From: Sphingopyxis sp. DBS4
GTDB taxonomy: Bacteria; Pseudomonadota; Alphaproteobacteria; Sphingomonadales; Sphingomonadaceae
Assembly (NCBI RefSeq): GCF_024628865.1
Contig: NZ_CP102384.1
Span: 569,001-633,000 of the forward strand
DNA length: 64,000 nucleotides
Reading direction: 5' to 3'
Of this stretch, positions 1-64,000 are shown in pieces. The translations under genes were made by a program, and so were the position numbers. Each line of letters opens with the position of its first letter. Positions within the stretch are counted from its first letter, which is position 1. The notes below the pieces were generated by a model. The model was given only the letters and a program-made list of their open reading frames with translations. It was not told the origin of the DNA and ran no database searches.

Positions 1-792
1 ATCGATATAGGTGTCATTCTCTATGTCGTAGCGCAGGAAGGTGCGCCGCGGGGCCTGCGAAGATGCCGTGGGGGCGTCGGCGGTGCTGTCCTGGATCGCG
101 CGGTCATAGCCCCAGAGCGGCCGCTGATCGAGATATTCGATGCCGCCGACGATGTTGAAGCGCCCCGACGACCAGCCGCCGGTCGCGGTAAAGCGGTGCG
201 ACATGCCCCCGCCATGCTCGGTGCGCCCGTGGCGATAGTCGAGCGTCAGCCCGTCGAGCTTTTCCTTCATCTTGAAATTGACGACGCCCGCGATCGCGTC
301 GGAGCCATAGATCGCCGACCCCGCGCCGCTCAAGATCTCGACCTTGTCGATCAGGCTGACCGGGATGTTCGAGATGTCGGTGAAGTTGCTGCGGCCGATA
401 TAGGGCAGCGGGAAATCCGCGATGCGGCGGCCGTTGACCAGCACCAGCGTATGGTTGGGGCCGAGCCCGCGCAGATCGACCTGCTGCGCGCCGGGGGTGA
501 AGTCGGCGCTGCTGCCCGACTGCGGGCTCTGCGTTTCGCCGCTGTTCTGCGTCATCGCCGCGAGCAGTTCGGGAACGCTGGTATAGCCGTTGGCGCGGAT
601 CGTGTCCGAATCGATCGTCGTGACCGGCGAGGGGCCCTGATCCTTGATCGTCGGGATGCGCGACCCCGTGACGATGATCTCCTCGCCGCCCGTATCGGAC
701 GCCTCCTGCGCATAGGCCGGCGCCGCGAGCGCCGGCAGCGATGCGCCGAGGCCGAGCAATATGCGAAAAGTCTTTTTGCCGAAAACCGTCAT
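1..792 (-). CDS. TonB-dependent receptor, N-terminal part (gene continues beyond the window)
   Basis: Outer-membrane receptor for energised uptake of an unknown substrate; only the first 264 codons are inside the window and the frame stays open to base 1. The ATG at 792 begins a signal peptide (MTVFGKKTFRILLGLGASLP..., Ala-rich cleavage region ending AYAQ), followed by a TonB box (EEIIVTGSR) and the plug domain, with the expected VLVNGRR and VEILSGAGSAIYGSDAIAGVVN stretches (roughly residues 120-175) and the start of the barrel. The Ser/Gly-rich plug (SPQSGSS...) is typical of sphingomonad receptors. It is divergent from the cyanophycinase-isoaspartyl peptidase gene at 967, so both may serve the same nutrient, but that is inference. 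The family call is firm; the substrate cannot be told. Confidence 0.9.
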   Translation of the reverse strand, partial: MTVFGKKTFRILLGLGASLPALAAPAYAQEASDTGGEEIIVTGSRIPTIKDQGPSPVTTIDSDTIRANGYTSVPELLAAMTQNSGETQSPQSGSSADFTPGAQQVDLRGLGPNHTLVLVNGRRIADFPLPYIGRSNFTDISNIPVSLIDKVEILSGAGSAIYGSDAIAGVVNFKMKEKLDGLTLDYRHGRTEHGGGMSHRFTATGGWSSGRFNIVGGIEYLDQRPLWGYDRAIQDSTADAPTASSQAPRRTFLRYDIENDTYID

Positions 793-881
793 CCCACACA
801 CCCCTGACTGCTCCGCCGCGACGATTCTGCGGTCGGACATGTCATCCGTTGGACCAGAAATCGCCGAAAATTTCAACCAAT

Positions 882-911
882 ATGACACATCTGGAAATCA
901 TATTGTCTAAT
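882..911 (+). promoter_or_regulatory. Putative promoter of the cyanophycinase/isoaspartyl peptidase gene
   Basis: The AT-rich gap between the divergent receptor and peptidase genes contains ATGACA (882-887), an 18-base spacer and TCTAAT (906-911), a plausible -35/-10 pair about 55 bases before the chosen ATG at 967. Consensus match only. Confidence 0.35.
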
Positions 912-966
912 GGTGCGATCATTATGTAACATCACGTCGTCACCGGAGGCGAGGAAAGGGATCAAG

Positions 967-2910
967 ATGCCGCGCAGGATCGGGCTGAACTGGCTGTTGA
1001 CTTTATTGGCGCTGCTTGCGGCGCTGCCGCTCGTTCCCGCCGCCGCGAAGGAGGCGAAAGTGCAGCCGGTCGAACATTATGTCTTCGGCAAGCTCGGCAC
1101 GCAGACGCCGGGGCCGGTGTCGGGCGGCCTGCTGCTGATGGGCGGCGGCGACCGTAATATCGACGCGATGAAATGGTTCTTCGCCAAGGCCGGGAACGGC
1201 CATATCGTCGTGATCAGCGCCTCCTACGGCAAGGAGATGGGGCAGGAATTCTTCCACGACGTCGGCGGCATCCAGTCGGCGGAAATCTTCGTATTCCACG
1301 ATCGTTCGCAATCGACCGATCCGAAAATCCTCGACCGGCTGCGCAAGGCCGACGGCATCTTCATCGCCGGCGGCGACCAGGCGCGCTATGTCCGCTTCTG
1401 GCGCGGCACCCCGGTGAACGAGATCCTCGACGCGCATGTCGCGGCGGGCAAGCCGCTTGCAGGCACCAGCGCCGGGCTCGCAATGCAGGGCGAGAAGCTG
1501 TACGGCGCGATGGACGGCGGCAGCATCACCAGCGACGCGGCGCTCGCCGACCCGTTCGGCCCCGCGAACACGATCGAGGGCGATTTCCTGCACCTCGCTT
1601 TGCTCAAGGGAATCGTCACCGATACCCATTTCAAGGAGCGCGACCGGCTTGGCCGCCTGTTCGCCTTCGTCGCCAAGGCCGAGGCCGATCGCCCGGCCGA
1701 TGCGCCCGCGATGATCGGGCTCGGGGTCGACGAAAGCGCCGCGCTCGCGGTCGAGCCCGACGGGACCGGGCGCATCTACGCGACCGCGCCCGACGGCTAT
1801 GCCTGGGTGGTCGACGGGGCGGGGCTGCGCGGCGTGACCGGGCGCGGCCCGCTCGACGCGCCGCGGATCAGGGTCACCGGCGTCGGGCCGGACTCGGTCG
1901 TCCATCTGCCGTCGGGGCAGGTCGATCGTCCCATCTTCGTCCGCAATTACGCCGCGCGCGCGGGCGCGATTGCCGAAGTGCCGCGCTGGTCGCTCGCGAT
2001 TCACGGCGGCGCCGGGGTGATCGAGCGCGGGTCGCTGAGCCCCGAGAAGGAGAAAGCCTATCGCGCCGGTCTCGACGAAGCACTCCGCGCGGGCAGCGCC
2101 GTGCTCGACAGGGGCGGCCCGGCGCTCGACGCGGTGGCCGCCGCGGTGCGGGTGCTCGAGGATAATCCGCTGTTCAACGCCGGGCGCGGCGCGGTGTTCA
2201 CCGCCGACGGCCGTAACGAGCTCGACTCCGCGATCATGGACGGCAAGACGCAAAAGGCGGGCGCGGTGGCGGGGGTCACCCGCACGCGCCATCCCGTCGA
2301 CCTCGCGCGCGCGGTGATGGACAAGAGCCCGCATGTGATGCTCGCGGGCGCGGGCGCCGACAAATTTTCGGTCGAGCAGGGACTCGAACAGGTCGAACCC
2401 GGCTGGTTCCGTACCGAGGAGCGCTGGCAGCAACTGCTCGCGTGGCGCAAACGCCAGCAGGCCGCGGTCGATCCGACCCATTTGTTCGGCACTGTCGGCG
2501 CGGTCGCGCTCGACGCCGACGGCAATCTCGCGGCCGCGACCTCGACCGGCGGCATGACCGGCAAGCGCTGGGGCCGCATCGGCGATTCGCCGATCATCGG
2601 CGCCGGCACCTATGCCAAGAACGGCCAGTGCGCGGTGTCGGCGACGGGATCGGGCGAATATTTCATTCGCGAGAGCGCGGCGCGGCAGGTCTGCGACCGC
2701 GTCGCATGGAAGGGCGAGAGCCTGAAGGACGCGGCGCAGGATACGATCATGGCGGTCGGCGCGATCGGCGGCGACGGCGGGCTGATCGCGATGGGCCCCG
2801 ACGGGCACCCCGCCTTTGCCATCAACGACCTCGGCATGTATCGTGGCCGGATGAGCGCCGGGGGGTCTCCTGAAACAGCGGTTTTCGCCGACGAGAAGCT
2901 GGCCGATTGA
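967..2910 (+). CDS. Secreted fusion of cyanophycinase-like (S51) and isoaspartyl peptidase/L-asparaginase (T2) domains
   Basis: 647-residue two-domain hydrolase. The ATG at 967 is preferred over the in-frame start at 910 because AGGAAAGGG lies just upstream and the product then begins with a clear signal peptide (MPRRIGLNWLLTLLALLAAL). Residues ~45-330 resemble cyanophycinase/peptidase S51: LLLMGGGDRN, AGGDQ (135-138) and GTSAG with the nucleophile Ser168. Residues ~350-640 are a plant-type asparaginase/isoaspartyl aminopeptidase: LAIHGGAG, NPLFNAGRGAVFT, and FGTVGAVALD with the autoprocessing Thr509, then STGGMTGKRWGRIGDSP. In the known pathway, cyanophycinase releases beta-Asp-Arg dipeptides and isoaspartyl dipeptidase splits them, so one exported chain could carry out both steps. 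Autocleavage before Thr509 would release an alpha unit still carrying the S51 domain. The stop overlaps the start of an Lrp regulator. Domain calls are firm; the cyanophycin substrate is inferred. Confidence 0.88.
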   Translation: MPRRIGLNWLLTLLALLAALPLVPAAAKEAKVQPVEHYVFGKLGTQTPGPVSGGLLLMGGGDRNIDAMKWFFAKAGNGHIVVISASYGKEMGQEFFHDVGGIQSAEIFVFHDRSQSTDPKILDRLRKADGIFIAGGDQARYVRFWRGTPVNEILDAHVAAGKPLAGTSAGLAMQGEKLYGAMDGGSITSDAALADPFGPANTIEGDFLHLALLKGIVTDTHFKERDRLGRLFAFVAKAEADRPADAPAMIGLGVDESAALAVEPDGTGRIYATAPDGYAWVVDGAGLRGVTGRGPLDAPRIRVTGVGPDSVVHLPSGQVDRPIFVRNYAARAGAIAEVPRWSLAIHGGAGVIERGSLSPEKEKAYRAGLDEALRAGSAVLDRGGPALDAVAAAVRVLEDNPLFNAGRGAVFTADGRNELDSAIMDGKTQKAGAVAGVTRTRHPVDLARAVMDKSPHVMLAGAGADKFSVEQGLEQVEPGWFRTEERWQQLLAWRKRQQAAVDPTHLFGTVGAVALDADGNLAAATSTGGMTGKRWGRIGDSPIIGAGTYAKNGQCAVSATGSGEYFIRESAARQVCDRVAWKGESLKDAAQDTIMAVGAIGGDGGLIAMGPDGHPAFAINDLGMYRGRMSAGGSPETAVFADEKLAD

Positions 2911-3356
2911 TGGCGAGCGGCGGTGTCAGTCTCGACGAGATCGACGAGCGGCTGCTCACCCTGCTGCGCGACGATGCCCGCCAGACGATCGCGCAGCTCG
3001 CCAAGGAACTCGGCATTTCGCGCGGGCAGATATACTCGCGCCTCGCGCGGCTGGAGGAGGACAAGGTCGTCGCGGGCTACACCGTCCGCCTCGGCCACGC
3101 CTTCGCCGCCAGCCGCGTCCGCGCGCACATGATGATCAAGACGCTGCCGCGCTATCACCGCGAGGTCGAACAGGCGCTCGCCGCGCTGCCGCAGGTGCAG
3201 GCGATCCACGCGATCAGCGGCGAATATGACATCATCGCGATGCTCGAAGCCGAGGATGGGGGGCAGCTCAACGAACTGATCGACGACGTCGGGCTCCTCG
3301 ACGGGGTCGAGCGGACCACGACCTCGGTCATATTGGCGACGAAGATCGAGCGATGA
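2910..3356 (+). CDS. Lrp/AsnC-family transcriptional regulator
   Basis: 148-residue regulator with an N-terminal winged HTH (LDEIDERLLTLLRDDARQTI then ISRGQIYSRLARLEE, residues ~7-55) and a C-terminal RAM/ACT-like ligand domain (SGEYDIIAMLEAED and a C-terminal TTTSVILATK strand). The ATG at 2910 shares its A with the TGA of the upstream hydrolase gene (TGATG arrangement), so the two are translationally coupled; the TTG at 2907 is a less likely start. Lrp/AsnC proteins sense amino acids, which fits control of a peptidase that would liberate Asp and Arg. The target promoter is not known; the neighbouring divergent region (793-966) is the obvious candidate. Confidence 0.88.
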   Translation: MASGGVSLDEIDERLLTLLRDDARQTIAQLAKELGISRGQIYSRLARLEEDKVVAGYTVRLGHAFAASRVRAHMMIKTLPRYHREVEQALAALPQVQAIHAISGEYDIIAMLEAEDGGQLNELIDDVGLLDGVERTTTSVILATKIER

Positions 3357-3681
3357 TGGGAAAAGGGGGCGTGATCCCACAAGATTGACACGCCGTCCTC
3401 TCTTCCCCTCATCCGCGCCTTCTCCCGCGTTTGCGGGATATCCTCCAGAACCTCCCTTGCGTCCGACCATCAGCGTCGGATCCGTCATCGACGCCGCTTG
3501 CCGGCAATACCCCGCGAAGCCGCGCGGCGTCGCCGTTCGATTGCTCGTGCGCGCACCTTGCCTCCGCCCCCGCCTGTTCTTTGGCCCCCGATGGATTGCT
3601 TCTTGCGTCGGCTGGAGAATCATGTTAGAAAAATTACATAAGAAAATATAAGTTCATTTATTATCACAAAGGGAGAGGTCG
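3357..3681. other. Intergenic region with AT-rich putative promoter
   Basis: 325 bases without a gene. A small GC hairpin (CCCGC-GTTT-GCGGG, 3425-3438) is present but has no T-tract. From about 3620 the sequence turns sharply AT-rich; GTTAGA (3624-3629) and TATAAG (3647-3652) with a 17-base spacer could be the promoter for the plus-strand run beginning at 3682. GGGAG at 3671-3675 is the ribosome binding site of that gene. Nothing else is evident. Confidence 0.4.
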
Positions 3682-5202
3682 ATGTGGACGAAAGCGGTCT
3701 TGTGCGCCCTGCCCTTGATCATGGTTGCGGGTCAGGCTTCGGCGCGGGAAGGCGCGGGCACGCTCATCGCCAACATATCGATTGTCGATGGGACGGGCGC
3801 GCCGGCGCGCACCGGCGCCGTCCGCATCGTCGACGGGCGGATCGATTGCGTCGGCGCTTGTCGTGCCGCACCCGGCGACGCGCGTGTCGACGGACATGGC
3901 GCAACGCTCGCGCCCGGCTTCATCGACACGCACAGCCATCATGATGAGGGTCTCGCCGAGGCGCGGCAGGCGTCCACGCTGGTGCGGCAGGGCGTCACGA
4001 CGATCGTCGTCGGACAGGACGGCTTCAGCGCGCTGCCAGTCACGCAGCTGTTCGATCCATTCGGCGCCAGGCCGGCGGCGGTCAATATCGCATCCTATGT
4101 CGGCCATGGCAGCGTTCGCGAGGCCGTGATGGGCGCCGACGCCAAGCGCGCCGCCCGCCCGGACGAGATCGAGCGGATGAAGACGCTCGTCGCTCAGGCG
4201 ATGGACGACGGTGCGATCGGGCTGTCGACCGGCCTGGAATATGAGCCGGCGATCTATTCGACCCACGCGGAAGTGCTGGCGCTGGCGCAGGTCGCGGCGG
4301 ACCATCACGGGCGGTATATCAGCCACATGCGCAGCGAAGACGTCGGCATCGACGCCGCGATCGACGAACTGCTGACCATCGGCCGGGTGACCGGGATGCC
4401 GGTCCAGATTTCCCATTTGAAGATCGCAACGGTCGATCGGTGGGGTGATGCGCCGGCGTTGCTTCGGCGCCTCGACGCCGCGCGCGCCGACGGCATCGAC
4501 GTGACCGCCGACGTCTATCCCTATGACCGCTGGCAATCGAGCCTCGACGTGCTGCTGCCGGCGCGCGACTTCACCGATCTGAAGGCGGCGCAGTTCGCGC
4601 TCGACCATCTCGCGAAACCTGAGGATCTCACGCTCTCGGGCTTTCCGCCCGATCCGTCGCTGGTCGGCAAGACGGTCGCCGATGTCGCCCGAATGCGCGG
4701 CATCGCCCCGGCGGAGGCGTTTCTCGCGCTCAATCGCGAGGCGGCCGCCAAGGGGGAGGGCAGCAGCGTGATCGCACGCTCGATGTCGAACGACGACGTC
4801 GCCGCGTTCATCGGCTGGGAGCACAGCAATATCTGTTCGGACGGACAACTCTCCGGCCTTCATCCCCGGGGCGCCGGTGCGTTTCCGCGCATCTATTCCT
4901 GGCTGGTGCGCGACCGCAAGGCGCTGACGCTGGAGCAGGCCGTCCATAAGATGACGGGTCTGGCCGCAAGCCATATGGGGTTCGCCGATCGCGGCCGCAT
5001 CGCGCCCGGAATGGCCGCCGACCTCGTCCTGTTCGACCCCGCGACGATTGCCGACGGAGCCAGCTTTGCCGATCCGTCGGCGCCGCCCGTCGGCATCCAT
5101 GCGGTCTGGGTCAACGGGGTTGCGGTGCTTCGCGACGGCGCTTCCACGGGGGCCTTGCCCGGCCAGATCATCCGCCGCCAACCCCGGCCCACCACCAACT
5201 GA
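3682..5202 (+). CDS. Exported D-aminoacylase / N-acyl-D-amino-acid deacylase (amidohydrolase superfamily)
   Basis: 506 residues starting with a signal peptide (MWTKAVLCALPLIMVAGQASA), so the enzyme acts in the periplasm or is secreted. The amidohydrolase fold is shown by PGFIDTHSHHD (His84 and His86 are the first metal ligands), GLSTGLEYEP, ISHMRSE (His215) and QISHLK, and a C-terminal GMAADLVLFDPATI barrel-closing segment. The Cys that bridges the metals in Alcaligenes D-aminoacylase is replaced by Asp in VGQDGFS, a variant I recall in other family members. Expected reaction: hydrolysis of N-acyl-D-amino acids to the D-amino acid and a carboxylate. The gene is 11 bases upstream of a DgcN-like gene and probably in one transcript with it, the TonB receptor and a permease. 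A second, diverged homologue lies at 41566-43251. Substrate unproven. Confidence 0.87.
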   Translation: MWTKAVLCALPLIMVAGQASAREGAGTLIANISIVDGTGAPARTGAVRIVDGRIDCVGACRAAPGDARVDGHGATLAPGFIDTHSHHDEGLAEARQASTLVRQGVTTIVVGQDGFSALPVTQLFDPFGARPAAVNIASYVGHGSVREAVMGADAKRAARPDEIERMKTLVAQAMDDGAIGLSTGLEYEPAIYSTHAEVLALAQVAADHHGRYISHMRSEDVGIDAAIDELLTIGRVTGMPVQISHLKIATVDRWGDAPALLRRLDAARADGIDVTADVYPYDRWQSSLDVLLPARDFTDLKAAQFALDHLAKPEDLTLSGFPPDPSLVGKTVADVARMRGIAPAEAFLALNREAAAKGEGSSVIARSMSNDDVAAFIGWEHSNICSDGQLSGLHPRGAGAFPRIYSWLVRDRKALTLEQAVHKMTGLAASHMGFADRGRIAPGMAADLVLFDPATIADGASFADPSAPPVGIHAVWVNGVAVLRDGASTGALPGQIIRRQPRPTTN

Positions 5203-5213
5203 CAGAGGACCGA

Positions 5214-6224
5214 ATGATCCCACCCCTTCTCCTTTTCCTGGGCGACGCACCCGATATCGGCTGGGCCAAGACCGCATCGGGTCTCGCGCAATGGCGGCCG
5301 GAAGACTGCGCGGGGCAGGTCCGGCTCGACGGATGCGGCGTCGATCTGGGCCTTCCCGACATGGACATCGCCGCTGCCAAGGGGGCGGGCGTGCGCACGC
5401 TGGTGATCGGAATTGCCAATGACGGCGGCTTCATCGCCGATGCCTGGGTGCCGCACCTCGTCACGGCCCTTCGCGCCGGACTGGATCTTGCGGCGGGGCT
5501 GCACGAACGGCTGGCCGATCATCCCGAGATTGCAGCGGCGGCGCGCGAGACGGGGCGATCGCTGCATGATCTGCGCCGCCCGGACCGCGTCTTTCGGCCC
5601 GGAACCGGGAAGAAGCGCACCGGCAAGCGGCTGCTGACCGTCGGGACCGATTGCGCGGTGGGCAAGAAATATACGGCGCTCAGCCTCGAGCGCGAGATGA
5701 CGCGCCGCGGCATGGCCGCGACCTTCTGCCCGACCGGCCAGACCGGCATCATGATCACCGGCCGCGGCATCGCCATCGATTCGGTGGTCGCGGACTTTAT
5801 TTCGGGCGCGGCCGAATGGCTGTCGCCGGCGGCAGAGCCGGACCATTGGCATATTATCGAAGGACAGGGCGCGCTGCTGCACCCCGCCTATGCCGGCGTG
5901 ACGCTGGGGCTGGTCCACGGCAGTCAGCCCGATGCCCTGGTGATCTGTCACGAAGCCGGTCGCGCGGAATTGCAAGGCTATGAAGGCGACTTTGCCTGCC
6001 CGTCGCTGCGCGAGGCGCTCGATGTCCATCTGGCGGCCGCCCGCCTCACCAACCCGGCGGTGCGGGGCGCGGGTGTCGGCCTGAACACGTCGCGGCTGGA
6101 CGAGGCCGCGGCGCGCGATGCCCTGAAACGCGCCGAGGACGAGACGGGTCTGCCTGCCTGCGATCCCCTTCGCTGGGGGGCAAGCGCGATCGTCGATCAA
6201 CTGGCGGGGGACCATTGGGGATGA
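5214..6224 (+). CDS. dgcN: DUF1611 P-loop protein, DgcN-like D-amino acid N-acetyltransferase
   Basis: 336 residues of the DUF1611 family. An N-terminal Rossmann-like domain (LLFLGDAPDIGWAKTA, VIGIANDGGFI) is followed by a P-loop ATP/acyl-CoA-type domain with GTDCAVGKKYTA (Gly144-Lys151-Lys152) and then EGQGALLHPAY and LVHGSQPDAL. Family knowledge: DgcN N-acetylates D-glutamate in the DgcN-DgcA route, after which DgcA racemises N-acetyl-D-Glu. Here the gene sits between a D-aminoacylase and a TonB receptor, and a DgcA homologue is encoded at 17593. Whether the substrate is D-Glu, or another D-amino acid such as D-Lys as the neighbours hint, cannot be read from the sequence. No signal peptide, so cytoplasmic. 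A paralogue is at 49484. Confidence 0.8.
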   Translation: MIPPLLLFLGDAPDIGWAKTASGLAQWRPEDCAGQVRLDGCGVDLGLPDMDIAAAKGAGVRTLVIGIANDGGFIADAWVPHLVTALRAGLDLAAGLHERLADHPEIAAAARETGRSLHDLRRPDRVFRPGTGKKRTGKRLLTVGTDCAVGKKYTALSLEREMTRRGMAATFCPTGQTGIMITGRGIAIDSVVADFISGAAEWLSPAAEPDHWHIIEGQGALLHPAYAGVTLGLVHGSQPDALVICHEAGRAELQGYEGDFACPSLREALDVHLAAARLTNPAVRGAGVGLNTSRLDEAAARDALKRAEDETGLPACDPLRWGASAIVDQLAGDHWG

Positions 6225-6288
6225 TTTGACCGTGGCACCCAAGCGAGGGAGCGGCGGCAGAGGAAACAAGAAAATATCGGGAGGGTTT

Positions 6289-8673
6289 ATGAACGGTCCG
6301 AATAGAATCCTTTGCTCATCGGTCGCCGCGATGTTGGCAACGACCAGCCTATGCACCTCGGGAACCGCGCTGGCGCAGGAGGCGGGTGCCAGGAGCACGG
6401 ACAACGAGATCATCGTCACCGCGCAGAAGCGCGAACAGAATCTCCAGGACGTGCCGATCAGCGTCCAGGCGCTGGGTGAATCGCGACTGGAAAATGCCCA
6501 GGTTGCGAGCTTCGACGATTATCAGAAGCTTTTGCCCAGCGTCAGTTCGCAATCCTATGGCCCCAGCCAGTCGCAGATCATCTTTCGCGGCGTCACCAGC
6601 GGCAGCGACGGCTTGCAGACCGGGTCGCTGCCGACGAGCGGCCTGTATATCGACGAAATCCCTGTCACGACCATCTACGGCTCGGTCGATTTCCACGTCT
6701 ACGATATCGCCCGCATCGAAGCGCTGTCGGGGCCGCAGGGGACGCTGTTCGGCGCCAGTTCGCTGTCGGGCACGCTGCGGATCATCACCAACAAGCCCGA
6801 TCCGTCCGGCTTTTCGGGGTCGGTCGATGCGCAGGTGAACAAGTTCGGCAAGGGCGATTTCGGTGGTTCGCTCGAGGGCTATCTGAACCTGCCGCTTTCG
6901 CCGTTCGCTGCCGTGCGCGTGGTCGGCTTCTACCAGAAGGAGGGCGGCTATATCGACAATATTCCGGGCACCCGCACCTTCACCCTCGACGATGCCGACC
7001 CCGATACCAATCTGACCGTCGACAACCACGACCTCGTCAAACAGGATTATAACGACGTCGAAACCTATGGCGGCCGGATCGCGCTGGGGATCGACCTGAA
7101 CGAGGATTGGACGGTCACTCCGCAGCTCATCTACCAGCATCAGCTCAGCCATGGCGGGTTTCTGTTCGACCCGCGCAAGGGCGATCTGAACGTCACCGAT
7201 TATTTCCCGTCGCATAATCTCGATCGCTGGTATCAGGCCGCGCTGACGATCCAGGGCAAGATCAGCAATTGGGATCTGGTCTATTCGGGGGGCTATTTCG
7301 AACGCAAGATCGACAGCACGTCCGACTATTCCTATTATACCGTCGCCTATGACACCTATGGCTATTACGCCAATTACTTCCCCGACGGGAACGGCGGCTT
7401 CCTGGACCCTCAGCAGTCCTTCTACGGGTCCGATCATTATACGAAGCAAACGCACGAGCTGCGCCTCTCGTCGCCGTCGCAGAATCGGTTCAGGCTGACC
7501 GCCGGGCTTTTCTATCAGCGCCAGACCGACACGGCGCGGACCAACTACGATATCGCCGGGATCGGCAGCATCCCCACGCCGATCTGGGCGACGCCGTTTC
7601 CCGCCAGCACCGGCGACCCGGATTCGATCTTCATGACCCGGGTCTTCCGGGTCGACAAGGATTATGCGGTCTTTGCGCAGGGCGAATATGATATCCGGCC
7701 CAACCTCACCCTGTCGGCGGGTGTCCGCGGGTTCCGGGCGAAGAATTCGATCGTCGGCTTCTCGGGCATCGCCACCGGCAGCGCGATCGACAGCTGTGTT
7801 CGGCCGTCACCGACACCCGACAAGCTCTGCATCAACATCGACAAGAATACCCGGCAGGACAGCTATACCTACAAGTTCAACCTGAGCTGGAAGCCGACGC
7901 CCGACCTGCTCCTTTATGCGACGCTGTCGAGCGGGTTCCGGCCCGGCGGCAACAACCGCCGGCCCAACGTCGATCCGTTCAAGGCCGACAAGCTCTATAA
8001 TCACGAGATCGGCTGGAAGGCCGAACTCGGACGCTTCACCTTCAACGGCGCCGCCTTTTACCAGAAATGGAAGGACATGCAGTTCGGGCTGGTGCCGCTG
8101 AACAACAACGGCATCACCAATATCTACAATGCGGGCGACGCGAATATCTATGGCGTGGAAAGCGATCTGTCCTACCGCGCGAACGGCCTCAGCCTGGTCG
8201 CGGCGATCGCTTATATCGACGCGCGACTGGCGACCAATTTCTGCCAGATCGACCCGGTGACGCAGAACATCGTCTGCCTTCCGGGGATTCCCGCGGCGGC
8301 GCCCAAGGGAACCCGGCTGCCGGTGCAGCCGCGGGTGAAGGGCAATGTGACCGCGCGCTACGAATTCCCGGCCGGTGCGAACAAGACGGCGTTCGTTCAG
8401 GCGTCGATGTTCTTTCAGGACGGCACCCGATCCTTCCTGACCGACGAGGATTTCGCCGCGATCGGATCGACGAAGGGCTTCGCGACCTTCGACCTGTCCG
8501 CGGGCATGACGATCGGCGACTGGAAGGTGGAGGCGTTCGTCCAGAATCTGTTCGACCGGCGCGGTCAACTCAGCCTCAACACATATTGCGCGACGACTTT
8601 TTGCGGGCCGTATCGGCGCATCTATCCGACCAAGCCGCAATTCTTCGGGCTGAAGATCGGCACCGAATTCTGA
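6289..8673 (+). CDS. TonB-dependent receptor
   Basis: 794-residue outer-membrane receptor. The ATG at 6289 follows GGGAGGG and gives a signal peptide ending ALAQEA, then the TonB box NEIIVTAQKREQ. The plug contains VYDIARIEALSGPQGTLFGASSLSG and IITNKPDPS; the 22-strand barrel runs to the C-terminal aromatic segment ending KIGTEF, as expected for BamA recognition. It lies 64 bases after the dgcN-like gene and 119 bases before an amino-acid permease, so it most likely brings the locus substrate (D-amino acid derivative or peptide) across the outer membrane. No SusD partner is present. Family certain, substrate inferred. Confidence 0.93.
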   Translation: MNGPNRILCSSVAAMLATTSLCTSGTALAQEAGARSTDNEIIVTAQKREQNLQDVPISVQALGESRLENAQVASFDDYQKLLPSVSSQSYGPSQSQIIFRGVTSGSDGLQTGSLPTSGLYIDEIPVTTIYGSVDFHVYDIARIEALSGPQGTLFGASSLSGTLRIITNKPDPSGFSGSVDAQVNKFGKGDFGGSLEGYLNLPLSPFAAVRVVGFYQKEGGYIDNIPGTRTFTLDDADPDTNLTVDNHDLVKQDYNDVETYGGRIALGIDLNEDWTVTPQLIYQHQLSHGGFLFDPRKGDLNVTDYFPSHNLDRWYQAALTIQGKISNWDLVYSGGYFERKIDSTSDYSYYTVAYDTYGYYANYFPDGNGGFLDPQQSFYGSDHYTKQTHELRLSSPSQNRFRLTAGLFYQRQTDTARTNYDIAGIGSIPTPIWATPFPASTGDPDSIFMTRVFRVDKDYAVFAQGEYDIRPNLTLSAGVRGFRAKNSIVGFSGIATGSAIDSCVRPSPTPDKLCINIDKNTRQDSYTYKFNLSWKPTPDLLLYATLSSGFRPGGNNRRPNVDPFKADKLYNHEIGWKAELGRFTFNGAAFYQKWKDMQFGLVPLNNNGITNIYNAGDANIYGVESDLSYRANGLSLVAAIAYIDARLATNFCQIDPVTQNIVCLPGIPAAAPKGTRLPVQPRVKGNVTARYEFPAGANKTAFVQASMFFQDGTRSFLTDEDFAAIGSTKGFATFDLSAGMTIGDWKVEAFVQNLFDRRGQLSLNTYCATTFCGPYRRIYPTKPQFFGLKIGTEF

Positions 8674-8792
8674 TCGCAACCGGCGACCCGCCTCGATCGA
8701 CGGGGCAGGACACGCGCACCTCGAACGTCGCCGCGCGGCGTTCGCCGACGAGCCGCGTCGATCGTCGATGGCGGCATTGAGGGATTTCGAGC

Positions 8793-10217
8793 ATGGTACA
8801 GACTCTTGTCGATACCGACGACGAACCGACGCTGCGCCCGCATCTGGGCCTGTGGCACCTGATCGCGGCAGGCGTCGGATCGACGATCGGCTCGGGGATT
8901 TTCGTCATCACCGGCACGGCGGCGGCGCAATATGCGGGGCCCGCCATTTCACTCTCCTTCCTTCTCGCCGCGGCGGTCTGCCTGTGCACCGCCTATTGCT
9001 ACGGCGAACTGGCGGGGCTGCTGCCCAAGTCCGGCGGGGCCTACAGCTATGCGCTCGCCAGTTCGGGGCCGCTGATCGGCTGGACGGTCGGCTGGTGCCT
9101 GGTGCTCGAATATCTGGTCGCCTGCTCGACGGTCGCGGTCGGCTGGTCGAGCTATTTCGTCGATCTGGTGGCGAGCGTCGGCGTGCCTGTTCCGCAATGG
9201 ATCGCGGCCGCCCCGATCAATTTCGATGCGGCAGGGCATCCGGTGGCGACCGGCGCGCTGTTCAACTTGCCCGCGGCGCTGATCGTCGGGCTGGTCACCG
9301 CGCTGCTGGTCGTCGGGATCAAGGAAACCAACCGCGCCAATATCGCGATGGTGGTCATCAAGGTGGGGGTGATCCTGCTGGTCGTCGCGTTCGGCGCCGC
9401 TTATGTCCGACCAGCGCATTTCATCCCCTATATTCCCGAAAACACCGGCCATTACGGCGAATTTGGGTGGAGCGGCGTGCTGCGCGGGTCGGCGGTGATC
9501 TTCTATGCTTTCCTCGGCTTCGACGGGGTCTCGACCAGCGCGCAGGAAAGCCGCAATCCGCAACGCGACATCGGCTGGGGGATCATCGGCGCGCTGGCGG
9601 TGTGCACGATCCTGTATGTCGCGATGGCGCTGGTGATGACCGGCATGGCCGATTATCGCACGCTGAACGTCGCCAACCCGGTGTCGGTCGCACTGGCGGC
9701 CGCGGGCGGCGATCTCGACTGGCTGCGCTCGCTGGTGAATGTCGGCGTCGTGATCGGCCTCGCTTCGGCGATCCTGATGGGGCTCTACGGCCAAAGCCGC
9801 ATCCTCTATGTGATGGCGCAGGACCGGATGGTGCCGCCCATCTTTGCCCGCATCTCGCCGCGATTCCGCACCCCGGTGCACGGCACGCTGATCGTCGGCT
9901 TCGCCTGCGCGCTGATCGCTGGATTGTTCCCGATCGACATATTGGGCGAACTGGTGTCGATCGGCTCGCTGCTTGCCTTCGCCTTCGTGTGCTGGAGCGT
10001 CCTCGTGCTGCGCCGACGCCTTCCCGACGCGCCGCGCCCGTTCCGGGTTCCGCTGTCGCCGCTGCTGCCGGTCATCGGCATATGCAGCACGCTCTATCTG
10101 ATGGTCAGCCTGCCCGAGGATACATGGATCCGGCTGCTGCTGTGGATGGCGCTGGGGACGGGCTTCTATCTCGCCTATTCGCGCCCCCGGCGGCGGACGG
10201 ACGGGGGAGGGAACTGA
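8793..10217 (+). CDS. APC-superfamily amino-acid permease, cationic amino-acid transporter type
   Basis: 474-residue inner-membrane permease with about 12 hydrophobic segments. The first segment carries the APC signature AGVGSTIGSGIFVITG (residues ~27-42), then GELAGLLPKSGGAYSYA and a later FYAFLGFDGVSTSAQESRNPQRDI motif characteristic of the CAT/YfnA-type permeases. These usually move basic or neutral amino acids with protons. The start ATG at 8793 leaves a 119-base gap after the TonB receptor, so it may share that transcript. A basic amino-acid substrate would fit the convergent HglS/aminotransferase genes of lysine-type catabolism, but sequence alone does not settle specificity. Confidence 0.88.
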   Translation: MVQTLVDTDDEPTLRPHLGLWHLIAAGVGSTIGSGIFVITGTAAAQYAGPAISLSFLLAAAVCLCTAYCYGELAGLLPKSGGAYSYALASSGPLIGWTVGWCLVLEYLVACSTVAVGWSSYFVDLVASVGVPVPQWIAAAPINFDAAGHPVATGALFNLPAALIVGLVTALLVVGIKETNRANIAMVVIKVGVILLVVAFGAAYVRPAHFIPYIPENTGHYGEFGWSGVLRGSAVIFYAFLGFDGVSTSAQESRNPQRDIGWGIIGALAVCTILYVAMALVMTGMADYRTLNVANPVSVALAAAGGDLDWLRSLVNVGVVIGLASAILMGLYGQSRILYVMAQDRMVPPIFARISPRFRTPVHGTLIVGFACALIAGLFPIDILGELVSIGSLLAFAFVCWSVLVLRRRLPDAPRPFRVPLSPLLPVIGICSTLYLMVSLPEDTWIRLLLWMALGTGFYLAYSRPRRRTDGGGN

Positions 10218-10219
10218 TC

Positions 10220-10247
10220 GGCGGACAGGAATGGGGGTCTGCCCGCC
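10220..10247. terminator. Stem-loop between convergent genes, possible bidirectional terminator
   Basis: GGCGGACAG (10220-10228) can pair with CTGCCCGCC (10239-10247), eight of nine positions, around a 10-base loop. It sits exactly between the 3' ends of the permease and the minus-strand aminotransferase. There is no T-tract, so termination would not be classical. Confidence 0.4.
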
Positions 10248-10257
10248 GAAACGCGGA

Positions 10258-11469
10258 TCAGGCGGCCTGTTTCGCCCAGCGCTCGCCCGCCAGTTCCAGT
10301 GTCGCCTCAAAGCGGGCCACCGCTTCGTCAGCTTCGGCTTCGCTGAGGTTCAGCGGCGGCAGAAGCCGCACGCAATTGTCGCCACCGCCCGCGACGAGCA
10401 GCAGTTTTTCGCGGGCCATCGCCATGAATTCGCGATTGTTGCCGGTCAGCTTGACGCCGATCAGCATCCCCTTGCCGCGCACGTCGACCACGAGCTCCGG
10501 GTGGCGCGCCGCCACGTCCTCCAGCCCCGCGCGAAGCCGCGCGGCGGCCGCCACCGTCTGGTCGAGGAAGCCCGGGGCGCTGATCAGGTCGAACGCCTCG
10601 TTCGCGACCGCCATGGCGAGCGGATTGCCGCCGAAGGTCGATCCGTGCGCGCCTGCGGTCATGCCGCTGGCCGCATCTTCGGTCGCGACGCAGGCGCCGA
10701 CGGGAAAGCCGCCGCCCAGCGCCTTGGCGATCGCCATGATATCGGGGGCGGCGTCGTCGAACCATTGATGCGCGAACAGCTTTCCGGTCCGGCCCATGCC
10801 CGATTGCACCTCGTCATGGATCAACAGCACGCCCGCTTCCGTGCAGGCGCGGCGGACCGTCTGCAGCCATTCGCCGGACAGCGCGCGCGCGCCGCCTTCG
10901 CCCTGCACCGGCTCGACGATGACGGCGGCGGTCGTCGGCGCGGCAATCGCCGCGAGCAGCGCGGGCAGGTCGTCGACCGAAAGCTGGATATGGCCCGGCA
11001 GGCGCGGGCCGAAGCCGTCGAGATAAGCGGCATTCCCCGATGCGTTCACCGCCGCATAGCTGCGCCCGTGGAACGATCCGCCAAAGCCGATGACGTCGAT
11101 CCGCTCCGGCCGGCCTTTGGCCGCGTGATATTTGCGCGCCATCTTCAGCGCGCATTCGATCGCCTCGGTTCCGCTGTTCGCGAAGAAGACGGTGTCGGCA
11201 AAGGTGGCGGCGATCAGCTTCTTCGCCAGTTCATCCTGACCGGGCACGCGAAAGACGTTCGAAATATGCCACAATTTTCCGGCTTGCCGCGTCAGCGCAT
11301 CGACCAGCCGCGGATGGGCGTGGCCCAGCGCGTTGGTCGCGATACCCGCCACACAGTCGAGAAAGCGGCGGCCGTCGTCGGCGACGATCCACGCACCCTC
11401 GCCATGGGTGAACACCGGCTCGGCGCGATTATAGACGGGCAGAAGGGGGGATATGGACATGGCTTTCAT
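10258..11469 (-). CDS. Class III aminotransferase, acetylornithine/succinylornithine (ArgD/AstC) type
   Basis: 403-residue PLP enzyme. It has VFFANSGTEAIECALKMAR (~94-112), SFHGR, VEPVQGEGG, HDEVQSGMGRTG with Asp219 contacting the PLP nitrogen, and MAIAKALGGGFPVG with the Schiff-base Lys249. ArgD/AstC proteins transaminate the omega-amino group of N2-acylornithine. The start at 11469 overlaps the TGA of the upstream dehydrogenase (ATGA), with GAGCAAGG as ribosome binding site; ATG 11460 is an alternative. Being coupled to a D-2-hydroxyglutarate dehydrogenase and HglS rather than to arginine biosynthesis genes suggests a catabolic role: succinylornithine in the AST pathway, N2-acyl-lysine or lysine 6-transamination, or 2-aminoadipate transamination. 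The sequence does not choose between these. Confidence 0.88.
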   Translation of the reverse strand: MKAMSISPLLPVYNRAEPVFTHGEGAWIVADDGRRFLDCVAGIATNALGHAHPRLVDALTRQAGKLWHISNVFRVPGQDELAKKLIAATFADTVFFANSGTEAIECALKMARKYHAAKGRPERIDVIGFGGSFHGRSYAAVNASGNAAYLDGFGPRLPGHIQLSVDDLPALLAAIAAPTTAAVIVEPVQGEGGARALSGEWLQTVRRACTEAGVLLIHDEVQSGMGRTGKLFAHQWFDDAAPDIMAIAKALGGGFPVGACVATEDAASGMTAGAHGSTFGGNPLAMAVANEAFDLISAPGFLDQTVAAAARLRAGLEDVAARHPELVVDVRGKGMLIGVKLTGNNREFMAMAREKLLLVAGGGDNCVRLLPPLNLSEAEADEAVARFEATLELAGERWAKQAA

Positions 11470-12866
11470 CCTTGCTCAAGAATTGCATTCGGGGCGGAAA
11501 ATTGATCGGTGATCCGGGTCGAAAGCGTCTGGATCGAAGTGGGAACCAGCCGCCGGTAATGATCGATGTTGCGCGGGCCGACGCCGTGCTCGGCGCTGAA
11601 GCTGCCGCCGTAATGGCGCACGACGATGTCGAAAACGCACGTCCGCACCGCTTCGGCCAGGCCCGTGGGTGCGGCGCCCAGCTGATGCGGCCAGACCAGG
11701 TTGAAGTGCAGCCCGCCGTCCCCGATATGGCCGAAATCATGGACCGCGAGGTCGGGCCAGCGCGCGGCGACCTCGGTCAGCAGATGCGCGCGGCATGCCA
11801 TGATGTCGCCGCGCCGCACGGCGATGTCGCACGCGATGACGCTGCCCCGGCTGCGAATGCCCTCGGTAATGGCGTGGCGGACGGCCCAGTGCCGTCCCCC
11901 GCTGTCGACCACCGCGTCGATAACAGGCCCCTCCTCCTGCAGGAAGGGCGCGCACCATTCCGCCAGCGCGGTTTCGAGCGTCGCCGTATCGCACACCGCA
12001 TTTCCGGACAGTTCGAGCATCGCGACATAGCCGGGCTGGGCATGCGGGAAAGGGGATGCGAGACCAGGGACATGATCCAGCGCGGCCTGGACGGCCGCCA
12101 TCGACATCCCCTCGAACGCCGTCAGCAGCGTCCCGAAGTGGCTTTCCGCCGACAGGAGCAGATCGACCGCAGATCGCGCGTCGGCCAGCGCCAGCATCGC
12201 GGTCACCTGATGCCGGGGCAGGGGGGTGAGCGCGATCGTCGCGCCGGTGACGATCCCCGTCGTTCCGCCCGCGCCGATGAACATCTGTTTGAGGTCGAGG
12301 GCGCTGTTGTCCTTCCACAGCGGGCTTCCCAATTGCACGATCTCGCCATCGTTCAGCACCACCTCGATCGCGCGAACGTGCCGGCGCATGTCGCCGTGGA
12401 GCAGCAAGCGCGCGCCACCGGTATTGGTCGCGATCATGCCGCCGATCGACGGGTCGGCCCCCAGGTCGATGGGCAGGAACAGGCCGTGGTCGCGTGCCGC
12501 CGCGTTGAGTGCCGAGAGACGGACACCCGCACCGACGGTCGCGGTCCGGTTCGCCGCATCGATCTCGATCGCGCCGCCGAGCCCGTCGGTCAGGATCACG
12601 ACCTGCGATCCGCTGTCGTCGGCGCAGCCTCCGCCGGACAGGCCCGTGCCCGCGCCGCGCGGCACCGCGACCGCGCTGAAGTCTCCGCACAATCGTAGCG
12701 CGTCGGCGACGAGCGCGGCCGTGGCCGGACGCACGGCGCACAAGGGCCGGCCGAACGCGCCGCGGCCATCGCGGGCGAGGCCGGCCAGGTCGGGCGGATC
12801 GACGATCACATGCTTCGGACCGAGAAGGGCGGTCAGTGCGGCGATCAACGGCTCCATGCGGATCAC
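11466..12866 (-). CDS. FAD-linked oxidase, probable D-2-hydroxyglutarate dehydrogenase
   Basis: 466 residues of the GlcD/D-lactate dehydrogenase-type flavoprotein family. The PCMH FAD-binding domain is N-terminal (PRGAGTGLSGG, DLGADPSIGGMIATNTGG, LKQMFIGAGGTTGIVTGATI); the C-terminal domain has HDFGHIGDGGLHFN and FSAEHGVGPRN, the usual metal/substrate residues. Predicted reaction: D-2-hydroxyglutarate to 2-oxoglutarate with electrons passed to a flavoprotein acceptor or quinone. The start is the GTG at 12866, which overlaps the stop of the HglS-like gene; ATG 12857 is possible. HglS produces D-2-hydroxyglutarate in the P. putida D-lysine route, so the coupling of the two genes is the best argument for this substrate over glycolate or D-lactate. 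Confidence 0.82.
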   Translation of the reverse strand: MIRMEPLIAALTALLGPKHVIVDPPDLAGLARDGRGAFGRPLCAVRPATAALVADALRLCGDFSAVAVPRGAGTGLSGGGCADDSGSQVVILTDGLGGAIEIDAANRTATVGAGVRLSALNAAARDHGLFLPIDLGADPSIGGMIATNTGGARLLLHGDMRRHVRAIEVVLNDGEIVQLGSPLWKDNSALDLKQMFIGAGGTTGIVTGATIALTPLPRHQVTAMLALADARSAVDLLLSAESHFGTLLTAFEGMSMAAVQAALDHVPGLASPFPHAQPGYVAMLELSGNAVCDTATLETALAEWCAPFLQEEGPVIDAVVDSGGRHWAVRHAITEGIRSRGSVIACDIAVRRGDIMACRAHLLTEVAARWPDLAVHDFGHIGDGGLHFNLVWPHQLGAAPTGLAEAVRTCVFDIVVRHYGGSFSAEHGVGPRNIDHYRRLVPTSIQTLSTRITDQFSAPNAILEQG

Positions 12867-13897
12867 GCCGCCGCCCGCGTCACGGCGAAGATGCCGGTGG
12901 CGTTGCCGCTATCGAACGCCAGATCGATCCGGCCGGTGGCGGGGTCGATGTCGCGGGTGATGAATTCATAGAAGGATCCGGGCACCACGCGCTCGACGAT
13001 CGCGCCATCGTCGTCGCGAAAGCGCCGCGATACCGGGTCCGCCCGGAAGGCCGTTTGATGGACGCGTCCTGACGCGGAATGTTCCACCGCCTCCTTCACC
13101 GGATAGCCCTGCTGCCGGAGCTGCCCTGCCAGCGCGCCGACATCCGCGACGCGGCTCGTCGCATGATTGAAGGCGTTGCCCTCGGTTGCAATCCACGCCG
13201 CCTCGGACGAGCCGGCGCGCAGAATGTCATAATCCGCGAGGTGCGGAATATCGTGGGTGCGCGAAAAGGCCCCCACGATCGCGGGGAGCAGTTCGCCGGC
13301 CTGTTGGCGCGTCAGCCAGCCCTGCTGGCCCAGAAGGTCGAGCAACGCCCGCGACAGCGGCGACAGCGGGTCGTGGCTCGACCCGAACACCCGGTTCGCG
13401 GCATCGACGAAGACGGCGTCGAATTGGTCGACGTGCAATTCGCTGACGAAGAACTGCGGCACCGCGTCGGGGAGGTCGCGATGCCGGAATGCGCGGCCGG
13501 TCATCCGGAGCCGGGGCAGGGGGTAATCGGCCGCTGCCTCATAGCCCAGCGGGAGGAGAATGCGGGCAAAGGCATCGATGCCGCCGGGCAACGCGCCGGT
13601 TCCGCGGCCGGGAAAGCGGATCGTGCGAAGCGCGCCATGGTCGAGCCATTGCGCCGATCCCTCCGCAGCCTGCTCCTCGATCCAGCGGCGCGCCGTCGGC
13701 ACCCGGTCATAGAGGTCGGAAAACAGAAGGATATTGAGCGTCATCGCCAGCATTGCGGCCGATATGCGGCCATCGGCCCTGGACCAGTCCACCGCCGCCG
13801 GGACGGCGATCCGATCGAGCGCGCGCGCGGCCCGATCGGGGCCGACGATAGCCGCCAGCATCTCTTCCAAATGGTGCGGCCTGATCTGGTTCGTCAT
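12863..13897 (-). CDS. hglS: DUF1338 / HglS-like 2-oxoadipate dioxygenase/decarboxylase
   Basis: 344 residues. The ATG at 13897 with GAGG upstream is chosen over an in-frame ATG 60 bases earlier. The conserved HglS metal triad is visible as His87 (DHGALRT), His245 (AFNHATSR) and Glu311 (FYEFI), along with RIRFPG-like and VSELHVD stretches typical of the family. HglS is a non-haem Fe(II) enzyme that turns 2-oxoadipate into D-2-hydroxyglutarate and CO2 during lysine catabolism. The very next gene, overlapping by 4 bases, is a D-2-hydroxyglutarate dehydrogenase, and an aminotransferase follows, giving a coherent 2-aminoadipate to 2-oxoglutarate path. Upstream lysine enzymes such as DpkA and AmaA are not in the window. 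Confidence 0.85.
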   Translation of the reverse strand: MTNQIRPHHLEEMLAAIVGPDRAARALDRIAVPAAVDWSRADGRISAAMLAMTLNILLFSDLYDRVPTARRWIEEQAAEGSAQWLDHGALRTIRFPGRGTGALPGGIDAFARILLPLGYEAAADYPLPRLRMTGRAFRHRDLPDAVPQFFVSELHVDQFDAVFVDAANRVFGSSHDPLSPLSRALLDLLGQQGWLTRQQAGELLPAIVGAFSRTHDIPHLADYDILRAGSSEAAWIATEGNAFNHATSRVADVGALAGQLRQQGYPVKEAVEHSASGRVHQTAFRADPVSRRFRDDDGAIVERVVPGSFYEFITRDIDPATGRIDLAFDSGNATGIFAVTRAAA

Positions 13898-14056
13898 GGG
13901 TGCCTCGCCGATTGTGGTGCGCCCCCGATGCGGCGCAATCGGGCGAAATTCCATCAATCGATCCGCAGCTATTCATTCGCAGCCGGAATGTAGGTTTCCT
14001 TGCTGTCCCTTGGACACGGCCGCCGGTCGCCCGCCGTTATCTGCTACTGAGCCGCC

Positions 14057-14935
14057 TCAGGACGGCGCGCCGCGGCTGCGGCCGGGGCGGACAAAGCCGG
14101 TGAATTCATCATAGAGCGTGCTGACCTGCTCCAGCCGGCGCTCGACGTCATGTCCGCCGCTCTTGCCGACCACATCGTTGATCAGCAGGTTGAGCAGCGC
14201 CACCATCGGCACCGACGAATGCCAGAACAGCGCGCCGTCGGCGTCGGCGGTCAAGGTATGGGCGGTCAGGCGCGGCGCCCAGTCGCACAGCGTGTCGGTG
14301 ATGATGATCAGCGGAATATCGGCCTCGACCGCCTTTTCGGCCAGTTGTCGCGACTGGTTCGAATAGCGGCGTATGTCGATGATGATCAGGCAGCGGCCCT
14401 TGGGACGCTCGAGCAGAAGATTGGCGAAATGCCCCGAAGAGCCGTCGATCAGTTCGATGCCGGGGCGGACATATTGCAGATTATGCGCCAGCAGCGCCGC
14501 AATTCCCCGTTCGGTCTGGAAACCGACGATCTGGACGCGTTCGGCGGCCGCGATCAGCGCCACCGCATCCTTCCAGACCTTGTTCTGGGACCGTTCGTAC
14601 ACCGCGACCATCAGTTCGATTTCGCGCTCCAGCGTCTTGCGGCGCTTGTCGCTGTCGCTGAAGTCGGACAGAAATTCCTGGAATTCATTTCCTTGCAGCC
14701 AGGGCAGGTTCGCGGAGCTGCGCAATTGCTCCTTCAACTCCCGGAAATGCTGGAAACCCAGCATCCGGCAAAAGCGCCCCACCGTCACCGCGCTGACGCC
14801 GAGGCGATTGGCGATCGAGGCGGCGGTCTCGAACGGAATGAGGTCGCGATTGTTGAGCAGAAAGAGCGCAATCTGGCGCTCCGCCGCGGTATAAGTCTCG
14901 TTTTCCGCTTCCAGGCGCTCGAAAATGTCCGGCAT
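14057..14935 (-). CDS. MurR/RpiR-family transcriptional regulator
   Basis: 292 residues: an N-terminal RpiR HTH (residues ~1-80; TAAERQIALFLLNN, IANRLGVSAVTVGRFCRMLGF) and a C-terminal SIS domain (~125-265; RVQIVGFQTERGIAALLAHNL, IIIDIRRYSNQSRQLAEKA, IIITDTLCDWAP). SIS domains usually bind phosphosugars, but RpiR proteins are also found beside amino-acid catabolic genes. It lies between astD (upstream on the same strand) and the hglS operon (159 bases downstream), so it plausibly controls one or both. I could not define a convincing operator. Confidence 0.9.
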   Translation of the reverse strand: MPDIFERLEAENETYTAAERQIALFLLNNRDLIPFETAASIANRLGVSAVTVGRFCRMLGFQHFRELKEQLRSSANLPWLQGNEFQEFLSDFSDSDKRRKTLEREIELMVAVYERSQNKVWKDAVALIAAAERVQIVGFQTERGIAALLAHNLQYVRPGIELIDGSSGHFANLLLERPKGRCLIIIDIRRYSNQSRQLAEKAVEADIPLIIITDTLCDWAPRLTAHTLTADADGALFWHSSVPMVALLNLLINDVVGKSGGHDVERRLEQVSTLYDEFTGFVRPGRSRGAPS

Positions 14936-15021
14936 TCCGCTCTCTATTGGAACATTGCTATCGCGATTTCATAAATCTGACGTCATCGAGAAGCAAGCAA
15001 TCCGCGGGCGGGCAAACGGCG

Positions 15022-16452
15022 CTACGCTGCGGGGCCGGGCTCCAGAAAGGGCGAAAGGTCGGGTTGCCCGGGCTGGAGCGACGCGGCCTCGGCGCTCGCC
15101 ACCGGATAGGCGCAATAATCGGCAGCATACCAAGCGCTGGGGCGATGGTTGCCCGACGCCCCGGAGCCGCCGAAGGGCAGGTTCGACGCGGCGCCGTTCG
15201 TCGGCCGGTTGCGGTTGACCACCCCCGCGCGCGAGCGGGCGAGGAAGCGATTCCACAGGCCGTCGTCGGCGCTGAGCAGCGACGCCGACAGGCCATAGGC
15301 GGTGTCGTTCGCCGCCGCGATCGCGGCATCGAAGTCGGGCACGCGCAGCACTTGCAGAACGGGGCCGAAAATCTCTTCATCGTCGCGCCGCGCCGCGCTC
15401 ATGTCGACGATCGTCGGGGCCCGGAAAGCCCGGCCCGGCAGCGCGTCCCGGGTGCCGGTGAGGACCCGGCCGCCCTGCGCCGCGAGCCGATCGATTGCCC
15501 GATCGACCGACGCCGCGGCCTCGGCCGAGATCAGCGAGCCCATGAAAGGTTGCGGGTCGGCGTCCCAGCGGCCGATCCGCAGCCGTTCGGCAAGCGCGAC
15601 GGCGGCATCGACGATCGCGCGGCCGTCGTCGTTGTCGGGGACGATCAGCCGCCGCGCGCACGAGCAGCGCTGCCCCGCGGTCAGGAAAGCGGATTGGGCG
15701 ATGGTCTCCGCCGCGACGTCGGCATCGCCGTCCCACGCGATCAGCGGATTGTTGCCGCCCAGTTCGAGCGCGAGCAGAAAGCCCGCGCGCGCCGCGAAGT
15801 GCTGCTGGAAATGCAGGCCCGCGCGTGCGGAGCCGGTGAACAGCAGCCCGTCGATCGCGCAATCGATCAGTGCCGCGCCGGTTTCGCGCCCGCCCTGCAC
15901 CAGTTCGAGAACGCCCGGCGGCAGCCCGGCATCGCGCCACAGCCCGACCAGCATCTCGCCCACCGCCGGCGTCAGCTCGGACGGCTTGAAGACGATGCAA
16001 TTGCCGGCGAGCAGGGCGGGGATGATGTGCCCGCTCGGCAGATGCGCCGGAAAGTTGAACGGGCCCAATATGGCGAGCACGCCATGCGGACGATGCCGGA
16101 GCGCGCTTTGCCCAAAGGGGGTGGGCGACAGCCGTTCGCCCGCGCGCTCGGCCTGTGCCGCGATCGAGAGATCGACCTTGCCGGCGATGCCTGCCGCCTC
16201 GGTCTTCGTCTCCCACAATGGCTTGCCGGTTTCGCGGGAAATCAGCGCGGCGATTTCGTCGGCGCGTTCGCGCGCGAGCGTGGCGAAACGCTTCGCCACG
16301 GCAATCCGCGCATCGAGCGGGGTTTCCGCCCAGCCGGGCTGCGCCGCACGGCAGCGGTGAACGGCGGCGGCGCAGGCGGCGGCTTCGTCGGCGGGGCCTT
16401 CCCACACCAGGCTGTCGTCGGCCGGGCAGGTGGAGCGGAACGAAACGCTCAT
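15022..16452 (-). CDS. astD: N-succinylglutamate 5-semialdehyde dehydrogenase (AstD)
   Basis: 476-residue aldehyde dehydrogenase. The ATG at 16452 has AAGGAG eight bases upstream, better than the ATG at 16470. NAD-binding GPFNFPAHLPSG and FKPSE (Lys156), the general base Glu230 in ALELGGNNP, and the nucleophile Cys263 in AGQRCSC are all present. LVQGGRETG, RPTNGAASNLPFGGSGASGN and WYAADYCAYPVAS are AstD hallmarks. AstD makes N-succinylglutamate in the AST arginine pathway, whose astA and astB lie at 57-59 kb. Its position beside hglS and the AstC-like aminotransferase raises the possibility that it also, or instead, oxidises 2-aminoadipate semialdehyde or its N-acyl form. It is divergent from a LysR gene that probably regulates it. 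Confidence 0.9.
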   Translation of the reverse strand: MSVSFRSTCPADDSLVWEGPADEAAACAAAVHRCRAAQPGWAETPLDARIAVAKRFATLARERADEIAALISRETGKPLWETKTEAAGIAGKVDLSIAAQAERAGERLSPTPFGQSALRHRPHGVLAILGPFNFPAHLPSGHIIPALLAGNCIVFKPSELTPAVGEMLVGLWRDAGLPPGVLELVQGGRETGAALIDCAIDGLLFTGSARAGLHFQQHFAARAGFLLALELGGNNPLIAWDGDADVAAETIAQSAFLTAGQRCSCARRLIVPDNDDGRAIVDAAVALAERLRIGRWDADPQPFMGSLISAEAAASVDRAIDRLAAQGGRVLTGTRDALPGRAFRAPTIVDMSAARRDDEEIFGPVLQVLRVPDFDAAIAAANDTAYGLSASLLSADDGLWNRFLARSRAGVVNRNRPTNGAASNLPFGGSGASGNHRPSAWYAADYCAYPVASAEAASLQPGQPDLSPFLEPGPAA

Positions 16453-16545
16453 GATTGCACTCCTTATCAATATCTGTCACATTTCTTACGTAGATGCCGC
16501 GCGATCTTCCAACGAGATTGCGGCAATTGCTTATGAGGAAATGGA

Positions 16546-17457
16546 ATGAACGACCTGCGCCGCCGCCTGCTGCCGCCCGTCGGCGTGCTGCAGAGCTTCG
16601 TGATCGCCGCGCGTCACGAAAGCGTATCGCTGGCGGCCCGCGAAACCGGCCTGACGCAGAGCGCCGTCAGTCGCCAGATCGCGCAGTTGGAGGAGATTGT
16701 CGGGCAGGCGCTGTTCCACCGGGCGGGGCGGCGCATCGTGCTGACCGAAGCGGGCGCGGCCTATGCCGAAGCGATCGGCCCCGCGATCGACGCAATCCGC
16801 CGCGCGACCGGCGAGGCGATGGCGAAACGCCGCGACGGCGAGTTCACCATCGCCACGCTGCCCAGCTTCGGCATGCGCTGGCTGGCGCCGCGCCTGCCGC
16901 AATTGACCAGCGCTCATCCCGAAATGGTGGTCAATATGGCCGCGCGGTCGGAGCCGTTCGAACTGGCGGCGAGCGGATTCGACGCCGCGATCCATTATGG
17001 CCGGCCCGATTGGGAAAATGTCGCGCACGACCTGCTGTTTCCCGAGGAATCGGTGCCGGTCTGCGCGCCGGCTTTTCTGGCCGACCATGATATCGCCGGC
17101 GCGGCGGACCTGATCGGCTGCCCGCTGCTCGGCCAGTCGCTGCGCCAGAGCGCCTGGGAGGAGTGGTTTGCATTGAACGGCGTGACGGGGCCGGTGAAAC
17201 TGTCGGGCCGGTTCGATCATTTCATGATGCTCGCGCAGGCGGCAGTATCGGGCGGCGGCGTGGCGATGATGCCGCGCTTCCTCGTCGCGCAGGAGCTGGC
17301 GAGCGGCGCGCTTGTCGTTCCGGTCGACCGGCCGTTGCAGAGCCGATTGGCCTATTATCTCGTCTATCCGCACGACCGGCTCGGCTATCCGCGATTCCGC
17401 CTGCTGCGCGATTGGATCGTGGCGGAAGCGGCCCGGACGCGGTCGGAATCGGCCTGA
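16546..17457 (+). CDS. LysR-family transcriptional regulator (GcvA-like)
   Basis: 303 residues: HTH at ~13-72 (LQSFVIAARHESVSLAARETGLTQ split as usual, then SAVSRQIAQLEEIVGQALFHRAGRR) and the PBP2 effector domain from ~95 (FTIATLPSFGMRWLAPRLPQ, WPASGFDAAIHYG-type segment, SGGGVAMMPRFLV). The GMRWLAPRL signature places it near GcvA. GAGGAA precedes the ATG. The 93-base gap shared with the divergent astD should hold its operator. Likely an activator of astD and perhaps of the downstream racemase. Confidence 0.9.
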   Translation: MNDLRRRLLPPVGVLQSFVIAARHESVSLAARETGLTQSAVSRQIAQLEEIVGQALFHRAGRRIVLTEAGAAYAEAIGPAIDAIRRATGEAMAKRRDGEFTIATLPSFGMRWLAPRLPQLTSAHPEMVVNMAARSEPFELAASGFDAAIHYGRPDWENVAHDLLFPEESVPVCAPAFLADHDIAGAADLIGCPLLGQSLRQSAWEEWFALNGVTGPVKLSGRFDHFMMLAQAAVSGGGVAMMPRFLVAQELASGALVVPVDRPLQSRLAYYLVYPHDRLGYPRFRLLRDWIVAEAARTRSESA

Positions 17458-17512
17458 GCGCGGCGGGTCGGGTGACAGTGGGGCGATGGTCAGGTATGTT
17501 ATATATTTTACA

Positions 17513-17541
17513 TTGACAAATAATTGAACATTTGATGTCAT
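17513..17541 (+). promoter_or_regulatory. Putative promoter of the DgcA-like racemase gene
   Basis: TTGACA (17513-17518), a perfect -35 box, is followed after 17 bases by TGTCAT (17536-17541, 4 of 6 matches to TATAAT), in a markedly AT-rich stretch about 50 bases before the gene. Confidence 0.5.
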
Positions 17542-17592
17542 TAGTGGCCGGTGCAATGCCCGGTTCGATAGACGGTCGCTACAGGAACGCCG

Positions 17593-18609
17593 ATGATGTC
17601 CCGCCCCGGCCAGCCGGCCGCACCCTCGCTGCATGTGTTCGCGGAGAATATCCCGCTGCGCGAGCCGTTTCGGATTTCGCGGATCGAATTTCGGCATAGT
17701 CAGGTAATGGTCGCGGAAATCGCCGCCGACGGTCATGTCGGGCGCGGCGAATGCGAACCGCACGAAAGCGATCCGGCGCTCCGCGACCAGGCGATGGCCG
17801 AGCTGTGGGCGTTATCGGACCATGTCGCGCGCGGGCTGAATCGCGCCGACCTTGCCGCGCTGCCGCTCTCCCGTCCGATCCGCAACGCGCTCGATTGCGC
17901 CTTGTGGGATCTCGAGGCGAAACGGCGCGGCACCAGCGTCGCGGCGCTGGCGGGATGTCCGGCGCCGGCGGCCCTGCCGACCGTGTTCACGCTGGGCATC
18001 GATGCGCCCGCCGCCATGGCCGAAAAGGCGGCGCGCAGGACGGCGTGGACGCGCCTCAAGATCAAGCTCGGCGGCGAGGAAGCGGCGCTCGACCTGCGGC
18101 GGGTCGCGGCGGTGCGGCGCGCGCGCGATGATGCCGAACTGATCGTCGATGCCAACGGCGGCTGGACGATGGAGGGCCTGCGGCACATGGCGCCCGCGCT
18201 GGCCGAACTCGGCGTCGCGCTGATCGAACAGCCGCTGCCGCCCGGTCGCGACGGCCCGCTCGCCGATTATGCCAGCCCGGTCCCCCTGTGCGCCGACGAG
18301 AGCTGTCTCGACCGCCAGTCGCTGCCGGCGGTGATCGGGCGCTATGCCTATATCAACATCAAGCTCGACAAGACGGGCGGGCTGAGCGAGGCGCTGGCGC
18401 TTGCCGATGCGGCGGAGGCGGCGGGGCTTGGCCTCATGGTCGGCTGCATGACGGGCACGTCGCTGGCGATGGCGCCCGCCCATATCGTCGCCCAGCGCGC
18501 GCGCTTCGTCGACCTCGATGGCCCCCTGTTGCTGGCCTGGGACCGGACCCCCGCGATGCGGTATGAAGAGGGTCTCGTCCACCCGGCCGAGCCCGCCTTA
18601 TGGGGATGA
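17593..18609 (+). CDS. dgcA: Enolase-superfamily racemase/epimerase, DgcA-like (N-acyl-D-amino acid racemase or dipeptide epimerase)
   Basis: 338 residues with the muconate-lactonizing subgroup catalytic set: KIK (Lys156, Lys158), Asp186 (VDANGGW), Glu212 (IEQP), Asp235 (ADES) and Lys257 (IKLDK). Lysines on both faces allow 1,1-proton transfer, as in N-acetyl-D-Glu racemase DgcA and L-Ala-D/L-Glu epimerases. With the DgcN homologue at 5214 it could invert an N-acylated D-amino acid to the L form. No signal peptide, so cytoplasmic. A paralogue at 46021 shares the same residues. ATG 17593 and ATG 17596 are adjacent possible starts. Racemase/epimerase chemistry is well supported, the exact substrate is not. 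Confidence 0.85.
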   Translation: MMSRPGQPAAPSLHVFAENIPLREPFRISRIEFRHSQVMVAEIAADGHVGRGECEPHESDPALRDQAMAELWALSDHVARGLNRADLAALPLSRPIRNALDCALWDLEAKRRGTSVAALAGCPAPAALPTVFTLGIDAPAAMAEKAARRTAWTRLKIKLGGEEAALDLRRVAAVRRARDDAELIVDANGGWTMEGLRHMAPALAELGVALIEQPLPPGRDGPLADYASPVPLCADESCLDRQSLPAVIGRYAYINIKLDKTGGLSEALALADAAEAAGLGLMVGCMTGTSLAMAPAHIVAQRARFVDLDGPLLLAWDRTPAMRYEEGLVHPAEPALWG

Positions 18610-18631
18610 ACCGGCCGCCGCATCTGCCATT

Positions 18632-19171
18632 CTAGAAGCGCATCGTCACCGCGACGCCGCCGCCCTTGGTGTCGCCCCAGGGAAAGACCTGGACGCGGTC
18701 GCTGGCGCGGCGGGTGATCAGAAAGCCCGACGCCTCGCCGATCGCGGCCCCGACGAGGACGTCGTGGACATGATGTTTCCGGGCTTCGACGCGGCTCAAT
18801 CCGACGAAGACCGCGACAAGCTGCGCCGGGACGCCGACCTTCCAGCCATAGCGATTCTGCAGCGTCGCCGCCGCGGCGAAGGACATCGAGGTATGACCCG
18901 ACGGGAAGCTCCTGGTATCGCTGCCGTCGGGGCGCCGTTCGGGAAAAGCTTCCTTGAGGCCATAGGTGACGCCGGCGGCGACGCCGATGCTGCCGCCTGC
19001 CTGTAATACCCCGTCCCAGTCGCCCTGGACCGCGGGCACGCCGAAGGCCGCGACGACCAGCGCGTCGCGCGCGATCGACCCCGCGTCGTTCCATCCCTTT
19101 TCGCTGGCGTGAGCAGGCGCGGCGCCCGACAGGCCGGTCGCAACCGCCGCGACGATCCACATTTTACGCAT
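18632..19171 (-). CDS. PAP2-family (phosphatidic acid phosphatase-like) protein
   Basis: 179 residues with an N-terminal signal peptide (MRKMWIVAAVATGLSGAAPAHA). The three PAP2 motifs are visible: KEAFPERRP, SFPSGHTS and SRVEARKHHVHDVLVG. Such enzymes dephosphorylate lipid phosphates or act as periplasmic acid phosphatases. It is convergent with the racemase gene, from which it is separated by only 22 bases, and appears to be an independent unit. A GAGGGGAG ribosome binding site precedes the ATG. Short length suggests a secreted periplasmic form with few membrane segments. Confidence 0.82.
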   Translation of the reverse strand: MRKMWIVAAVATGLSGAAPAHASEKGWNDAGSIARDALVVAAFGVPAVQGDWDGVLQAGGSIGVAAGVTYGLKEAFPERRPDGSDTRSFPSGHTSMSFAAAATLQNRYGWKVGVPAQLVAVFVGLSRVEARKHHVHDVLVGAAIGEASGFLITRRASDRVQVFPWGDTKGGGVAVTMRF

Positions 19172-19457
19172 GGCAAACTCCCCTCATCGTAGAGGGCCGA
19201 TGGACCCGAAACGGCAAGCCCCATTTGCCGGGTGCCGGCATATCGCACTTGGGCCACGAAGCAAAGCGGCGCCTGCCTCCGCGCGACGTCGATATTCGCG
19301 GTGGCATAACGTGGCATGACAAGGACCGTCCTGCCGGGATCGACAAGCGATTCCCGGCCCTGACGGGCGATGCTGCCGATTGGCGGGCACCTCCCTGCCA
19401 AAGTCGTTCCAAGATGCTTGTTTTCGTTTCGCCACGCTGATAGAGGCGCGCCTCGTT

Positions 19458-19531
19458 GCCGCTTTAGCTCAGTTGGTAGAGCACATCATTCGTAATGATG
19501 GGGCCACAGGTTCGAGTCCTGTAAGCCACCA
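19458..19531 (+). tRNA. tRNA-Thr (CGT) with a defective 3' acceptor arm, possibly a pseudogene
   Basis: D arm (GCTC...GAGC), anticodon arm (CATCA-TT CGT AA-TGATG, anticodon 19491-19493) and T arm (ACAGG-TTCGAGT-CCTGT) are all perfect. The 5' acceptor strand is GCCGCTT, but the 3' side reads AAGCCACCA rather than the AAGCGGCACCA needed to pair, as if GG had been lost. Only four acceptor pairs remain if the terminal CCA is kept. Anticodon identity is certain; functionality is doubtful. The preceding 286 bases (19172-19457) and the following ~200 hold no visible gene. Confidence 0.75.
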
Positions 19532-19728
19532 CCCCTTCCCCAGGCAAATTCGAGAGGGCCGGCTGCAAGGCCTTTCGCGTGTCGGTGGGCCCCTTCGCGG
19601 AGCGCGGCAAAGCCATGCGCTTTCAGGCTTCGCTTGCGAAAGAGCGAGTGACGTGCCTAAGCAGACAGCGGTGACAGCAGGGGAGCCGGGATGTCATATT
19701 GCCTCACGGGCGCGGAGCGCATGCGCGC

Positions 19729-20733
19729 ATGACCCGGGCGACGATCAAGGATGTTTCGCGCGTCGCGGGCGTGTCGATCAAGACCGTCTCGCGCGTCCTC
19801 AACAAGGAACGCTATGTCAGCGACGACATGCGGCAAAAGGTCGAGGAAGCCGTCGCGCGGCTCAATTATCATCCCAGCCTCGCCGCGCGCACGCTCGCGG
19901 GGCGGCGGTCGTTCCAGATCGGGCTGATCCACGACAACCCCAGCCCCTATTATATCTTCAACATGCAGGCCGGGGTCGGACAGCGCTGTCGCGAAGCCGA
20001 CTTCCGCATGATCGTCCAGCCGTGCGACATTAATTCGCCGGGGCTGGTCGACGACATCGGCGCGCTGATCGATCAGGCGCAGCTCGACGGCATCATCATG
20101 ACCCCGCCGGTGACCGACGTCGGCACCGCGCTCGCCGAGCTGTTCCGCCGCAGGATTCCCGTCGTTCGCGTCCAGCCGGGGACCGACCTCACCGCGACCT
20201 CCGCGGTCTATATCGACAATGTGCAGGCAGCCGACGACATGACCGCCTATCTGATTTCGCTCGGCCATCGCCGTATCGGGCTCGTCACCGGCCATGCCAA
20301 TTATTTCGCCAGCGGCCAGCGGCTGACCGGCTATCGGCAGGCGCTGCAGCGGGCGGGCATCGGCTTCGATGCGGCGCTCGTCTTTCCCGGCCAGTTCGAT
20401 TTTCCGTCGGGCGCCGCGGCGGCCGAGGCGCTGCTCGCCCTCGACGAACCGCCGACCGCGATCTTTGCGAGCAGCGACGAAATGGCCGCGGGCGTTCTCG
20501 CCGCCGCGCATCGCCGAGGCGTGTCGGTGCCCGGCCAATTGTCGGTCGCGGGCTTCGACGACACCGACCTTGCGCAGGTCGTCTGGCCGGCGCTGACGAC
20601 GATCCGCCAGCCGATCCGCGACCTCGGCTATGCCGCTGCCGATCTGCTGCTCGAATTCGGCGAACGGATCGAGCGGCGGCAATTGCCGCACGAATTGGTC
20701 GTGCGCGGGTCGACGGCGCCGCCGGGCCATTAA
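19729..20733 (+). CDS. LacI-family transcriptional regulator
   Basis: 334 residues. The ATG at 19729 starts directly at the HTH (TIKDVSRVAGVSIKTVSRVLN); the upstream in-frame extension lacks family similarity. The hinge and PBP1-like sugar-binding domain follow (RSFQIGLIHDNPSPYYIFNMQAG, RRIPVVRVQPG, AIFASSDEMAAGVL, LSVAGFDDTDLAQVVWPALTT). As first gene of the sugar locus it should repress the neighbouring transport and catabolic genes. Three copies of a TGACA-NCGN-TGTCA operator with the central CG typical of LacI sites occur at 21107, 22554 and 27789. The inducer is likely the locus sugar, perhaps sulfoquinovose or its product. Confidence 0.9.
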   Translation: MTRATIKDVSRVAGVSIKTVSRVLNKERYVSDDMRQKVEEAVARLNYHPSLAARTLAGRRSFQIGLIHDNPSPYYIFNMQAGVGQRCREADFRMIVQPCDINSPGLVDDIGALIDQAQLDGIIMTPPVTDVGTALAELFRRRIPVVRVQPGTDLTATSAVYIDNVQAADDMTAYLISLGHRRIGLVTGHANYFASGQRLTGYRQALQRAGIGFDAALVFPGQFDFPSGAAAAEALLALDEPPTAIFASSDEMAAGVLAAAHRRGVSVPGQLSVAGFDDTDLAQVVWPALTTIRQPIRDLGYAAADLLLEFGERIERRQLPHELVVRGSTAPPGH

Positions 20734-20785
20734 CCGTCGCCCCCGCGAAGGCGACGGCCTGAAAGTCGCGCTCAGCATCTCTTAT

Positions 20786-20870
20786 CTTCGTCATTCCCGC
20801 GAAAGCGGGAACCCAGAGTGGGTTCAGCCGACGCACGCTCTGGGTTCCCGCTTTCGCGGGAATGACGAAG
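20786..20870. repeat. Double-hairpin palindromic repeat, CCCGCGAAAGCGGG type
   Basis: Perfect 33-bp inverted repeat (20786-20818 with 20838-20870). Each arm contains its own small hairpin, CCCGC-GAAA-GCGGG, so the unit can fold as one long stem or as two short ones. It lies in the 421-base gap between the LacI and MFS genes. Confidence 0.9.
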
Positions 20871-20962
20871 GTGGGGAGGGACAGCTCTCCACCCCATTTC
20901 GGCCTCCGATCGCAATTGGCGCCGTGACGGCTGCTAACGACCGGAAGCGGACCTATCTTGCA

Positions 20963-21040
20963 TCGTCATCCCGGACTTGATCCGGGATCCATTCTCTCAG
21001 CGCCGGATGAATGGATCCCGGATCAAGTCCGGGATGACGA
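20963..21040. repeat. Palindromic repeat, CCGGACTTGATCCGG type
   Basis: Perfect 32-bp inverted repeat (20963-20994 with 21009-21040), 14-base loop. Each arm holds an inner imperfect palindrome around ACTTGAT. Same intergenic gap as the repeat at 20786; related copy at 27658 and a degenerate half copy near 38931-38955. Confidence 0.9.
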
Positions 21041-21106
21041 AAGTTAGGAAGGGGCTGCTCCCACCCCAAAACCGGCATAGTGAAAAAACGTCTGTCCATT
21101 CTCATA

Positions 21107-21120
21107 TGACAGCGTTATCT
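21107..21120. promoter_or_regulatory. Putative LacI-family operator 1
   Basis: TGACAGCGTTATCT, a TGACA-NCGN-TGTCA-like palindrome with central CG, 35 bases before the MFS start codon. Matches the sites at 22554 and 27789. Confidence 0.6.
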
Positions 21121-21154
21121 GATCGCAGCACGAAAAGAGATTCGGGGAGAGACG

Positions 21155-22402
21155 ATGGTGGCGCAAATCGCCGATAAACGCCGCTGGCTGCTGGTGGGAC
21201 TCGTCTTCGTCGCCATCGTCCTCAACTATGTCGACCGCCAGATTCTCGCACTCCTGAAGCCGACCCTCCAGGCCGAATTCGACTGGAGCGACCGCAATTA
21301 CAGCCACATGGCCTCGGCCTTTCAGTTCGCCGCCGCGCTCGCCTTTCTCGGCACCGGCTGGTTCATCGACAAGGTCGGGCTGCGCCGCGGCTTTGCGATC
21401 GGGGTCGGGGTGTGGAGCCTTGCGGGCATGGCGCACGCCTTCGCGACGACCGTCGCGGGCTTCGTCACGTCGCGTGCGGTGCTCGGCGCTGCCGAATCGA
21501 TCGGCACCCCGGCGGCGGTGAAGACCGCCGCGACCTATTTCAATGCGAAGGAGCGCTCGATCGTTCTCGGCCTCGGCGGCATCGCCCCCAATGTGGGGGC
21601 GATCCTGACGCCGTTGCTGATTCCGCTGATGGCGCTGATGTGGGGGTGGCAGTCGACCTTTCTGATCGCGGGCGGGCTCGGGCTCGTCTGGGTCGCGGTG
21701 TGGCTGATGGTGCGCATCCCCGAACAGCCCGGCGCCGCCGACGCCGCCGCGACGAAGATCGCATGGGGCAGCCTGCTGCGCGACCGCCGCCAATGGGCGG
21801 TAATCCTGGGGAAGGCGCTCACCGATCAGGTCTGGTGGTTCCTGCTCTTCTTCATGCCCGACCTCTTCCACCGCGTCTTCGGGCTGAGTCAGGGAACGCT
21901 CGGGCTTCCGGTCGCCTTCGTCTATTTCATGGCGGCGCTTGGCGGCATCACCGGCGGCTTCCTGCCGTCGCTGCTGATGACCCGCGGATGGAGCGTCAAC
22001 ACCGCGCGCAAGACGTCGATGCTGCTCTACGCCTTGCTGATCCTGCCGGTGCCGTTGCTCGTGCACGCCGACAGCGCGTGGGTCGCCGCCGCGATCCTCG
22101 GCCTCGGCCTCTTCGCGCATCAGGGGTTCTCGACCAATCTCTTCGGCCTCACCACCGATGTTTTTCCAGCAAAGATCGTCGGCTCGGTGATCGGTATCGG
22201 CGCCTTCGCGGGCAATCTGTCGGGCATGGCGATGATCGAGTTCGCGGGCTGGTCGCTCGACACCGGCCGTGGCTACATGCCGATGATGCTCATCTGCGCT
22301 TTCACCTATCTCGTCGCGCTCGCCGCAATCCACCTCATCCTGCCGCGCATCGTCGCGGTGGACGAGGAGGAAGATGGCGAGGCGCAGGTGCTGGCGCATT
22401 GA
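21155..22402 (+). CDS. MFS transporter, anion:cation symporter/hexuronate-like
   Basis: 415-residue inner-membrane carrier with about 12 hydrophobic segments. LNYVDRQILALLKP at the end of the first helix and GWFIDKVGLRRGF in the first cytoplasmic loop are typical of the ACS branch (ExuT, GudP), which moves acidic sugars and other organic anions. GGGGAGAG precedes the ATG. Preceded by a LacI operator and followed by the aldo/keto reductase-monooxygenase pair, it is the best candidate importer for an acidic sugar such as sulfoquinovose. That substrate is an inference from context. Confidence 0.88.
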   Translation: MVAQIADKRRWLLVGLVFVAIVLNYVDRQILALLKPTLQAEFDWSDRNYSHMASAFQFAAALAFLGTGWFIDKVGLRRGFAIGVGVWSLAGMAHAFATTVAGFVTSRAVLGAAESIGTPAAVKTAATYFNAKERSIVLGLGGIAPNVGAILTPLLIPLMALMWGWQSTFLIAGGLGLVWVAVWLMVRIPEQPGAADAAATKIAWGSLLRDRRQWAVILGKALTDQVWWFLLFFMPDLFHRVFGLSQGTLGLPVAFVYFMAALGGITGGFLPSLLMTRGWSVNTARKTSMLLYALLILPVPLLVHADSAWVAAAILGLGLFAHQGFSTNLFGLTTDVFPAKIVGSVIGIGAFAGNLSGMAMIEFAGWSLDTGRGYMPMMLICAFTYLVALAAIHLILPRIVAVDEEEDGEAQVLAH

Positions 22403-22413
22403 AGGTAATTCTC

Positions 22414-22490
22414 GTCACCCCCGCGAAAGCGGGGACCCAGGGTGGGGTAAGCCGATGCCCGCTCTAGGTCCCCGCTTTCGCGGGGATGAC
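22414..22490. repeat. Double-hairpin palindromic repeat, CCCGCGAAAGCGGG type
   Basis: Inverted repeat with arms at about 22414-22440 and 22464-22490, each with an inner CCCCGC-GAAA-GCGGGG hairpin. It begins 11 bases after the MFS stop codon. Slightly diverged from the copy at 20786. Confidence 0.88.
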
Positions 22491-22553
22491 AACGTAAAAG
22501 ATTAGCTGCACCGTATAGAAACCCGCTTCCCATCCGTTAAACCATGGAGTATA

Positions 22554-22567
22554 TGACAGCGATGTCA
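22554..22567. promoter_or_regulatory. Putative LacI-family operator 2
   Basis: TGACAGCGATGTCA: perfect TGACA/TGTCA arms around GCGA. It overlaps three closely spaced in-frame ATG codons (22544, 22553, 22562) at the start of the aldo/keto reductase gene. Confidence 0.65.
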
Positions 22568-23464
22568 GATTATCTGCCCGCTCCCGCCCCCGTGACTCTC
22601 GCCGGCCATGAGGTCGCTCCCATCGCATGGGGCATGTGGCGCTTCGCCGGTGCCGACGTCGGCACTGCCCGCGCGCGCATCGACGCGGCGTTCGAGGCGG
22701 GGGTGACTCTCTTCGACACCGCCGACATCTACGGCTGCGACACCCCCGGCGGCTTCGGCTCGGCCGAGGCGCTGCTCGGCGAGGTCTTCGCCGAAGCGCC
22801 TGCCTTGCGCGACAAGATGCTGCTCGCGACCAAGGGCGGGATCATCCTCGGCGTGCCTTACGACAGCAGCGCGCCCTATCTCGCCTCGGCGATCGACATT
22901 TCGCTGAAGCGCCTGCGCACCGACCGTGTCGAACTGTGGCAGATCCACCGCCCCGACCTGCTCACCCATCCGCAGGAAGCGGCGCGCGCGCTCGAGGAAG
23001 CGCATCGCGCGGGCAAGATCGGCGCGATCGGCGTCTCGAATTTCACGCCGTCGCAGGCGGCGGCGCTCGCCAAATTTCTGCCGGTTCCGCTGGTCAGCCA
23101 CCAGAGCGAATTTTCGCCGCTTCACCTGAACCCGCTGTTCGACGGCATCTTCGACCAGTCGATGGCGGAGGGCATGACCTTCCTCGCCTGGTCGCCGCTC
23201 GGCGGCGGCCGGCTCGGCGATCCGGCCGACGAACGCGCGCGCGCCATCGCCGCGCTGCTCGACGCCAAGGCCGCCGAATATGACGTCTCGCGCGCCGCCG
23301 CGACCTATAGCTGGGTGATGGCGCATCCCGCCCGCCCGATCCCGATCGTCGGCACCCAAAATCCGGGCCGGATCAAGGAAATCCCGCAGGCTTTCGTGCC
23401 GCGCTGGACGCGCGCCGAATGGTACGCGGTGCTGCAAACTTCGATGGGGGAGAATCTGCCATGA
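22562..23464 (+). CDS. Aldo/keto reductase (YdhF-like; candidate SmoB-type 6-dehydroglucose reductase)
   Basis: 300-residue NAD(P)H-dependent oxidoreductase. The catalytic tetrad is seen as Asp and Tyr in FDTADIYG, Lys in LLATKGG and His in WQIHRPD; IGAIGVSNFTPSQ and PIVGTQNPGRI are family signatures. Starts at 22544, 22553 and 22562 are all in frame; 22562 is preferred because it begins the conserved region and has GGAG 12 bases upstream, but the operator overlapping it makes this uncertain. Its stop overlaps the start of an SsuD-like monooxygenase (ATGA). In the oxidative sulfoquinovose pathway, SmoB reduces the 6-oxo-glucose made by monooxygenase SmoC to glucose; the strict coupling suggests the same division of labour here. 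Confidence 0.85.
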   Translation: MSDYLPAPAPVTLAGHEVAPIAWGMWRFAGADVGTARARIDAAFEAGVTLFDTADIYGCDTPGGFGSAEALLGEVFAEAPALRDKMLLATKGGIILGVPYDSSAPYLASAIDISLKRLRTDRVELWQIHRPDLLTHPQEAARALEEAHRAGKIGAIGVSNFTPSQAAALAKFLPVPLVSHQSEFSPLHLNPLFDGIFDQSMAEGMTFLAWSPLGGGRLGDPADERARAIAALLDAKAAEYDVSRAAATYSWVMAHPARPIPIVGTQNPGRIKEIPQAFVPRWTRAEWYAVLQTSMGENLP

Positions 23465-24528
23465 CCGATCGCATGTGCGAAGTGAGCTGGTTTTCGGCGC
23501 TTTGCGACGACGACTATGAATTTCTCGGCGTCCCCGACCCGATGCTCAAATCGAGCTGGGAGCATTGCCGCGACATCGTGATGCAGGCGGACAGTTTGGG
23601 ATTCGACAATATCCTGCTCCCATCGGGCTATGCGCTCGGCATCGACACCACCGCCTTCGCCGCGGCGATCGCGACGATGGTCAAGCGCATCCGCCTGCTG
23701 ATGGCGGTGCGCATCGGCGAAAGCTGGCCGCCGCAGCTTGCGCGCCAGATCGCTACGATCGACCGTATCCTGGGCGGCCGGTTGACGGTCAACATCATCT
23801 CGTCGGACATGCCGGGCGAGACGATGGAGTCCGAACCGCGCTATCGCCGCACGGTCGAGGCGATGCATATCCTGAAGACGCTGCTCAATGGCGAGGCGCT
23901 CGACCATGACGGCGAGTTCTGGAAGCTGAAGCTCGATCCGCCGCGCATCGGCATGGTGTCGGGCAAGGCGCCGCCGCTCTATTTCGGCGGGCTTTCCCCC
24001 GCCGCGCGCGACGCCGCCGCGAAAGGCTGCGACGTCTTCCTGATGTGGCCCGACCGCGAGGAGGTGGTGAAGGAGATCATCGCCGACATGACCGCGCGCG
24101 CCGCCGCTTATGGCCGCACGCTCAAGTTCGGCTATCGCGCGCACATGATCGTCCGCGACACCGAGGCCGAGGCGCGCACCGCCGCCGACCGCCTGCTCTC
24201 GAAGCTCGACGCCGCCAAGGGCGCTGCGATCAAGGCCAAGTCGCTCGATTCGCAGTCGTTCGGCGTCAACGCGCAGGTCGCCTTGCGCGAGGCCGCATCC
24301 GACGACGGCTATGTCGAGGATAATCTGTGGACCGGCGTCGGCCGCGCCCGCTCGGGCTGCGGCGCCGCGATTGTCGGCGATCCCGATCAGGTGCTCGCGA
24401 AGCTCGCCCGCTATCAGGACATGGGCATCGAGGCGTTCATTTTGTCAGGCTACCCCCACGCGGCGGAGGCCGATCTCTTCGCCCGCCACGTCCTGCCGAA
24501 GATGACGCACGGGCCGCTGGCGCTCTGA
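23461..24528 (+). CDS. SsuD-like FMNH2-dependent monooxygenase (candidate sulfoquinovose monooxygenase)
   Basis: 355 residues of the bacterial luciferase-like fold, closest in pattern to alkanesulfonate monooxygenase: LGFDNILLPSG, RIRLLMAVRIGESWPPQLARQIATIDR, GGRLTVNII, DHDGEFW, PPLYFGGLSPAARDAAAKGCDVFLMW, FGYRAHMIVRDTEAEA. SsuD enzymes cleave C-S bonds of sulfonates to aldehyde and sulfite with FMNH2 and O2. Coupled to the aldo/keto reductase by a 4-base overlap and 10 kb from a sulfoquinovosidase, it is a strong candidate for a SmoC-like enzyme. The FMNH2 supplier is not adjacent; the FMN reductase at 40954 could fill the role. Sulfonate substrate inferred, luciferase-like monooxygenase certain. 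Confidence 0.87.
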   Translation: MTDRMCEVSWFSALCDDDYEFLGVPDPMLKSSWEHCRDIVMQADSLGFDNILLPSGYALGIDTTAFAAAIATMVKRIRLLMAVRIGESWPPQLARQIATIDRILGGRLTVNIISSDMPGETMESEPRYRRTVEAMHILKTLLNGEALDHDGEFWKLKLDPPRIGMVSGKAPPLYFGGLSPAARDAAAKGCDVFLMWPDREEVVKEIIADMTARAAAYGRTLKFGYRAHMIVRDTEAEARTAADRLLSKLDAAKGAAIKAKSLDSQSFGVNAQVALREAASDDGYVEDNLWTGVGRARSGCGAAIVGDPDQVLAKLARYQDMGIEAFILSGYPHAAEADLFARHVLPKMTHGPLAL

Positions 24529-24533
24529 AACTT

Positions 24534-24610
24534 CGTCATTGCGAGCGAAGCGAAGCAATCCAGAGCGGTTTACGCTGACTCTGGATTGCTTCGCTTCGCT
24601 CGCAATGACG
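24534..24610. repeat. Palindromic repeat, GCGAGCGAAGCGAAGC type
   Basis: Perfect 32-bp inverted repeat (24534-24565 with 24579-24610), six bases after the monooxygenase stop. Its position after a plus-strand operon suggests a transcript 3' end role. Bases 24611-24759 show nothing else. Confidence 0.9.
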
Positions 24611-24759
24611 ATGAAGGGGATGCCCCGCCTCCTCGATGAGACGTAGGAGAGAGGGAGACGGGGCGAGCGCGCTTAAGCAGAGCGCGGGTTGCGGGAGGAT
24701 GAACGGGATCGTGCCGGTCGCGCTGGCTATCGCCCCGCCAGTAATGTAACAACATATCC

Positions 24760-25092
24760 ATGCAGGCTGGCCGAATTATGACCTTAGCTTCATGTATGGC
24801 GCTTTTGTCGTGCGGAGACGCGCCATCGTTATCCGCCGAAAGCCATTGGAGGTTGTCGGTCGAAGGAAGTCCCGCGTGCTTGGCGCAACTGACCCGTGCC
24901 ATGGAACGGCAGGGGGTCGCCATTGCCCGAATGCCTGAATGGAATGGTGGTAGTGGGATAGTGGAGTTTGGACCCGTCGCGACGGATGCGATCGGCAATG
25001 TGACGACGATCATTCGCGCGTCGGGCTGCGCTACTCTGCGCGGAAAACAATCCAGTTGTTCAAGCGATTATTCCGACGTCGACGTTTGCTGA
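24760..25092 (+). CDS. Hypothetical small lipoprotein
   Basis: 110 residues. With the ATG at 24760 the product starts MQAGRIMTLASCMALLSCG, that is a basic N-terminus, a short hydrophobic stretch and an LLSC lipobox, so a lipoprotein is plausible. The rest has no family I recognise; a Cys-rich tail (SSCSSDYSDVDVC) could form disulfides. No clear ribosome binding site is seen, and codon use is less GC-biased than in the neighbours, so it may be recently acquired or not a gene. It faces the iron alcohol dehydrogenase gene tail to tail. Confidence 0.45.
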   Translation: MQAGRIMTLASCMALLSCGDAPSLSAESHWRLSVEGSPACLAQLTRAMERQGVAIARMPEWNGGSGIVEFGPVATDAIGNVTTIIRASGCATLRGKQSSCSSDYSDVDVC

Positions 25093-25114
25093 CGGCTTTG
25101 AACGAAACCTCGGG

Positions 25115-26281
25115 CTACCCCGCCCACACCTGCGCATACAGCATCGCCATTTCTTCCGCATCGGGCACGCGCGGATTGTTCGCGGGCGACCCCGACGCCG
25201 CCGCCTGCGCGCACATCGTCGGGACCAGCGCCTCCCAGCGCGCCGCGTCGATACCCCACGCCGCCGGCCCCGGCACCTCGAGCTCGCGGTTGAGCGCCGC
25301 CAGTTCGTCGAGCAGCCGCGCCACCGCCGCCTGGTCGCCCTCCGTCTCGTCCGCCACCCCCATCGCCCGCGCGCAGTCGGCGTAGCGATGAAGCGCCGCG
25401 GGCGCCGACCACGCCGTCACCGCGGGAAGCAGCATCGCGTTCGACAAGCCGTGCGGGACATGGAAATGCGCGCCGATCGGCCGGCTCATCCCGTGAACCA
25501 GCGCGACCGAGCTGTTCGAGAAAGCGATTCCCGCCTGCGTCGCGCCCAGCATCATCGCCGCGCGCGCCGCCGCATCCATCGGGTCGCGGCACACGCGGCG
25601 CAGGTTCGGCGCGATCGCGCGCATCGCGAGCAGCGCCATGCCGTCGCTGAACGGATTCGCGCGCTTCGACACATAGGCCTCGATCGCGTGGGTCAGCGAA
25701 TCGATCCCGGTGTCGGCGGTCAGCCGCCGCGGCTTAGTGAAGGTCAGCTCATAATCGACCAGCGCCGCGACCGGCAGATAGGCGAGGCCGGGGCACAGCA
25801 TCTTCTCGTCGGTCGCCTCGTCGGTGATGATCGTGAAGCGCGTCGCCTCCGAACCCGTGCCCGCCGTCGTCGGGATCGCGATCACCGGCAGTCCCGGCGC
25901 GTCCTGCACATGCGGCGCCTTGTAGTCGGCCATCGCCCCGCCATGCTCGCCCAGCACCGCGATCGCCTTGGCGCTGTCGAGCGGGCTGCCGCCGCCGAAG
26001 CCGACGATGCAGTCGTGATCGCCCTCATGCAGACAGGCCACCCCGGCGTCGACCGACGCGACCGTCGGGTCGGGCACCGTGTCGGCAAAGACGCGCGCGG
26101 CGATCCCCGCCGCCGCCAGCCCGCCCACCAACTCCTCGACGCGCCCGTTGCCCAGCAGAAAGGCGTCGGTGACGATCAGCGGCCGCGCCAGCCCCAGCGT
26201 CGCCAGCACCTCGGGCAGCTCTTTCGATGCGCCCCCGCCGATGCGCAGGATGCGGGGCAAAGCGATGCTGGCGATACTCAA
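25115..26281 (-). CDS. Iron-containing alcohol dehydrogenase
   Basis: 388 residues of the Fe-ADH family. NAD-binding VGFGGGSPLDSAKAIAVL (~92-109) and PTTAGTGSEAT, then the metal region DTGIDSLTHAIEAYVS and HGMSRPIGAHFHVPHG with the conserved histidines. Such enzymes interconvert alcohols and aldehydes (1,3-propanediol, lactaldehyde, succinate semialdehyde and others). The start overlaps the stop of the upstream MFS gene by 4 bases, so it probably acts on that carrier's substrate. In a sulfo-sugar locus it could reduce or oxidise a C3/C4 (sulfo)aldehyde, but that is a guess. Confidence 0.88.
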   Translation of the reverse strand: MSIASIALPRILRIGGGASKELPEVLATLGLARPLIVTDAFLLGNGRVEELVGGLAAAGIAARVFADTVPDPTVASVDAGVACLHEGDHDCIVGFGGGSPLDSAKAIAVLGEHGGAMADYKAPHVQDAPGLPVIAIPTTAGTGSEATRFTIITDEATDEKMLCPGLAYLPVAALVDYELTFTKPRRLTADTGIDSLTHAIEAYVSKRANPFSDGMALLAMRAIAPNLRRVCRDPMDAAARAAMMLGATQAGIAFSNSSVALVHGMSRPIGAHFHVPHGLSNAMLLPAVTAWSAPAALHRYADCARAMGVADETEGDQAAVARLLDELAALNRELEVPGPAAWGIDAARWEALVPTMCAQAAASGSPANNPRVPDAEEMAMLYAQVWAG

Positions 26282-27612
26282 CTGATCATCTCCTCACGGA
26301 TCGAACTGCGCGCCATCCAGAACAGCGCCGAGGCGAGCGCGCCGAACATAATGAAGATCATCAGCGACCAGCGCACGCCCTCCGCTGACCCTAGCCCCAT
26401 CGGCCCGCTTAGAAAATCGCTGACCGCGCCGACGCCGAGCGGGCCGAGCCCCAGCCCGATCAGGTTGATGATGAACAGCAGCACCGCCGACGCGGTCGCG
26501 CGCGTCTGCGGCCGCACCAGTCCCTGCACCGCGGCGTAGCCCGGCCCGTACCAGAGCGTGTTGAGGATCGGCGGAAAGGCGAAGAGGATCAGCGCGGTCA
26601 CCGCCGAATCGACGAGCAGCGCGGCGACATAGAAAGGGATGCCGAGCAGGGTTGAAATCGCCGGGATGCCGACATAGGCGCGCAGGTCGCGCCCGCCATA
26701 GCGGTCGGCGAGCCAGCCGCCCAGCCACGTCCCGACCGCGCCGGTCAGCCCGAGCACGATGCCGAGCGCGACGCCGAGGAAGCCGGTCAGCCCCAGCCCG
26801 AAATCGGCTGCGATGCCGGTCAGCTCCTCGGCATGGTTGCGAAAGAAGAAGGGCGCGATGAAAGCCGCGGCGCCATAGCCGATGAACGCCTTGATCGCGG
26901 CGGCGAAGGCGATCAGCCAGAAGGTGCGCTTGCCGCGGATCTCCGCCATCGCGGTCTTGAAGTCGGGACGCGCGGCCTTCAGCACGGCGAGGTCGACATG
27001 CATCTGCCGTCGCGGCTCGCGCAACGTCGTCCAGGCGACGACCGCCATCAGCAGCCCCGGCAGCCCGGCGACCAGAAAGGCGGTCCGCCAGCCATGGGCG
27101 TCGGCGATCAGCCCGCCGAGCGCGAGCCCGAGCAGCCCGCCGAGCGGCGTGCCCAGCGAATAGAAGGCGAGAGCGGAGGCGCGCTTTTCGCGCGGCGTAT
27201 AATCGGTGATCAGCGAATGGGCGGGCGGGGTGCAGCCCGCCTCGCCGATCCCGACGCCGATGCGGCACAGCGTGAGCTGGACGAAATTCTGCGCATGGCC
27301 GCACGAGATGGTGAACAGGCTCCACAGCCCCGCCGCCGCCGCGATGATCCGCGGCCGGTGCCCCGTCTCGGCGTGGCGCGCGATCGGAATGCCGAGCACG
27401 GTGTAGAAGAGCGCGAAGGCCAGCCCGGTCATCACCCCGAGCTGCCAGTCGGCGAGATGGAGATCGTGCTTGATCGGCTCGGCGAGGATCGAGACGATCT
27501 GCCGGTCAAGGAAATTGAGGATATAGATGACGAGCAACACCGTCAGCGCATAGCGGCGATAGGCGGGCGATACCGGCGGAAGGGCGGGCGGGGCGGGGGA
27601 TTCGTCGTTCAT
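26278..27612 (-). CDS. MFS transporter, Spinster-like
   Basis: 444 residues, about 12 membrane segments. LNFLDRQIVSILAEPIKHDL, VGIGEAGCTPPAHSLITDY and LVRPQTRATASAVLLFIINLIGLGLGP are characteristic of the Spinster-like MFS group that is strongly expanded in sphingomonads. Substrates of the group are mostly unknown. It is cotranscribed with the iron alcohol dehydrogenase (4-base overlap) and divergent from the TIM-barrel isomerase; LacI operator 3 in the shared gap may control both directions. Confidence 0.88.
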   Translation of the reverse strand: MNDESPAPPALPPVSPAYRRYALTVLLVIYILNFLDRQIVSILAEPIKHDLHLADWQLGVMTGLAFALFYTVLGIPIARHAETGHRPRIIAAAAGLWSLFTISCGHAQNFVQLTLCRIGVGIGEAGCTPPAHSLITDYTPREKRASALAFYSLGTPLGGLLGLALGGLIADAHGWRTAFLVAGLPGLLMAVVAWTTLREPRRQMHVDLAVLKAARPDFKTAMAEIRGKRTFWLIAFAAAIKAFIGYGAAAFIAPFFFRNHAEELTGIAADFGLGLTGFLGVALGIVLGLTGAVGTWLGGWLADRYGGRDLRAYVGIPAISTLLGIPFYVAALLVDSAVTALILFAFPPILNTLWYGPGYAAVQGLVRPQTRATASAVLLFIINLIGLGLGPLGVGAVSDFLSGPMGLGSAEGVRWSLMIFIMFGALASALFWMARSSIREEMIS

Positions 27613-27657
27613 TTCGTCCTCTCACCATATTTCATCCTATCACCCCATTCTCTTGTT

Positions 27658-27736
27658 TCGTCACCCCGGACTTGATCCGGGGTCCATTCTTCCTTTGCCG
27701 GCCTGAATGGATGCCGGATCAAGTCCGGCATGACGA
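27658..27736. repeat. Palindromic repeat, CCGGACTTGATCCGG type
   Basis: Near-perfect inverted repeat (left arm from 27658, right arm ending 27736), with matched changes relative to the copy at 20963. It sits in the divergent gap just upstream of LacI operator 3, an unusual place for an element otherwise found behind genes. Confidence 0.88.
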
Positions 27737-27788
27737 GGGTGTTTCGCATTTGTCGGGCAGTTGGTTGACTCCCACCCCCACCACGATA

Positions 27789-27802
27789 TGACAACGCTGT
27801 CT
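27789..27802. promoter_or_regulatory. Putative LacI-family operator 3
   Basis: TGACAACGCTGTCT, 13 of 14 positions fitting TGACA-NCGN-TGTCA, 12 bases before the isomerase start codon and between divergent genes. Confidence 0.62.
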
Positions 27803-27814
27803 GAGAGGGGAATC

Positions 27815-28651
27815 ATGCCGCAACTGCTCGTCCTTCAATCGGTCTGGGGCCTCGACCAATGTCCTGGCTTCGACATCGAAAATCGTCTCGACGATGCGCT
27901 CGAGCAGGTTGTCGCGGCGGGGTTCGACGGCGTCGGGACCAACCTCGCGCGCATCGCGCGCACCGACGGCGTCGCGCGCGTCCTGAACCCGCGCGGCCTT
28001 GCGTGGGAGGGGCAGGTGCTCGTCCACGACGCCGATCAGCTCAGCCATTGGATCGGCGAGGCGGAGCGGCTCGGCGCGCATCATCTCAACGTCCAGATCG
28101 CGGGTCCGACGGCCGATTTCAGCGCCGCGCTGCGCCTCGTCGACAGCCTCTCTGCGGTGGCGAAGGACGCGCCGCTGCCCGTCTGGTTCGAGACCCATCG
28201 CGGCCGCCTCACCAACGATCTCCTCTTCACCCTGCGGCTGATCGAGGAACGCCCGGGCCTGCCACTGACCGCCGACCTCTCGCACTATCCGGTCGCGGGC
28301 GAGATGGAATTGCCGCTGCGCGGCGACCAGCTCGCGGCGATCGAGACGATCCTGCAGGGAAGCCAAAATTTCCACGGCCGCGTCTCGACGACGCATCAGG
28401 TGCAGGTCGCGCTCGATGCGCCGCAGCACAAGGGCTGGCTTGACCAGCATGTCGCCTGGTGGCGCCGCGGTTTCGAGCTGTGGCTCGAACAGGCGCGCGA
28501 CGATGACGCGCTGACCTTTATGTGCGAACTCGGCCCGCCGCCCTACGCGATCACCGCGCCCGATGGCCGCGAACTGACGAACCGCTGGGACGAGGCGCAA
28601 CGAATGCGCGACATCGTGCGCGGGCTGTGGCGCGAGGTGAGCGGGGCCTAG
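27815..28651 (+). CDS. Sugar phosphate isomerase/epimerase (AP endonuclease 2-type TIM barrel)
   Basis: 278 residues. ATG 27815 follows GAGAGGGG closely. Features of the xylose isomerase-like TIM barrel family: repeated strand ends AAGFDGVGTNL, AHHLNVQIAG, PVWFETHRGRLTNDL, LPLTADLSHYPVAGEM with Glu/Asp/His residues suited to a divalent metal, and FMCELGPPPYAI at the C-terminus. Members isomerise or epimerise sugars or sugar acids, or hydrolyse ring compounds. It has its own LacI operator, so it belongs to the sugar regulon, but the exact step is not deducible. Confidence 0.8.
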   Translation: MPQLLVLQSVWGLDQCPGFDIENRLDDALEQVVAAGFDGVGTNLARIARTDGVARVLNPRGLAWEGQVLVHDADQLSHWIGEAERLGAHHLNVQIAGPTADFSAALRLVDSLSAVAKDAPLPVWFETHRGRLTNDLLFTLRLIEERPGLPLTADLSHYPVAGEMELPLRGDQLAAIETILQGSQNFHGRVSTTHQVQVALDAPQHKGWLDQHVAWWRRGFELWLEQARDDDALTFMCELGPPPYAITAPDGRELTNRWDEAQRMRDIVRGLWREVSGA

Positions 28652-28654
28652 CCC

Positions 28655-28762
28655 TGTGCCCCTGCGAAGGCAGGGGCCCATCACCGGCCCTCTCGTTGTC
28701 AAGCAACCCGTGGTGCAGAATACGCGCGTTCGGTGATGGGCCCCTGCCTTCGCAGGGGCACA
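28655..28762. repeat. Double-hairpin palindromic repeat, CCTGCGAAGGCAGG type
   Basis: Perfect 32-bp inverted repeat (28655-28686 with 28731-28762) with a longer, 44-base centre. Each arm contains CCCCTGC-GAA-GGCAGGGG. It fills the gap between the convergent isomerase and FGGY kinase genes, so it may act as a transcript end for both. Confidence 0.9.
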
Positions 28763-28776
28763 AGGAAGGTGGTATC

Positions 28777-30204
28777 TCACACCATCACCGCCGCCCGCCA
28801 CCGCGCGAATGCCGCATCGGCCTCGTCGCGCCCGACTTTCGGCAGGAACTCCGCGTCATATCGCGCCAGCCGCTGAAAGTCGCTTTCCCCGAACAGCCCC
28901 GCGCCCATCCCCGCCGCGAGCGCCGCGCCATAGGCGCTCGCCTCGCGCACCGCGTGGCGCCGCACCGGGCGCTGCAAGGCATCGGCCTGCAACTGCATCA
29001 GCGTATCGCTCGCCGACAGCCCGCCCGCGACGGGCAGCGCCTCGGGCACCGGCAGCGCGTCGGCGATCACCTCGGCGATCTCGCGAAAGCGAAAGGCGAT
29101 GCCCTGCAACGCTGCCCGCGCGACCTCGGCCGGTCCATCGGCAAAGCTCAGCCCCGCGATCAGTCCGCGCGCCTCGAACAGCCCATGCGGCGCCCCCATG
29201 CCCGCCAGCGACGGCCGGACCACGACATTCCCTGCCGTGCTCACCGAAGCCGCCGCCGCTTCCATCGCCGCCGGCGACGCGAACAGTCCCAGCCCGCCGC
29301 ACAGCCACTCGATCAGCGATCCGGTCGTGTTGACCATCCCTTCGACGCAGAAGCGCCGCTTGCCGCCAGCGAAGGCAAGCGCCTCGGCGGGCATACTCTT
29401 ATGCACCTCCTGCGGCGCGTCGCCGGTTCCCGCCATCAGCACGCCCGAGGTGCCGTAAGTCGCTTTCCAGTCGCCGCGCGCCAGCGCGCCATGCGCGACC
29501 ATCGCCGCCTCCTGATCGGCGATCAGCGCGGTGATCGGCACCCGAGCGCCGAGCACGGCGCGGTCGGTTTCGGCGATCGTGCCCCAGCTTTCGACCTGCG
29601 CCGGGAACAGGCTCGCGGGCAGGCGCTGGTGCGCCAGCAAGGCCGCGTCCCACCCGCTCCCGTGTGCAAAATCATAATAGCCCGTCAGCCACCCCGCCGA
29701 GGCATCGGTGACATGCGCGCCGCTCAGCTTGTAAGTGAGCCAGCTATCGAGCGTTCCCCATTGCAAGTCCTTGGGATCGCGCCCCGACAGTGCGATCGCT
29801 GCGGGCAGCTTGGCGGAGGGCACCTGCGGCCAGGCGGTGAAGCCCGCCGCGCGCAGCGCCTTATATTCGTCCATCCCGCGCAGGTCGCTCCACACGAGCA
29901 TCGGCGCGACCGGCTCGCTGGTCGCGCGGTCCCACAGGACCACGCTCGCGCGCTGCGTCGTCACGCCGATCGCGCCGACGTCGGCGATGCCGCGCCCGGC
30001 GGCGGCCAGCGCGCCATCGATCACCGCGCGGCAGATCTCCCACACCGCGCCGGCGTCCTGCTCGACCAGTCCGGGGGCGGGAAAGCGGCTGGCGATCGGC
30101 CTTTTGTCGACGCCCAGCACCATGCCCGCCGGATCGACCAGCATCGCGCGGGCGCCGGTGGTGCCTGCATCGAGCGCGAGGAGGAGGGAGCCGTCCTTAC
30201 TCAC
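28777..30204 (-). CDS. FGGY-family carbohydrate kinase, glycerol kinase-like
   Basis: 475 residues with the FGGY fold: phosphate-binding LLALDAGTTGARAMLVD at the N-terminus, GLVEQDAGAVWE, GVTTQRASVVLWD, and the C-terminal FAGLSFADGPAEVARAALQGIAFR and LPVAGGLSASDTLMQLQAD signature. GLVEQD and TTQR segments are most like glycerol kinases, although xylulokinase/erythritol kinase cannot be excluded. The start is a GTG at 30204. It is the third gene of a minus-strand set with GlpD and an AGPS-like flavoprotein. If the locus takes up sulfoquinovosyl glycerol, the released glycerol would be phosphorylated here. Confidence 0.83.
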   Translation of the reverse strand: MSKDGSLLLALDAGTTGARAMLVDPAGMVLGVDKRPIASRFPAPGLVEQDAGAVWEICRAVIDGALAAAGRGIADVGAIGVTTQRASVVLWDRATSEPVAPMLVWSDLRGMDEYKALRAAGFTAWPQVPSAKLPAAIALSGRDPKDLQWGTLDSWLTYKLSGAHVTDASAGWLTGYYDFAHGSGWDAALLAHQRLPASLFPAQVESWGTIAETDRAVLGARVPITALIADQEAAMVAHGALARGDWKATYGTSGVLMAGTGDAPQEVHKSMPAEALAFAGGKRRFCVEGMVNTTGSLIEWLCGGLGLFASPAAMEAAAASVSTAGNVVVRPSLAGMGAPHGLFEARGLIAGLSFADGPAEVARAALQGIAFRFREIAEVIADALPVPEALPVAGGLSASDTLMQLQADALQRPVRRHAVREASAYGAALAAGMGAGLFGESDFQRLARYDAEFLPKVGRDEADAAFARWRAAVMV

Positions 30205-30223
30205 TGACCCATCTTATTCCGCA

Positions 30224-30299
30224 TCCCCGAGCGAAGACGAGGGGCTTGTTCGAGCGAAGCGAGAACCTGCACCGTCGCTGCCTCGACTTCGCTCGGGGA
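30224..30299. repeat. Imperfect palindromic repeat between kinase and flavoprotein genes
   Basis: TCCCCGAGCGAAG (30224-30236) pairs with CTTCGCTCGGGGA (30287-30299); an inner GAGCGAAGCGAG block lies between them. Shorter arms than the other copies. It separates the flavoprotein stop from the kinase start by 118 bases. Confidence 0.75.
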
Positions 30300-30322
30300 G
30301 ACGGGGTGTATGGATGCCCTGT

Positions 30323-31726
30323 TCACGCATCGGGTATCAGATTGCCCGGATTCATGATCCCCTCCGGATCGAGACAATGCTTGATCCGCCGCAACAGCGC
30401 CACGCCATTTTCGCCCAAGTCATGGTGCAGATACGGCTTGCGCAATCGCCCCGCGCCATGATGGTGCGCGACCCCGCCGCCATGCTTCGCGGTCGCTTCC
30501 ATGATCGCGCGCCAGCCCGCGAAATAGGCGGGCTCCATCTTCGCGCTGTCCTCGAAGGTCGCGGCGAGGCTGAAATAGAGGTTGATCCCCGACCGGTAGA
30601 CATGGCTGCTGTGCGCCGATGCGTTGATGACCCCAGGGATCGCGTTCAGCGCCGCGATGCTGTCGTCGTAGATCGCGCCGATCTCGCTCCAGCGCCCCGA
30701 AATCTCGACCGTGTCGGCGACATAGCCGCGCTCGAACATATCGCGCCAGCTCGGCACATGGTTGCGCTTTTCGATCCATTGCTTCGCCGCCGTCGGATCG
30801 CCCGCCTCAAGCCCCGCAGCGGCGCAAATCTCGTGCATCGCCGCCAGTTCGACGTCGACACGGGTTTTCGGGCCTTCATGGACCATCAGCAGCATTGCCT
30901 TGCCGCCCTGTTCATAATCGCGGAACAGCCGCCGCACCTCGCGCCCGTCATATTGGCGCATCACCGGCGGGCGCCAGTCGGCGCGGACGATCCGCCGCTG
31001 CGCCTCGAACCCGGCGCGCATGTCGTTCGCATAGAAGATGCTGTAATCGCGGTGCGGCGCCTTCGCGCGCAGCGAGAAGGTCACGCCGGTGATGACGCCC
31101 ATCGTCCCTTCAGCGCCCATCAGCAGGTGGCGAAGATCGGGCCCGGCGGCGGCGCGCACCGCCTTGCCCAGCGTCACCAGTTCGCCGTTCGGCAGCACCG
31201 CCTCGATCGAATGGATGATGTCCTCGATATTGCCATAGGCGGTCGAAAATTGCCCCGAGGCGCGCGTCGACACCCAGCCGCCGACGCTGCTGATCGCGAT
31301 CGACTGCGGCCAGTGGCCGATCGTCAGGCCGTGGGCCGCGACCGCTTCTTCGGCTTCCATGCCGTTGAGTCCGGCATCGAAGCTCGCCAGCAGATCGTCG
31401 CTGTCGATGAAGCGGACCCGGTTCATCGTGCTCATGTCGAGCAGGATCGCATCCGGCGTCGGCTCGATCCCGCCGCACACCCCGCTGCCGAGGCCGTAGG
31501 GGATCAGCGGCACGCGGCGCTCGGCGGCAAGGCGCACGACCTTCTGCACATCCTCCACCGATTGCGGCCGCACGACGCAGCCCGGCGCGGGCACGGATTC
31601 GCCGCGCCAGTCGCGCAGATGCTTGACCGCCCACTGGTCGTAACGCCGCGCTTGTCGCGCATCGGTGTCGCTCGCGACGCGATCGGCGCCGACGGCGCTC
31701 GCTAGGGCTTCGGCAATCGAACTCAT
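30323..31726 (-). CDS. FAD-binding oxidase, alkyldihydroxyacetonephosphate synthase (AGPS)-like
   Basis: 467 residues. ATG 31726 with GGGAGAG directly upstream is preferred over the start at 31756. PCMH-type FAD domain: RPQSVEDVQKVVRLAAERRVPLIPYGLGSGVCGG, WPQSIAISSVGGWVSTRASGQFSTAYG, LLMGAEGTMGVITG; the C-terminal AGPS-like motif is VAHHHGAGRLRKPY, ending DPEGIMNPGNL. AGPS proper makes ether lipids from acyl-DHAP, but bacterial homologues also include D-lactate-type dehydrogenases. It starts 1 base after the GlpD stop (TGAGATG) and precedes a glycerol kinase-like gene. A role with three-carbon phosphates or hydroxyacids is likely; ether lipid synthesis is an open alternative. Confidence 0.82.
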   Translation of the reverse strand: MSSIAEALASAVGADRVASDTDARQARRYDQWAVKHLRDWRGESVPAPGCVVRPQSVEDVQKVVRLAAERRVPLIPYGLGSGVCGGIEPTPDAILLDMSTMNRVRFIDSDDLLASFDAGLNGMEAEEAVAAHGLTIGHWPQSIAISSVGGWVSTRASGQFSTAYGNIEDIIHSIEAVLPNGELVTLGKAVRAAAGPDLRHLLMGAEGTMGVITGVTFSLRAKAPHRDYSIFYANDMRAGFEAQRRIVRADWRPPVMRQYDGREVRRLFRDYEQGGKAMLLMVHEGPKTRVDVELAAMHEICAAAGLEAGDPTAAKQWIEKRNHVPSWRDMFERGYVADTVEISGRWSEIGAIYDDSIAALNAIPGVINASAHSSHVYRSGINLYFSLAATFEDSAKMEPAYFAGWRAIMEATAKHGGGVAHHHGAGRLRKPYLHHDLGENGVALLRRIKHCLDPEGIMNPGNLIPDA

Positions 31727-31727
31727 C

Positions 31728-33281
31728 TCACTCTCCCAAAAACCGGCGGCTCTCATCGTTGATCCGTCGGCAATGCGCGAGCTCGGCTGCCTTCATGGCG
31801 TCATCCCAGCCGAGCAACTCGCCCATCGCCTCGGCGGCGGGCGCCAGCGCGGCAAGACCCGCGCCTTCGTCGAACCAGGCGCGTGCGCTGCGCCGCACCC
31901 AATAATCCTCGAGCCGCGCTGCGCCCTCGTGCGTCACCGCGCGCGCCGCTTCGGCGGCGACGTCGCCGCCCGCGATCAGTATCTCGTTGGCTTCGTCGCC
32001 ATAAAGCCCGGCCAGCCGTTCGGCCGCCAGCGGATCTAGCCCCGCCAGCCGCACCTCGCGCGACCCGCCCGGCAGCGACACTTCGGCGGTCGAACAGGGC
32101 AGGGCGTTCCTGCCCAGCCGCTCGACCACCAGATCGACGACGCGTTCGGCCATCGCGCGATAGGCGCTGAGCTTGCCCCCCGCGATCGAGACGAGTCCGT
32201 TCGGCGAGGTCCAGATCTCGTCCTTGCGCGACACCTCGTTCGCTTTCTTCCCCGGCTGCGCGATCAGCGGCCGCACCCCCGACCATAGCGAAACGATCTC
32301 GGCATCCCCGATCGGGTCGATGCTCAGCGCCGCTTCGGTGGCGCGCAGCAGATAGTCGATGTCCGCGCGCGTCGGCGCGGGCCAGTAATCGGCGCCGTCG
32401 TGGAAGACGTCGGTCGTGCCGATATAGGTGAAGGCCCCGCGCGGCACCGCGAAGATGCTGCGCTTGTCGGGCGCGCGGATGATGATCGTCGCGTTGATCG
32501 GCAACCGTTCGCGCGGCAGCACCAAGTGGATGCCGCGGCTCAGCGACAGCCGCGTATCGCCTTCGCCCGCTTCGAGCCCGCGCACCGCGTCGACCCACGC
32601 GCCCGCGGCGTTCACGACCAGCCTCGCCCTGATCCGCGCGCCGAGACTATCGCCCAGCGACGATGTTGCGACCAGCCCGTCGTCCGTCAGGTCCGACGCC
32701 GCCGCATGATTGATCACCACCGCGCCCGCACCCTGCGCGCTGCGGATATTCGCGAGCACGAGCCGCGCATCGTCGGTCAGGAATTCGGGGTATAATACCG
32801 CACCATTCAGCCGGTCGGTGCGCATCAGCGGCTCGCGCCGCTGCAATTCGGCGAGGCCGATCACTTCATGCTTCTCGGCCTCGGGCACCCCGCCCAATTT
32901 CTCGAAAGTCCACAGCCCCGTCCGCAGTTTCGCGGTCATCGCCATGTTCGTCGTCGGGATCAGGAAAGGCGACAATCTCGTCAAATGCGGCGCGATCCCC
33001 CGCAACACCTGCCGTTCCGACGCCGCCTCCTTGACCAGCGCGATATCGCCCTGTGCCAGATAGCGGAGACCGCCGTGGATCATCTTCGACGACCGGCTGC
33101 TCGTCCCGCTCGCATAGTCGCGCGCCTCGACCAGCGCGACCGACAGCCCGCGCATCGCCGCATCGCGCGCGATCCCGGCACCGGTGATCCCGCCGCCGAT
33201 CACCGCAAGGTCGAAGGTGCGCGCTTCGAGTTCGGCAAAAGCCTGGCGCCGCGTCCGCGCGTCGAGTTGGGTGCTGCTCAT
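31728..33281 (-). CDS. glpD: Glycerol-3-phosphate dehydrogenase (FAD-dependent)
   Basis: 517 residues. The dinucleotide motif VIGGGITGAGIARDAAMRG (27-45), SGTSSRSSKMIHGGLRYL, RGIHLVLPRERLPI, IGTTDVFH, and the GlpD C-terminal cap domain (from ~400) identify a membrane-associated GlpD. It oxidises sn-glycerol-3-phosphate to dihydroxyacetone phosphate and passes electrons to quinone. First gene of the glpD - AGPS-like - glycerol kinase-like set. In this sugar locus it would channel glycerol from a sulfoquinovosyl glycerol type substrate into central metabolism (inference). Confidence 0.92.
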   Translation of the reverse strand: MSSTQLDARTRRQAFAELEARTFDLAVIGGGITGAGIARDAAMRGLSVALVEARDYASGTSSRSSKMIHGGLRYLAQGDIALVKEAASERQVLRGIAPHLTRLSPFLIPTTNMAMTAKLRTGLWTFEKLGGVPEAEKHEVIGLAELQRREPLMRTDRLNGAVLYPEFLTDDARLVLANIRSAQGAGAVVINHAAASDLTDDGLVATSSLGDSLGARIRARLVVNAAGAWVDAVRGLEAGEGDTRLSLSRGIHLVLPRERLPINATIIIRAPDKRSIFAVPRGAFTYIGTTDVFHDGADYWPAPTRADIDYLLRATEAALSIDPIGDAEIVSLWSGVRPLIAQPGKKANEVSRKDEIWTSPNGLVSIAGGKLSAYRAMAERVVDLVVERLGRNALPCSTAEVSLPGGSREVRLAGLDPLAAERLAGLYGDEANEILIAGGDVAAEAARAVTHEGAARLEDYWVRRSARAWFDEGAGLAALAPAAEAMGELLGWDDAMKAAELAHCRRINDESRRFLGE

Positions 33282-33346
33282 GGCGTCACGCTAAGCGCAT
33301 CACAGCGGCATTGGTATTGCATAATGGGAATGATATGGTGCGCGGT

Positions 33347-34263
33347 ATGAACCTCCGCCGCCTTCGTCATTTCGACACGCTCTACCGTCTCGGCAGCTAT
33401 GCGCGCGCCGCCGACGAACTCGGCCTGACGCAATCGGCGCTGACCCGCTCGATCCAGAAGCTCGAGGAGGAACTGGGGACCACGCTGTTCGACCGCACCA
33501 CGCACTATGTGCGACCGACGAGCGATGCCGACCGCCTGATCCGCTCGGCGCGCGACGTCATCGCCGCTTCGGCGAACCTCGAACAGGAAGCGCGCGGGCT
33601 CGGCCAGCCGAGCAGCGGCACCGTCGCGGTCGGCGCCGGTCCTTATCCGCTGCAACCCCTGCTCACCGACGCGATCGCGCGCTTCGCCAAGGGGCATCCG
33701 GGGGTGCGCGTCACCGTCACCGGCGGACCGTCCGAGCAATTGCTCGAAACCCTCGTCGACCGCCGCCTCGATCTCGTCGTCTGCAATCGCGCGAAATTCG
33801 CCACGTCCGCCCACGCCGACGAAGTGCTGTGCATCCCGCTGCCGCCCGAGCCGCTGGTGCTCGTCTGCGCGCTCGATCACCCGCTCGCGCGGGGGAGGGC
33901 GACAGTGGCGCTTTCCCCTGGGCGCTCCCGCGCCCCGCGCCGGGCAGCAATTTTCCGCGCGCGATCCGCACGCGCTTCGCCGCCGGACAGTTCCCCGATT
34001 ACGAACTCGATTCCACCGCCGCCTGCCTCGACATGGCGCGCAGCGGTCGCGCGATCACCGTCGTGCCGCGGCGTCTTGCGCTGCGCAGCGGCCTCGCGAT
34101 GATCGCCCTCCCGCCGTCGGAGGTCACCCGCGACGCCATCCACCTCCTGCGCAACCGTAGTCGCAGCGCGCTCGTCGCCGCCTTCGTCGCGGTGCTCAAG
34201 GATGTCGCTCAGGCCGAGGGGATCCCGGCGAACAGCGCCGCGTCCGGCGACTCGGCGCGATAG
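33347..34263 (+). pseudogene. LysR-family regulator interrupted by a frameshift
   Basis: The first ~185 codons from ATG 33347 are a normal LysR HTH and effector domain (MNLRRLRHFDTLYRLGSYARAA..., TQSALTRSIQKLEEELG, VAVGAGPYPLQPLL). After LDHPLARG the sequence in this frame becomes nonsense and stops at 34102, while the -1 frame continues with the expected GAFPWALPRPAPGSNFPRAI, DYELDSTAACLDMARSG and VVPRRLA up to the stop at 34263. The switch falls at the G-run GGGGGAGGG (33891-33899), which suggests loss of one base or a sequencing error. ATG 33335 is an alternative start. The 3' end overlaps the 3' end of the sulfoquinovosidase gene on the other strand by 55 bases. Divergent from glpD, which it may once have controlled. 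Confidence 0.8.
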
Positions 34264-36218
34264 AAGACCGGCGGCTCCCCGAACGGCGCCGCCACGGTCG
34301 CATCGCCGCCGCCCGCGTAAGTCTTGCCCGACCAGACATGCACCCACTCGGCCCCCGCGGGCAGATAGGTCGTCCACTCGCTTTTCCCCGCCGCGACCAC
34401 CGGCGCGACGAGCAGGTCGGGGCCGAGCAGATAGGCGGTTTGGATCGCATAGGTTTCGGGATCGTCCTCGAAATGCAGGAACAGCGGCCGCTGCACCGGC
34501 AACCCCGTCTCCGACGCTTCCCGCGACAACCGCCGGACATAGGGCGCCAGATGCGCGTAAATCCGCGTCATCTTCGCGAAATGCGCGAGCAGTTCGGGAC
34601 TGTCGTCATATTGGACATTCTGCCGCGGCCGGTTGCCCTCGTGCGTGCGGATCATCGATGTGAAGGCCGACATCTCGGCCCAGCGCATCGCCAGTTCGGC
34701 ATCGCGCACCGTGTCGAACAGGCTCGTATAGCCGCCGCAATCGCTGTGATGATGCGCGTTGCCCAACATTCCCGCCGACAGCGCCGCACAGATCACCGTG
34801 CCGATCCCGTCGTGGCGGCTGAAATCGACCGCCTGGTCGCCCGCCCACAGCATCGGACAATGCCCCTGCACCCCGGCGGCGCCCGAGCGCATGAACACCA
34901 TCATCTCGCCCGTCTGCCCGCGTCCTGCGATCCCCTTGGCATTCACTTCGCCCCATAGCGCGGGCCAGCGGTTGTGCGCGGTCATCCCGCTCTCGCCGTT
35001 CGCCAGCCGCACGTCGACGGGCAGATATTCGCCGAAATCGGCCATCCAGCCCGACAGGCCGAAATCGATCATCTTCTCGCCGATGATCGTGTCGGCGAAC
35101 CAGTCCGCCGCCGCCGGATTGGTGAAGTCGACATGCGCGCAATCGAACTCGCCGAAATCGATCACATAAGGCTCGTCGCGGTCGGGCCGCATCACCAACA
35201 GGCCCTGCGCCGCCGCTTCGGCATAGAGCGGCCCGTCGACCGCAAGATAGGGATTTACATAGCCGAGGAAGCGAATGCCGCGTTCGCGCAGCTCCGCGAT
35301 CCGCGCCGGCAGATCGGGATAGCGGTCCGCATTCCACTGCCAGTCCCAGAAGAGGCGATTGCCGAAGCTGGTAATGCGCAGGCCCACCCAGTCCTCGCAC
35401 CAGAGCCCCGACACCGCGACCCCGGCCTCCTCAAAGGCCTTGAGCCGCGCAAAGCTCTCGTCGCCGTCCTTGAGCCCGATCACCGCGCCCTTCAGCAGCC
35501 ATTCGGGCAGCGGCGGCTGGCGCCCGAACCGCGCCGACAGCGCCGAGACGAGGTCGGTGAAACGCGGGCGCGCCCACAGCTCGATCCGCGCCGGAATCTC
35601 CCAGACCTCGACTTCGTGGAAATCGGCATTGCGAAAATCGAATGCCGCATAGGCAAAGCTGTCGACGTGCAGTGCATAGCGCCGCGAACTCACATAGGTC
35701 GGCTGCGGATAATTAGTGTGGGCATAGCTGCCGCCGCCGCCCTTGCGATGCGCCTCGACCTGCCGGAACAGGGAGGACGAGGGGTCGCGGCCGTTGCCGG
35801 GCTCGCTCGACCACAGCGGAAAATGCCGGCCGCGCAGGTCGAAATAGGAGAATTGCTCGCCGCCGCCCCACACATGCTCGCCCGCCTCCGCGGGAACGCG
35901 CAGCCACAGCCGGTTGAGCGCCGGGTCGAGCGCCTTCAGCGCGATCGCCGCGTTGTTGTCGTCGTCCGACACCGCCGCTTCGAGCAGCCACGGCGCGCCG
36001 TGGCTTTCGGCAAAGCGCACGACATCGCCCTGAATCTCGGCATAGGCCAGCGCCCGCCGCTCGATCATGTCCTGCGTTACGTCGAAATGGCCGAGCGCCC
36101 CGTGGACATGTGGCTCACCGCGCCCGACGAAAAAACAGGGGGCATCCGCGCGGTGCGACAGGATCGTCCGCCCGCCGACGCGGAGAGCAAAGCCGGTGTC
36201 GAGCGCGTCGAGCGCCAT
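34209..36218 (-). CDS. GH31 alpha-sulfoquinovosidase (YihQ/SmoI type)
   Basis: 669 residues; ATG 36218 has AAAGGA nine bases upstream (ATG 36236 does not). GH31 catalytic residues: nucleophile Asp394 (WMADFGEYLP) and acid/base Asp461 (WAGDQAVD), 67 residues apart as in E. coli YihQ. The sulfonate-recognition set is Lys250, Glu275, Arg288 and Trp291, the K-E-R-W version known from Agrobacterium SQase with the same spacing, where YihQ has Q-Q-R-W. Other YihQ-like runs are GYVNPYLA, TSMIRTHEGNRP and PPVFYRA. It releases sulfoquinovose from sulfoquinovosyl glycerol or sulfolipid. No signal peptide, so cytoplasmic. This gene is the firmest anchor for calling the locus sulfoquinovose-related. Confidence 0.92.
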   Translation of the reverse strand: MALDALDTGFALRVGGRTILSHRADAPCFFVGRGEPHVHGALGHFDVTQDMIERRALAYAEIQGDVVRFAESHGAPWLLEAAVSDDDNNAAIALKALDPALNRLWLRVPAEAGEHVWGGGEQFSYFDLRGRHFPLWSSEPGNGRDPSSSLFRQVEAHRKGGGGSYAHTNYPQPTYVSSRRYALHVDSFAYAAFDFRNADFHEVEVWEIPARIELWARPRFTDLVSALSARFGRQPPLPEWLLKGAVIGLKDGDESFARLKAFEEAGVAVSGLWCEDWVGLRITSFGNRLFWDWQWNADRYPDLPARIAELRERGIRFLGYVNPYLAVDGPLYAEAAAQGLLVMRPDRDEPYVIDFGEFDCAHVDFTNPAAADWFADTIIGEKMIDFGLSGWMADFGEYLPVDVRLANGESGMTAHNRWPALWGEVNAKGIAGRGQTGEMMVFMRSGAAGVQGHCPMLWAGDQAVDFSRHDGIGTVICAALSAGMLGNAHHHSDCGGYTSLFDTVRDAELAMRWAEMSAFTSMIRTHEGNRPRQNVQYDDSPELLAHFAKMTRIYAHLAPYVRRLSREASETGLPVQRPLFLHFEDDPETYAIQTAYLLGPDLLVAPVVAAGKSEWTTYLPAGAEWVHVWSGKTYAGGGDATVAAPFGEPPVFYRAESPDAALFAGIPSA

Positions 36219-36248
36219 GGGCGAATATCCTTTCATCGCGAATCTTTG

Positions 36249-36306
36249 ATCGTCGCCCCCGCCCTTCGACGCCGCCTGCGGCGGCGCTCAGGATAGGGGC
36301 GACGAT
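36249..36306. repeat. Palindromic repeat upstream of the sulfoquinovosidase gene
   Basis: ATCGTCGCCCC (36249-36259) pairs with GGGGCGACGAT (36296-36306) around an inner GC hairpin (GCCGC-CTG-CGGCGGC region). It lies between the TonB receptor stop and the sulfoquinovosidase start on the minus strand. Confidence 0.75.
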
Positions 36307-36381
36307 TATATTATTGCCATGTGCCCGGCAAAATTCGCCCCGCCGCGCGATGTGGACGGATCGCGCGGCGGGGCAGGGGCC

Positions 36382-38700
36382 TTAGAAGTTCACCCGCCCG
36401 GTGACGCCGACATAGCGTTCGGCGTCGCGCGGGGTGATCTGGCGCATGAACGAGGTACCGTTCGGGATGCGCTGGATGACGAACTGCTTGTCGGTGATGT
36501 TCTTGACCAGGAACGACAGCGCATATTTGTCGTCGGCGGTGCGCAGCGTGATCCCCGCATCCCAGATCGCATAGGGGCTCTGAAAAGCGTTGGGGTTCTG
36601 GTTGATGTCGAAATTGGTCTTGCTCTGATAGGTGAGCGAGCTGTTCAGATCGACGTTGAAGCCGTCGAGGTTCAGCGGCAGGCGCCAGTCCATCGTCACC
36701 GTACCCTTGTATTTGGGGGCAAAGGGCAATGGCTTGCCGTTGATCGCATCGGCACAGGTCACCGCCGCGCCGACCGGGCAGATGAAGGTGTTGATGTGCG
36801 CGTCGGTGTAGTTGAAGCCGCCCGAAAGCTGGAAATCGTCGGTGATCGCGGCGTTGAAATCCATCTCGATGCCGCGCGTCGACACCGTACCGGCGTTGGT
36901 CAGGCGGGTGACGACCTGCCCCGCGACGATGTCGAGGAAGTTCGCCTGATAATTGTCGTACTTGGCATAGAAGGCCGCGAGGTTCAGCGTCAGCTTGCGG
37001 TCGAACAGCCGCATCTTGAGCCCCGCCTCATAGGCGTTCGACTTTTCGGGATCGATGCGGCCGGTATCGCGCGCCTGCATGTTGAAGAAGACGTTGAGCG
37101 CCGGTCCCTTGTAGCCGCGGGTGTACATGCCATAGGCCATGATGTCGTCGGTCACGTCATATTGCAGCCCGGCGTTGCCCGACCAGCCATGATCCTTGAT
37201 CGACCCGTCGGCACTGAAGGCGGGGTTCACCCCGCTGAACGCGGTCGTCTGGGTCGAGGTGCGGGCGAAGTCATAGCTGACCTTGTCCTCGGTATAGCGC
37301 AGACCCAGGATGCCGCGGAACGCGTCGGTGAAGTTGAGCGTGCCCTGGCCGAACGCCGAATAGCTGGTCAGCGTCGTCGTGAAATCGGCGTTGCCCTCGT
37401 TCGTCGTATAGGTCGACGACCCGGCGGCGCACGGCGTCAGCCCACCCACGGTCGGCAGCGTCGAGGCGGTGCAGGCGGTGACCGTGCGGTTGAAGAAGTC
37501 GACCTCCTTCGTGTGGTAGTAATAAAGCCCCGCAACATATTCGAAGAATTGCGGGTTCGACGAGGCGATGCGCAATTCCTGCGTGAACTGGTCGAACTTC
37601 AGGTCGCCGCGGTCGTGTGAAAGCACGTCGCCCGACGCAGTGCCGGTGTTGACGTAGGAGGGCGCGTCCGACCGGAAATCGCCGTCGCGGACCTGGAAAT
37701 TATACCAGTGGCGATAGGCGGTGATCGAGGTCAGCGTCGCGCCGCCGAAATCATAGTCGATCTGCCCCGACACGCCGCTGTTCTTGTCCTTGGTATAGGG
37801 GTCGAGGTCGTTGTCGATGTTCTTGTTCTTGCCGTCGAGCGTCAGCGGCGCGAGGCTCGGCTTGAACACCGCATCGTTGAACGCGGAGGAAAAGACGGTG
37901 CCGATGCTGTCGGCATAGCCATTGTCGCTGTTCTTCGAATAGTCGGCGATCAGCGTGATCTTCAGCGCGTCGGTCGGCTCGGCGATCAGCTTGCCGCGCA
38001 CGCCCCAATGCTCATATCCGTTGATCTTGTGGCCGTTGAACACGTTGCGGCCGTTGCCGTCATATTGCGACCAGAAGCCGGTGAGCGACGCCTTGACGCC
38101 GTCGCCGAGCGCGCCGCCGACGCTGCCGCGGATGCGATACTCATTGCCCTCGTACCAGGCGGCGTCGACATAGCCGCCGAGCGCATCGTCGGGCTCGCGC
38201 GTCACGATGTTGATCACGCCCGCGCTGGCGTTCTTGCCGAACAGGCTGCCCTGCGGCCCGCGCAGCACTTCGATGCGCTCGACATCGAGGAAGTCCGACG
38301 TCTGCTGCCCGGTGCGGGCATAGACGACGCCGTCGATCACCGTCGACACCGACGGTTCGACCCCCGACGAAAAGCTGATCGTGCCGACGCCGCGGATCGA
38401 CAGCGCCGAATCCTTGTTGGTGTTGCCTTTGCGGAAGGTCAGCGTCGGGACGCGCTGGAAAAGCTGTTCGGCCGAATTGACGTTGGCGCGCTCGAGCATG
38501 TCGCCCGACACGACCGAGATGGCGACGGGCACGTCCTGCAGATTCTGCGCGCGCTTCTGCGCGGTGACGATGATGTCGTTGTTGGCGAAGGGCGCGTCGG
38601 CTGCTGCCGCGGCTTCCTGCGCGGCGGCGGGCGCGGCCAAGGCCGCGGCGCCCAGCACGGACGACAGGAACAACGATTTTTTGAACGGCGAAAACTTCAT
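36382..38700 (-). CDS. TonB-dependent receptor
   Basis: 772 residues: signal peptide (MKFSPFKKSLFLSSVLGAAALAAPAAAQ), TonB box NDIIVTAQKRAQ, plug with VERIEVLRGPQGSLFGKNASAG and NIVTREPDD, and a barrel ending in VGVTGRVNF. GGGGAGG precedes the ATG. It is upstream of, and co-oriented with, the sulfoquinovosidase gene, with a repeat between them, so it probably imports sulfoquinovosyl glycerol or a related glycoside across the outer membrane. Two cysteine pairs (TACTAST..CAAG, FICPVGAAVTCAD) lie in predicted extracellular loops. Confidence 0.93.
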   Translation of the reverse strand: MKFSPFKKSLFLSSVLGAAALAAPAAAQEAAAAADAPFANNDIIVTAQKRAQNLQDVPVAISVVSGDMLERANVNSAEQLFQRVPTLTFRKGNTNKDSALSIRGVGTISFSSGVEPSVSTVIDGVVYARTGQQTSDFLDVERIEVLRGPQGSLFGKNASAGVINIVTREPDDALGGYVDAAWYEGNEYRIRGSVGGALGDGVKASLTGFWSQYDGNGRNVFNGHKINGYEHWGVRGKLIAEPTDALKITLIADYSKNSDNGYADSIGTVFSSAFNDAVFKPSLAPLTLDGKNKNIDNDLDPYTKDKNSGVSGQIDYDFGGATLTSITAYRHWYNFQVRDGDFRSDAPSYVNTGTASGDVLSHDRGDLKFDQFTQELRIASSNPQFFEYVAGLYYYHTKEVDFFNRTVTACTASTLPTVGGLTPCAAGSSTYTTNEGNADFTTTLTSYSAFGQGTLNFTDAFRGILGLRYTEDKVSYDFARTSTQTTAFSGVNPAFSADGSIKDHGWSGNAGLQYDVTDDIMAYGMYTRGYKGPALNVFFNMQARDTGRIDPEKSNAYEAGLKMRLFDRKLTLNLAAFYAKYDNYQANFLDIVAGQVVTRLTNAGTVSTRGIEMDFNAAITDDFQLSGGFNYTDAHINTFICPVGAAVTCADAINGKPLPFAPKYKGTVTMDWRLPLNLDGFNVDLNSSLTYQSKTNFDINQNPNAFQSPYAIWDAGITLRTADDKYALSFLVKNITDKQFVIQRIPNGTSFMRQITPRDAERYVGVTGRVNF

Positions 38701-38790
38701 TTCATCCTCCCCAAGAAGCGGCAGCGGATCTGCGTCCGCTCGTGCATCGAGTAGGAGGCTCGGCAGGCCTCCTAATATCTACTCATTCAA

Positions 38791-38806
38791 TTGACAATAT
38801 GGTCAA
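38791..38806. promoter_or_regulatory. Inverted repeat in the TonB receptor promoter region
   Basis: TTGAC-AATATG-GTCAA, 91 bases upstream of the receptor ATG. On the minus strand TTGACC (38806-38801) could serve as a -35 box; the symmetry suggests a regulator site, perhaps for the LysR protein encoded at 39139. The remaining gap 38807-39138 holds only the repeat at 38995 and a degenerate half repeat. Confidence 0.45.
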
Positions 38807-38994
38807 TCTGCCAGCGTAGGGATGACCGCTAAAATCATTGCAGTCCAATCGAGAAATGTCGGTGGATTATGTCCAAATGCTATGGCTTGATTGGGCAGCA
38901 GCTAGGGACCGAAAACCGAGCCATCCTTTGTCGGCATTCCGGACCTGATCCGGATGATGAGAGTCTGAAAGCGACCGGGAGCGGACCTATCTTC

Positions 38995-39107
38995 TCCCCT
39001 CCCTGCAAGGGAGGGGGCGGGGGTGGGTGGCCGCCGAAGGCGGCGCTCTTCCTTCCGGCTCGCTACGCTCGCTACCCACCCCTAACCCCTCCCTTGCAGG
39101 GAGGGGA
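38995..39107. repeat. Large inverted repeat, CCCTCCCTGCAAGGGAGGG type
   Basis: Arms TCCCCTCCCTGCAAGGGAGG (from 38995) and the reverse version ending at 39107, followed inward by GGGTGGGT/ACCCACCC pairing, around a GC-rich centre. Each arm is itself a palindrome centred on TGCA. It lies downstream of the minus-strand LysR gene at 39139. Confidence 0.85.
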
Positions 39108-39138
39108 ATATCCGCTCCCCCCCAACCCGCCATCCCAA

Positions 39139-40059
39139 CTAACCCGCCGCCACGACCTTCCGCACATGCGCCAGGCACGTGGCGGTCTCGCGCGCGACGT
39201 CGGCGTTCAGCCAGGCGACGATTTCGGGCGTCGGGCCGATGTCGGGTTCGAGCAGGCCGAAGTCGAGCTCGACCGGCGGAGTGAAGGGGCGGATCGCGAC
39301 GCCCAGCCGGTGGAACAGCGGCGCGCTGAACGGTTCGGCGATCGACACGCCCAGCCCCGCCTCGACGAAGGCATAAAGGGTGTGCGACTGCTGCGTCTCG
39401 AGTCGGCGCGAGATCGCGATGCCCGATGTTTCGAGCACGACGTCGATTCTGTTCCACAGCGCGTCGGCCTCGTGCATCGGGCCGATGAATTCCTCGCCCG
39501 CCAGATCCTCGACTGTCACACGCTCGCGCGCCGCTAGCACATGATTGGCCGGAAGCGCGCAGACATATTCGGCGCGCGCGAGCGGGGTCGATCGGATGCC
39601 CTCGCGGCCCGGCGCGTCGATCCCGATGCCCAGATCGGCCTGCCCCAGGAACACCCGCTCCTCGATCGCGCGCTGGCCGAGCGACTCGACCGTGATCTTG
39701 ATCTCGGGATAGAGGATGCGGAAGCGCGCGATCACCGCGGGCAGGATCGCCGTCGCGATCGCCGCCAGCGCCGCGATCCGCACCGTGCCGACCGGATGCG
39801 CGCGGATGCGTCGCGCCGCCTGGTCGAGCAGGTCGAGCCCGGCATAGCTTCGCCGCACCGCTTCATAGAGCGCCTGCGCCTGCGCGGTCGGGTGGACGCG
39901 CGCGCCGCGCCGGTCGAACAGGCGAAAGCCGACCGCGCGCTCCATGTCGGCGATCAGCCGGCTCACCGACGGCTGGCTGATGTTGAGCATCGTCGCGGCG
40001 GCGGTGATGCCCCCGCTCATCATGACGGCGCGAAACGCCTCGACCTGTCTCATCCTCAT
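39139..40059 (-). CDS. LysR-family transcriptional regulator
   Basis: 306 residues. ATG 40059 is chosen because the HTH begins at once (MRMRQVEAFRAVMMSGGITAAATML); an upstream in-frame extension of 45 residues has no family character. HTH: ISQPSVSRLIADMERAVGFRLFDRR. Effector domain: VRIAALAAIATAILPAVIARF, LGQADLGIGIDAP, GLGVSIAEPFS. The pattern resembles LysR proteins controlling catabolism of octopine or D-amino acids, but the position between the TonB receptor and the divergent dioxygenase/FMN reductase pair suggests it regulates those. Confidence 0.88.
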   Translation of the reverse strand: MRMRQVEAFRAVMMSGGITAAATMLNISQPSVSRLIADMERAVGFRLFDRRGARVHPTAQAQALYEAVRRSYAGLDLLDQAARRIRAHPVGTVRIAALAAIATAILPAVIARFRILYPEIKITVESLGQRAIEERVFLGQADLGIGIDAPGREGIRSTPLARAEYVCALPANHVLAARERVTVEDLAGEEFIGPMHEADALWNRIDVVLETSGIAISRRLETQQSHTLYAFVEAGLGVSIAEPFSAPLFHRLGVAIRPFTPPVELDFGLLEPDIGPTPEIVAWLNADVARETATCLAHVRKVVAAG

Positions 40060-40159
40060 AAGCCATAGTATAGACGTATGACCGGCGGATGCAATTCGAT
40101 TGGATGCGATGGATGACTCTGCGCTACGTGGCACTTTAGACAACATCGGGAGAGTGAAG

Positions 40160-40924
40160 ATGGATTTCTCCGCCCAGCGCGAACAATTCGCCACCGAAGG
40201 CTATGCGGTCTTCGAACGCATCCTCGAAGGCCCGCTCCTCGACCTGCTGCGCGAGGAATGCGGCCGCGTCATCGAACGTGAGGACGCCCGCCTCGACGCG
40301 CTCGGCGTCGAGGTCGACGGCATCAGCCACAAGGGCAAGCGCTATTTCGCCGGCGAATGCCAGCGCCGGCAGCCCGACCTGCGCCGGATGCTGTTCAGCG
40401 AGACGATGGCCGACATCTGCCGCGCGACGCTCGGCGACGATGCTTATTTCTTCTACGACCAATATGTCGTCAAAGGCGCCGACAAGGGCATGCCGTTCAG
40501 CTGGCATCAGGATTCGGGCTATGTCGTCGGCAACGGCGGCCCTGCCGACCACAAGCCCTATCTCACCTGCTGGTGCACGCTCGACGACACGACGGTCGCG
40601 AACGGTACGGTGCGCATTCTGCCCTTCTCGCAGGCGCCCGGAACGCGCGAGGGCATCGTTCCGCATAGCCGCCAACCCGGGAGCAACGACCTCGTCGGCT
40701 ACACCGGCGACAGCGAGGGGGTGACGCTCGAAGTCCCGGCGGGCAGCGTCGTCGCTTTCTCCAGTCTCGCGCTCCACGCGACCGGATCGAACTCGACCCC
40801 GAACATGCGCCGCGTCTATCTGGCGCAATATTCGCCCGAGCCGATCCTCAATCCCGGCACCAACCACCTGCGCCGCAACGCCATCGCCTTCCTGCGCGGC
40901 GGCAGCCAGGTCACGTTCAATTGA
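40160..40924 (+). CDS. PhyH-family Fe(II)/2-oxoglutarate-dependent dioxygenase
   Basis: 254 residues. ATG 40160 follows GGGAGAG. Double-stranded beta-helix dioxygenase with the metal facial triad His116-x-Asp118 (FSWHQDSGYV) and His206 (LALHATGSN), and a 2-oxoglutarate-binding Arg at 217/218 (NMRRVYLAQYSPEP). PhyH-like enzymes hydroxylate diverse small molecules. It overlaps or nearly touches an FMN reductase gene and is divergent from a LysR gene. A second, oxygenative way of opening a sulfonated substrate is conceivable since Fe/2OG sulfoquinovose dioxygenases are known, but nothing in the sequence proves it. Confidence 0.85.
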   Translation: MDFSAQREQFATEGYAVFERILEGPLLDLLREECGRVIEREDARLDALGVEVDGISHKGKRYFAGECQRRQPDLRRMLFSETMADICRATLGDDAYFFYDQYVVKGADKGMPFSWHQDSGYVVGNGGPADHKPYLTCWCTLDDTTVANGTVRILPFSQAPGTREGIVPHSRQPGSNDLVGYTGDSEGVTLEVPAGSVVAFSSLALHATGSNSTPNMRRVYLAQYSPEPILNPGTNHLRRNAIAFLRGGSQVTFN

Positions 40925-40953
40925 CAGGATGGGCAACTGATGGGGCGGGGCAG

Positions 40954-41559
40954 GTGACGGGCACGCGCCCCCGTATCGTCGCGCTCGGCGGCAACGCGAC
41001 CGCCGGCGGTTCGGCCGAGCGGCTGCTGCGCCACGCGCTGGCGTGCTGTGAGGCGCGGGGCGCCGACAGCCTGCTGCTGGCGGGCGATGCGATCGACCTT
41101 CCGCTCTATGCGCCGCACCTCAGCGAACGCTGCGACAAGGCGCGGGCGCTGGTCGCCGCGCTTCGCGGCGCCGACGGGGTCATCGTCGCGTCGCCCGCCT
41201 ATCACGGCACCGTATCGGGGGTGGTGAAGAATGCCCTCGACTATGCGCAGGATCTGGTTGCCGACGCGCAGCCCTATTTCGACGGGCGCGCCGTCGGGTT
41301 GATCGCGGTCGCGGGCGGATGGCAGGCGGCGGGCAGCACGCTTGCGACCTTGCGCTCGATTACCCATGCCCTGCGCGGCTGGCCGACGCCGATGGCGGTG
41401 ACCGCCAATTCGAGCCAGCCGCTCTTCGACGCCGACGGTGTGCTCGTCGATCAGGCGATCGCGGCGCAACTCGACATCATGACCGGCCAGGTCGTCGGCT
41501 TCGCGCGGATGAAGCGCGCTTATGCCGACAATCCGCACAAGGCGGCGGCGTTCGCCTGA
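40954..41559 (+). CDS. NADPH-dependent FMN reductase (flavodoxin-like)
   Basis: 201 residues with the SsuE/FMN reductase pattern: RIVALGGNATAGGSAERLL phosphate loop, DGVIVASPAYHGTVSGVVKNALDY flavin loop. The start is uncertain: GTG 40954 is taken; TTG 40921 would overlap the dioxygenase stop. The enzyme should supply reduced FMN to a two-component monooxygenase. The only such monooxygenase in the window is the SsuD-like protein at 23461, so this gene helps tie both ends of the locus together. Confidence 0.85.
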   Translation: MTGTRPRIVALGGNATAGGSAERLLRHALACCEARGADSLLLAGDAIDLPLYAPHLSERCDKARALVAALRGADGVIVASPAYHGTVSGVVKNALDYAQDLVADAQPYFDGRAVGLIAVAGGWQAAGSTLATLRSITHALRGWPTPMAVTANSSQPLFDADGVLVDQAIAAQLDIMTGQVVGFARMKRAYADNPHKAAAFA

Positions 41560-41565
41560 GCGCCC

Positions 41566-43251
41566 TCAGCGGCAATGGTTCCACGCCGGGCCGCGGACCG
41601 CGCGTCCGGGCGTCGCGCCGCTATGCTCGCCATCCTTGAGCACCGCGACCCCGTTCACATAGACGTCGCGCATCCCGACCGCATATTGCTGCGGCTGTTC
41701 GAAGGTCGCGCGGTCGGCGATCGTCGCGGGATCGAATACCACGACATCGGCATAATAGCCGGGCTTCAGCGCCCCGCGTTCGGCAAGGCCGAGGTTCGTC
41801 GCGGGAAGCGAGGTGAGGCGGCGCACCGCTTCCTCGAGCGGGATCAGCTTCTCGTCGCGGACATAGCGGCCGAGCAGGCGCGCGACATTGCCGTAAGCGC
41901 GCGGATGCGTGCTCGATTTCAGGAACACGCCCTCGGGCGCCTGCGATTCGGCGTCCGAACCGAAGCTCATCCACGGCAGCTGGATCTGCTTGCGGACATT
42001 GTCCTCGGACATCAGGAAATAGATGGTGCCGACGCGCGAGCCGTCCTCGACGACCAGGTCCATCGCGGTTTCCTCAGGGGACTTGCCGCGCATCGCCGCG
42101 ACTTCGGCAAGCGTCTTGCCGGTCAGCGGCTTGAGCGCGTCATTCTTGAACCCCGCGAGGATCATCTTGTCGGCGCCCGCGCCGAGATAGAGATTTTCCC
42201 AGTCGCTGCCGGGCTTCTGCATCTCCGCGGCGACGCGCGCGCGGATCGCGGGGTCTTTCAGCCGTTCGATCCATGCCTCCAGCCCGCCTGCCTGCACCCA
42301 GGTCGGCATAGCGGCGTCGAGCCCGGTCGCGCCGGCGGTATAGGTGTACATGTCGGTGGTGATCCGCAGCCCCTCGGCGCGGGCATCCTCGATCTTCCTG
42401 ACGATGGCGTCTAGCTTGCCCCAATTATCGCGCCCCGCCATCTTGAGGTGATAGATTTCGGCGGGCGCCCCCGATTGGCGCGCGATCTCGATCAGCTCGT
42501 CGACCGCTTCGCCGATCCGGTCGCCCTCCGAACGCATGTGGCTGATATACATGCCGCCGCATTTTCCGGCCTCGGTCATCAGCGCGACCAGTTCGGGGGT
42601 CTCGGCATAGGAGCCGGGCGCATAGATCAGCGAACTGCCGACGCCCAGCGCCCCCTCGTTCATCGCCTGCCGGACGAGCAGTTTCATGCGGCCGAGTTGC
42701 TCGGGATTCGGGTCGACGTCGCCTTCGCCCAGTTCGTGGACGCGCACCGTCGCGGCGCCGACGAAGCTCGCGATATTCGTCGCGATGCCGCGCCTTTCGA
42801 GATAGGTGAAATAATCGCCGAGGCTGGTCCATTCGATCGGATATTTGATGTCGCCCTGACGCTGGGTTTCCAGCGCCTTCATCGTCGCGTTCAGCGGTCC
42901 CATCGACCAGCCTTCGCCCATCACCTCCAGCGTGACGCCCTGCCGGATGTCGCTCTCGCTCCTCGGGTCGGCGATCAGCGATTCGGTTGCCCAGCTCAGC
43001 ATGTTGATGAAGCCCGGCGCGACCGCCATGCCTGTGGCCGCGACTTCTGTCCGGCCTTGGCCCGCGACCTTGCCGACCGCGACGATGCGGTCGCCCTTGA
43101 TCGCCACGTCGCCGACGACCGGCGCCTGGCCCGACCCGTCGTACACCGTGCCGCCGCGGATCACGACGTCATAGGCGGGCTCGGCCGCCGCTGCGGGCGC
43201 CGTGCCGGCGAGCAGCGCGAGGGCGAGGGTGAAGGTTCGACCGGATGCCAT
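41566..43251 (-). CDS. D-aminoacylase-like amidohydrolase lacking the HxH metal motif
   Basis: 561 residues with a signal peptide (MASGRTFTLALALLAGTAPAAAA). The overall D-aminoacylase framework is intact: VIRGGTVYDGSG, GALGVGSSLIYAPGSYA, YISHMRSEGDRI, EIYHLKMAGR, SFGSDAE, GYYADVVVFDPATI. However the normal PGFIDxHxH segment reads PGFINMLSW (residues 79-87), so both first metal ligands are Leu85 and Trp87, and the bridging Cys position is Glu (VMGEGWS). In Alcaligenes D-aminoacylase one tightly bound zinc suffices for activity, so a mono-metal enzyme is possible. It is downstream of the XRE-cupin regulator in the same operon. Confidence 0.85.
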   Translation of the reverse strand: MASGRTFTLALALLAGTAPAAAAEPAYDVVIRGGTVYDGSGQAPVVGDVAIKGDRIVAVGKVAGQGRTEVAATGMAVAPGFINMLSWATESLIADPRSESDIRQGVTLEVMGEGWSMGPLNATMKALETQRQGDIKYPIEWTSLGDYFTYLERRGIATNIASFVGAATVRVHELGEGDVDPNPEQLGRMKLLVRQAMNEGALGVGSSLIYAPGSYAETPELVALMTEAGKCGGMYISHMRSEGDRIGEAVDELIEIARQSGAPAEIYHLKMAGRDNWGKLDAIVRKIEDARAEGLRITTDMYTYTAGATGLDAAMPTWVQAGGLEAWIERLKDPAIRARVAAEMQKPGSDWENLYLGAGADKMILAGFKNDALKPLTGKTLAEVAAMRGKSPEETAMDLVVEDGSRVGTIYFLMSEDNVRKQIQLPWMSFGSDAESQAPEGVFLKSSTHPRAYGNVARLLGRYVRDEKLIPLEEAVRRLTSLPATNLGLAERGALKPGYYADVVVFDPATIADRATFEQPQQYAVGMRDVYVNGVAVLKDGEHSGATPGRAVRGPAWNHCR

Positions 43252-43279
43252 GCGTCTCTCCTGTGCTTTTCCCGAAAAT

Positions 43280-43903
43280 TCAGCCGTGCAGGCTCATCAG
43301 CGAATCCATGAGGCCATCGTCGGCGCTCGAACAGACCCCCAGCACCAGCGCTTCCTCGCAGCCTTCGGCGACGACGTAGGCGTGGCCCATCGACGAATCG
43401 ATGTAGATGCCCTGGCCGACGTCGAGCGTGACGGGGTCGTAGAATTCGCTGTGCACTTCGATCCGTCCTTCGAGGACATAGATGAATTCCTCGCCCTGGT
43501 GGCGGACGAGCTCGCCGAACTCGCGCGCGCTATGCGCGCGGATGCGGGTGACGATCGGGATCATCCGCTTCTGGCGAAGGTCGGTGCAGAGATAATGATA
43601 GTCGTAATTGTCGGTCGTGACGCGTGCCGCTCGGTCGATCGTTCCGATGCTGCGGCGGCCGGTGACGCGCGGCGGACTTTCCTCCTCGTCCTCGGCGAAC
43701 AGGTCCGACATGCGAATCTGGAGTCGCTGGCTGAGCTGCTGAAGCTTGTCGTAGCTGAGCGTCAGCCGGTCGTGCTCGACCTTCGACAGCGTTGATACCG
43801 GAATCCCCGACTTCGCGCTCATCTCCTTGAGCGTCCAGCCGTTTCGCGAGCGAATGCCGCGCATCACCGCGCCGAGCGTCGGCGGGCTGGGACGGTCCGC
43901 CAT
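43280..43903 (-). CDS. XRE-family regulator with C-terminal cupin domain
   Basis: 207 residues. ATG 43903 has GGAAGA upstream; ATG 43915 is also in frame. HTH_3 at ~10-70 (LGAVMRGIRSRNGWTLKEMSAKSGIPVSTLSKVEHDRLTLSYDKL type, split), cupin_2 at ~125-200 (RHQGEEFIYVLEGRIEVH, YIDSSMGHAYV). XRE-cupin proteins such as PuuR sense small metabolites, often amines or amino acids. It precedes the D-aminoacylase-like gene and is divergent from the hydrolase-racemase operon; its likely operator is embedded in the promoters at 43923 and 47049. Confidence 0.9.
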   Translation of the reverse strand: MADRPSPPTLGAVMRGIRSRNGWTLKEMSAKSGIPVSTLSKVEHDRLTLSYDKLQQLSQRLQIRMSDLFAEDEEESPPRVTGRRSIGTIDRAARVTTDNYDYHYLCTDLRQKRMIPIVTRIRAHSAREFGELVRHQGEEFIYVLEGRIEVHSEFYDPVTLDVGQGIYIDSSMGHAYVVAEGCEEALVLGVCSSADDGLMDSLMSLHG

Positions 43904-43922
43904 CAGTTCTTCCATTCCATAT

Positions 43923-43950
43923 TTGACAATTTTCTAATCAGGATCATTAT
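43923..43950 (+). promoter_or_regulatory. Promoter with embedded CTAATCAG operator
   Basis: TTGACA (43923-43928), 16-base spacer containing CTAATCAG, then CATTAT (43945-43950). The same block, 21 of 25 positions identical, occurs at 47049. It drives the gene at 44045 and overlaps the region upstream of the XRE-cupin gene. Confidence 0.65.
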
Positions 43951-44044
43951 GTCCCCATCGGGTCAAGAGGTGCCGCCCCTTGGTAAGGGGTCGCGCGGCT
44001 TGCCGCAAGGGTCAGCAGACCCGCCTGACAAAGAGGGGAAGAGG

Positions 44045-46021
44045 ATGCGTTTACTCCATAAAGCCATGATCGGGCTTGCCGCGATCGCGGCGGTTCCGCT
44101 CGCGGCGCAGGGCCCGGCCCCCGCGCCCGCCGCCAGGACGGTCGAGGCACCGCCCTTGCCGCCGTCGAAGCCCGCGCAGGCGGCGACGCTCAACGCGGCC
44201 GATCTCGAAGCCTTTCTCGACGGCTTTCTGCCCTATGCGCTCGACCGCGCGCGCATTCCGGGGGCGGTCGTCGTCGTCGTGCGCGGCGACGGGGTCGTGC
44301 TCGAAAAGGGCTATGGTTATGCGGACGTCGCGACGCGCAAGCCCGTGTCGCCCGAAACCACCCTGTTCCGGCCGGGATCGGTGTCGAAGCTCTTCACCTG
44401 GACCGCGGTGATGCAGCAGGTCGAAGCGGGCAAGCTCGACCTCGACAAGGATGTGAACGCCTATCTCGACTTCAAGATTCCGCCTTTCCAGGGCAAGCCG
44501 ATCACGCTGCGCAACATCATGACCCACACCGCGGGCTTCGAGGAATCGGTCCGCTATCTGATCAGCAACGATCCGAAGGCGGCGATGTCGCTCAAGAAGC
44601 TGTTGCCGCTCGCGCTGCCCGAGCGTGTGTTCGCGCCCGGAACGACGCCCGCTTACTCGAATTATGCCACCGCACTCGCGGGCTATATCGTCGAGCGTGT
44701 CAGCGGCGAGGATTTCGATAGTTATATCGACAAGCATATCTTCACGCCGCTCGGCATGGCGCATTCGACCTTCCGTCAGCCACTCCCCAAGGCGTTCGTT
44801 CCCGATATGGCGAGCGGCTATCCCGACATCACGCAGAAGGCGCGGCCGTTCGAGATGGTGATCCCGGCCCCCGCGGGCAGCCTGTCGGCGAGCGGCGCCG
44901 ACATGGGCAAGTTCATGATCGCGCATCTGAACGACGGCGCGGGGCTGCTGAAGCCCGAAACCGCGAAGATGATGCACGATTACAAGGCGCCCGGCGTCGG
45001 CCCGCTCAACAGCATGGCGCTCGGTTTCTACGAACAATGGGTCAACGGCCACCGCGCGATCGCGCACGGCGGCGACACCGTCTGGTTCCATTCCTATCTG
45101 TGGCTGTTCCCCGACGCCGACGTCGGCGTCTTCATCTCGATGAACAGCCCGGGCAAGGAAGGCGGCGCGGGCGCGGTGCGCAGCGCGCTGTTCCATGAAT
45201 TTGCCGACCGCTACTTGCCCGGCCCCGCGCCGACGGGCCGGGTCGATGCGAAAACCGCGAAGCAACATGCCGAAATGATGGTCGGCCATTATGTCACCAG
45301 CCGCGGGTCGTTCACCAATTTCATGAGCCTGTTCGGCCTGCTCGGCCAGCCGACGGTGACGCTGACCGAGGACGGCAAGATCAGCGTGCCCGGACTCGAC
45401 GGCCTCAGCGCCGGCGCGCGCGACTGGGTGGAGGTCGAGCCCTTCGTCTGGCGCGACACCGCCACCGGCGAACGCCTCGCCGCCGAGGTCAAGGACGGCA
45501 AGGTCGTGCGCTGGAGCCTCGACGCCGGATCGCCCTTCATGGTCTTCGATCCCGCGCCGGCCGGCGCCAATGCGGCGTGGCTGATGCCCGCGCTGATCGC
45601 GGCGCTCGGCATCGCGCTGCTCGCCGCGCTCGCCTGGCCGGTGCGCGCGCTGGTCCGGCGCAGCTTCGGCGCGAGCTTCGCACTCGAAGGCAAGCCGCTC
45701 CGCGCGTATCGCCTGTCGCGCGTCTTCGCGTGGCTGGCGCTGGCCGCGGTCGCCGGCTGGTTCGGGCTGATCGCGGCCTTCTCGGCCGATATCGGCAGCA
45801 TCGGCGGGCCGCTCGACTGGCTGATCCAGTTGCTGCGCGTCCTGACGCCGCTTGCCGCCTTCGGGCTGCTGGCGACCGCCGCCTGGCACCTGTGGCTCAG
45901 CATCCAGGGCAAGCGCAAATGGACGATGAAACTCGGCGCGGTGCTGCTCGTCCTCGCGGGGCTGGTCCTCGTCTGGGTGACGCTTGCCTTCCATCTCTAT
46001 GGCTTCGGGATGGTCTATTGA
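44045..46021 (+). CDS. S12 serine hydrolase (beta-lactamase/D-peptidase type) with C-terminal membrane anchor
   Basis: 658 residues. Signal peptide (MRLLHKAMIGLAAIAAVPLAAQ) then an S12/class C-like domain at ~45-420: Ser112-x-x-Lys115 (GSVSKLF), Tyr204-x-Asn206 (YSNY), His341-Gly-Gly (AHGGD). A linker domain follows, then about four transmembrane helices (~510-658; WLMPALIAALGIALLAALAW, FAWLALAAVAGWFGLIAAF, and two more). Family members include D-alanyl-D-alanine carboxypeptidases, D-aminopeptidases and esterases. Exposed on the periplasmic face next to a racemase gene (4-base-type overlap, TGATG), it probably trims D-residue peptides. AGAGGGGAAGAGG precedes the ATG. Confidence 0.87.
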   Translation: MRLLHKAMIGLAAIAAVPLAAQGPAPAPAARTVEAPPLPPSKPAQAATLNAADLEAFLDGFLPYALDRARIPGAVVVVVRGDGVVLEKGYGYADVATRKPVSPETTLFRPGSVSKLFTWTAVMQQVEAGKLDLDKDVNAYLDFKIPPFQGKPITLRNIMTHTAGFEESVRYLISNDPKAAMSLKKLLPLALPERVFAPGTTPAYSNYATALAGYIVERVSGEDFDSYIDKHIFTPLGMAHSTFRQPLPKAFVPDMASGYPDITQKARPFEMVIPAPAGSLSASGADMGKFMIAHLNDGAGLLKPETAKMMHDYKAPGVGPLNSMALGFYEQWVNGHRAIAHGGDTVWFHSYLWLFPDADVGVFISMNSPGKEGGAGAVRSALFHEFADRYLPGPAPTGRVDAKTAKQHAEMMVGHYVTSRGSFTNFMSLFGLLGQPTVTLTEDGKISVPGLDGLSAGARDWVEVEPFVWRDTATGERLAAEVKDGKVVRWSLDAGSPFMVFDPAPAGANAAWLMPALIAALGIALLAALAWPVRALVRRSFGASFALEGKPLRAYRLSRVFAWLALAAVAGWFGLIAAFSADIGSIGGPLDWLIQLLRVLTPLAAFGLLATAAWHLWLSIQGKRKWTMKLGAVLLVLAGLVLVWVTLAFHLYGFGMVY

Positions 46022-47025
46022 TGGCGGCGCAGGGCTTTCGCGGATTGACGCTCGACCTTCGGGTCGAGCGTTTTCCCTATCACCAGCCGTTCCGCATCTC
46101 GGGCCATGTCTTCACCGAGACGGCGCTGCTCGTCGCCGAGCTGTCGGACGGCGAACATGTCGGGCGCGGCGAGGGGGCCGGGGTCTATTATCTCGGAGAC
46201 GATATCGACCATATGGTCGCCGAGGCGGCCGGGGTGCGCGGCGCGATCGAGCAGGGGGCGACGCGCGCGGACCTTCAGACCTTGCTGCCGCCGGGCGGCG
46301 CGCGCAACGCGCTCGACTGCGCTTTCTGGGAGCTCGAAGCGAAGCAGCAGGGGCGGCCGGTCTGGGAACTGGCGGGGCTGCGTGCGCCGCAGCCGCTGCG
46401 CTCGACGCTGACGCTCGGCGCCGACAGCCCGGATATCATGGCAAAGGCGGCACTCGCGATCGATCCCGAGGCGCCGGTGAAGGTCAAGCTGACCGGCGAC
46501 CTCGGCGACGATATCGCGCGCGTCGCCGCGATCCGCGCCGCGCGCCCCGAGGCCTGGATCGGCGTCGATGCGAACCAGGGCTATGATGTGGGCACGCTCG
46601 CCGACCTGTTGCCGATGCTGGTCGAAGCGCGCGTCGCGCAGCTCGAACAGCCGCTGAAACGCGGGCGCGAGGCCGATCTCGACGGGCTCAAGCGGCCGCT
46701 GCCCTTCGTCGCCGACGAAAGCGCGCTGTCGCTCGCCGATACCGCCTCGCTCGTCGGGCGCTTCGACGTCGTCAACATCAAGCTCGACAAGTGCGGCGGG
46801 CTGACCGAGGGACTCGCGATCGCGCGGCAGGCGAAGAGGCTCGGGCTCGACGTCATGGTCGGCAACATGATGGGCACCAGCCTGTCGATGGCGCCATCCT
46901 ATCTCGTCGGGCAGCTTTGCGACATCGTCGATCTCGACGGGCCGACCTTTCTCGCGCACGATCGCGACCCCGGCGTCGTCTATCGCGGCGGCATGATCGA
47001 TTGTCCGCCCGAAATCTGGGGTTGA
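46021..47025 (+). CDS. dgcA: Enolase-superfamily racemase/epimerase, DgcA-like (second copy)
   Basis: 334 residues. Catalytic set: KVK (Lys154, Lys156), Asp183 (VDANQGY), Glu209 (LEQP), Asp232 (ADES), Lys254 (IKLDK). Starts in the stop codon of the upstream S12 gene (TGATG), so the two are coupled. With the DgcN homologue at 49484 it would complete an N-acetyl-D-amino acid racemisation route; alternatively it is a dipeptide epimerase acting on L-Xaa-D-Glu type dipeptides, which would suit the dipeptidase at 53240. Cytoplasmic. Confidence 0.86.
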   Translation: MAAQGFRGLTLDLRVERFPYHQPFRISGHVFTETALLVAELSDGEHVGRGEGAGVYYLGDDIDHMVAEAAGVRGAIEQGATRADLQTLLPPGGARNALDCAFWELEAKQQGRPVWELAGLRAPQPLRSTLTLGADSPDIMAKAALAIDPEAPVKVKLTGDLGDDIARVAAIRAARPEAWIGVDANQGYDVGTLADLLPMLVEARVAQLEQPLKRGREADLDGLKRPLPFVADESALSLADTASLVGRFDVVNIKLDKCGGLTEGLAIARQAKRLGLDVMVGNMMGTSLSMAPSYLVGQLCDIVDLDGPTFLAHDRDPGVVYRGGMIDCPPEIWG

Positions 47026-47048
47026 TGCAAATTCATGTCCTAAATGGG

Positions 47049-47076
47049 TTGACAATTTTCTGATTAGGACAATAGT
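47049..47076 (+). promoter_or_regulatory. Promoter with embedded CTGATTAG operator
   Basis: TTGACA (47049-47054), 16-base spacer containing CTGATTAG (the reverse complement of the CTAATCAG core at 43934), then AATAGT (47071-47076). It precedes the receptor-DgcN-transporter operon; the 183-base leader to 47259 shows no other feature. Confidence 0.65.
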
Positions 47077-47258
47077 CGAAAAACCGAAACATGAGATCGA
47101 AGGACGGGATGACAGGGTCATTCCCCACGGCGTGCCGCGCGACTTTCGCGGGCGGGTCTGGGGTGCGCATGGCCCGCATGGACGATCCGACAAGAGCATC
47201 ATCACGGCCGCACGGAGCGATTTCGCTGCCTGCCCGGCCAGGTCTTGGGGGTAGGACG

Positions 47259-49460
47259 ATGAAGAAGAGCTTTTTGATGGCGGGCAGCCTGGTCGCGCTG
47301 GCGGTGACGATGCCGGCCCATGCCGACGAAGCGGCCGGCGACGAACATGATATCGTCGTCACCGCGCAGAAACGCGAGCAGCGGCTGATCGACGTACCGC
47401 AGTCGGTGAGCGTCGTGTCGGGCGATGCGCTCGAAAATGTCCAGGCGACGAATTTTTCGGATTATCTGAAGCTCGTTCCGGGGCTTCAGCTCAACCAGAC
47501 CACCGCCGGCTTCGGCCGTCTCGTGCTGCGCGGGGTCAATACCGGCGGCGTCGCCTCGACGGTTGCGGTCTATCAGGACGAAACAACCTTCGGATCGAGC
47601 AGCGGGCTCGTCAACGGCGCGATCCTCGCGGGCGACTTCGACACCTTCGACGTCGAGCGGATCGAGGTGCTGCGCGGTCCGCAAGGGACCATCTATGGCG
47701 CGAGCTCGATGGGCGGCGTGCTCAAATATGTGACGCGCAAGCCCGATACCAGCGGGGTCGAGGTCCGCGCGCGCGGCAGCGTCGAGACGGTCAAGGGCGG
47801 CGATGCATCCTATCTGGGCAGCGCGGTGGTCAATGTGCCGCTCGGCGATATGGTCGCTTTCCGTGCCTCGGGCTTCTACCGCGACTTCGGCGGTTTCATC
47901 GACTCGATCGGCACCGCGGGATCGGATGTCGAAAACGACATCAACAGTTCGAAAAGCTATGGTGGCCGCGCGTCGCTGTTGTTCAAGCCGAGCGAGAGTA
48001 TCTCGATCCAGCTCAGCGCCTATCTCCAGAATCTGAAGACGCACGCCTCGAACAGTGTCGACAGCGACCCGTCGACCGGGCGGACGCTGTACGGCCGCCT
48101 GTCGCAGTCGCAGTTCGTTCCCGAATTCACCGATGTCCGCTACCGCGTATACAGTGCCGTCGTCGACGCCGATCTCGGCTTTGCGAATCTGGTGTGGGCG
48201 ACGAGCTACAGCAGTCTGTCGCAATCGTTCCGCGGCGATCTCACGACTCAATATGGTCCGTTGATCGAGGCCTTTTTCGGCGCGCCCAACGATTTCTATC
48301 AGGGGCAACTCACCCGCGTGCGGCGCTTTTCGCAGGAAATACGACTGCAGTCGCCCGAGAATGAGCATTTCGAATGGCTCCTCGGCGCCTATTACACGCG
48401 CGAGAAAGGGATCATCGATCAGGATTTCAACGCGGTGGAGCCGGGGACGCTGACCCCGATCGAGGATCTGCCGCTGCTCGGCATCGCGACGATCAACTCG
48501 CGCTATCGCGAGCTCGCGGGCTTCGCCAATGCGACGCTCCATCTCGGCGAGCGCTTCGACCTGACCTTCGGCGGCCGCTACAGCGGCAACAAACAGGTCG
48601 CGGATCAGGTGTCGGACGGTGCCCTTGCGGGCGGGTTCAACAAGCTGCCGAAAGCGCGCTCGTCCGAAAATGTCTTCACCTTCTCGGTCGCGCCGCAGTT
48701 CGAGATCAGCGACCAGGCGACCATCTATGCTCGCGTCGCCAAGGGATTCCGCCCCGGCGGCCCGAACGTGCTCGCGCCGGGGGCGCCGCCGGAACTTGCA
48801 ACCTATGGTTCGGATTCGCTGATCAGCTACGAAATCGGCGTCAAGGCGGAAACGGTCGACCGCAGCTTCTCGATCGACATCGCCGCTTTCCATATCGACT
48901 GGAAGGACATTCAGGTCTTTGGCCAGGTCAATGATTTCGGCGTCAATTTCAACGGCGGCAAGGCGAAGAGCGACGGCCTGGAATTCACGACGACGCTGCG
49001 CCCGGCGGGCGGGCTGACCTTTTCGCTCAACGGCGCCTATACCAACGCCCGGCTGAAGGACGACACGCCGCCGCTGGTCGGCGGGCTCGCGGGCGATCGC
49101 CTGCCCTACACCCCCAAATACAGCATCGGCGCCAATGCCGATTACGAGTGGGCACTGGGCGGCGACACCAAGGCCTATGTCGGGGCGTCGGTGCGCAGCC
49201 TGTCGAAACAGCCCGCGGGCTTCGATCTCGATTTCCGCACTGCCAATGGCCGGCAGCGCTATCTGCCCGCCTATGAGGTCGTCGATTTGCGCGCCGGGGT
49301 CGATTTCGGCAAATATTCGCTCGAGCTTTATGCGAAGAATCTGACCGACAGCGAAGGCAAGACATCGCTCGAGGCGCCGGCCAATGTGCCGCTGGGTGCC
49401 GCCGGAACGGCGGTGATCCGGCCGCGCACCTTTGGCGTGACACTGACCGCCGGCTTCTGA
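47259..49460 (+). CDS. TonB-dependent receptor
   Basis: 733 residues. ATG 47259 with GGGGGTAGGA upstream gives a signal peptide (MKKSFLMAGSLVALAVTMPAHA), TonB box HDIVVTAQKREQ, plug VERIEVLRGPQGTIYGASSMGG and YVTRKPDTS, and a barrel ending FGVTLTAGF. First gene of a five-gene operon (receptor, DgcN-like, YkvI-type transporter, S12 hydrolase, M19 dipeptidase). It should import the D-residue peptide or amino-acid derivative processed by the rest. Confidence 0.93.
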   Translation: MKKSFLMAGSLVALAVTMPAHADEAAGDEHDIVVTAQKREQRLIDVPQSVSVVSGDALENVQATNFSDYLKLVPGLQLNQTTAGFGRLVLRGVNTGGVASTVAVYQDETTFGSSSGLVNGAILAGDFDTFDVERIEVLRGPQGTIYGASSMGGVLKYVTRKPDTSGVEVRARGSVETVKGGDASYLGSAVVNVPLGDMVAFRASGFYRDFGGFIDSIGTAGSDVENDINSSKSYGGRASLLFKPSESISIQLSAYLQNLKTHASNSVDSDPSTGRTLYGRLSQSQFVPEFTDVRYRVYSAVVDADLGFANLVWATSYSSLSQSFRGDLTTQYGPLIEAFFGAPNDFYQGQLTRVRRFSQEIRLQSPENEHFEWLLGAYYTREKGIIDQDFNAVEPGTLTPIEDLPLLGIATINSRYRELAGFANATLHLGERFDLTFGGRYSGNKQVADQVSDGALAGGFNKLPKARSSENVFTFSVAPQFEISDQATIYARVAKGFRPGGPNVLAPGAPPELATYGSDSLISYEIGVKAETVDRSFSIDIAAFHIDWKDIQVFGQVNDFGVNFNGGKAKSDGLEFTTTLRPAGGLTFSLNGAYTNARLKDDTPPLVGGLAGDRLPYTPKYSIGANADYEWALGGDTKAYVGASVRSLSKQPAGFDLDFRTANGRQRYLPAYEVVDLRAGVDFGKYSLELYAKNLTDSEGKTSLEAPANVPLGAAGTAVIRPRTFGVTLTAGF

Positions 49461-49483
49461 CGGCCGAGAGGAGAGACTGGACC

Positions 49484-50539
49484 ATGGCTACTGTGCTGCA
49501 ACGGCGTGCGGACGCCGACCGGGGGGGCGTTCCCGCCCTGCCGCAGCCCTATCTCCTCTTCCTCGGCGACACGGTCGAGGCCGGCTATGCCAAGACCGCC
49601 TTCGGGCTCGCCGACTGGGCGGCCGACCGCTGTGTCGGCGAATGGTCGGTCGCGGGCTGCGCCGTCACCACCGGCCTGCCGCCGATGGCGCCTGCCGAAG
49701 CGCGGGCAGCGGGCGCGCGGTCGCTGGTGATCGGGGTCGCCAACCAGGGTGGGGTGATCGGCGAAAGCTGGGTCGCGGCGCTCGTCGAGGCGATGGAGGC
49801 CGGGCTCGACATTGTCAGCGGCCTCCACGCCCGCCTCGCGAGCGTGCCTGCGCTGGCCGAAGCGGCGCGGCGCACCGGGCGGCGGCTGATCGACGTCCGC
49901 ACCCCGCCGCCGTCGATCCCGGTCGGCAACGGGCGCAAGCGCAGCGGCAAGAGGTTGCTGACGGTCGGCACCGACTGCGCGCTGGGGAAGAAATATACCG
50001 CGCTCGCGCTGCACCGCGCCTTCCTCGAACGCGGGATCGCCGCCGATTTCCGCGCGACCGGCCAGACCGGCATCATGATCGCGGGCGGCGGGATGCCGAT
50101 GGACGCCGTGGTCTCGGATTTCGAGGCGGGCGCGGCGGAGATGCTGAGCCCCGACGCGGCGGCAGATCATTGGGATCTGATCGAGGGACAGGGGTCGATC
50201 TTCAACCCCGCCTATGCTGCGGTATCGCTCGGCCTGCTTCACGGCAGCCAGCCGGACGTCTTCGTCGTCTGCCACGATCCGACGCGCAAGGTGATCCTGG
50301 GGATGGAGAGTTTCGCACTGCCGACGATCGAGGAGGTGATCGACCTGACGATCCGCCTCGGCAGCCGGACGAACCCGGCGATCCGCTGCGGCGGGGTCTG
50401 CCTCAATACCGCGAGCTTCGACGCCGACGGCGCCGAGGCGCTGATGGCGGCCGAGCGCGCGCGGCTCGGGCTGCCGGTCGCCGATCCGATCCGCGGCGGC
50501 GCGGGGTTCGACGCGCTCGTGGATGCCATCCTCGCATGA
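49484..50539 (+). CDS. dgcN: DUF1611 P-loop protein, DgcN-like (second copy)
   Basis: 351 residues, clearly homologous to the protein at 5214: PYLLFLGDTVEAGYAKTAFGLA, VIGVANQGGVIGESWV, P-loop GTDCALGKKYTA (Gly162, Lys169, Lys170), TGQTGIMIAGGGMPMDAVV, EGQGSIFNPAY, LLHGSQPDVF. Predicted D-amino acid N-acetyltransferase by comparison with DgcN. GAGGAGAG precedes the ATG. The stop overlaps the start of the transporter gene. Having separate DgcN-DgcA sets in two loci implies different substrates or different induction. Confidence 0.82.
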   Translation: MATVLQRRADADRGGVPALPQPYLLFLGDTVEAGYAKTAFGLADWAADRCVGEWSVAGCAVTTGLPPMAPAEARAAGARSLVIGVANQGGVIGESWVAALVEAMEAGLDIVSGLHARLASVPALAEAARRTGRRLIDVRTPPPSIPVGNGRKRSGKRLLTVGTDCALGKKYTALALHRAFLERGIAADFRATGQTGIMIAGGGMPMDAVVSDFEAGAAEMLSPDAAADHWDLIEGQGSIFNPAYAAVSLGLLHGSQPDVFVVCHDPTRKVILGMESFALPTIEEVIDLTIRLGSRTNPAIRCGGVCLNTASFDADGAEALMAAERARLGLPVADPIRGGAGFDALVDAILA

Positions 50540-51669
50540 CGGCCGGCGCGGCGGACCCCAGCCGGTTCCAGCGCTTCCTGCTCCCCGGCTTTGCGCTCAA
50601 GGCCGTGATCATCGGCGGCGGCTATGCGACCGGGCGCGAGCTCGCCGAATATTTCGTGCCCTCGGGGCCGTGGGGCGGGCTCGCCGCGATGCTGCTCGCG
50701 ACCGGCATCTGGAGCCTCGTCGCGGCGCTGACCTTCGCGCTCGCGCGCCAGCTCGGCGCCTATGACTATCGCGCTTTCTTCAAGGGGCTGCTCGGCCCCG
50801 GGTGGATCGCGTTCGAGGCGGCGTACATCATCTTCGTCATCCTGATCCTCGCGGTGTTCGGCGCGGCGGCGGCGGCGATCGGCGCCGCGACCTTCGGCTG
50901 GCCCGAATGGGCGGGCGCGCTGCTGCTCGCCGTCCTGATCGTCGCGGTGACCGCGCGCGGGACCGGGGTGGTCGAGCAGATGTTCAAATATGTCTCGATC
51001 CTGCTCTACACCGTCTATGCGCTGTTCCTGATCCTCGCGCTCGCGCGCTTCGGCGGGCCGATCGCACAGGGGTTCGCCGCCGCGCCGCCGCCTTCGGGCG
51101 ACTGGATGGCGGGGGGCATCACTTATGCGAGCTATAATATCGTCGGCGCGGTGGTGATCCTGCCGGTGCTCCGGCATCTGACCAGCCAGCGCGACGCCGT
51201 GGTCGCGGGGCTGATCGCGGGGCCGCTGTCGATGCTGCCCGCGATTCTCTTCTTCGTCGCGATGATGGCCTTCTATCCCGCGATCGGCGCCGAGACGCTG
51301 CCCTCCGATTTCCTGCTCCGCCAGATGAACGTGCCGGGCTTTCACATCCTGTTCCAGGTGATGATCCTCGCGGCGCTGCTCGAAAGCGGCGCGGGCGCGG
51401 TGCACGCGATCAACGAGCGTATCTCGGGTGCGGTCGAAAGCCGCGGGCGTCCCGCGCTCGGCGCCGGAGCACGGGTGCTGATCGGCGCGGCGATCCTCAC
51501 CGGCTGCATGTTCGTGGCGGGCGAGATCGGCCTCGTCGATCTGATCGCGAGCGGATACCGCTTCCTCGCCTGGCTCTTCCTCGCCGTCTTCGTCGTGCCG
51601 CTGCTCACCCTCGGCACCTGGCGCCTGCTGCGCCCCTCGTCCGCTCCCCCACTGGAGGCTCTGCCATGA
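50536..51669 (+). CDS. YkvI-type inner-membrane transporter (APC/LeuT-like fold)
   Basis: 377 residues, about 10 hydrophobic segments. FALKAVIIGGGYATGRELAEYF is the YkvI-family signature of the first helix; FEAAYIIFVILILAVFG and GAVHAINERISGAV occur as in relatives. The ATG overlaps the upstream stop (ATGA). YkvI proteins are uncharacterised but belong to the amino-acid transporter clan, so uptake of the D-amino acid or dipeptide acted on by the neighbouring enzymes is likely. A much longer open frame overlapping the DgcN gene is not credible. Confidence 0.83.
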   Translation: MTAGAADPSRFQRFLLPGFALKAVIIGGGYATGRELAEYFVPSGPWGGLAAMLLATGIWSLVAALTFALARQLGAYDYRAFFKGLLGPGWIAFEAAYIIFVILILAVFGAAAAAIGAATFGWPEWAGALLLAVLIVAVTARGTGVVEQMFKYVSILLYTVYALFLILALARFGGPIAQGFAAAPPPSGDWMAGGITYASYNIVGAVVILPVLRHLTSQRDAVVAGLIAGPLSMLPAILFFVAMMAFYPAIGAETLPSDFLLRQMNVPGFHILFQVMILAALLESGAGAVHAINERISGAVESRGRPALGAGARVLIGAAILTGCMFVAGEIGLVDLIASGYRFLAWLFLAVFVVPLLTLGTWRLLRPSSAPPLEALP

Positions 51670-53243
51670 AAACGCTTCGCCTGCTTGCCCTGCCGCTGCT
51701 GCTGTCCGCCGCCGCGCCCGTCTGGGCGGACCCGCCCGCCGACATCGGCGAAAGCGTCGAGGCGCTGCGGCAAAAGGTCGGCGCGCCCGGCGTGTCGATC
51801 GCGATCGTCGAGGACGGCAAGACCACACTGGCGCGCGGCTGGGGCGTCCGCAAGCTCGGCGAGAGCGCGCCGGTCGACGGCGAGACGATCTTCCAGACCG
51901 GATCGACCGGCAAGGCGATGACCGTCGCGGCGCTGGCGGTGCTCGTCGACGAGGGCAGGATCGCGTGGGACGATCCGGTCATCAAGCATATGCCCTGGTT
52001 CCGCATGTACGATCCGTGGGTCACGCGCGAGATGACGATCCGCGACCTGCTCGTCCATCGCAGCGGGCTGGGGCTGGGGCAGGGCGACCTGATGTTCGTG
52101 CCGCGCACCAACCTCACCCGCAAGCAGACCGCCGAGCATGTCGCTTTCCTCAAACCCCGGACGAGTTTCCGCTCGGCCTATGCCTATGACAATATCCTTT
52201 ACGCCGTCGCGGGGCAGCTCATCGAGGAGGTCACCGGCCAGACGTGGGAGGATTTCATTCGCGCGCGCGTGCTGCGCGCAGGCGGCATGAAGAATGCGAC
52301 GAGCGACAGCGAGGACCGCTTCCGCGTCACGAACCGGAGCTGGCCGCACGCGCGCCTGTCGGGCGTGCTGCGCGGAATCGGGCGGCAGCAGGTGCTCGAC
52401 GAACGCGACGAACTCGGCCGCAACGGCGCGCCCGCGGGCGGGCTTGCCTTGAGCGCCGAGGATATGGCGGCGTGGCTCAAGATCCAGCTCGCGCACGGTG
52501 CGCTTCCGGACGGCAAGCGATTGTTCAGCGAGGAGCAGGCAGCCGAGATGTGGGCGCCGGTGACGCCGATGCCGATCACCCCGCTGCCCGACGCGCTGAA
52601 ACCCGCGCAGCCGACGCAGCAGGCCTATGCGCTCGGCTGGCAGGTGCAGGATTATCGCGGCCACCGCATCATCCAGCACGGCGGCGGCGTCTTCGGATCG
52701 ATCACGCGCGTCGTCATGATCCCCGACAGGAATGTCGGCTTCGCGATCATGATGAACAGCGAGGACAGCGGCATGCTGCTCGGCCTCACTTACGAACTGC
52801 TCGACCATTATCTGGACCAGCCCGACTATGGCTGGACCACCAAGTGGGAGGATTGGTATCAGGCGCGGCTTGCGGGCGGGGTCGAGTTCCTCAAGCAGGC
52901 GAAGGCGTCGCCCGTCAAATCGGGGCCATCGCTGCCGCTTGCGGGCTATGCGGGGCGCTACCGCGATCCCTGGTACGGCGACGTGGTGATCGGGTCGGGC
53001 GCGAAGGGGCTGACGATTGATTTCACCTCGACGCCGCGGATGGCGGGGCGGCTCAAGCATTGGCAGTACGACAGCTTCGTCACCGATTTCGACGATCCGG
53101 CGATCGAACCCGCCTATGTGACCTTTGCGCTCGATGCCGAGGGCAAGGTGACCGGCGTGACGATGAAGGCGGTCAGCCAGATTGCCGATTTCAGCTGGGA
53201 TTATCAGGACCTCGACCTGAAGCCCGTGGAGGACAAGAAATGA
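51666..53243 (+). CDS. Secreted S12 serine hydrolase with C-terminal DUF3471-like domain
   Basis: 525 residues. Signal peptide (MKTLRLLALPLLLSAAAPVWA); S12 motifs Ser80-x-x-Lys83 (GSTGKAM), Tyr174-x-Asn176 (AYDNIL) and HGGG (QHGGGVFG). The last ~110 residues form a lipocalin-like DUF3471 domain (LAGYAGRYRDPWYGDVVI). Unlike the copy at 44045 it has no membrane anchor. Its ATG overlaps the transporter stop and its stop overlaps the dipeptidase ATG, so all are translated together. Likely a D-aminopeptidase or carboxypeptidase-type enzyme in the periplasm. Confidence 0.87.
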   Translation: MKTLRLLALPLLLSAAAPVWADPPADIGESVEALRQKVGAPGVSIAIVEDGKTTLARGWGVRKLGESAPVDGETIFQTGSTGKAMTVAALAVLVDEGRIAWDDPVIKHMPWFRMYDPWVTREMTIRDLLVHRSGLGLGQGDLMFVPRTNLTRKQTAEHVAFLKPRTSFRSAYAYDNILYAVAGQLIEEVTGQTWEDFIRARVLRAGGMKNATSDSEDRFRVTNRSWPHARLSGVLRGIGRQQVLDERDELGRNGAPAGGLALSAEDMAAWLKIQLAHGALPDGKRLFSEEQAAEMWAPVTPMPITPLPDALKPAQPTQQAYALGWQVQDYRGHRIIQHGGGVFGSITRVVMIPDRNVGFAIMMNSEDSGMLLGLTYELLDHYLDQPDYGWTTKWEDWYQARLAGGVEFLKQAKASPVKSGPSLPLAGYAGRYRDPWYGDVVIGSGAKGLTIDFTSTPRMAGRLKHWQYDSFVTDFDDPAIEPAYVTFALDAEGKVTGVTMKAVSQIADFSWDYQDLDLKPVEDKK

Positions 53244-54418
53244 AACGCATCGCCATTCTGCTCGCCGCGACCGCGCTCGCCGCCTGTTCGAGCGGCGGCG
53301 ACAAGCCGAAGCCGTCCGAAGCGCCGCTGCACAGCCGGATGCTCGTGCTTGACACCCACCTCGACACCCCGCTCCATTTCGAGCGCCAGGGCTGGAATTT
53401 CGCCGACCGCCACACCCTCGAGACTGACCTGTCGCAGCTCGACATCCCGCGGATGAAGGACGGCAATCTCGATGGCGGCTTCTTCGCCATCTACACCGAT
53501 CAGGGGCCGCTGACCGCCGAAGGCTATGCGGCGGCGCTCGCCCATGCCCGTAAGCGGTCGGATGCGATCGACAGGATGATCGCCGACAATAGCGGCGTGA
53601 TCGGCGCCGCGCGCACCGCCGACGATGCGCGACGGCTGAACAAGGAAGGCAAGCTCGTCGCCTTCAAGTCGATCGAGAACAGCTATCCGCTGGGCGAGGA
53701 CCTGTCGCTGCTCAAGGAGTTCTATGACAAGGGTGTGCGGCTCGCGGGGCCGGTGCACGGGGCGAACAACCAGTTCGCCGACAGCGCGACCGACAAGCCG
53801 CGCTGGAACGGGCTCAGCCCGCTCGGCAAGCAATGGGTCGCCGAGATGAACCGGCTCGGCATCGTCATCGACGCGAGCCATTCGTCGGACGCGACCTTCG
53901 ACCAGCTTCTCGCGCTGTCGAAATATCCGATCCTGCTTTCACATTCGAGCCTGCGCTCGGCGCACGACCATCCGCGCAACCTCGACGAAGGGCGGCTGAA
54001 GGCGCTTGCGGCGAAGGGCGGCGCGATGTGCATCTCGACCATCTATATGTCGGAAATGAACATGTCGCCGGCGCGCGCGAAGCTGTTCGCCGACTATGAG
54101 CGGATCGGCGAATTGAGCCCCGAAGCGCAGGCCGACCTCACCCGCCAATGGCGCCAACTCGACAAGACCGAGACGATGTGGGCGGCGGACTTCGAGGATT
54201 ATATGAAGATGGTACTGCGCGCGATCGAGGTCGGCGGCGTCGATCATATCTGCTTCGGCGCCGACTGGGACGGCGGCGGCGGCCTCAAGGGCATCGAGGA
54301 CATCACCGCGCTGCCCAAGGTCACCGAGCGGCTGAAGCAGGCGGGCTATTCGGACGCCGACATCGAGAAGATGTGGAGCGGCAACATCCTCCGCGTCCTC
54401 GCGGCGCAGGGGAAATAG
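53240..54418 (+). CDS. M19 membrane (renal-type) dipeptidase, lipoprotein
   Basis: 392 residues. The N-terminus MKRIAILLAATALAACSSGG is a lipoprotein signal with lipidation at Cys16. The M19 zinc ligands start with His40-x-Asp42 (VLDTHLDTP), then Glu in FKSIENSY and His in DASHSS and LLSHSS; GADWDGGGGLKG and YSDADIEKMWSGNILRV close the TIM barrel. M19 enzymes cleave dipeptides and accept a D-residue at the C-terminal side, which matches D-residue release for the DgcN-DgcA pair. Last gene of the operon (4-base overlap with the S12 gene). Confidence 0.92.
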   Translation: MKRIAILLAATALAACSSGGDKPKPSEAPLHSRMLVLDTHLDTPLHFERQGWNFADRHTLETDLSQLDIPRMKDGNLDGGFFAIYTDQGPLTAEGYAAALAHARKRSDAIDRMIADNSGVIGAARTADDARRLNKEGKLVAFKSIENSYPLGEDLSLLKEFYDKGVRLAGPVHGANNQFADSATDKPRWNGLSPLGKQWVAEMNRLGIVIDASHSSDATFDQLLALSKYPILLSHSSLRSAHDHPRNLDEGRLKALAAKGGAMCISTIYMSEMNMSPARAKLFADYERIGELSPEAQADLTRQWRQLDKTETMWAADFEDYMKMVLRAIEVGGVDHICFGADWDGGGGLKGIEDITALPKVTERLKQAGYSDADIEKMWSGNILRVLAAQGK

Positions 54419-54490
54419 ACGGCGCAAGCCCCTCTATTTTATGAGAAGGGCCGGCGCCCTCCGGGATCATGCGCCGCGCGCGCAAATTTG

Positions 54491-54576
54491 TGTGTCCCCG
54501 CGAAGGCGGGGACCCATCTCCGATCGGCTCAAACTGGCACCGGCCGGAGATGGGCTCCCGCCTTCGCGGGAGCACA
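54491..54576. repeat. Double-hairpin palindromic repeat, CCCGCGAAGGCGGG type
   Basis: Inverted repeat (54491-54522 with 54545-54576). The two arms differ at the inner stem positions in a matched way, so each arm keeps its own hairpin. It lies in the gap between the convergent dipeptidase and the minus-strand ACT-like gene. Confidence 0.88.
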
Positions 54577-54610
54577 GGGTCTGCTTTTAGTAGAAGGTCA
54601 TTCTCCGCCG

Positions 54611-54883
54611 TTATGCGGCAAGGCTCTCCATTCCGAAGGATGCGGCCGCCTCCTCTCCTCCGTCCAACCCGACCTCGACGACCGCGAACATCTCGCCCAG
54701 CTTGGCAGCGATGACGGCGGCGCGCGCGTCGTCGAGGCCGGCGACGGCCACCTCGATCTGAAGGAACCCGTTGCGCAACTCCATCCGCATCGCCGATGGC
54801 ACGATCGCGCGCTGCGCGAAGACCCCGGCGATGCGGGGCAGCGATTGCGGATCGGGAAGCGCGTCGATCCGGAACCGGTGCAT
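54611..54883 (-). CDS. Small ACT-like protein coupled to the Leu/Glu dehydrogenase gene
   Basis: 90 residues, one predicted alpha/beta domain. The alternation LPRIAGVFAQRAIVPSAMRMEL then a hydrophobic beta strand and DDARAAVIAAKLGEMFAVVEVGL resembles the ACT domain of IlvM/IlvH acetolactate synthase small subunits. Its ATG shares the A of the dehydrogenase stop (TGATG), which argues for a real, cotranslated gene. ACT domains bind amino acids, so it may regulate the dehydrogenase or sense its product. The similarity is weak; call it hypothetical if strict. Confidence 0.65.
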   Translation of the reverse strand: MHRFRIDALPDPQSLPRIAGVFAQRAIVPSAMRMELRNGFLQIEVAVAGLDDARAAVIAAKLGEMFAVVEVGLDGGEEAAASFGMESLAA

Positions 54884-55935
54884 CAGGCCGCGACCCGCTC
54901 GGCGCCTGCGATCACCTCTTCGGCCATTTCATCGGCGACCGCCGCAGGCGAGCGACCCTCACGCGCGGCGCGGTCGAGCAAGGTGGCGACGCGCGGCGCG
55001 ATCGCGGCCACGCGGGCTTCGACGTCGCTTTCGTCCTCGCCCAGATATTCGGCCGATACGCTGATGATCCCGCCCGCGTTGACGACATAGTCGGGCGCAT
55101 AGGCGATGCCGCGGTCGCGGAGCATGTCGGCGACCTCGGGCGCGGCGAGCTGGTTGTTCGCCGCGCCGCAGACGAGCTTCGCCCTCATCGTGCGGACGCT
55201 GTCGCGATTGAGCACGCCGCCGAGCGCGCAGGGCGCGAAGATTTCCGCCTGCACCGACGCGATCGCATCGACGTCGACGACCTTGGCGCCCAGGATCGCG
55301 GCGAGCCGGTCGCGGCGCGCCGGGTTCGGATCGGCGATCACCAGCCGCGCCCCGGCATCAGACAGGCGGCGGCAAAGGTCGGCGCCGACATTCCCCGTTC
55401 CCTGCACCGCGACGGTGAGCCCGGCGAGGTCGGTGTCGAGCGCGAAGCGCGCCGCGGCGCGCATCGATTCGAAGACTCCGCGCGCGGTCCACGGCGACGG
55501 ATCGCCTCCGGCGCGGCCGGCGGCGGGCGGGAGGCCCGCGACGTGGCGCGTCGTGCCGGCGACCTCCTGCATGTCGGAGACCGAGGTTCCGACATCTTCG
55601 GCGGTCACATAGAGGCCGCCGAGCTGCTCGACCGCGCGGCCGAAGGCGCGGAACAGCTTGGCGCGGTCGAAATCGCCCGCGGGTTTGCGCAGCACCGCCT
55701 TGGCGCCGCCCAGCGGCAGGCCGGCGAGCGCATTCTTGTAGCTCATGCCCTCGGCGAGGCGCAGCGCGTCGGCGAGCGCTTCGTCGATACCGGCATAGGT
55801 CCAGAAGCGGCAGCCGCCGGCGCCGGGACCGAGCGTCGTCGAATGGATCGCGATCACGCCGTCGAGTCCGCTCTCGGCATCGTGCAGGCGGACGCATTCG
55901 ACCGGCGGGGTCAGGCGGGCGGGGCGGGCAACCAT
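54883..55935 (-). CDS. Glu/Leu/Phe/Val dehydrogenase, leucine dehydrogenase-like
   Basis: 350 residues; AAAGGAGAG precedes the ATG. Substrate domain: IAIHSTTLGPGAGGCRFW, GMSYKNALAGLPLGGAKAVL (catalytic Lys), YVTAEDVGTS. NAD domain: VAVQGTGNVGADLCRRL and IFAPCALGGVLN, AANNQLA. The pattern fits leucine/valine-type amino acid dehydrogenases that oxidatively deaminate branched-chain amino acids. Divergent from an Lrp gene at 56060, the probable regulator, and coupled to a small ACT-like protein. Confidence 0.9.
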   Translation of the reverse strand: MVARPARLTPPVECVRLHDAESGLDGVIAIHSTTLGPGAGGCRFWTYAGIDEALADALRLAEGMSYKNALAGLPLGGAKAVLRKPAGDFDRAKLFRAFGRAVEQLGGLYVTAEDVGTSVSDMQEVAGTTRHVAGLPPAAGRAGGDPSPWTARGVFESMRAAARFALDTDLAGLTVAVQGTGNVGADLCRRLSDAGARLVIADPNPARRDRLAAILGAKVVDVDAIASVQAEIFAPCALGGVLNRDSVRTMRAKLVCGAANNQLAAPEVADMLRDRGIAYAPDYVVNAGGIISVSAEYLGEDESDVEARVAAIAPRVATLLDRAAREGRSPAAVADEMAEEVIAGAERVAA

Positions 55936-56026
55936 GATTCTCTCCTTTGATGAGGCGCGGAAGATGGCACGGGCGGCGCGGGCAATCTCGGTCGCTTTTC
56001 GGCACGGAACGGCAAGATGTGGGATG

Positions 56027-56060
56027 TTTATTCCCCGATATTTGCCCTATGGGAAATAAA
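56027..56060. promoter_or_regulatory. Near-palindromic Lrp operator candidate
   Basis: TTTATTCCCC (56027-56036) and GGGAAATAAA (56051-56060) form an inverted repeat, 9 of 10 positions, ending at the A of the Lrp start codon and facing the dehydrogenase promoter. Confidence 0.5.
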
Positions 56061-56521
56061 TGACCGACCTTGATCCGTTCGAGATAAAAATCCTCCGCGA
56101 GATGCAGCGCGACGCGAGTCAGACGACTGCCGAGATCGCCGAGCGCGTCGGCCTGTCGGTGTCGCCCTGCTGGCGCCGCATCGACCGGCTCGAGCGCGAG
56201 GGCTTCATCCGCAAGCGCGTCGCGCTGATCGACCGGCGCCGTGTCGGGCTCAACGCGCATGTCTTTGCGCAGGTGAAGCTTAACGCCCACGGCCGCGCCA
56301 ATCTCGATGAATTCAGCGCGGCGATCCGCGGCTTTCCCGAAGTGCTCGACGCCTATGTCCTGATGGGCACGACCGATTTCATGTTGCGCATCGTCGCGAA
56401 GGACATCGACGCCTATGAGCGGTTCTTCTTCGACCAGCTCAGCAAATTACCGGGCATTCAGGAGATCAACTCGACTGTTGCGCTGTCTGAAATCAAGGCG
56501 ACGACCGAATTGCCGCTATAG
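56060..56521 (+). CDS. Lrp/AsnC-family transcriptional regulator
   Basis: 153 residues: LDPFEIKILREMQRDASQTTAEIAERVGLSV HTH region (split by the usual turn) followed by SPCWRRIDRLEREGFI, and a C-terminal RAM domain (VLDAYVLMGTTDFMLRIVAKDIDAYERF, EINSTVALSEIK). Typical regulator of a divergent amino acid dehydrogenase; autoregulation is suggested by the palindrome abutting the start codon. Confidence 0.92.
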   Translation: MTDLDPFEIKILREMQRDASQTTAEIAERVGLSVSPCWRRIDRLEREGFIRKRVALIDRRRVGLNAHVFAQVKLNAHGRANLDEFSAAIRGFPEVLDAYVLMGTTDFMLRIVAKDIDAYERFFFDQLSKLPGIQEINSTVALSEIKATTELPL

Positions 56522-56524
56522 GGG

Positions 56525-57196
56525 CTAGCCCGCCCGCGCGAACCAGATGACGTGCCGCGCCCCCTTGCCGCCCGCGCGGGCGCGGACGCTGACCTCTTCG
56601 ACCCGAAAGCCCGCCGCCGCGAGGCGCTTCGTGAAGCGTGCGTCGGGGGCAGCCGACCAGATCGCCAACAGCCCGCCGGGCCGCAGCGCCGCCTTTGCTT
56701 TCGTGAGGCCCGCGGGCGAATAGAGGCGGTCGTTTGCGGGGTGCGTCAGTCCGTCGGGGCCGTTGTCGACATCGAGCAGGATCGCGTCGTAGCGGCCGGA
56801 CGCCGCCGCGATCACGGCGCCGACGTCCTCGATAACCAGTTCGACGCGCGGATCGTCGAGGCATCCCGCCGCCAGATCCGCCATCGGCCCGCGCGCCCAG
56901 TTAATGATTGCGGGTACCAGTTCGGCGACGGTGACCTGCGCTTTCGGTCCCAGCGCCACCAGCGCCGCGCGCAGCGTGAACCCCATGCCATAGCCGCCGA
57001 TCAGCAGATGCGCGGCGTCGGGACCCTGCAGCCGCTCGCAGCTCATCACCGCGAGCGCTTCCTCCGAACCGCTCATCCGGCTGTTCATCAGCTCGTTGCC
57101 GCCGATCGCGATGATATGGTCGCCGCCGCGCCGGAACAGGCGCAGCGTTTCGCCGCCCGGGATCGCGGCGGTGTCGATCAGCTCGCGGATTTTCAC
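56525..57196 (-). CDS. Spermidine synthase-like SAM-binding protein
   Basis: 223 residues starting at GTG 57196. The fold is a class I methyltransferase/spermidine synthase core: HLLIGGYGMGFTLRAAL (nucleotide site), VTVAELVPAIINWA, VELVIEDVGAVI, YDAILLDVDNGPDGL. The N-terminal beta domain is short. True SpeE would need the conserved aspartates of the amine site; only part is visible (LLDVDNGPD). It lies 7 bases after the astB stop on the same strand, so it is expressed with the arginine catabolic genes; a polyamine link is tempting but unproven. Confidence 0.75.
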   Translation of the reverse strand: MKIRELIDTAAIPGGETLRLFRRGGDHIIAIGGNELMNSRMSGSEEALAVMSCERLQGPDAAHLLIGGYGMGFTLRAALVALGPKAQVTVAELVPAIINWARGPMADLAAGCLDDPRVELVIEDVGAVIAAASGRYDAILLDVDNGPDGLTHPANDRLYSPAGLTKAKAALRPGGLLAIWSAAPDARFTKRLAAAGFRVEEVSVRARAGGKGARHVIWFARAG

Positions 57197-57203
57197 CCGG
57201 CGG

Positions 57204-58454
57204 TCAGTTCAATTCGCCAAGGCCGAGTGCATCGAGCAGCGCCGCGCGCGCCTGCCGCACTTCGGCGACGAGCGCGGCCGATGCGAGATCGCCGGGCGCG
57301 ATCGCCTCGGGCCAATACTTCGCCACCACCTCGGCGATGCGATCGAGCTTGGCCGTGTCGGCGAGGAAGCGCGGATCGACGCGCGCCGGATCGGCGACGA
57401 CGCGCAGGCGCAGGCAAGCGGGGCCGCCGCCGTTCGCCATCGACTGGCGGACATCGACCGGCAGCAGGCGGCGGATCGGCCCGTTGCCCGCGACATGCGC
57501 TTCCAGCCAGTCCCAGACCGGTCTGGTCTCGCGCGCCTCGGTCGGCAGCACCAGCCCCATCCCGCCGTCGCCGGGCAGGCTGACGAGCTGCGCGTTGAAC
57601 AGATAGGATTTGATCGCCTCGGGCAGGCTGACCGCGTTCGCGGGCACCTCGACGATCTCGACCTCGGGAAAGGCGGCGCGGATTTGCGCATGCGCGCCTT
57701 CGCGGTCTTCGAACGCGGTCTCGTGCGTGAACAGCACCCGCTCGTTCGCCACTGCGACCACGTCATTGTGGAACGCGCCGCCCTGAATCGCGGTATCCGA
57801 TTGGCGGATGAAGAGCGTGCGGGCGGGATCGAGCCGATGCTTGCGTGCGATCGCCTTCGATGCGTCGAGATGCTGCCGCGCCGGGAAGCGACCGCCGCCG
57901 ACGCCATAGACGAAAATCTCGACCCCCGGCGACCCGTGCCCGTCGCACAGCCGCATATGGTTCGCCGCACCCTCGTCGCCGAACGGCGCGGGGACGGGGC
58001 CGTGGACGACGAACGCCGGATCGGCGAAGGCGAGGCGAAGCTGCGCGAGCGTCCCCGGCCATTCGTGGCTGCGATGCGGCATGGTGACGAGGTTGGCGAC
58101 GGTCAGATGGCATTTGCCGTCCGCGCTGTCCGGACCGGGGGAGACGGTCGCGGCGTTCGCCGCCCACATCGACGAAGCCGACCAGGCCTGCGCGCGCAGA
58201 TGCGCTTCCGCCCCGTCCAGCGTCGTACCGAGCGTTTCGAGCCACGGCGCGTCGGGACGATCCAGCGGCATGAAGAAGCCCTGGGGCAGGCCGAGCGCGA
58301 TATTGTGGCGCATCTTCTCGATGCCCTGCAGCGCCGCTGCGCGCGGTTGCGACACGTCGCCGGCGTTGCTTGCGGAGGCGATATTGCCGCGGCTGAGGCC
58401 GGCATAATTATGGGTCGGGCCGATGATCCCGTCGAAATTGATTTCGGTGGGCAT
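57204..58454 (-). CDS. astB: N-succinylarginine dihydrolase
   Basis: 416 residues, a normal length for AstB. MPTEINFDGIIGPTHNYAGLS at the start (ATG 58454), QGGAFHNDVVAVANE with the catalytic His, and NGGGPACLRLRVV with the catalytic Cys near the C-terminus. Converts N2-succinylarginine to N2-succinylornithine, CO2 and two NH3. The ATG is one base after the astA stop. Part of the order M20 hydrolase - astA - astB. Confidence 0.95.
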   Translation of the reverse strand: MPTEINFDGIIGPTHNYAGLSRGNIASASNAGDVSQPRAAALQGIEKMRHNIALGLPQGFFMPLDRPDAPWLETLGTTLDGAEAHLRAQAWSASSMWAANAATVSPGPDSADGKCHLTVANLVTMPHRSHEWPGTLAQLRLAFADPAFVVHGPVPAPFGDEGAANHMRLCDGHGSPGVEIFVYGVGGGRFPARQHLDASKAIARKHRLDPARTLFIRQSDTAIQGGAFHNDVVAVANERVLFTHETAFEDREGAHAQIRAAFPEVEIVEVPANAVSLPEAIKSYLFNAQLVSLPGDGGMGLVLPTEARETRPVWDWLEAHVAGNGPIRRLLPVDVRQSMANGGGPACLRLRVVADPARVDPRFLADTAKLDRIAEVVAKYWPEAIAPGDLASAALVAEVRQARAALLDALGLGELN

Positions 58455-58455
58455 G

Positions 58456-59457
58456 TCAGCGCCCGATCCAGCTGATCTCGTCACCCACGCTGACACCCAA
58501 TATCCGCGCCGCTTCGGCGTCGATCGTGCCGTCGGCGCCCATGCGTCCGAAACAGCAGCGGAAATCGGCGAGGCGCCCGGTGGCGATCAGCGCGTCTGCG
58601 CCACCATCGCCGATCGCCGCCACCGCGACATGCTTCGCATCGCGGATGCTCGCGACCTGGTCGGTGCGCGCGGTCATCGTCGGGCCGCCGTCGAAGATGT
58701 CGATATAATTTTCGAAGGCGAAGCCCTCATTCTCCAGCATCCGCATTGCGGCGCGGCCTGTGGGATGGGGGACGCCGATCACCGCGCGTGCGGTTTCGGG
58801 CAGCATCGCGATATAGACTGGGTGCTTGGGCATCAGGTCGGCGATGAACTGGTTGCCGTGGACCGCGTTGAACTGGTCGGCCTCCTGGAAGTTCATCCCG
58901 AAGAATTTGCCCGCGACCCCGTCCCAGAAGGGCGAGCCGCCCGCCTCGTCGATCACGCCGCGCAGCTCGGCGAGGATGCGGTCGGCGAAGCGCGCACGGT
59001 GGCGCGCGATGAACAGATAGCGCGAGCGCGCGAGCAGCAGGCCGAGCCCGCCGGCGCGTGCCGCGGGGTGAAGGAACAGCCCGCCGACCTCGCTCGCGCC
59101 GTTAAGATCGTTGCTGAGCATCAGCACCTGCGCGTGGAAGGTGCGGTCGAGCTGCTCGCTATGCTTGCTGTCGGTGCCGATGCGATAGGAGTAGAAGGGC
59201 CAGCGCTGGCCGACCTGCCCGAAGATCTGGCAGGTGCCGCGCACTTCGCCGCTGTCCATGTCCTCAAGCACCATCAGATAGAGGTCGTCGCCCGGCTGAT
59301 CCTTGTCCGATGCGAAACCGGCCTCGGCGCGTTCGAGCTTGGCGCGCAGCGCCTGGCGGTCGGGGGGCAGGTTGGTGAAGCCGCCGCCGGTCAGCTTCGC
59401 CATTTCGTAAATGCTCTGGAGATCGCCCGGTTTGGCCGCCCGGATCACATAGGTCAC
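58456..59457 (-). CDS. astA: Arginine N-succinyltransferase
   Basis: 333 residues, GTG start at 59457 overlapping the stop of the M20 gene. AstA features: MAKLTGGGFTNLPPDR, GTCQIFGQVGQRWPFYSYRI, SEVGGLFLHPAARAGGLG, FWDGVAGKFFGMNFQEAD, LENEGFAFENYIDIFDGGPTM. First committed step of the AST pathway: L-arginine plus succinyl-CoA to N2-succinylarginine. Single-subunit form. Confidence 0.95.
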   Translation of the reverse strand: MTYVIRAAKPGDLQSIYEMAKLTGGGFTNLPPDRQALRAKLERAEAGFASDKDQPGDDLYLMVLEDMDSGEVRGTCQIFGQVGQRWPFYSYRIGTDSKHSEQLDRTFHAQVLMLSNDLNGASEVGGLFLHPAARAGGLGLLLARSRYLFIARHRARFADRILAELRGVIDEAGGSPFWDGVAGKFFGMNFQEADQFNAVHGNQFIADLMPKHPVYIAMLPETARAVIGVPHPTGRAAMRMLENEGFAFENYIDIFDGGPTMTARTDQVASIRDAKHVAVAAIGDGGADALIATGRLADFRCCFGRMGADGTIDAEAARILGVSVGDEISWIGR

Positions 59458-60662
59458 ACAGTCCCCCGTTCTGCTATTTTCAACAAGGTAAGCGTCGACA
59501 GCCGCGCCCGTTCGGCGAGACTGTCGACGATCAGAAATTCATCCGACGAATGGATGGCGCCGCCGCGCGGGCCCATCGTATCGACGACGGGCACACCGCA
59601 CGCCGCGATATTGTTGCCGTCGCAGACGCCGCCAGTCGCGTTCCAGCCGATCGTCAGGCCGAGCGTCGCGCCGCAGTCGCGCACCAGTTCGAACAGGCGC
59701 GTCGCGGCGGGATCGAGCGGCTTGGGCGGACGGTTGAAATTGCCGTGGAGATGGCAATGCACGTCGTGGTCGCGCTGGATGTTGGCGATGGTGTCGCGCA
59801 GCGCGGCTTCGGCGGCGGCCATGGCGGCGGGGGTCATCGGGCGCATGTTGACGCGGAGGATCGCCTGGTCGGGGACGACATTGTTCGGTCCGCCGCCGTC
59901 GATCTTGGCAGGATTGACCTTCAAATCCAATGACTTGAGAGCGTTGAGGCGCAGCGCCAGATCGGCCGCTGCGACGAGGGCGTTGCGCCCTTCCTCGGGA
60001 TTGCGGCCGGCGTGCGCCGAGCGGCCGTGGATCAGCACCGAAAAATTGCCGCTTCCCGGCCTGGCGCCCGCGAGCGTGCCGTCGGGCAGCGCGGGCTCGT
60101 AGGTCAGCGCCGCGGTCTTGCCGCGTGCCAGTTCGGCGATCAGCGCCGCCGAGGCGTGGCTGCCGGTCTCCTCGTCGCTGTTGATCATCACGTCATAGCC
60201 GATGCGCGCCGCGAGCGGCGAGGCTTCGAGCGCGGTCAGCGCCGAGAGGATCACCGCGATGCCGCCCTTCATGTCGGCGGTGCCGGGGCCGTTCAGCACG
60301 CCATCCTTCAGCCATTGCAGCGACTGGAAGGGGTGATCGGCGGCGAACACCGTGTCCATATGGCCGGTCAGCAGCAGTTGCACCGGCGCCTCGGGCCGGA
60401 CGCGCAAATGGAGATGGTCGCCGCGCTGGGTCGTTCGGACGATTCCCGCGGCATCGACGCTTTCGACCGGGTCGGGCGCAACGAGCCGCACATTGCCGGG
60501 CAGGGCGGCGAAGGCGTTGGCGAGCAGGCCGGCTACGGTTTTCAGCCCCGCCAGATTGCCGGTGCCGCTGTTCACCGCCGCCCATTGCTCGACCTGCGTC
60601 AGCATCGGGGCATCGGCGGCGCGTTCGAGGGTCGCGCTTTCGCTTGCGGTGAGGGTGGTCAT
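59454..60662 (-). CDS. M20-family hydrolase linked to the ast genes
   Basis: 402 residues from ATG 60662 (an ATG 36 bases earlier is less likely). Dizinc M20 residues: His101-x-Asp103 (LLTGHMDTVF), Asp130 (GTADMKGG), Glu164-Glu165 (SDEETGSH), and a C-terminal His (GAIHSSDEF). Carboxypeptidase G2-like, it hydrolyses N-acyl amino acids. No AstE (M14-like succinylglutamate desuccinylase) is visible, and this gene is translationally coupled to astA, so it may perform the last AST step, N-succinylglutamate to glutamate plus succinate. That is inference from context. Confidence 0.88.
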   Translation of the reverse strand: MTTLTASESATLERAADAPMLTQVEQWAAVNSGTGNLAGLKTVAGLLANAFAALPGNVRLVAPDPVESVDAAGIVRTTQRGDHLHLRVRPEAPVQLLLTGHMDTVFAADHPFQSLQWLKDGVLNGPGTADMKGGIAVILSALTALEASPLAARIGYDVMINSDEETGSHASAALIAELARGKTAALTYEPALPDGTLAGARPGSGNFSVLIHGRSAHAGRNPEEGRNALVAAADLALRLNALKSLDLKVNPAKIDGGGPNNVVPDQAILRVNMRPMTPAAMAAAEAALRDTIANIQRDHDVHCHLHGNFNRPPKPLDPAATRLFELVRDCGATLGLTIGWNATGGVCDGNNIAACGVPVVDTMGPRGGAIHSSDEFLIVDSLAERARLSTLTLLKIAERGTV

Positions 60663-60840
60663 GGCGTGGCTATAGCGGGCGGCGAGGGGCTTTTGCACCC
60701 CCGGCCCGGCATTTTGTTGCCGCGATACCGTAAGTCACTGATGCCGCGCGCCCGCGCGCCTATGCACCCCATGCGAATCCTCTGCCGATCGACGCCGTTA
60801 ACCAAAAGTTCGTGGCCGTTCCGCTACCCGCCCCGGAGCA

Positions 60841-62052
60841 ATGATGAGTGGATCGATGACTGCTGCCTTCGTGCTTGGCATCAACATGGCCGTTGCGGGC
60901 ATCTTTGCCCTGGCCTTCGCCGTGGTCGCGGCAACGAACCGGAGCGCACGCGGCGCGGGGTGGCTGGCGCTCGGCTGCGGCATGGGAATCGTCAATGCCG
61001 GGCTGGAATTTCTGCTCCGCCAACAGGCCGATCCGGTGCCCGTCGGCATCGGCATCTTCCTCGTCTTTCTGTCGGCGCTCAGCTTCGCGCTGATCGGGGT
61101 CGCGCGCCACTATCGCGCTCGCCCGCCATGGACCGCGATGGCGGTGATCTGGACCGCCACGATCCTGTCGGTGCCGGTCATCTTCAGCATGACCTATGGC
61201 TCGCCGGTGCGGCTGGTGCTCTATCAGCTTCCCTATTTCGCGATGCAGGCGCTGTTCGGCCTCACGATCTGGCGCTCGGGACATCGCCAGCCGCTCGACC
61301 TGCTGCTGGTCGCGCTGCAAGCGGTCGCGGCGATGCTCTATCCGCTCAAATCGCTGTTCGCGATGATGGTCGGGACGGCGCGCACGCCGCAGGATTATAT
61401 GGCGACGACCTATGCGGCGATCTCGCAGAGCGGCAGTGTCGTGGTGCTGATCGCGACGGGACTCATCATGCTGCTGGTGACGATGCGCGACACGACGGCC
61501 GAGATGATCGCCCGCTCCGAAACCGACTCGCTATCGGGCGTCTTCAATCGCCGCGGTTTCGAACGCCATGCCGAAGCCGCGCTCGCGCGTGTTGGCGAGA
61601 GTGGGGGTGATGACGGGGGCCAGGCGGTGCTGATCGCTGCCGATCTCGATCATTTCAAGCGGATCAACGACAATTTCGGCCATGCCGCGGGCGACGGCGT
61701 GATCGCCCATTTCGCCGCGATGCTCGCCGAGGCCGCGCCACCCGAAGCGATCGTCGGCCGCGTCGGGGGAGAAGAGTTCGCCGTGCTGCTGCCCGCTGCG
61801 CTGCTGTCCGACGGACGCCTTTATGCCGAAGCGGTGCGCGCCGCCTTCGCCGCCGCGGAACTGCCGGTGCTTGGCGTCAATCGCCGGTTCAGCGCTTCCT
61901 TCGGCGTCGCGCAATGGATGCCGAAAGAGGCTTTGCCGGACCTGTTCCACCGTGCCGACACCGCGCTCTACCGGGCCAAGGCGGGCGGACGAAATCGGGT
62001 TCGTGTCGCGCTGGTCGACCTCCCGCCGACGCCGGTGCGCGGCGCCGCCTGA
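60841..62052 (+). CDS. Membrane diguanylate cyclase (GGDEF domain)
   Basis: 403 residues. The first ~215 form about six to seven transmembrane helices (FVLGINMAVAGIFALAFAVVAA, LVFLSALSFALIGVA, and others); the GGDEF domain follows (SETDSLSGVFNRRGFERHAE, ADLDHFKRINDNFGHAAGD) with the active-site variant GGEEF at 309-313, fully competent in the family. Synthesises c-di-GMP in response to an unknown membrane signal. No EAL domain. Monocistronic; GGAG lies upstream, and ATG 60844 is an equally possible start. Confidence 0.92.
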   Translation: MMSGSMTAAFVLGINMAVAGIFALAFAVVAATNRSARGAGWLALGCGMGIVNAGLEFLLRQQADPVPVGIGIFLVFLSALSFALIGVARHYRARPPWTAMAVIWTATILSVPVIFSMTYGSPVRLVLYQLPYFAMQALFGLTIWRSGHRQPLDLLLVALQAVAAMLYPLKSLFAMMVGTARTPQDYMATTYAAISQSGSVVVLIATGLIMLLVTMRDTTAEMIARSETDSLSGVFNRRGFERHAEAALARVGESGGDDGGQAVLIAADLDHFKRINDNFGHAAGDGVIAHFAAMLAEAAPPEAIVGRVGGEEFAVLLPAALLSDGRLYAEAVRAAFAAAELPVLGVNRRFSASFGVAQWMPKEALPDLFHRADTALYRAKAGGRNRVRVALVDLPPTPVRGAA

Positions 62053-62067
62053 CGGGGCCACCCGGCC

Positions 62068-62490
62068 TCATCCGATCGCCGCGAGCATGGCCTCCAGCAT
62101 TGGGCGCATTCGCCGGATCTCGTCCCGATGCGCCGCCGACAGCGCCGCCAGTGCGTCGCGCGCCTTGGCGGTCAGGCGTAGCCGTGCGCGGCACCGGTCG
62201 TCCGTCGCGGCGATCCGTTCGATCCAGCCCTGATCGACGAGACGGCCCACAAGCCCCGTCGCGCTGTGCGGTTTGAGCATCAGCCGCCGCGCGACGTCGC
62301 CGATCGTCGGCAGGTCCGGCCCGGTGCCGCGAATCGCGAGCAGCGCCTGATGCTGCTGCGGGGTCAGCCCCTGCTCGATCGCGCGTGCCTCGCTGAACGC
62401 ATGGAACTGGCGCAGCGCATGGCGGAACTCGGCGAGCGCGGCATAGTCGGCATCGGTGAGGGCGGTCTCGCGCGGCATGGCGGTCGGCAT
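62068..62490 (-). CDS. MarR-family transcriptional regulator
   Basis: 140 residues from ATG 62490 (ATG 62478 also possible). Winged HTH: LTPQQHQALLAIRG, TIGDVARRLMLKPHSATGLVGRLVDQGWIERIAATDDRCRARLRLT, with the DDRCR wing, then a C-terminal dimerisation helix. Divergent from a ClC chloride channel gene; the gap holds a perfect 11-bp palindrome that is probably its operator. A far longer antisense reading frame running through the channel gene is not credible. Confidence 0.88.
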   Translation of the reverse strand: MPTAMPRETALTDADYAALAEFRHALRQFHAFSEARAIEQGLTPQQHQALLAIRGTGPDLPTIGDVARRLMLKPHSATGLVGRLVDQGWIERIAATDDRCRARLRLTAKARDALAALSAAHRDEIRRMRPMLEAMLAAIG

Positions 62491-62524
62491 AGGGGGCGGC
62501 ACGAAAGGAGGAAAGCTCCATTGA

Positions 62525-62547
62525 ATTATATCGCATTGCGATATAAT
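62525..62547. promoter_or_regulatory. Perfect palindrome, probable MarR operator
   Basis: ATTATATCGCA (62525-62535), one central T, then TGCGATATAAT (62537-62547): a perfect 11-bp inverted repeat between the divergent MarR and ClC genes, 36 bases before the ClC ATG. Confidence 0.75.
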
Positions 62548-62583
62548 GGCGCGGGCCGCCCGTCCCATCCTGTTGGAAGCCGC

Positions 62584-64000
62584 ATGTCCGTTTCTCCCGC
62601 CGCCTATAAACTCGCGGATCACAGCGCCGACCGGCGGATGCTGTTGCTTGCCGGGCTGGCGCTGGCGATCGGGGCGGGCGCTGCGGGCGGCGCCTGGGTC
62701 CTGCTGAAATCGATCGCGCTCGCGACGAATCTCTTCTGGTTCGGCCGCTTTTCCTTCGCCGCGACCGCGATCACCGATGCGTCGGTCGGCCTGCTCGTCG
62801 TCGTCATTCCGGTGATCGGGGCGCTGATGATCGGGGTGATGGCGCGTTTCGGGTCGGACAAGATCCGCGGCCACGGCATCCCCGAGGCGATCGAGGCGAT
62901 CCTCTATGGCCAGAGCCGCCTGTCGCCGAAGGTCGCGGTGCTGAAACCGATCTCGGCGGCGATTTCGATCGGCAGCGGCGGGCCGTTCGGCGCCGAGGGG
63001 CCGATCATCATGACCGGCGGCGCGATCGGCTCGCTGTTCGCGCAGCGCTTCCGCCTCAGTGCCGCCGAGCGCAAGACGCTGCTGGTGGCGGGCGCCGGGG
63101 CGGGGATGACCGCGATCTTCGGCACGCCGCTCGCCGCGATCCTGCTGGCGCTGGAGGTGCTGCTGTTCGAGTGGAAGCCGCGCAGCTTTGTCCCCGTCGT
63201 CGTCGCGGTGCTCGTCGCGATGGGCGTTCGCCCGCTGCTGATCGGCAGCGAGCCGATGTTCCCGCTCGCCGCGTCGCTGCCGCCCGCCGGATCGGCGCTG
63301 CCGATCGCCGGCGTGCTCGGTGTGGTCGTGGGGCTGGAGGCGGCGCTGCTGTCGGCGCTGCTTTACCGGATCGAGGACGGTTTCCACCGCCTGCCGGTCC
63401 ACTGGATGTGGTGGCCCGCGATCGGCGCGGTGGTGGTCGGGCTCGGCGGCCTGATCGACGCGCATGTCCTCGGCGCCGGCTATGGCAGTATCCAGGCGCT
63501 GCTCGACGGAACGCTCGCGATGCGCGTCGTCGTCGCGCTGCTGGTGGTCAAGGCGGTGGTTTGGCTCTTTGCTCTGGGGTCGGGGACATCGGGCGGCATC
63601 CTCGCGCCTTTGCTGATCCTCGGCGGCGCGGCGGGAGCGCTCGCGGGACATCTCTGGCTTGGCAATCCGGGCGTCTGGGCGCTCGTCGGCATGGCCGGTA
63701 TCCTCAGTGGCGCGATGCGCGCGCCGCTGACCGGCGCGCTGTTCGCGGTCGAGGTGACGGGGCTGTACGGCGCGCTGCCGCTGACGATCGCGGCCGCGTG
63801 CGGTGCCTATGCGGTCAGCGTGCTCCTCATGCAGCGCTCGATCCTCACCGAAAAGATCGCGCGGCGCGGGCGGCATATCCGGCAGGAATATGTCGTCGAC
63901 CCGATGGACCTGGTGCAGGCGCGCGACCTGATGACGCCGCAGCCCGCGACGCTGCCCGGAACGATGGCGGCGGGCGACGTCCTCGATTTCTTCGCCGAGA
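62584..64000 (+). CDS. ClC-family chloride channel/antiporter with CBS domain (3' end outside the window)
   Basis: 472 codons to the window edge without a stop. ClC selectivity motifs: GHGIPEAIEAI (usually GSGIP), SGGPFGAEGP with the gating glutamate, and GTSGGILAPLLILGGAAG; further AGAGAGMTAIFGTPLAAILLALE. About 10-12 membrane segments to ~residue 420. From ~430 a CBS domain begins (ARDLMTPQPATLPGTMAAGDVL). ClC proteins move chloride, often with proton exchange. Regulation by the adjacent MarR protein is implied by the shared operator. Confidence 0.92.
   Translation, partial: MSVSPAAYKLADHSADRRMLLLAGLALAIGAGAAGGAWVLLKSIALATNLFWFGRFSFAATAITDASVGLLVVVIPVIGALMIGVMARFGSDKIRGHGIPEAIEAILYGQSRLSPKVAVLKPISAAISIGSGGPFGAEGPIIMTGGAIGSLFAQRFRLSAAERKTLLVAGAGAGMTAIFGTPLAAILLALEVLLFEWKPRSFVPVVVAVLVAMGVRPLLIGSEPMFPLAASLPPAGSALPIAGVLGVVVGLEAALLSALLYRIEDGFHRLPVHWMWWPAIGAVVVGLGGLIDAHVLGAGYGSIQALLDGTLAMRVVVALLVVKAVVWLFALGSGTSGGILAPLLILGGAAGALAGHLWLGNPGVWALVGMAGILSGAMRAPLTGALFAVEVTGLYGALPLTIAAACGAYAVSVLLMQRSILTEKIARRGRHIRQEYVVDPMDLVQARDLMTPQPATLPGTMAAGDVLDFFAE

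Follow-up and report, generated by a model that had tools for sequence, protein, structure and literature searches.

Gene content of the locus

The window, a 64,000-nucleotide stretch of Sphingopyxis sp. DBS4 DNA, carries genes predicted to act on sulfoquinovose (SQ) together with an embedded gene group, here called the cassette (Table 1). The genes listed in the earlier note (a GH31 gene, an aldo/keto reductase (AKR) gene overlapping a monooxygenase gene, an FMN reductase, a TonB receptor, two MFS carriers, a LacI regulator, and GlpD- and glycerol-kinase-like genes) were all present and in place. Genes for an iron-containing alcohol dehydrogenase (Fe-ADH), a TIM-barrel protein, an AGPS (alkyl-DHAP synthase)-like FAD enzyme, two LysR regulators, and a PhyH-family protein had not been listed there. 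A PAP2 gene and an enolase-superfamily gene lie to the left of position 19699, and amidohydrolase, beta-lactamase-fold, dipeptidase, and arginine-catabolism genes lie to the right of position 41559. A minus-strand ORF opposite the TIM-barrel gene (27719-28801) had no family match and was rejected.

Table 1. Genes of the SQ locus and the embedded cassette, with predicted products
Product	Position	Strand	Basis or remark
LacI-family regulator	19699..20733	+	PF00356+PF13377; alternative start 19729 possible
MFS carrier 1, presumed SQ/sulfoquinovosyl glycerol importer	21155..22402	+	PF07690
Aldo/keto reductase, SmoB/SquF-like, putative 6-dehydroglucose reductase	22544..23464	+	PF00248
FMNH2-dependent SQ monooxygenase, SmoC/SquD-like (LLM), predicted	23461..24528	+	ORF open from 23419
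Iron-containing alcohol dehydrogenase	25115..26281	-	PF00465
MFS carrier 2 (cassette)	26278..27612	-	PF07690
TIM-barrel sugar isomerase/epimerase-like protein (cassette)	~27809..28651	+	Names of relatives
FGGY kinase, glycerol-kinase-like, altered glycerol pocket (cassette)	28777..30204	-	Sequence
AGPS-like FAD enzyme (cassette)	30323..31756	-	PDB scores, catalytic residues
GlpD-like FAD dehydrogenase (cassette)	31728..33281	-	PF01266+PF16901
LysR regulator (cassette)	33311..34263	+	Frameshifted here, two frames
GH31 sulfoquinovosidase, predicted	34209..36236	-	PDB matches, NCBIfam, recognition residues
TonB-dependent receptor	36382..38700	-	PF00593+PF07715
LysR regulator	39139..40194	-	PF00126 from ORF residue 48, PF03466
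PhyH-family Fe/2OG oxygenase	40100..40924	+	PF05721
NADPH-FMN reductase, presumed monooxygenase partner	40921..41559	+	PF03358

The sulfoquinovose pathway genes

The GH31 protein best matched the Agrobacterium 'YihQ' structures 5ohy and 5ohs (934 and 932 bits), followed by 8r56 (731), 6pnr (707), and E. coli YihQ (659 bits), and the first GH31 structure outside the sulfoquinovosidase (SQase) group scored only 148 bits. It also exceeded the cut-off of the NCBIfam YihQ-family model (868 vs 553 bits). Alignment to 5ohs and 5ohy located K256, E281, R294, W297, and Y503, the SQase recognition residues that the earlier note had claimed, together with D400 and D467; we take the former to be the sulfonate/substrate motif and the latter to be the catalytic Asp pair.

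The LLM protein scored 386 and 384 bits against 7olf and 7oh2, compared with 232 and 201 bits for SsuD-type structures. We take 7olf and 7oh2 to be SmoC, whereas their PDB labels read methanesulfonate/alkanesulfonate enzyme. The start of the gene is probably at 23461, because its ATG overlaps the stop codon of the AKR gene (ATGA, 23461-23464). The AKR matched 4r9o (144.4 bits) and 7bbz (143.6 bits), which is a tie; 7bbz is presumably SmoB. The locus holds, by sequence, the SmoC/SquD-type monooxygenase of a sulfo-SMO/ASMO locus, and the PF03358 gene provides a flavin reductase within the cluster; in several related loci, a flavin reductase gene lies directly 3' of SmoC. A substrate other than SQ for the GH31/LLM pair would accord with the absence of SQ from the PDB names of the best-matching LLM structures and with identities drawn from sequence, but all SQase recognition residues are present and the best LLM match is SmoC-type, and we regard this reading as highly improbable.

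We infer the following reactions from characterised relatives of the proteins identified here. SQ glycosides would be imported by the TonB receptor and the MFS carrier, and SQ would be released by the GH31 enzyme. Cleavage of the C-S bond to 6-dehydroglucose and sulfite would be the task of the SmoC-like oxygenase and its presumed partner, the PF03358 reductase, and the AKR would convert 6-dehydroglucose to glucose. The best NCBIfam match of MFS carrier 1 was the galactonate-transporter family, below the cut-off. The LysR regulator next to the PhyH-family gene has a 74% match in the SQ locus of Novosphingobium EMRT-2, and PhyH-family genes occur near SmoC/SQase-type genes in two other loci (L097, L098). 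A search of the genome for a sulfite-oxidase-like gene (SorA, labelled by eye), run without a positive control, gave no match.

Among sulfur compounds in nature, SQ is described as one of the most abundant (PMC12890257), and Novosphingobium, a relative of the window bacterium, is named among the predominant degraders in freshwater incubations (PMC13372026). Relatives of the LLM protein were encoded in 166 stretches, of which the best 80 (sphingomonad/caulobacteral and other loci) were kept for counting neighbours with at least 40% identity over more than 40% of the query. In these best 80 of 166, many of which are cut by contig ends, the AKR was found in 76, the MFS1-like carrier in 64, LacI in 61, the TonB receptor in 50, GH31 in 26, and the flavin reductase in 19. 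The SQ genes are not grouped by chance, because these neighbours recur across the 80 SmoC loci. Fe-ADH genes were present in 14 of the 80, two of these being cassette-free, and Fe-ADH adjoins GH31 in the cassette-free loci L007 and L012. The SQ core was also found in replicons L097-L099, L114, and L115.

The Agrobacterium sulfo-SMO system (SmoI/SmoC/SmoB/SmoA) shares with the window locus the GH31 SQase recognition residues, a SmoC-like monooxygenase, and a SmoB-like AKR. It presumably uses an ABC importer, whereas the window locus has a TonB receptor and MFS carriers, a PF03358 reductase, and PhyH and Fe-ADH genes. The oxidative SQ desulfonation with TonB/MFS import proposed in the earlier note is supported by the sequence, and on sequence grounds we firmly assign the SQ part of the locus to the known sulfo-SMO/ASMO route. 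Its claim of a new composition did not hold: the TonB/MFS/LacI/AKR/SmoC set, common in the best 80 of 166 SmoC loci, is the usual sphingomonad form. In addition, Novosphingobium aromaticivorans is described as the organism of a characterised sulfo-ASMO pathway (SquD/SquF), and many sulfo-ASMO-type clusters are said to contain SsuE-type reductases (PMC9594981, PMC12890257). The N. aromaticivorans system and the Sphingomonas GH188-type clusters, as outlined in PMC9594981 and PMC10755693, share their core enzymes and taxonomic order with the window. They differ in that N. aromaticivorans is said to lack a flavin reductase, whereas the window locus has its own as well as the AGPS cassette, and in that the Leaf17-type cluster is described with GH188 instead of GH31. 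The core SQ locus is known.

The embedded cassette

By its sequences, the cassette consists of MFS carrier 2, the TIM-barrel protein, the FGGY kinase, the AGPS-like FAD enzyme, the GlpD-like enzyme, and a LysR regulator, whose gene is intact in relative L013. It is present or absent at one site, between GH31 and Fe-ADH; it is missing from the equivalent site in two relatives, Sphingopyxis soli BL03 (L007) and Root154 (L012), and stands alone in Novosphingobium EMRT-2, where its MFS is 81% identical to MFS carrier 2. Sphingopyxis panaciterrae DSM 27164 (L010) and Sphingobium boeckii DSM 25079 (L015) are examples of cassette-bearing strains. The TIM-barrel protein itself had no Pfam match, and its relatives are named sugar phosphate isomerase/epimerase, some with PF01261. 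An FGGY kinase, a GlpD-like enzyme, and a TIM-barrel protein also make up part of EryA/EryB/EryC erythritol catabolism; an AGPS-like enzyme is not known to belong to that pathway, and the likeness is one of gene content.

The kinase, GlpD-like, and AGPS-like genes form a trio on one strand (28777-33281), which was found in 12 of the best 80 of 166 SmoC loci; the three genes also occur together in L100, L104, L105, L130, and L136. Among 36 genomes of the same genus covered by a search of relatives, ten had both AGPS and SmoC at 92% identity or more, none had that SmoC only, and one, a draft that is 85% complete, had AGPS only. In a 385-genome sample of the class, seven genomes had an AGPS orthologue (at least 54%), and five of these also had SmoC (at least 65%) or a 64% GH31, a count that includes the window's own genome and two of one genus and covers AGPS-orthologue genomes only. 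Other trio-bearing genomes have neither of these two SQ markers.

AGPS was the best-scoring solved family for the FAD enzyme (192 and 176 bits vs 79-110 bits for 2-hydroxyacid dehydrogenases). The catalytic residues Arg419, Arg515, Tyr578, and His615-617 of eukaryotic AGPS, which acts in ether-lipid synthesis, correspond to R267, R338, Y394, and H431-433, and the enzyme has HHHG where 3pm9 has EHG. R267, Y394, and H431-H433 were invariant in all 39 aligned sequences, and R338 was present in 22 of the 39. By sequence, the protein is an AGPS homologue; it differs from the eukaryotic enzymes in being bacterial, 477 aa long, and set among catabolic genes. Its fold matches D-lactate dehydrogenase slightly better than AGPS. 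An alternative reading is a 2-hydroxyacid (D-lactate/glycerate-type) dehydrogenase in a cassette for another sugar-acid or polyol; the sequence scores and the HHHG/Tyr residues favour AGPS, and this reading seems rather unlikely. The name GlcD/glycolate oxidase, the best NCBIfam match yet far below the cut-off, was rejected.

The best PDB matches of the GlpD-like protein were GlpD/alpha-glycerophosphate oxidase (3da1, 317 bits), and it fell below the cut-off of model PRK12266 (283 vs 360 bits). It retains the equivalents of R54, Y55, H233, R317, R332, and K354, which we take to be the substrate-site residues of GlpD. Similarly, the kinase had glycerol kinase as its best PDB match and was below the cut-off of the NCBIfam GlpK model TIGR01311 (316 vs 590 bits). 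We take R83, E84, W103, Y135, D245, Q246, and F270 (E. coli numbering) to be the glycerol contacts of GlpK; in the window kinase, E84, Y135, and F270 are replaced by A86, Q127, and V255, so the set of contacts is not kept. Replacement of E84 by A/S/T, Y135 by Q/P, and F270 by V/T/A was seen in all 25 AGPS-linked kinases scored (22 distinct) and in none of eight others, and the Y135 change sits beside a deletion of about 10 residues. The catalytic D/Q was retained in all 33 kinases scored. Glycerol contacts are also changed in the EMRT-2 kinase, and E84 is replaced by S in C. metallidurans.

Proposed role of the cassette

The earlier note had read the GlpD- and glycerol-kinase-like genes as consuming the glycerol aglycone of sulfoquinovosyl glycerol (SQGro). 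The best PDB matches agree with this, and the idea suits other sphingomonads that have such genes next to their SQ loci. In N. pentaromativorans pLA3, smoC is immediately followed by glpD and glpK, and in seven loci (L034, L037, L040, L053, L076, L077, and L081) SmoC has GlpD- and/or GlpK-like neighbours but no AGPS; the five kinases scored among them retain the glycerol contacts. For the window cassette, this reading was rejected as quite unlikely because the kinase residues are changed and other GlpK-like and GlpD-like genes lie elsewhere in the genome. The scores below the GlpK and GlpD cut-offs, the AGPS-like third enzyme that it leaves unexplained, and the cassette's separate position in EMRT-2 and its absence from this site in two relatives also argue against it. 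In G175, moreover, the trio shares one SQ-type locus with another GlpD/GlpK pair, all within some 20 kb. The names 'glycerol kinase' and 'GlpD', natural for these genes, are probably misannotations in this locus; the substrate of the two enzymes is probably not glycerol.

With moderate confidence, we propose that two units share the locus: a sulfo-SMO pathway and a cassette for a 1-substituted glycerol rather than free glycerol. We infer every reaction of the second unit. The kinase would phosphorylate the free end of R-O-CH2-CHOH-CH2OH, the GlpD-like enzyme would form R-O-DHAP by oxidation at C2, and flavin-DHAP adduct chemistry in the AGPS-like enzyme would then expel R-OH, freeing DHAP. SQGro, or a different glyceryl glycoside derived from thylakoid lipid, is the leading candidate substrate, with 2,3-dihydroxypropanesulfonate (DHPS) as the main alternative.

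With DHPS, phosphorylation and C2 oxidation would yield sulfo-DHAP, from which AGPS-type expulsion of sulfite would leave DHAP, a new C-S cleavage. Sulfite is chemically a good leaving group beside a ketone, the loss of the acidic E84 would suit an anionic substituent, and trio genomes are often SQ-marker genomes. In G175, a 77% relative of MFS carrier 2 lies between glpK-like and YeiH/sulfolactate-dehydrogenase-like genes. However, no additional basic residue conserved in the pocket was recognised on inspection by eye, the trio extends to genomes without the SQ markers, and no such route was among the literature matches listed; DHPS as the substrate appears unlikely. More generally, and only tentatively, the two-unit proposal may extend to a catabolic form of alkyl-DHAP-synthase chemistry, in which a substituted glycerol (SQGro, or DHPS with sulfite leaving) undergoes phosphorylation, C2 oxidation, and cleavage to DHAP through a flavin adduct. 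This would free SQ or sulfite without a glycosidase or oxygenase, and bacteria would use it in variants that differ in their kinases and dehydrogenases. None of the literature matches listed joined SQ with alkyl-DHAP-type enzymes, and we do not claim that such work is absent from print.

The GliR operon of Pseudomonas aeruginosa is described as containing, in PA3026-PA3024, an FAD-binding oxidoreductase (the proposed alkyl-glycerone-P former), a GlpD homologue, and an FGGY kinase (PMC8151288), which match the cassette by description. It is further described with an AraC-type GliR, a YegS lipid kinase, and a phospholipase C, whereas the window has MFS carrier 2, the TIM-barrel protein, LysR, and the SQ locus. 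An in-silico proposal in that paper has the trio making alkyl-DHAP from glycerol for ether-lipid synthesis. For the cassette this is very unlikely, as the kinase is not glycerol-adapted, a carrier is included, and the setting is among catabolic genes; the deletion mutant, reported without a phenotype under the conditions used, is neutral on this point. The trio gives a concrete hypothesis, cheap to test, for this operon type, found in several proteobacterial lineages, including, by its description, PA3026-PA3024.

Sulfoquinovose genes of the window

The genome (4.9 Mb, 5 contigs) groups with Sphingopyxis; the monooxygenase is 92–98% identical to those of relatives L002–L013, all labelled Sphingopyxis, Sphingomonadaceae or Sphingomonadales. 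The sole PF01055 (GH31) match of the whole genome lies in the window. Its closest PDB relative, at 934/932 bits, is the Agrobacterium sulfoquinovosidase; E. coli YihQ scored 659, and the best GH31 from outside the sulfoquinovosidase group reached 148 bits. The K-E-R-W-Y set, which we take to be the sulfoquinovosidase recognition set, and the two catalytic aspartates matched one to one in the alignment, and the genes listed in the earlier note, including a GH31 with these residues, were confirmed. The top PDB matches of the LLM monooxygenase were 7olf and 7oh2 (386/384 bits), presumably SmoC structures, compared with 232/201 for SsuD types. The aldo/keto reductase (AKR), joined to the monooxygenase gene by an ATGA overlap, scored equally with 7bbz, presumably a SmoB structure, and 4r9o, and the flavin reductase is PF03358.

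Across the best 80 of 166 SmoC loci, many of them cut by contig ends, the AKR was seen in 76/80, an MFS1-like carrier in 64/80, LacI in 61/80, and a TonB receptor in 50/80 (≥40% identity over >40% of the query). In the gene map of these loci, GH31 was found in 28 loci and a Gfo/Idh/MocA-type gene in 33, with both in 0/80 and neither in 19/80. Because the two never co-occur, the latter gene is presumed to be the GH188 sulfoquinovosidase. It carries the name Gfo/Idh/MocA in L097 and L114, at odds with the SDR superfamily in which GH188 is placed in the consulted part of PMC10755693. A putative sulfite/sulfate exporter resembling YeiH (cluster c5, labelled by eye) occurs in 40 of these 80 loci and sits left of LacI in many Sphingopyxis loci. 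No YeiH-like gene was present left of LacI in the window (left of 19699); the genome has two PF03601 genes at other positions.

The same pathway was characterised in Novosphingobium aromaticivorans, many clusters were reported with SsuE-type reductases (sections of PMC9594981, PMC12890257), and Kaur et al. included Sphingomonas Leaf17 among the listed sulfo-SMO clusters (section of PMC10755693). Therefore, these genes are a known kind of pathway in its usual sphingomonad form: the oxidative route proposed earlier was right (GH31, SmoC-like enzyme, AKR, PF03358), but its composition is not new in kind. The novel part of the locus is the AGPS cassette.

Features of the window and of two related loci
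Feature	Sequence	Coordinates	Remark
SmoC-like LLM monooxygenase	window	23461-24528(+)	ORF open from 23419
Fe-ADH	window	25115-26281	without a role in the known pathway
FGGY kinase	window	28777-30204	
AGPS-like FAD enzyme	window	30323-31756	
GlpD-like enzyme	window	31728-33281	
Cassette LysR	window	33311-34263	two frames; intact in relative L013
PhyH-family oxygenase	window	40100-40924	HQD...H iron motif (by eye)
Acyl-CoA-ligase-type gene	L098 (EMRT-2)	4830-6473	adjoins GH31
Acyl-CoA-ligase-type gene	L100 (G175)	15809-17434	adjoins GH31
PF04116 membrane protein	L100 (G175)	5672-6718	adjoins trio

An autonomous cassette

Between GH31 and Fe-ADH lie genes for MFS2, a TIM-barrel protein, an FGGY kinase, an AGPS (alkyl-DHAP synthase)-like FAD enzyme, a GlpD-like enzyme, and LysR, whose split in the window is either a sequencing error or decay. 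Four of these genes, for the kinase, the FAD enzyme, the GlpD-like enzyme, and the TIM-barrel protein, are co-located in 12/80 SmoC loci (best 80 of 166). In the gene map, these four are absent from L007 and L012, where Fe-ADH is present and still adjoins GH31, about 40 bases separating the GH31 stop from the Fe-ADH start. In an unrooted tree of four sulfoquinovose-locus proteins from 15 loci, L007 paired with the cassette-bearing L006 at a support of 0.979, and L012 paired with L010 at 0.722; therefore, the cassette has been gained or lost repeatedly at one site.

The sulfoquinovose locus of Novosphingobium EMRT-2 (GH31 80%, TonB receptor 79%, and LysR 74% identical) is without the cassette; the same plasmid carries a complete copy of it at a distance of about 170 kb, adjoined by LacI and an MFS gene. 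This separation, together with the presence and absence at one site, makes the cassette an autonomous unit. The window's PhyH has counterparts close to SQase-type genes and SmoC in EMRT-2 (91% identity) and Sphingobium yanoikuyae pKN1 (65%); a 51% homologue in L128 lies among genes resembling a sugar ABC transporter by eye. The acyl-CoA-ligase-type genes beside GH31 in EMRT-2 and G175 suggest that sulfolipid fatty acids are also used.

Kinase pocket and candidate substrates

The glycerol-contact residues of glycerol kinase are presumably R83, E84, W103, Y135, D245, Q246, and F270. Compared with ordinary glycerol kinases, the cassette kinase retains R83, W103, and D245-Q246; E84, Y135 (the least certain position, as about 10 residues are deleted next to it), and F270 are replaced, and the earlier proposal that the glycerol genes use the aglycone was not supported at this locus. 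FGGY matches with alignments longer than 330 residues were scored, omitting some loci against repeats and not including the L011 copy, which ORF calling had missed. The pocket change was found in 25/25 AGPS-linked kinases (window counted; three duplicates) and in 0/8 others, among them the other GlpK of this genome and kinases adjoining sulfoquinovose loci; kinases adjoining more distant AGPS homologues (Shinella, Paracoccus, Enterococcus) are another FGGY type outside this scoring. The change extends to EMRT-2 and, for E84 at least, to C. metallidurans. In the alignment, the GlpD-like enzyme retains what we take to be the glycerol-phosphate-contact residues.

The cassette kinase pocket is predicted to be larger and less acidic. 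The kinase would phosphorylate a 1-substituted glycerol, the GlpD-like enzyme would oxidise its C2, and the AGPS-like enzyme would split the product to DHAP, a sensible route given the three enzymes. Among candidate substrates, we tentatively rank sulfoquinovosyl glycerol or a related glyceryl glycoside first, which suits the genetic setting, although sulfoquinovosyl glycerol is already handled by GH31. 2,3-Dihydroxypropanesulfonate ranks second: sulfite would be a better leaving group for the AGPS-like enzyme, and this substrate suits the MFS2 neighbours in G175. An alkyl-glycerol would best fit the enzyme family but fits an FGGY kinase less well.

As described in PMC8151288, Pseudomonas aeruginosa has the same trio of kinase, AGPS-like, and GlpD-like enzymes in PA3026–PA3024. 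That paper proposes conversion of glycerol to alkyl-glycerone phosphate. It reports that the trio is activated together with a phospholipase C and a lipid kinase, that its deletion had no visible effect on growth, and that only some strains have clustered orthologues. The changed glycerol-contact residues of the cassette kinases would argue against the glycerol step as drawn there, PA3024 being known by description only.

The trio in other genomes

Trio (AGPS) orthologues are rare, with 7/385 class genomes at ≥54% identity and 2/398 in the phylum sample (E ≤ 1e-90, the window's own genome counted); AGPS is present in 11/36 sampled genomes of the genus. Of the seven class genomes, counting the window's own, four have the kinase next to AGPS (G000, G175, G242, G356) and six have a GlpD-like gene there; in the stretch of G116 read, AGPS was found alone, with no kinase or GlpD-like gene.

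Within 20 kb, G175, from another alphaproteobacterial family, carries the trio (58–74%), PhyH (80%), LysR, GH31 (63%), a TonB receptor (69%), an AMP-binding acyl-CoA-ligase-type enzyme, and an aldehyde dehydrogenase, adjacent to a second GlpD/GlpK pair, MFS2 (77%), and YeiH. Further genes there are tentatively sulfo-Entner-Doudoroff and sulfolactate genes; the dehydratase scores above the cut-off for arabinonate dehydratase, and the match to sulfolactate dehydrogenase falls below its own cut-off. No SmoC was found in the 60 kb examined, and the genome's best SmoC match is 29%. The fatty-acid-hydroxylase-superfamily (PF04116) protein adjoining this trio resembles alkylglycerol monooxygenase by eye and had no NCBIfam match.

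In G356, the trio lies 30 kb from SmoC, the AKR, and the presumed GH188. AKR-SmoC and GlpD-AGPS are present in G123 and G227 with no GH31 match, and neither SmoC nor GH31 was found in G116 and G242. A 36%-identical AGPS homologue adjoins GlpD-like genes in G143 and G323, and the gene between them encodes a DAGK/YegS-type lipid kinase in G323 (Pfam) and a similar one by eye in G143. AGPS-like and FGGY kinase genes also form operons in Shinella and Paracoccus (L134, L135), with a sugar ABC transporter, Fe-ADH/glycerol dehydrogenase, and SDR, and in Enterococcus gilvus (L131), with glycerol dehydrogenase and a glycerol-3-phosphate-responsive antiterminator; these make up a wider family.
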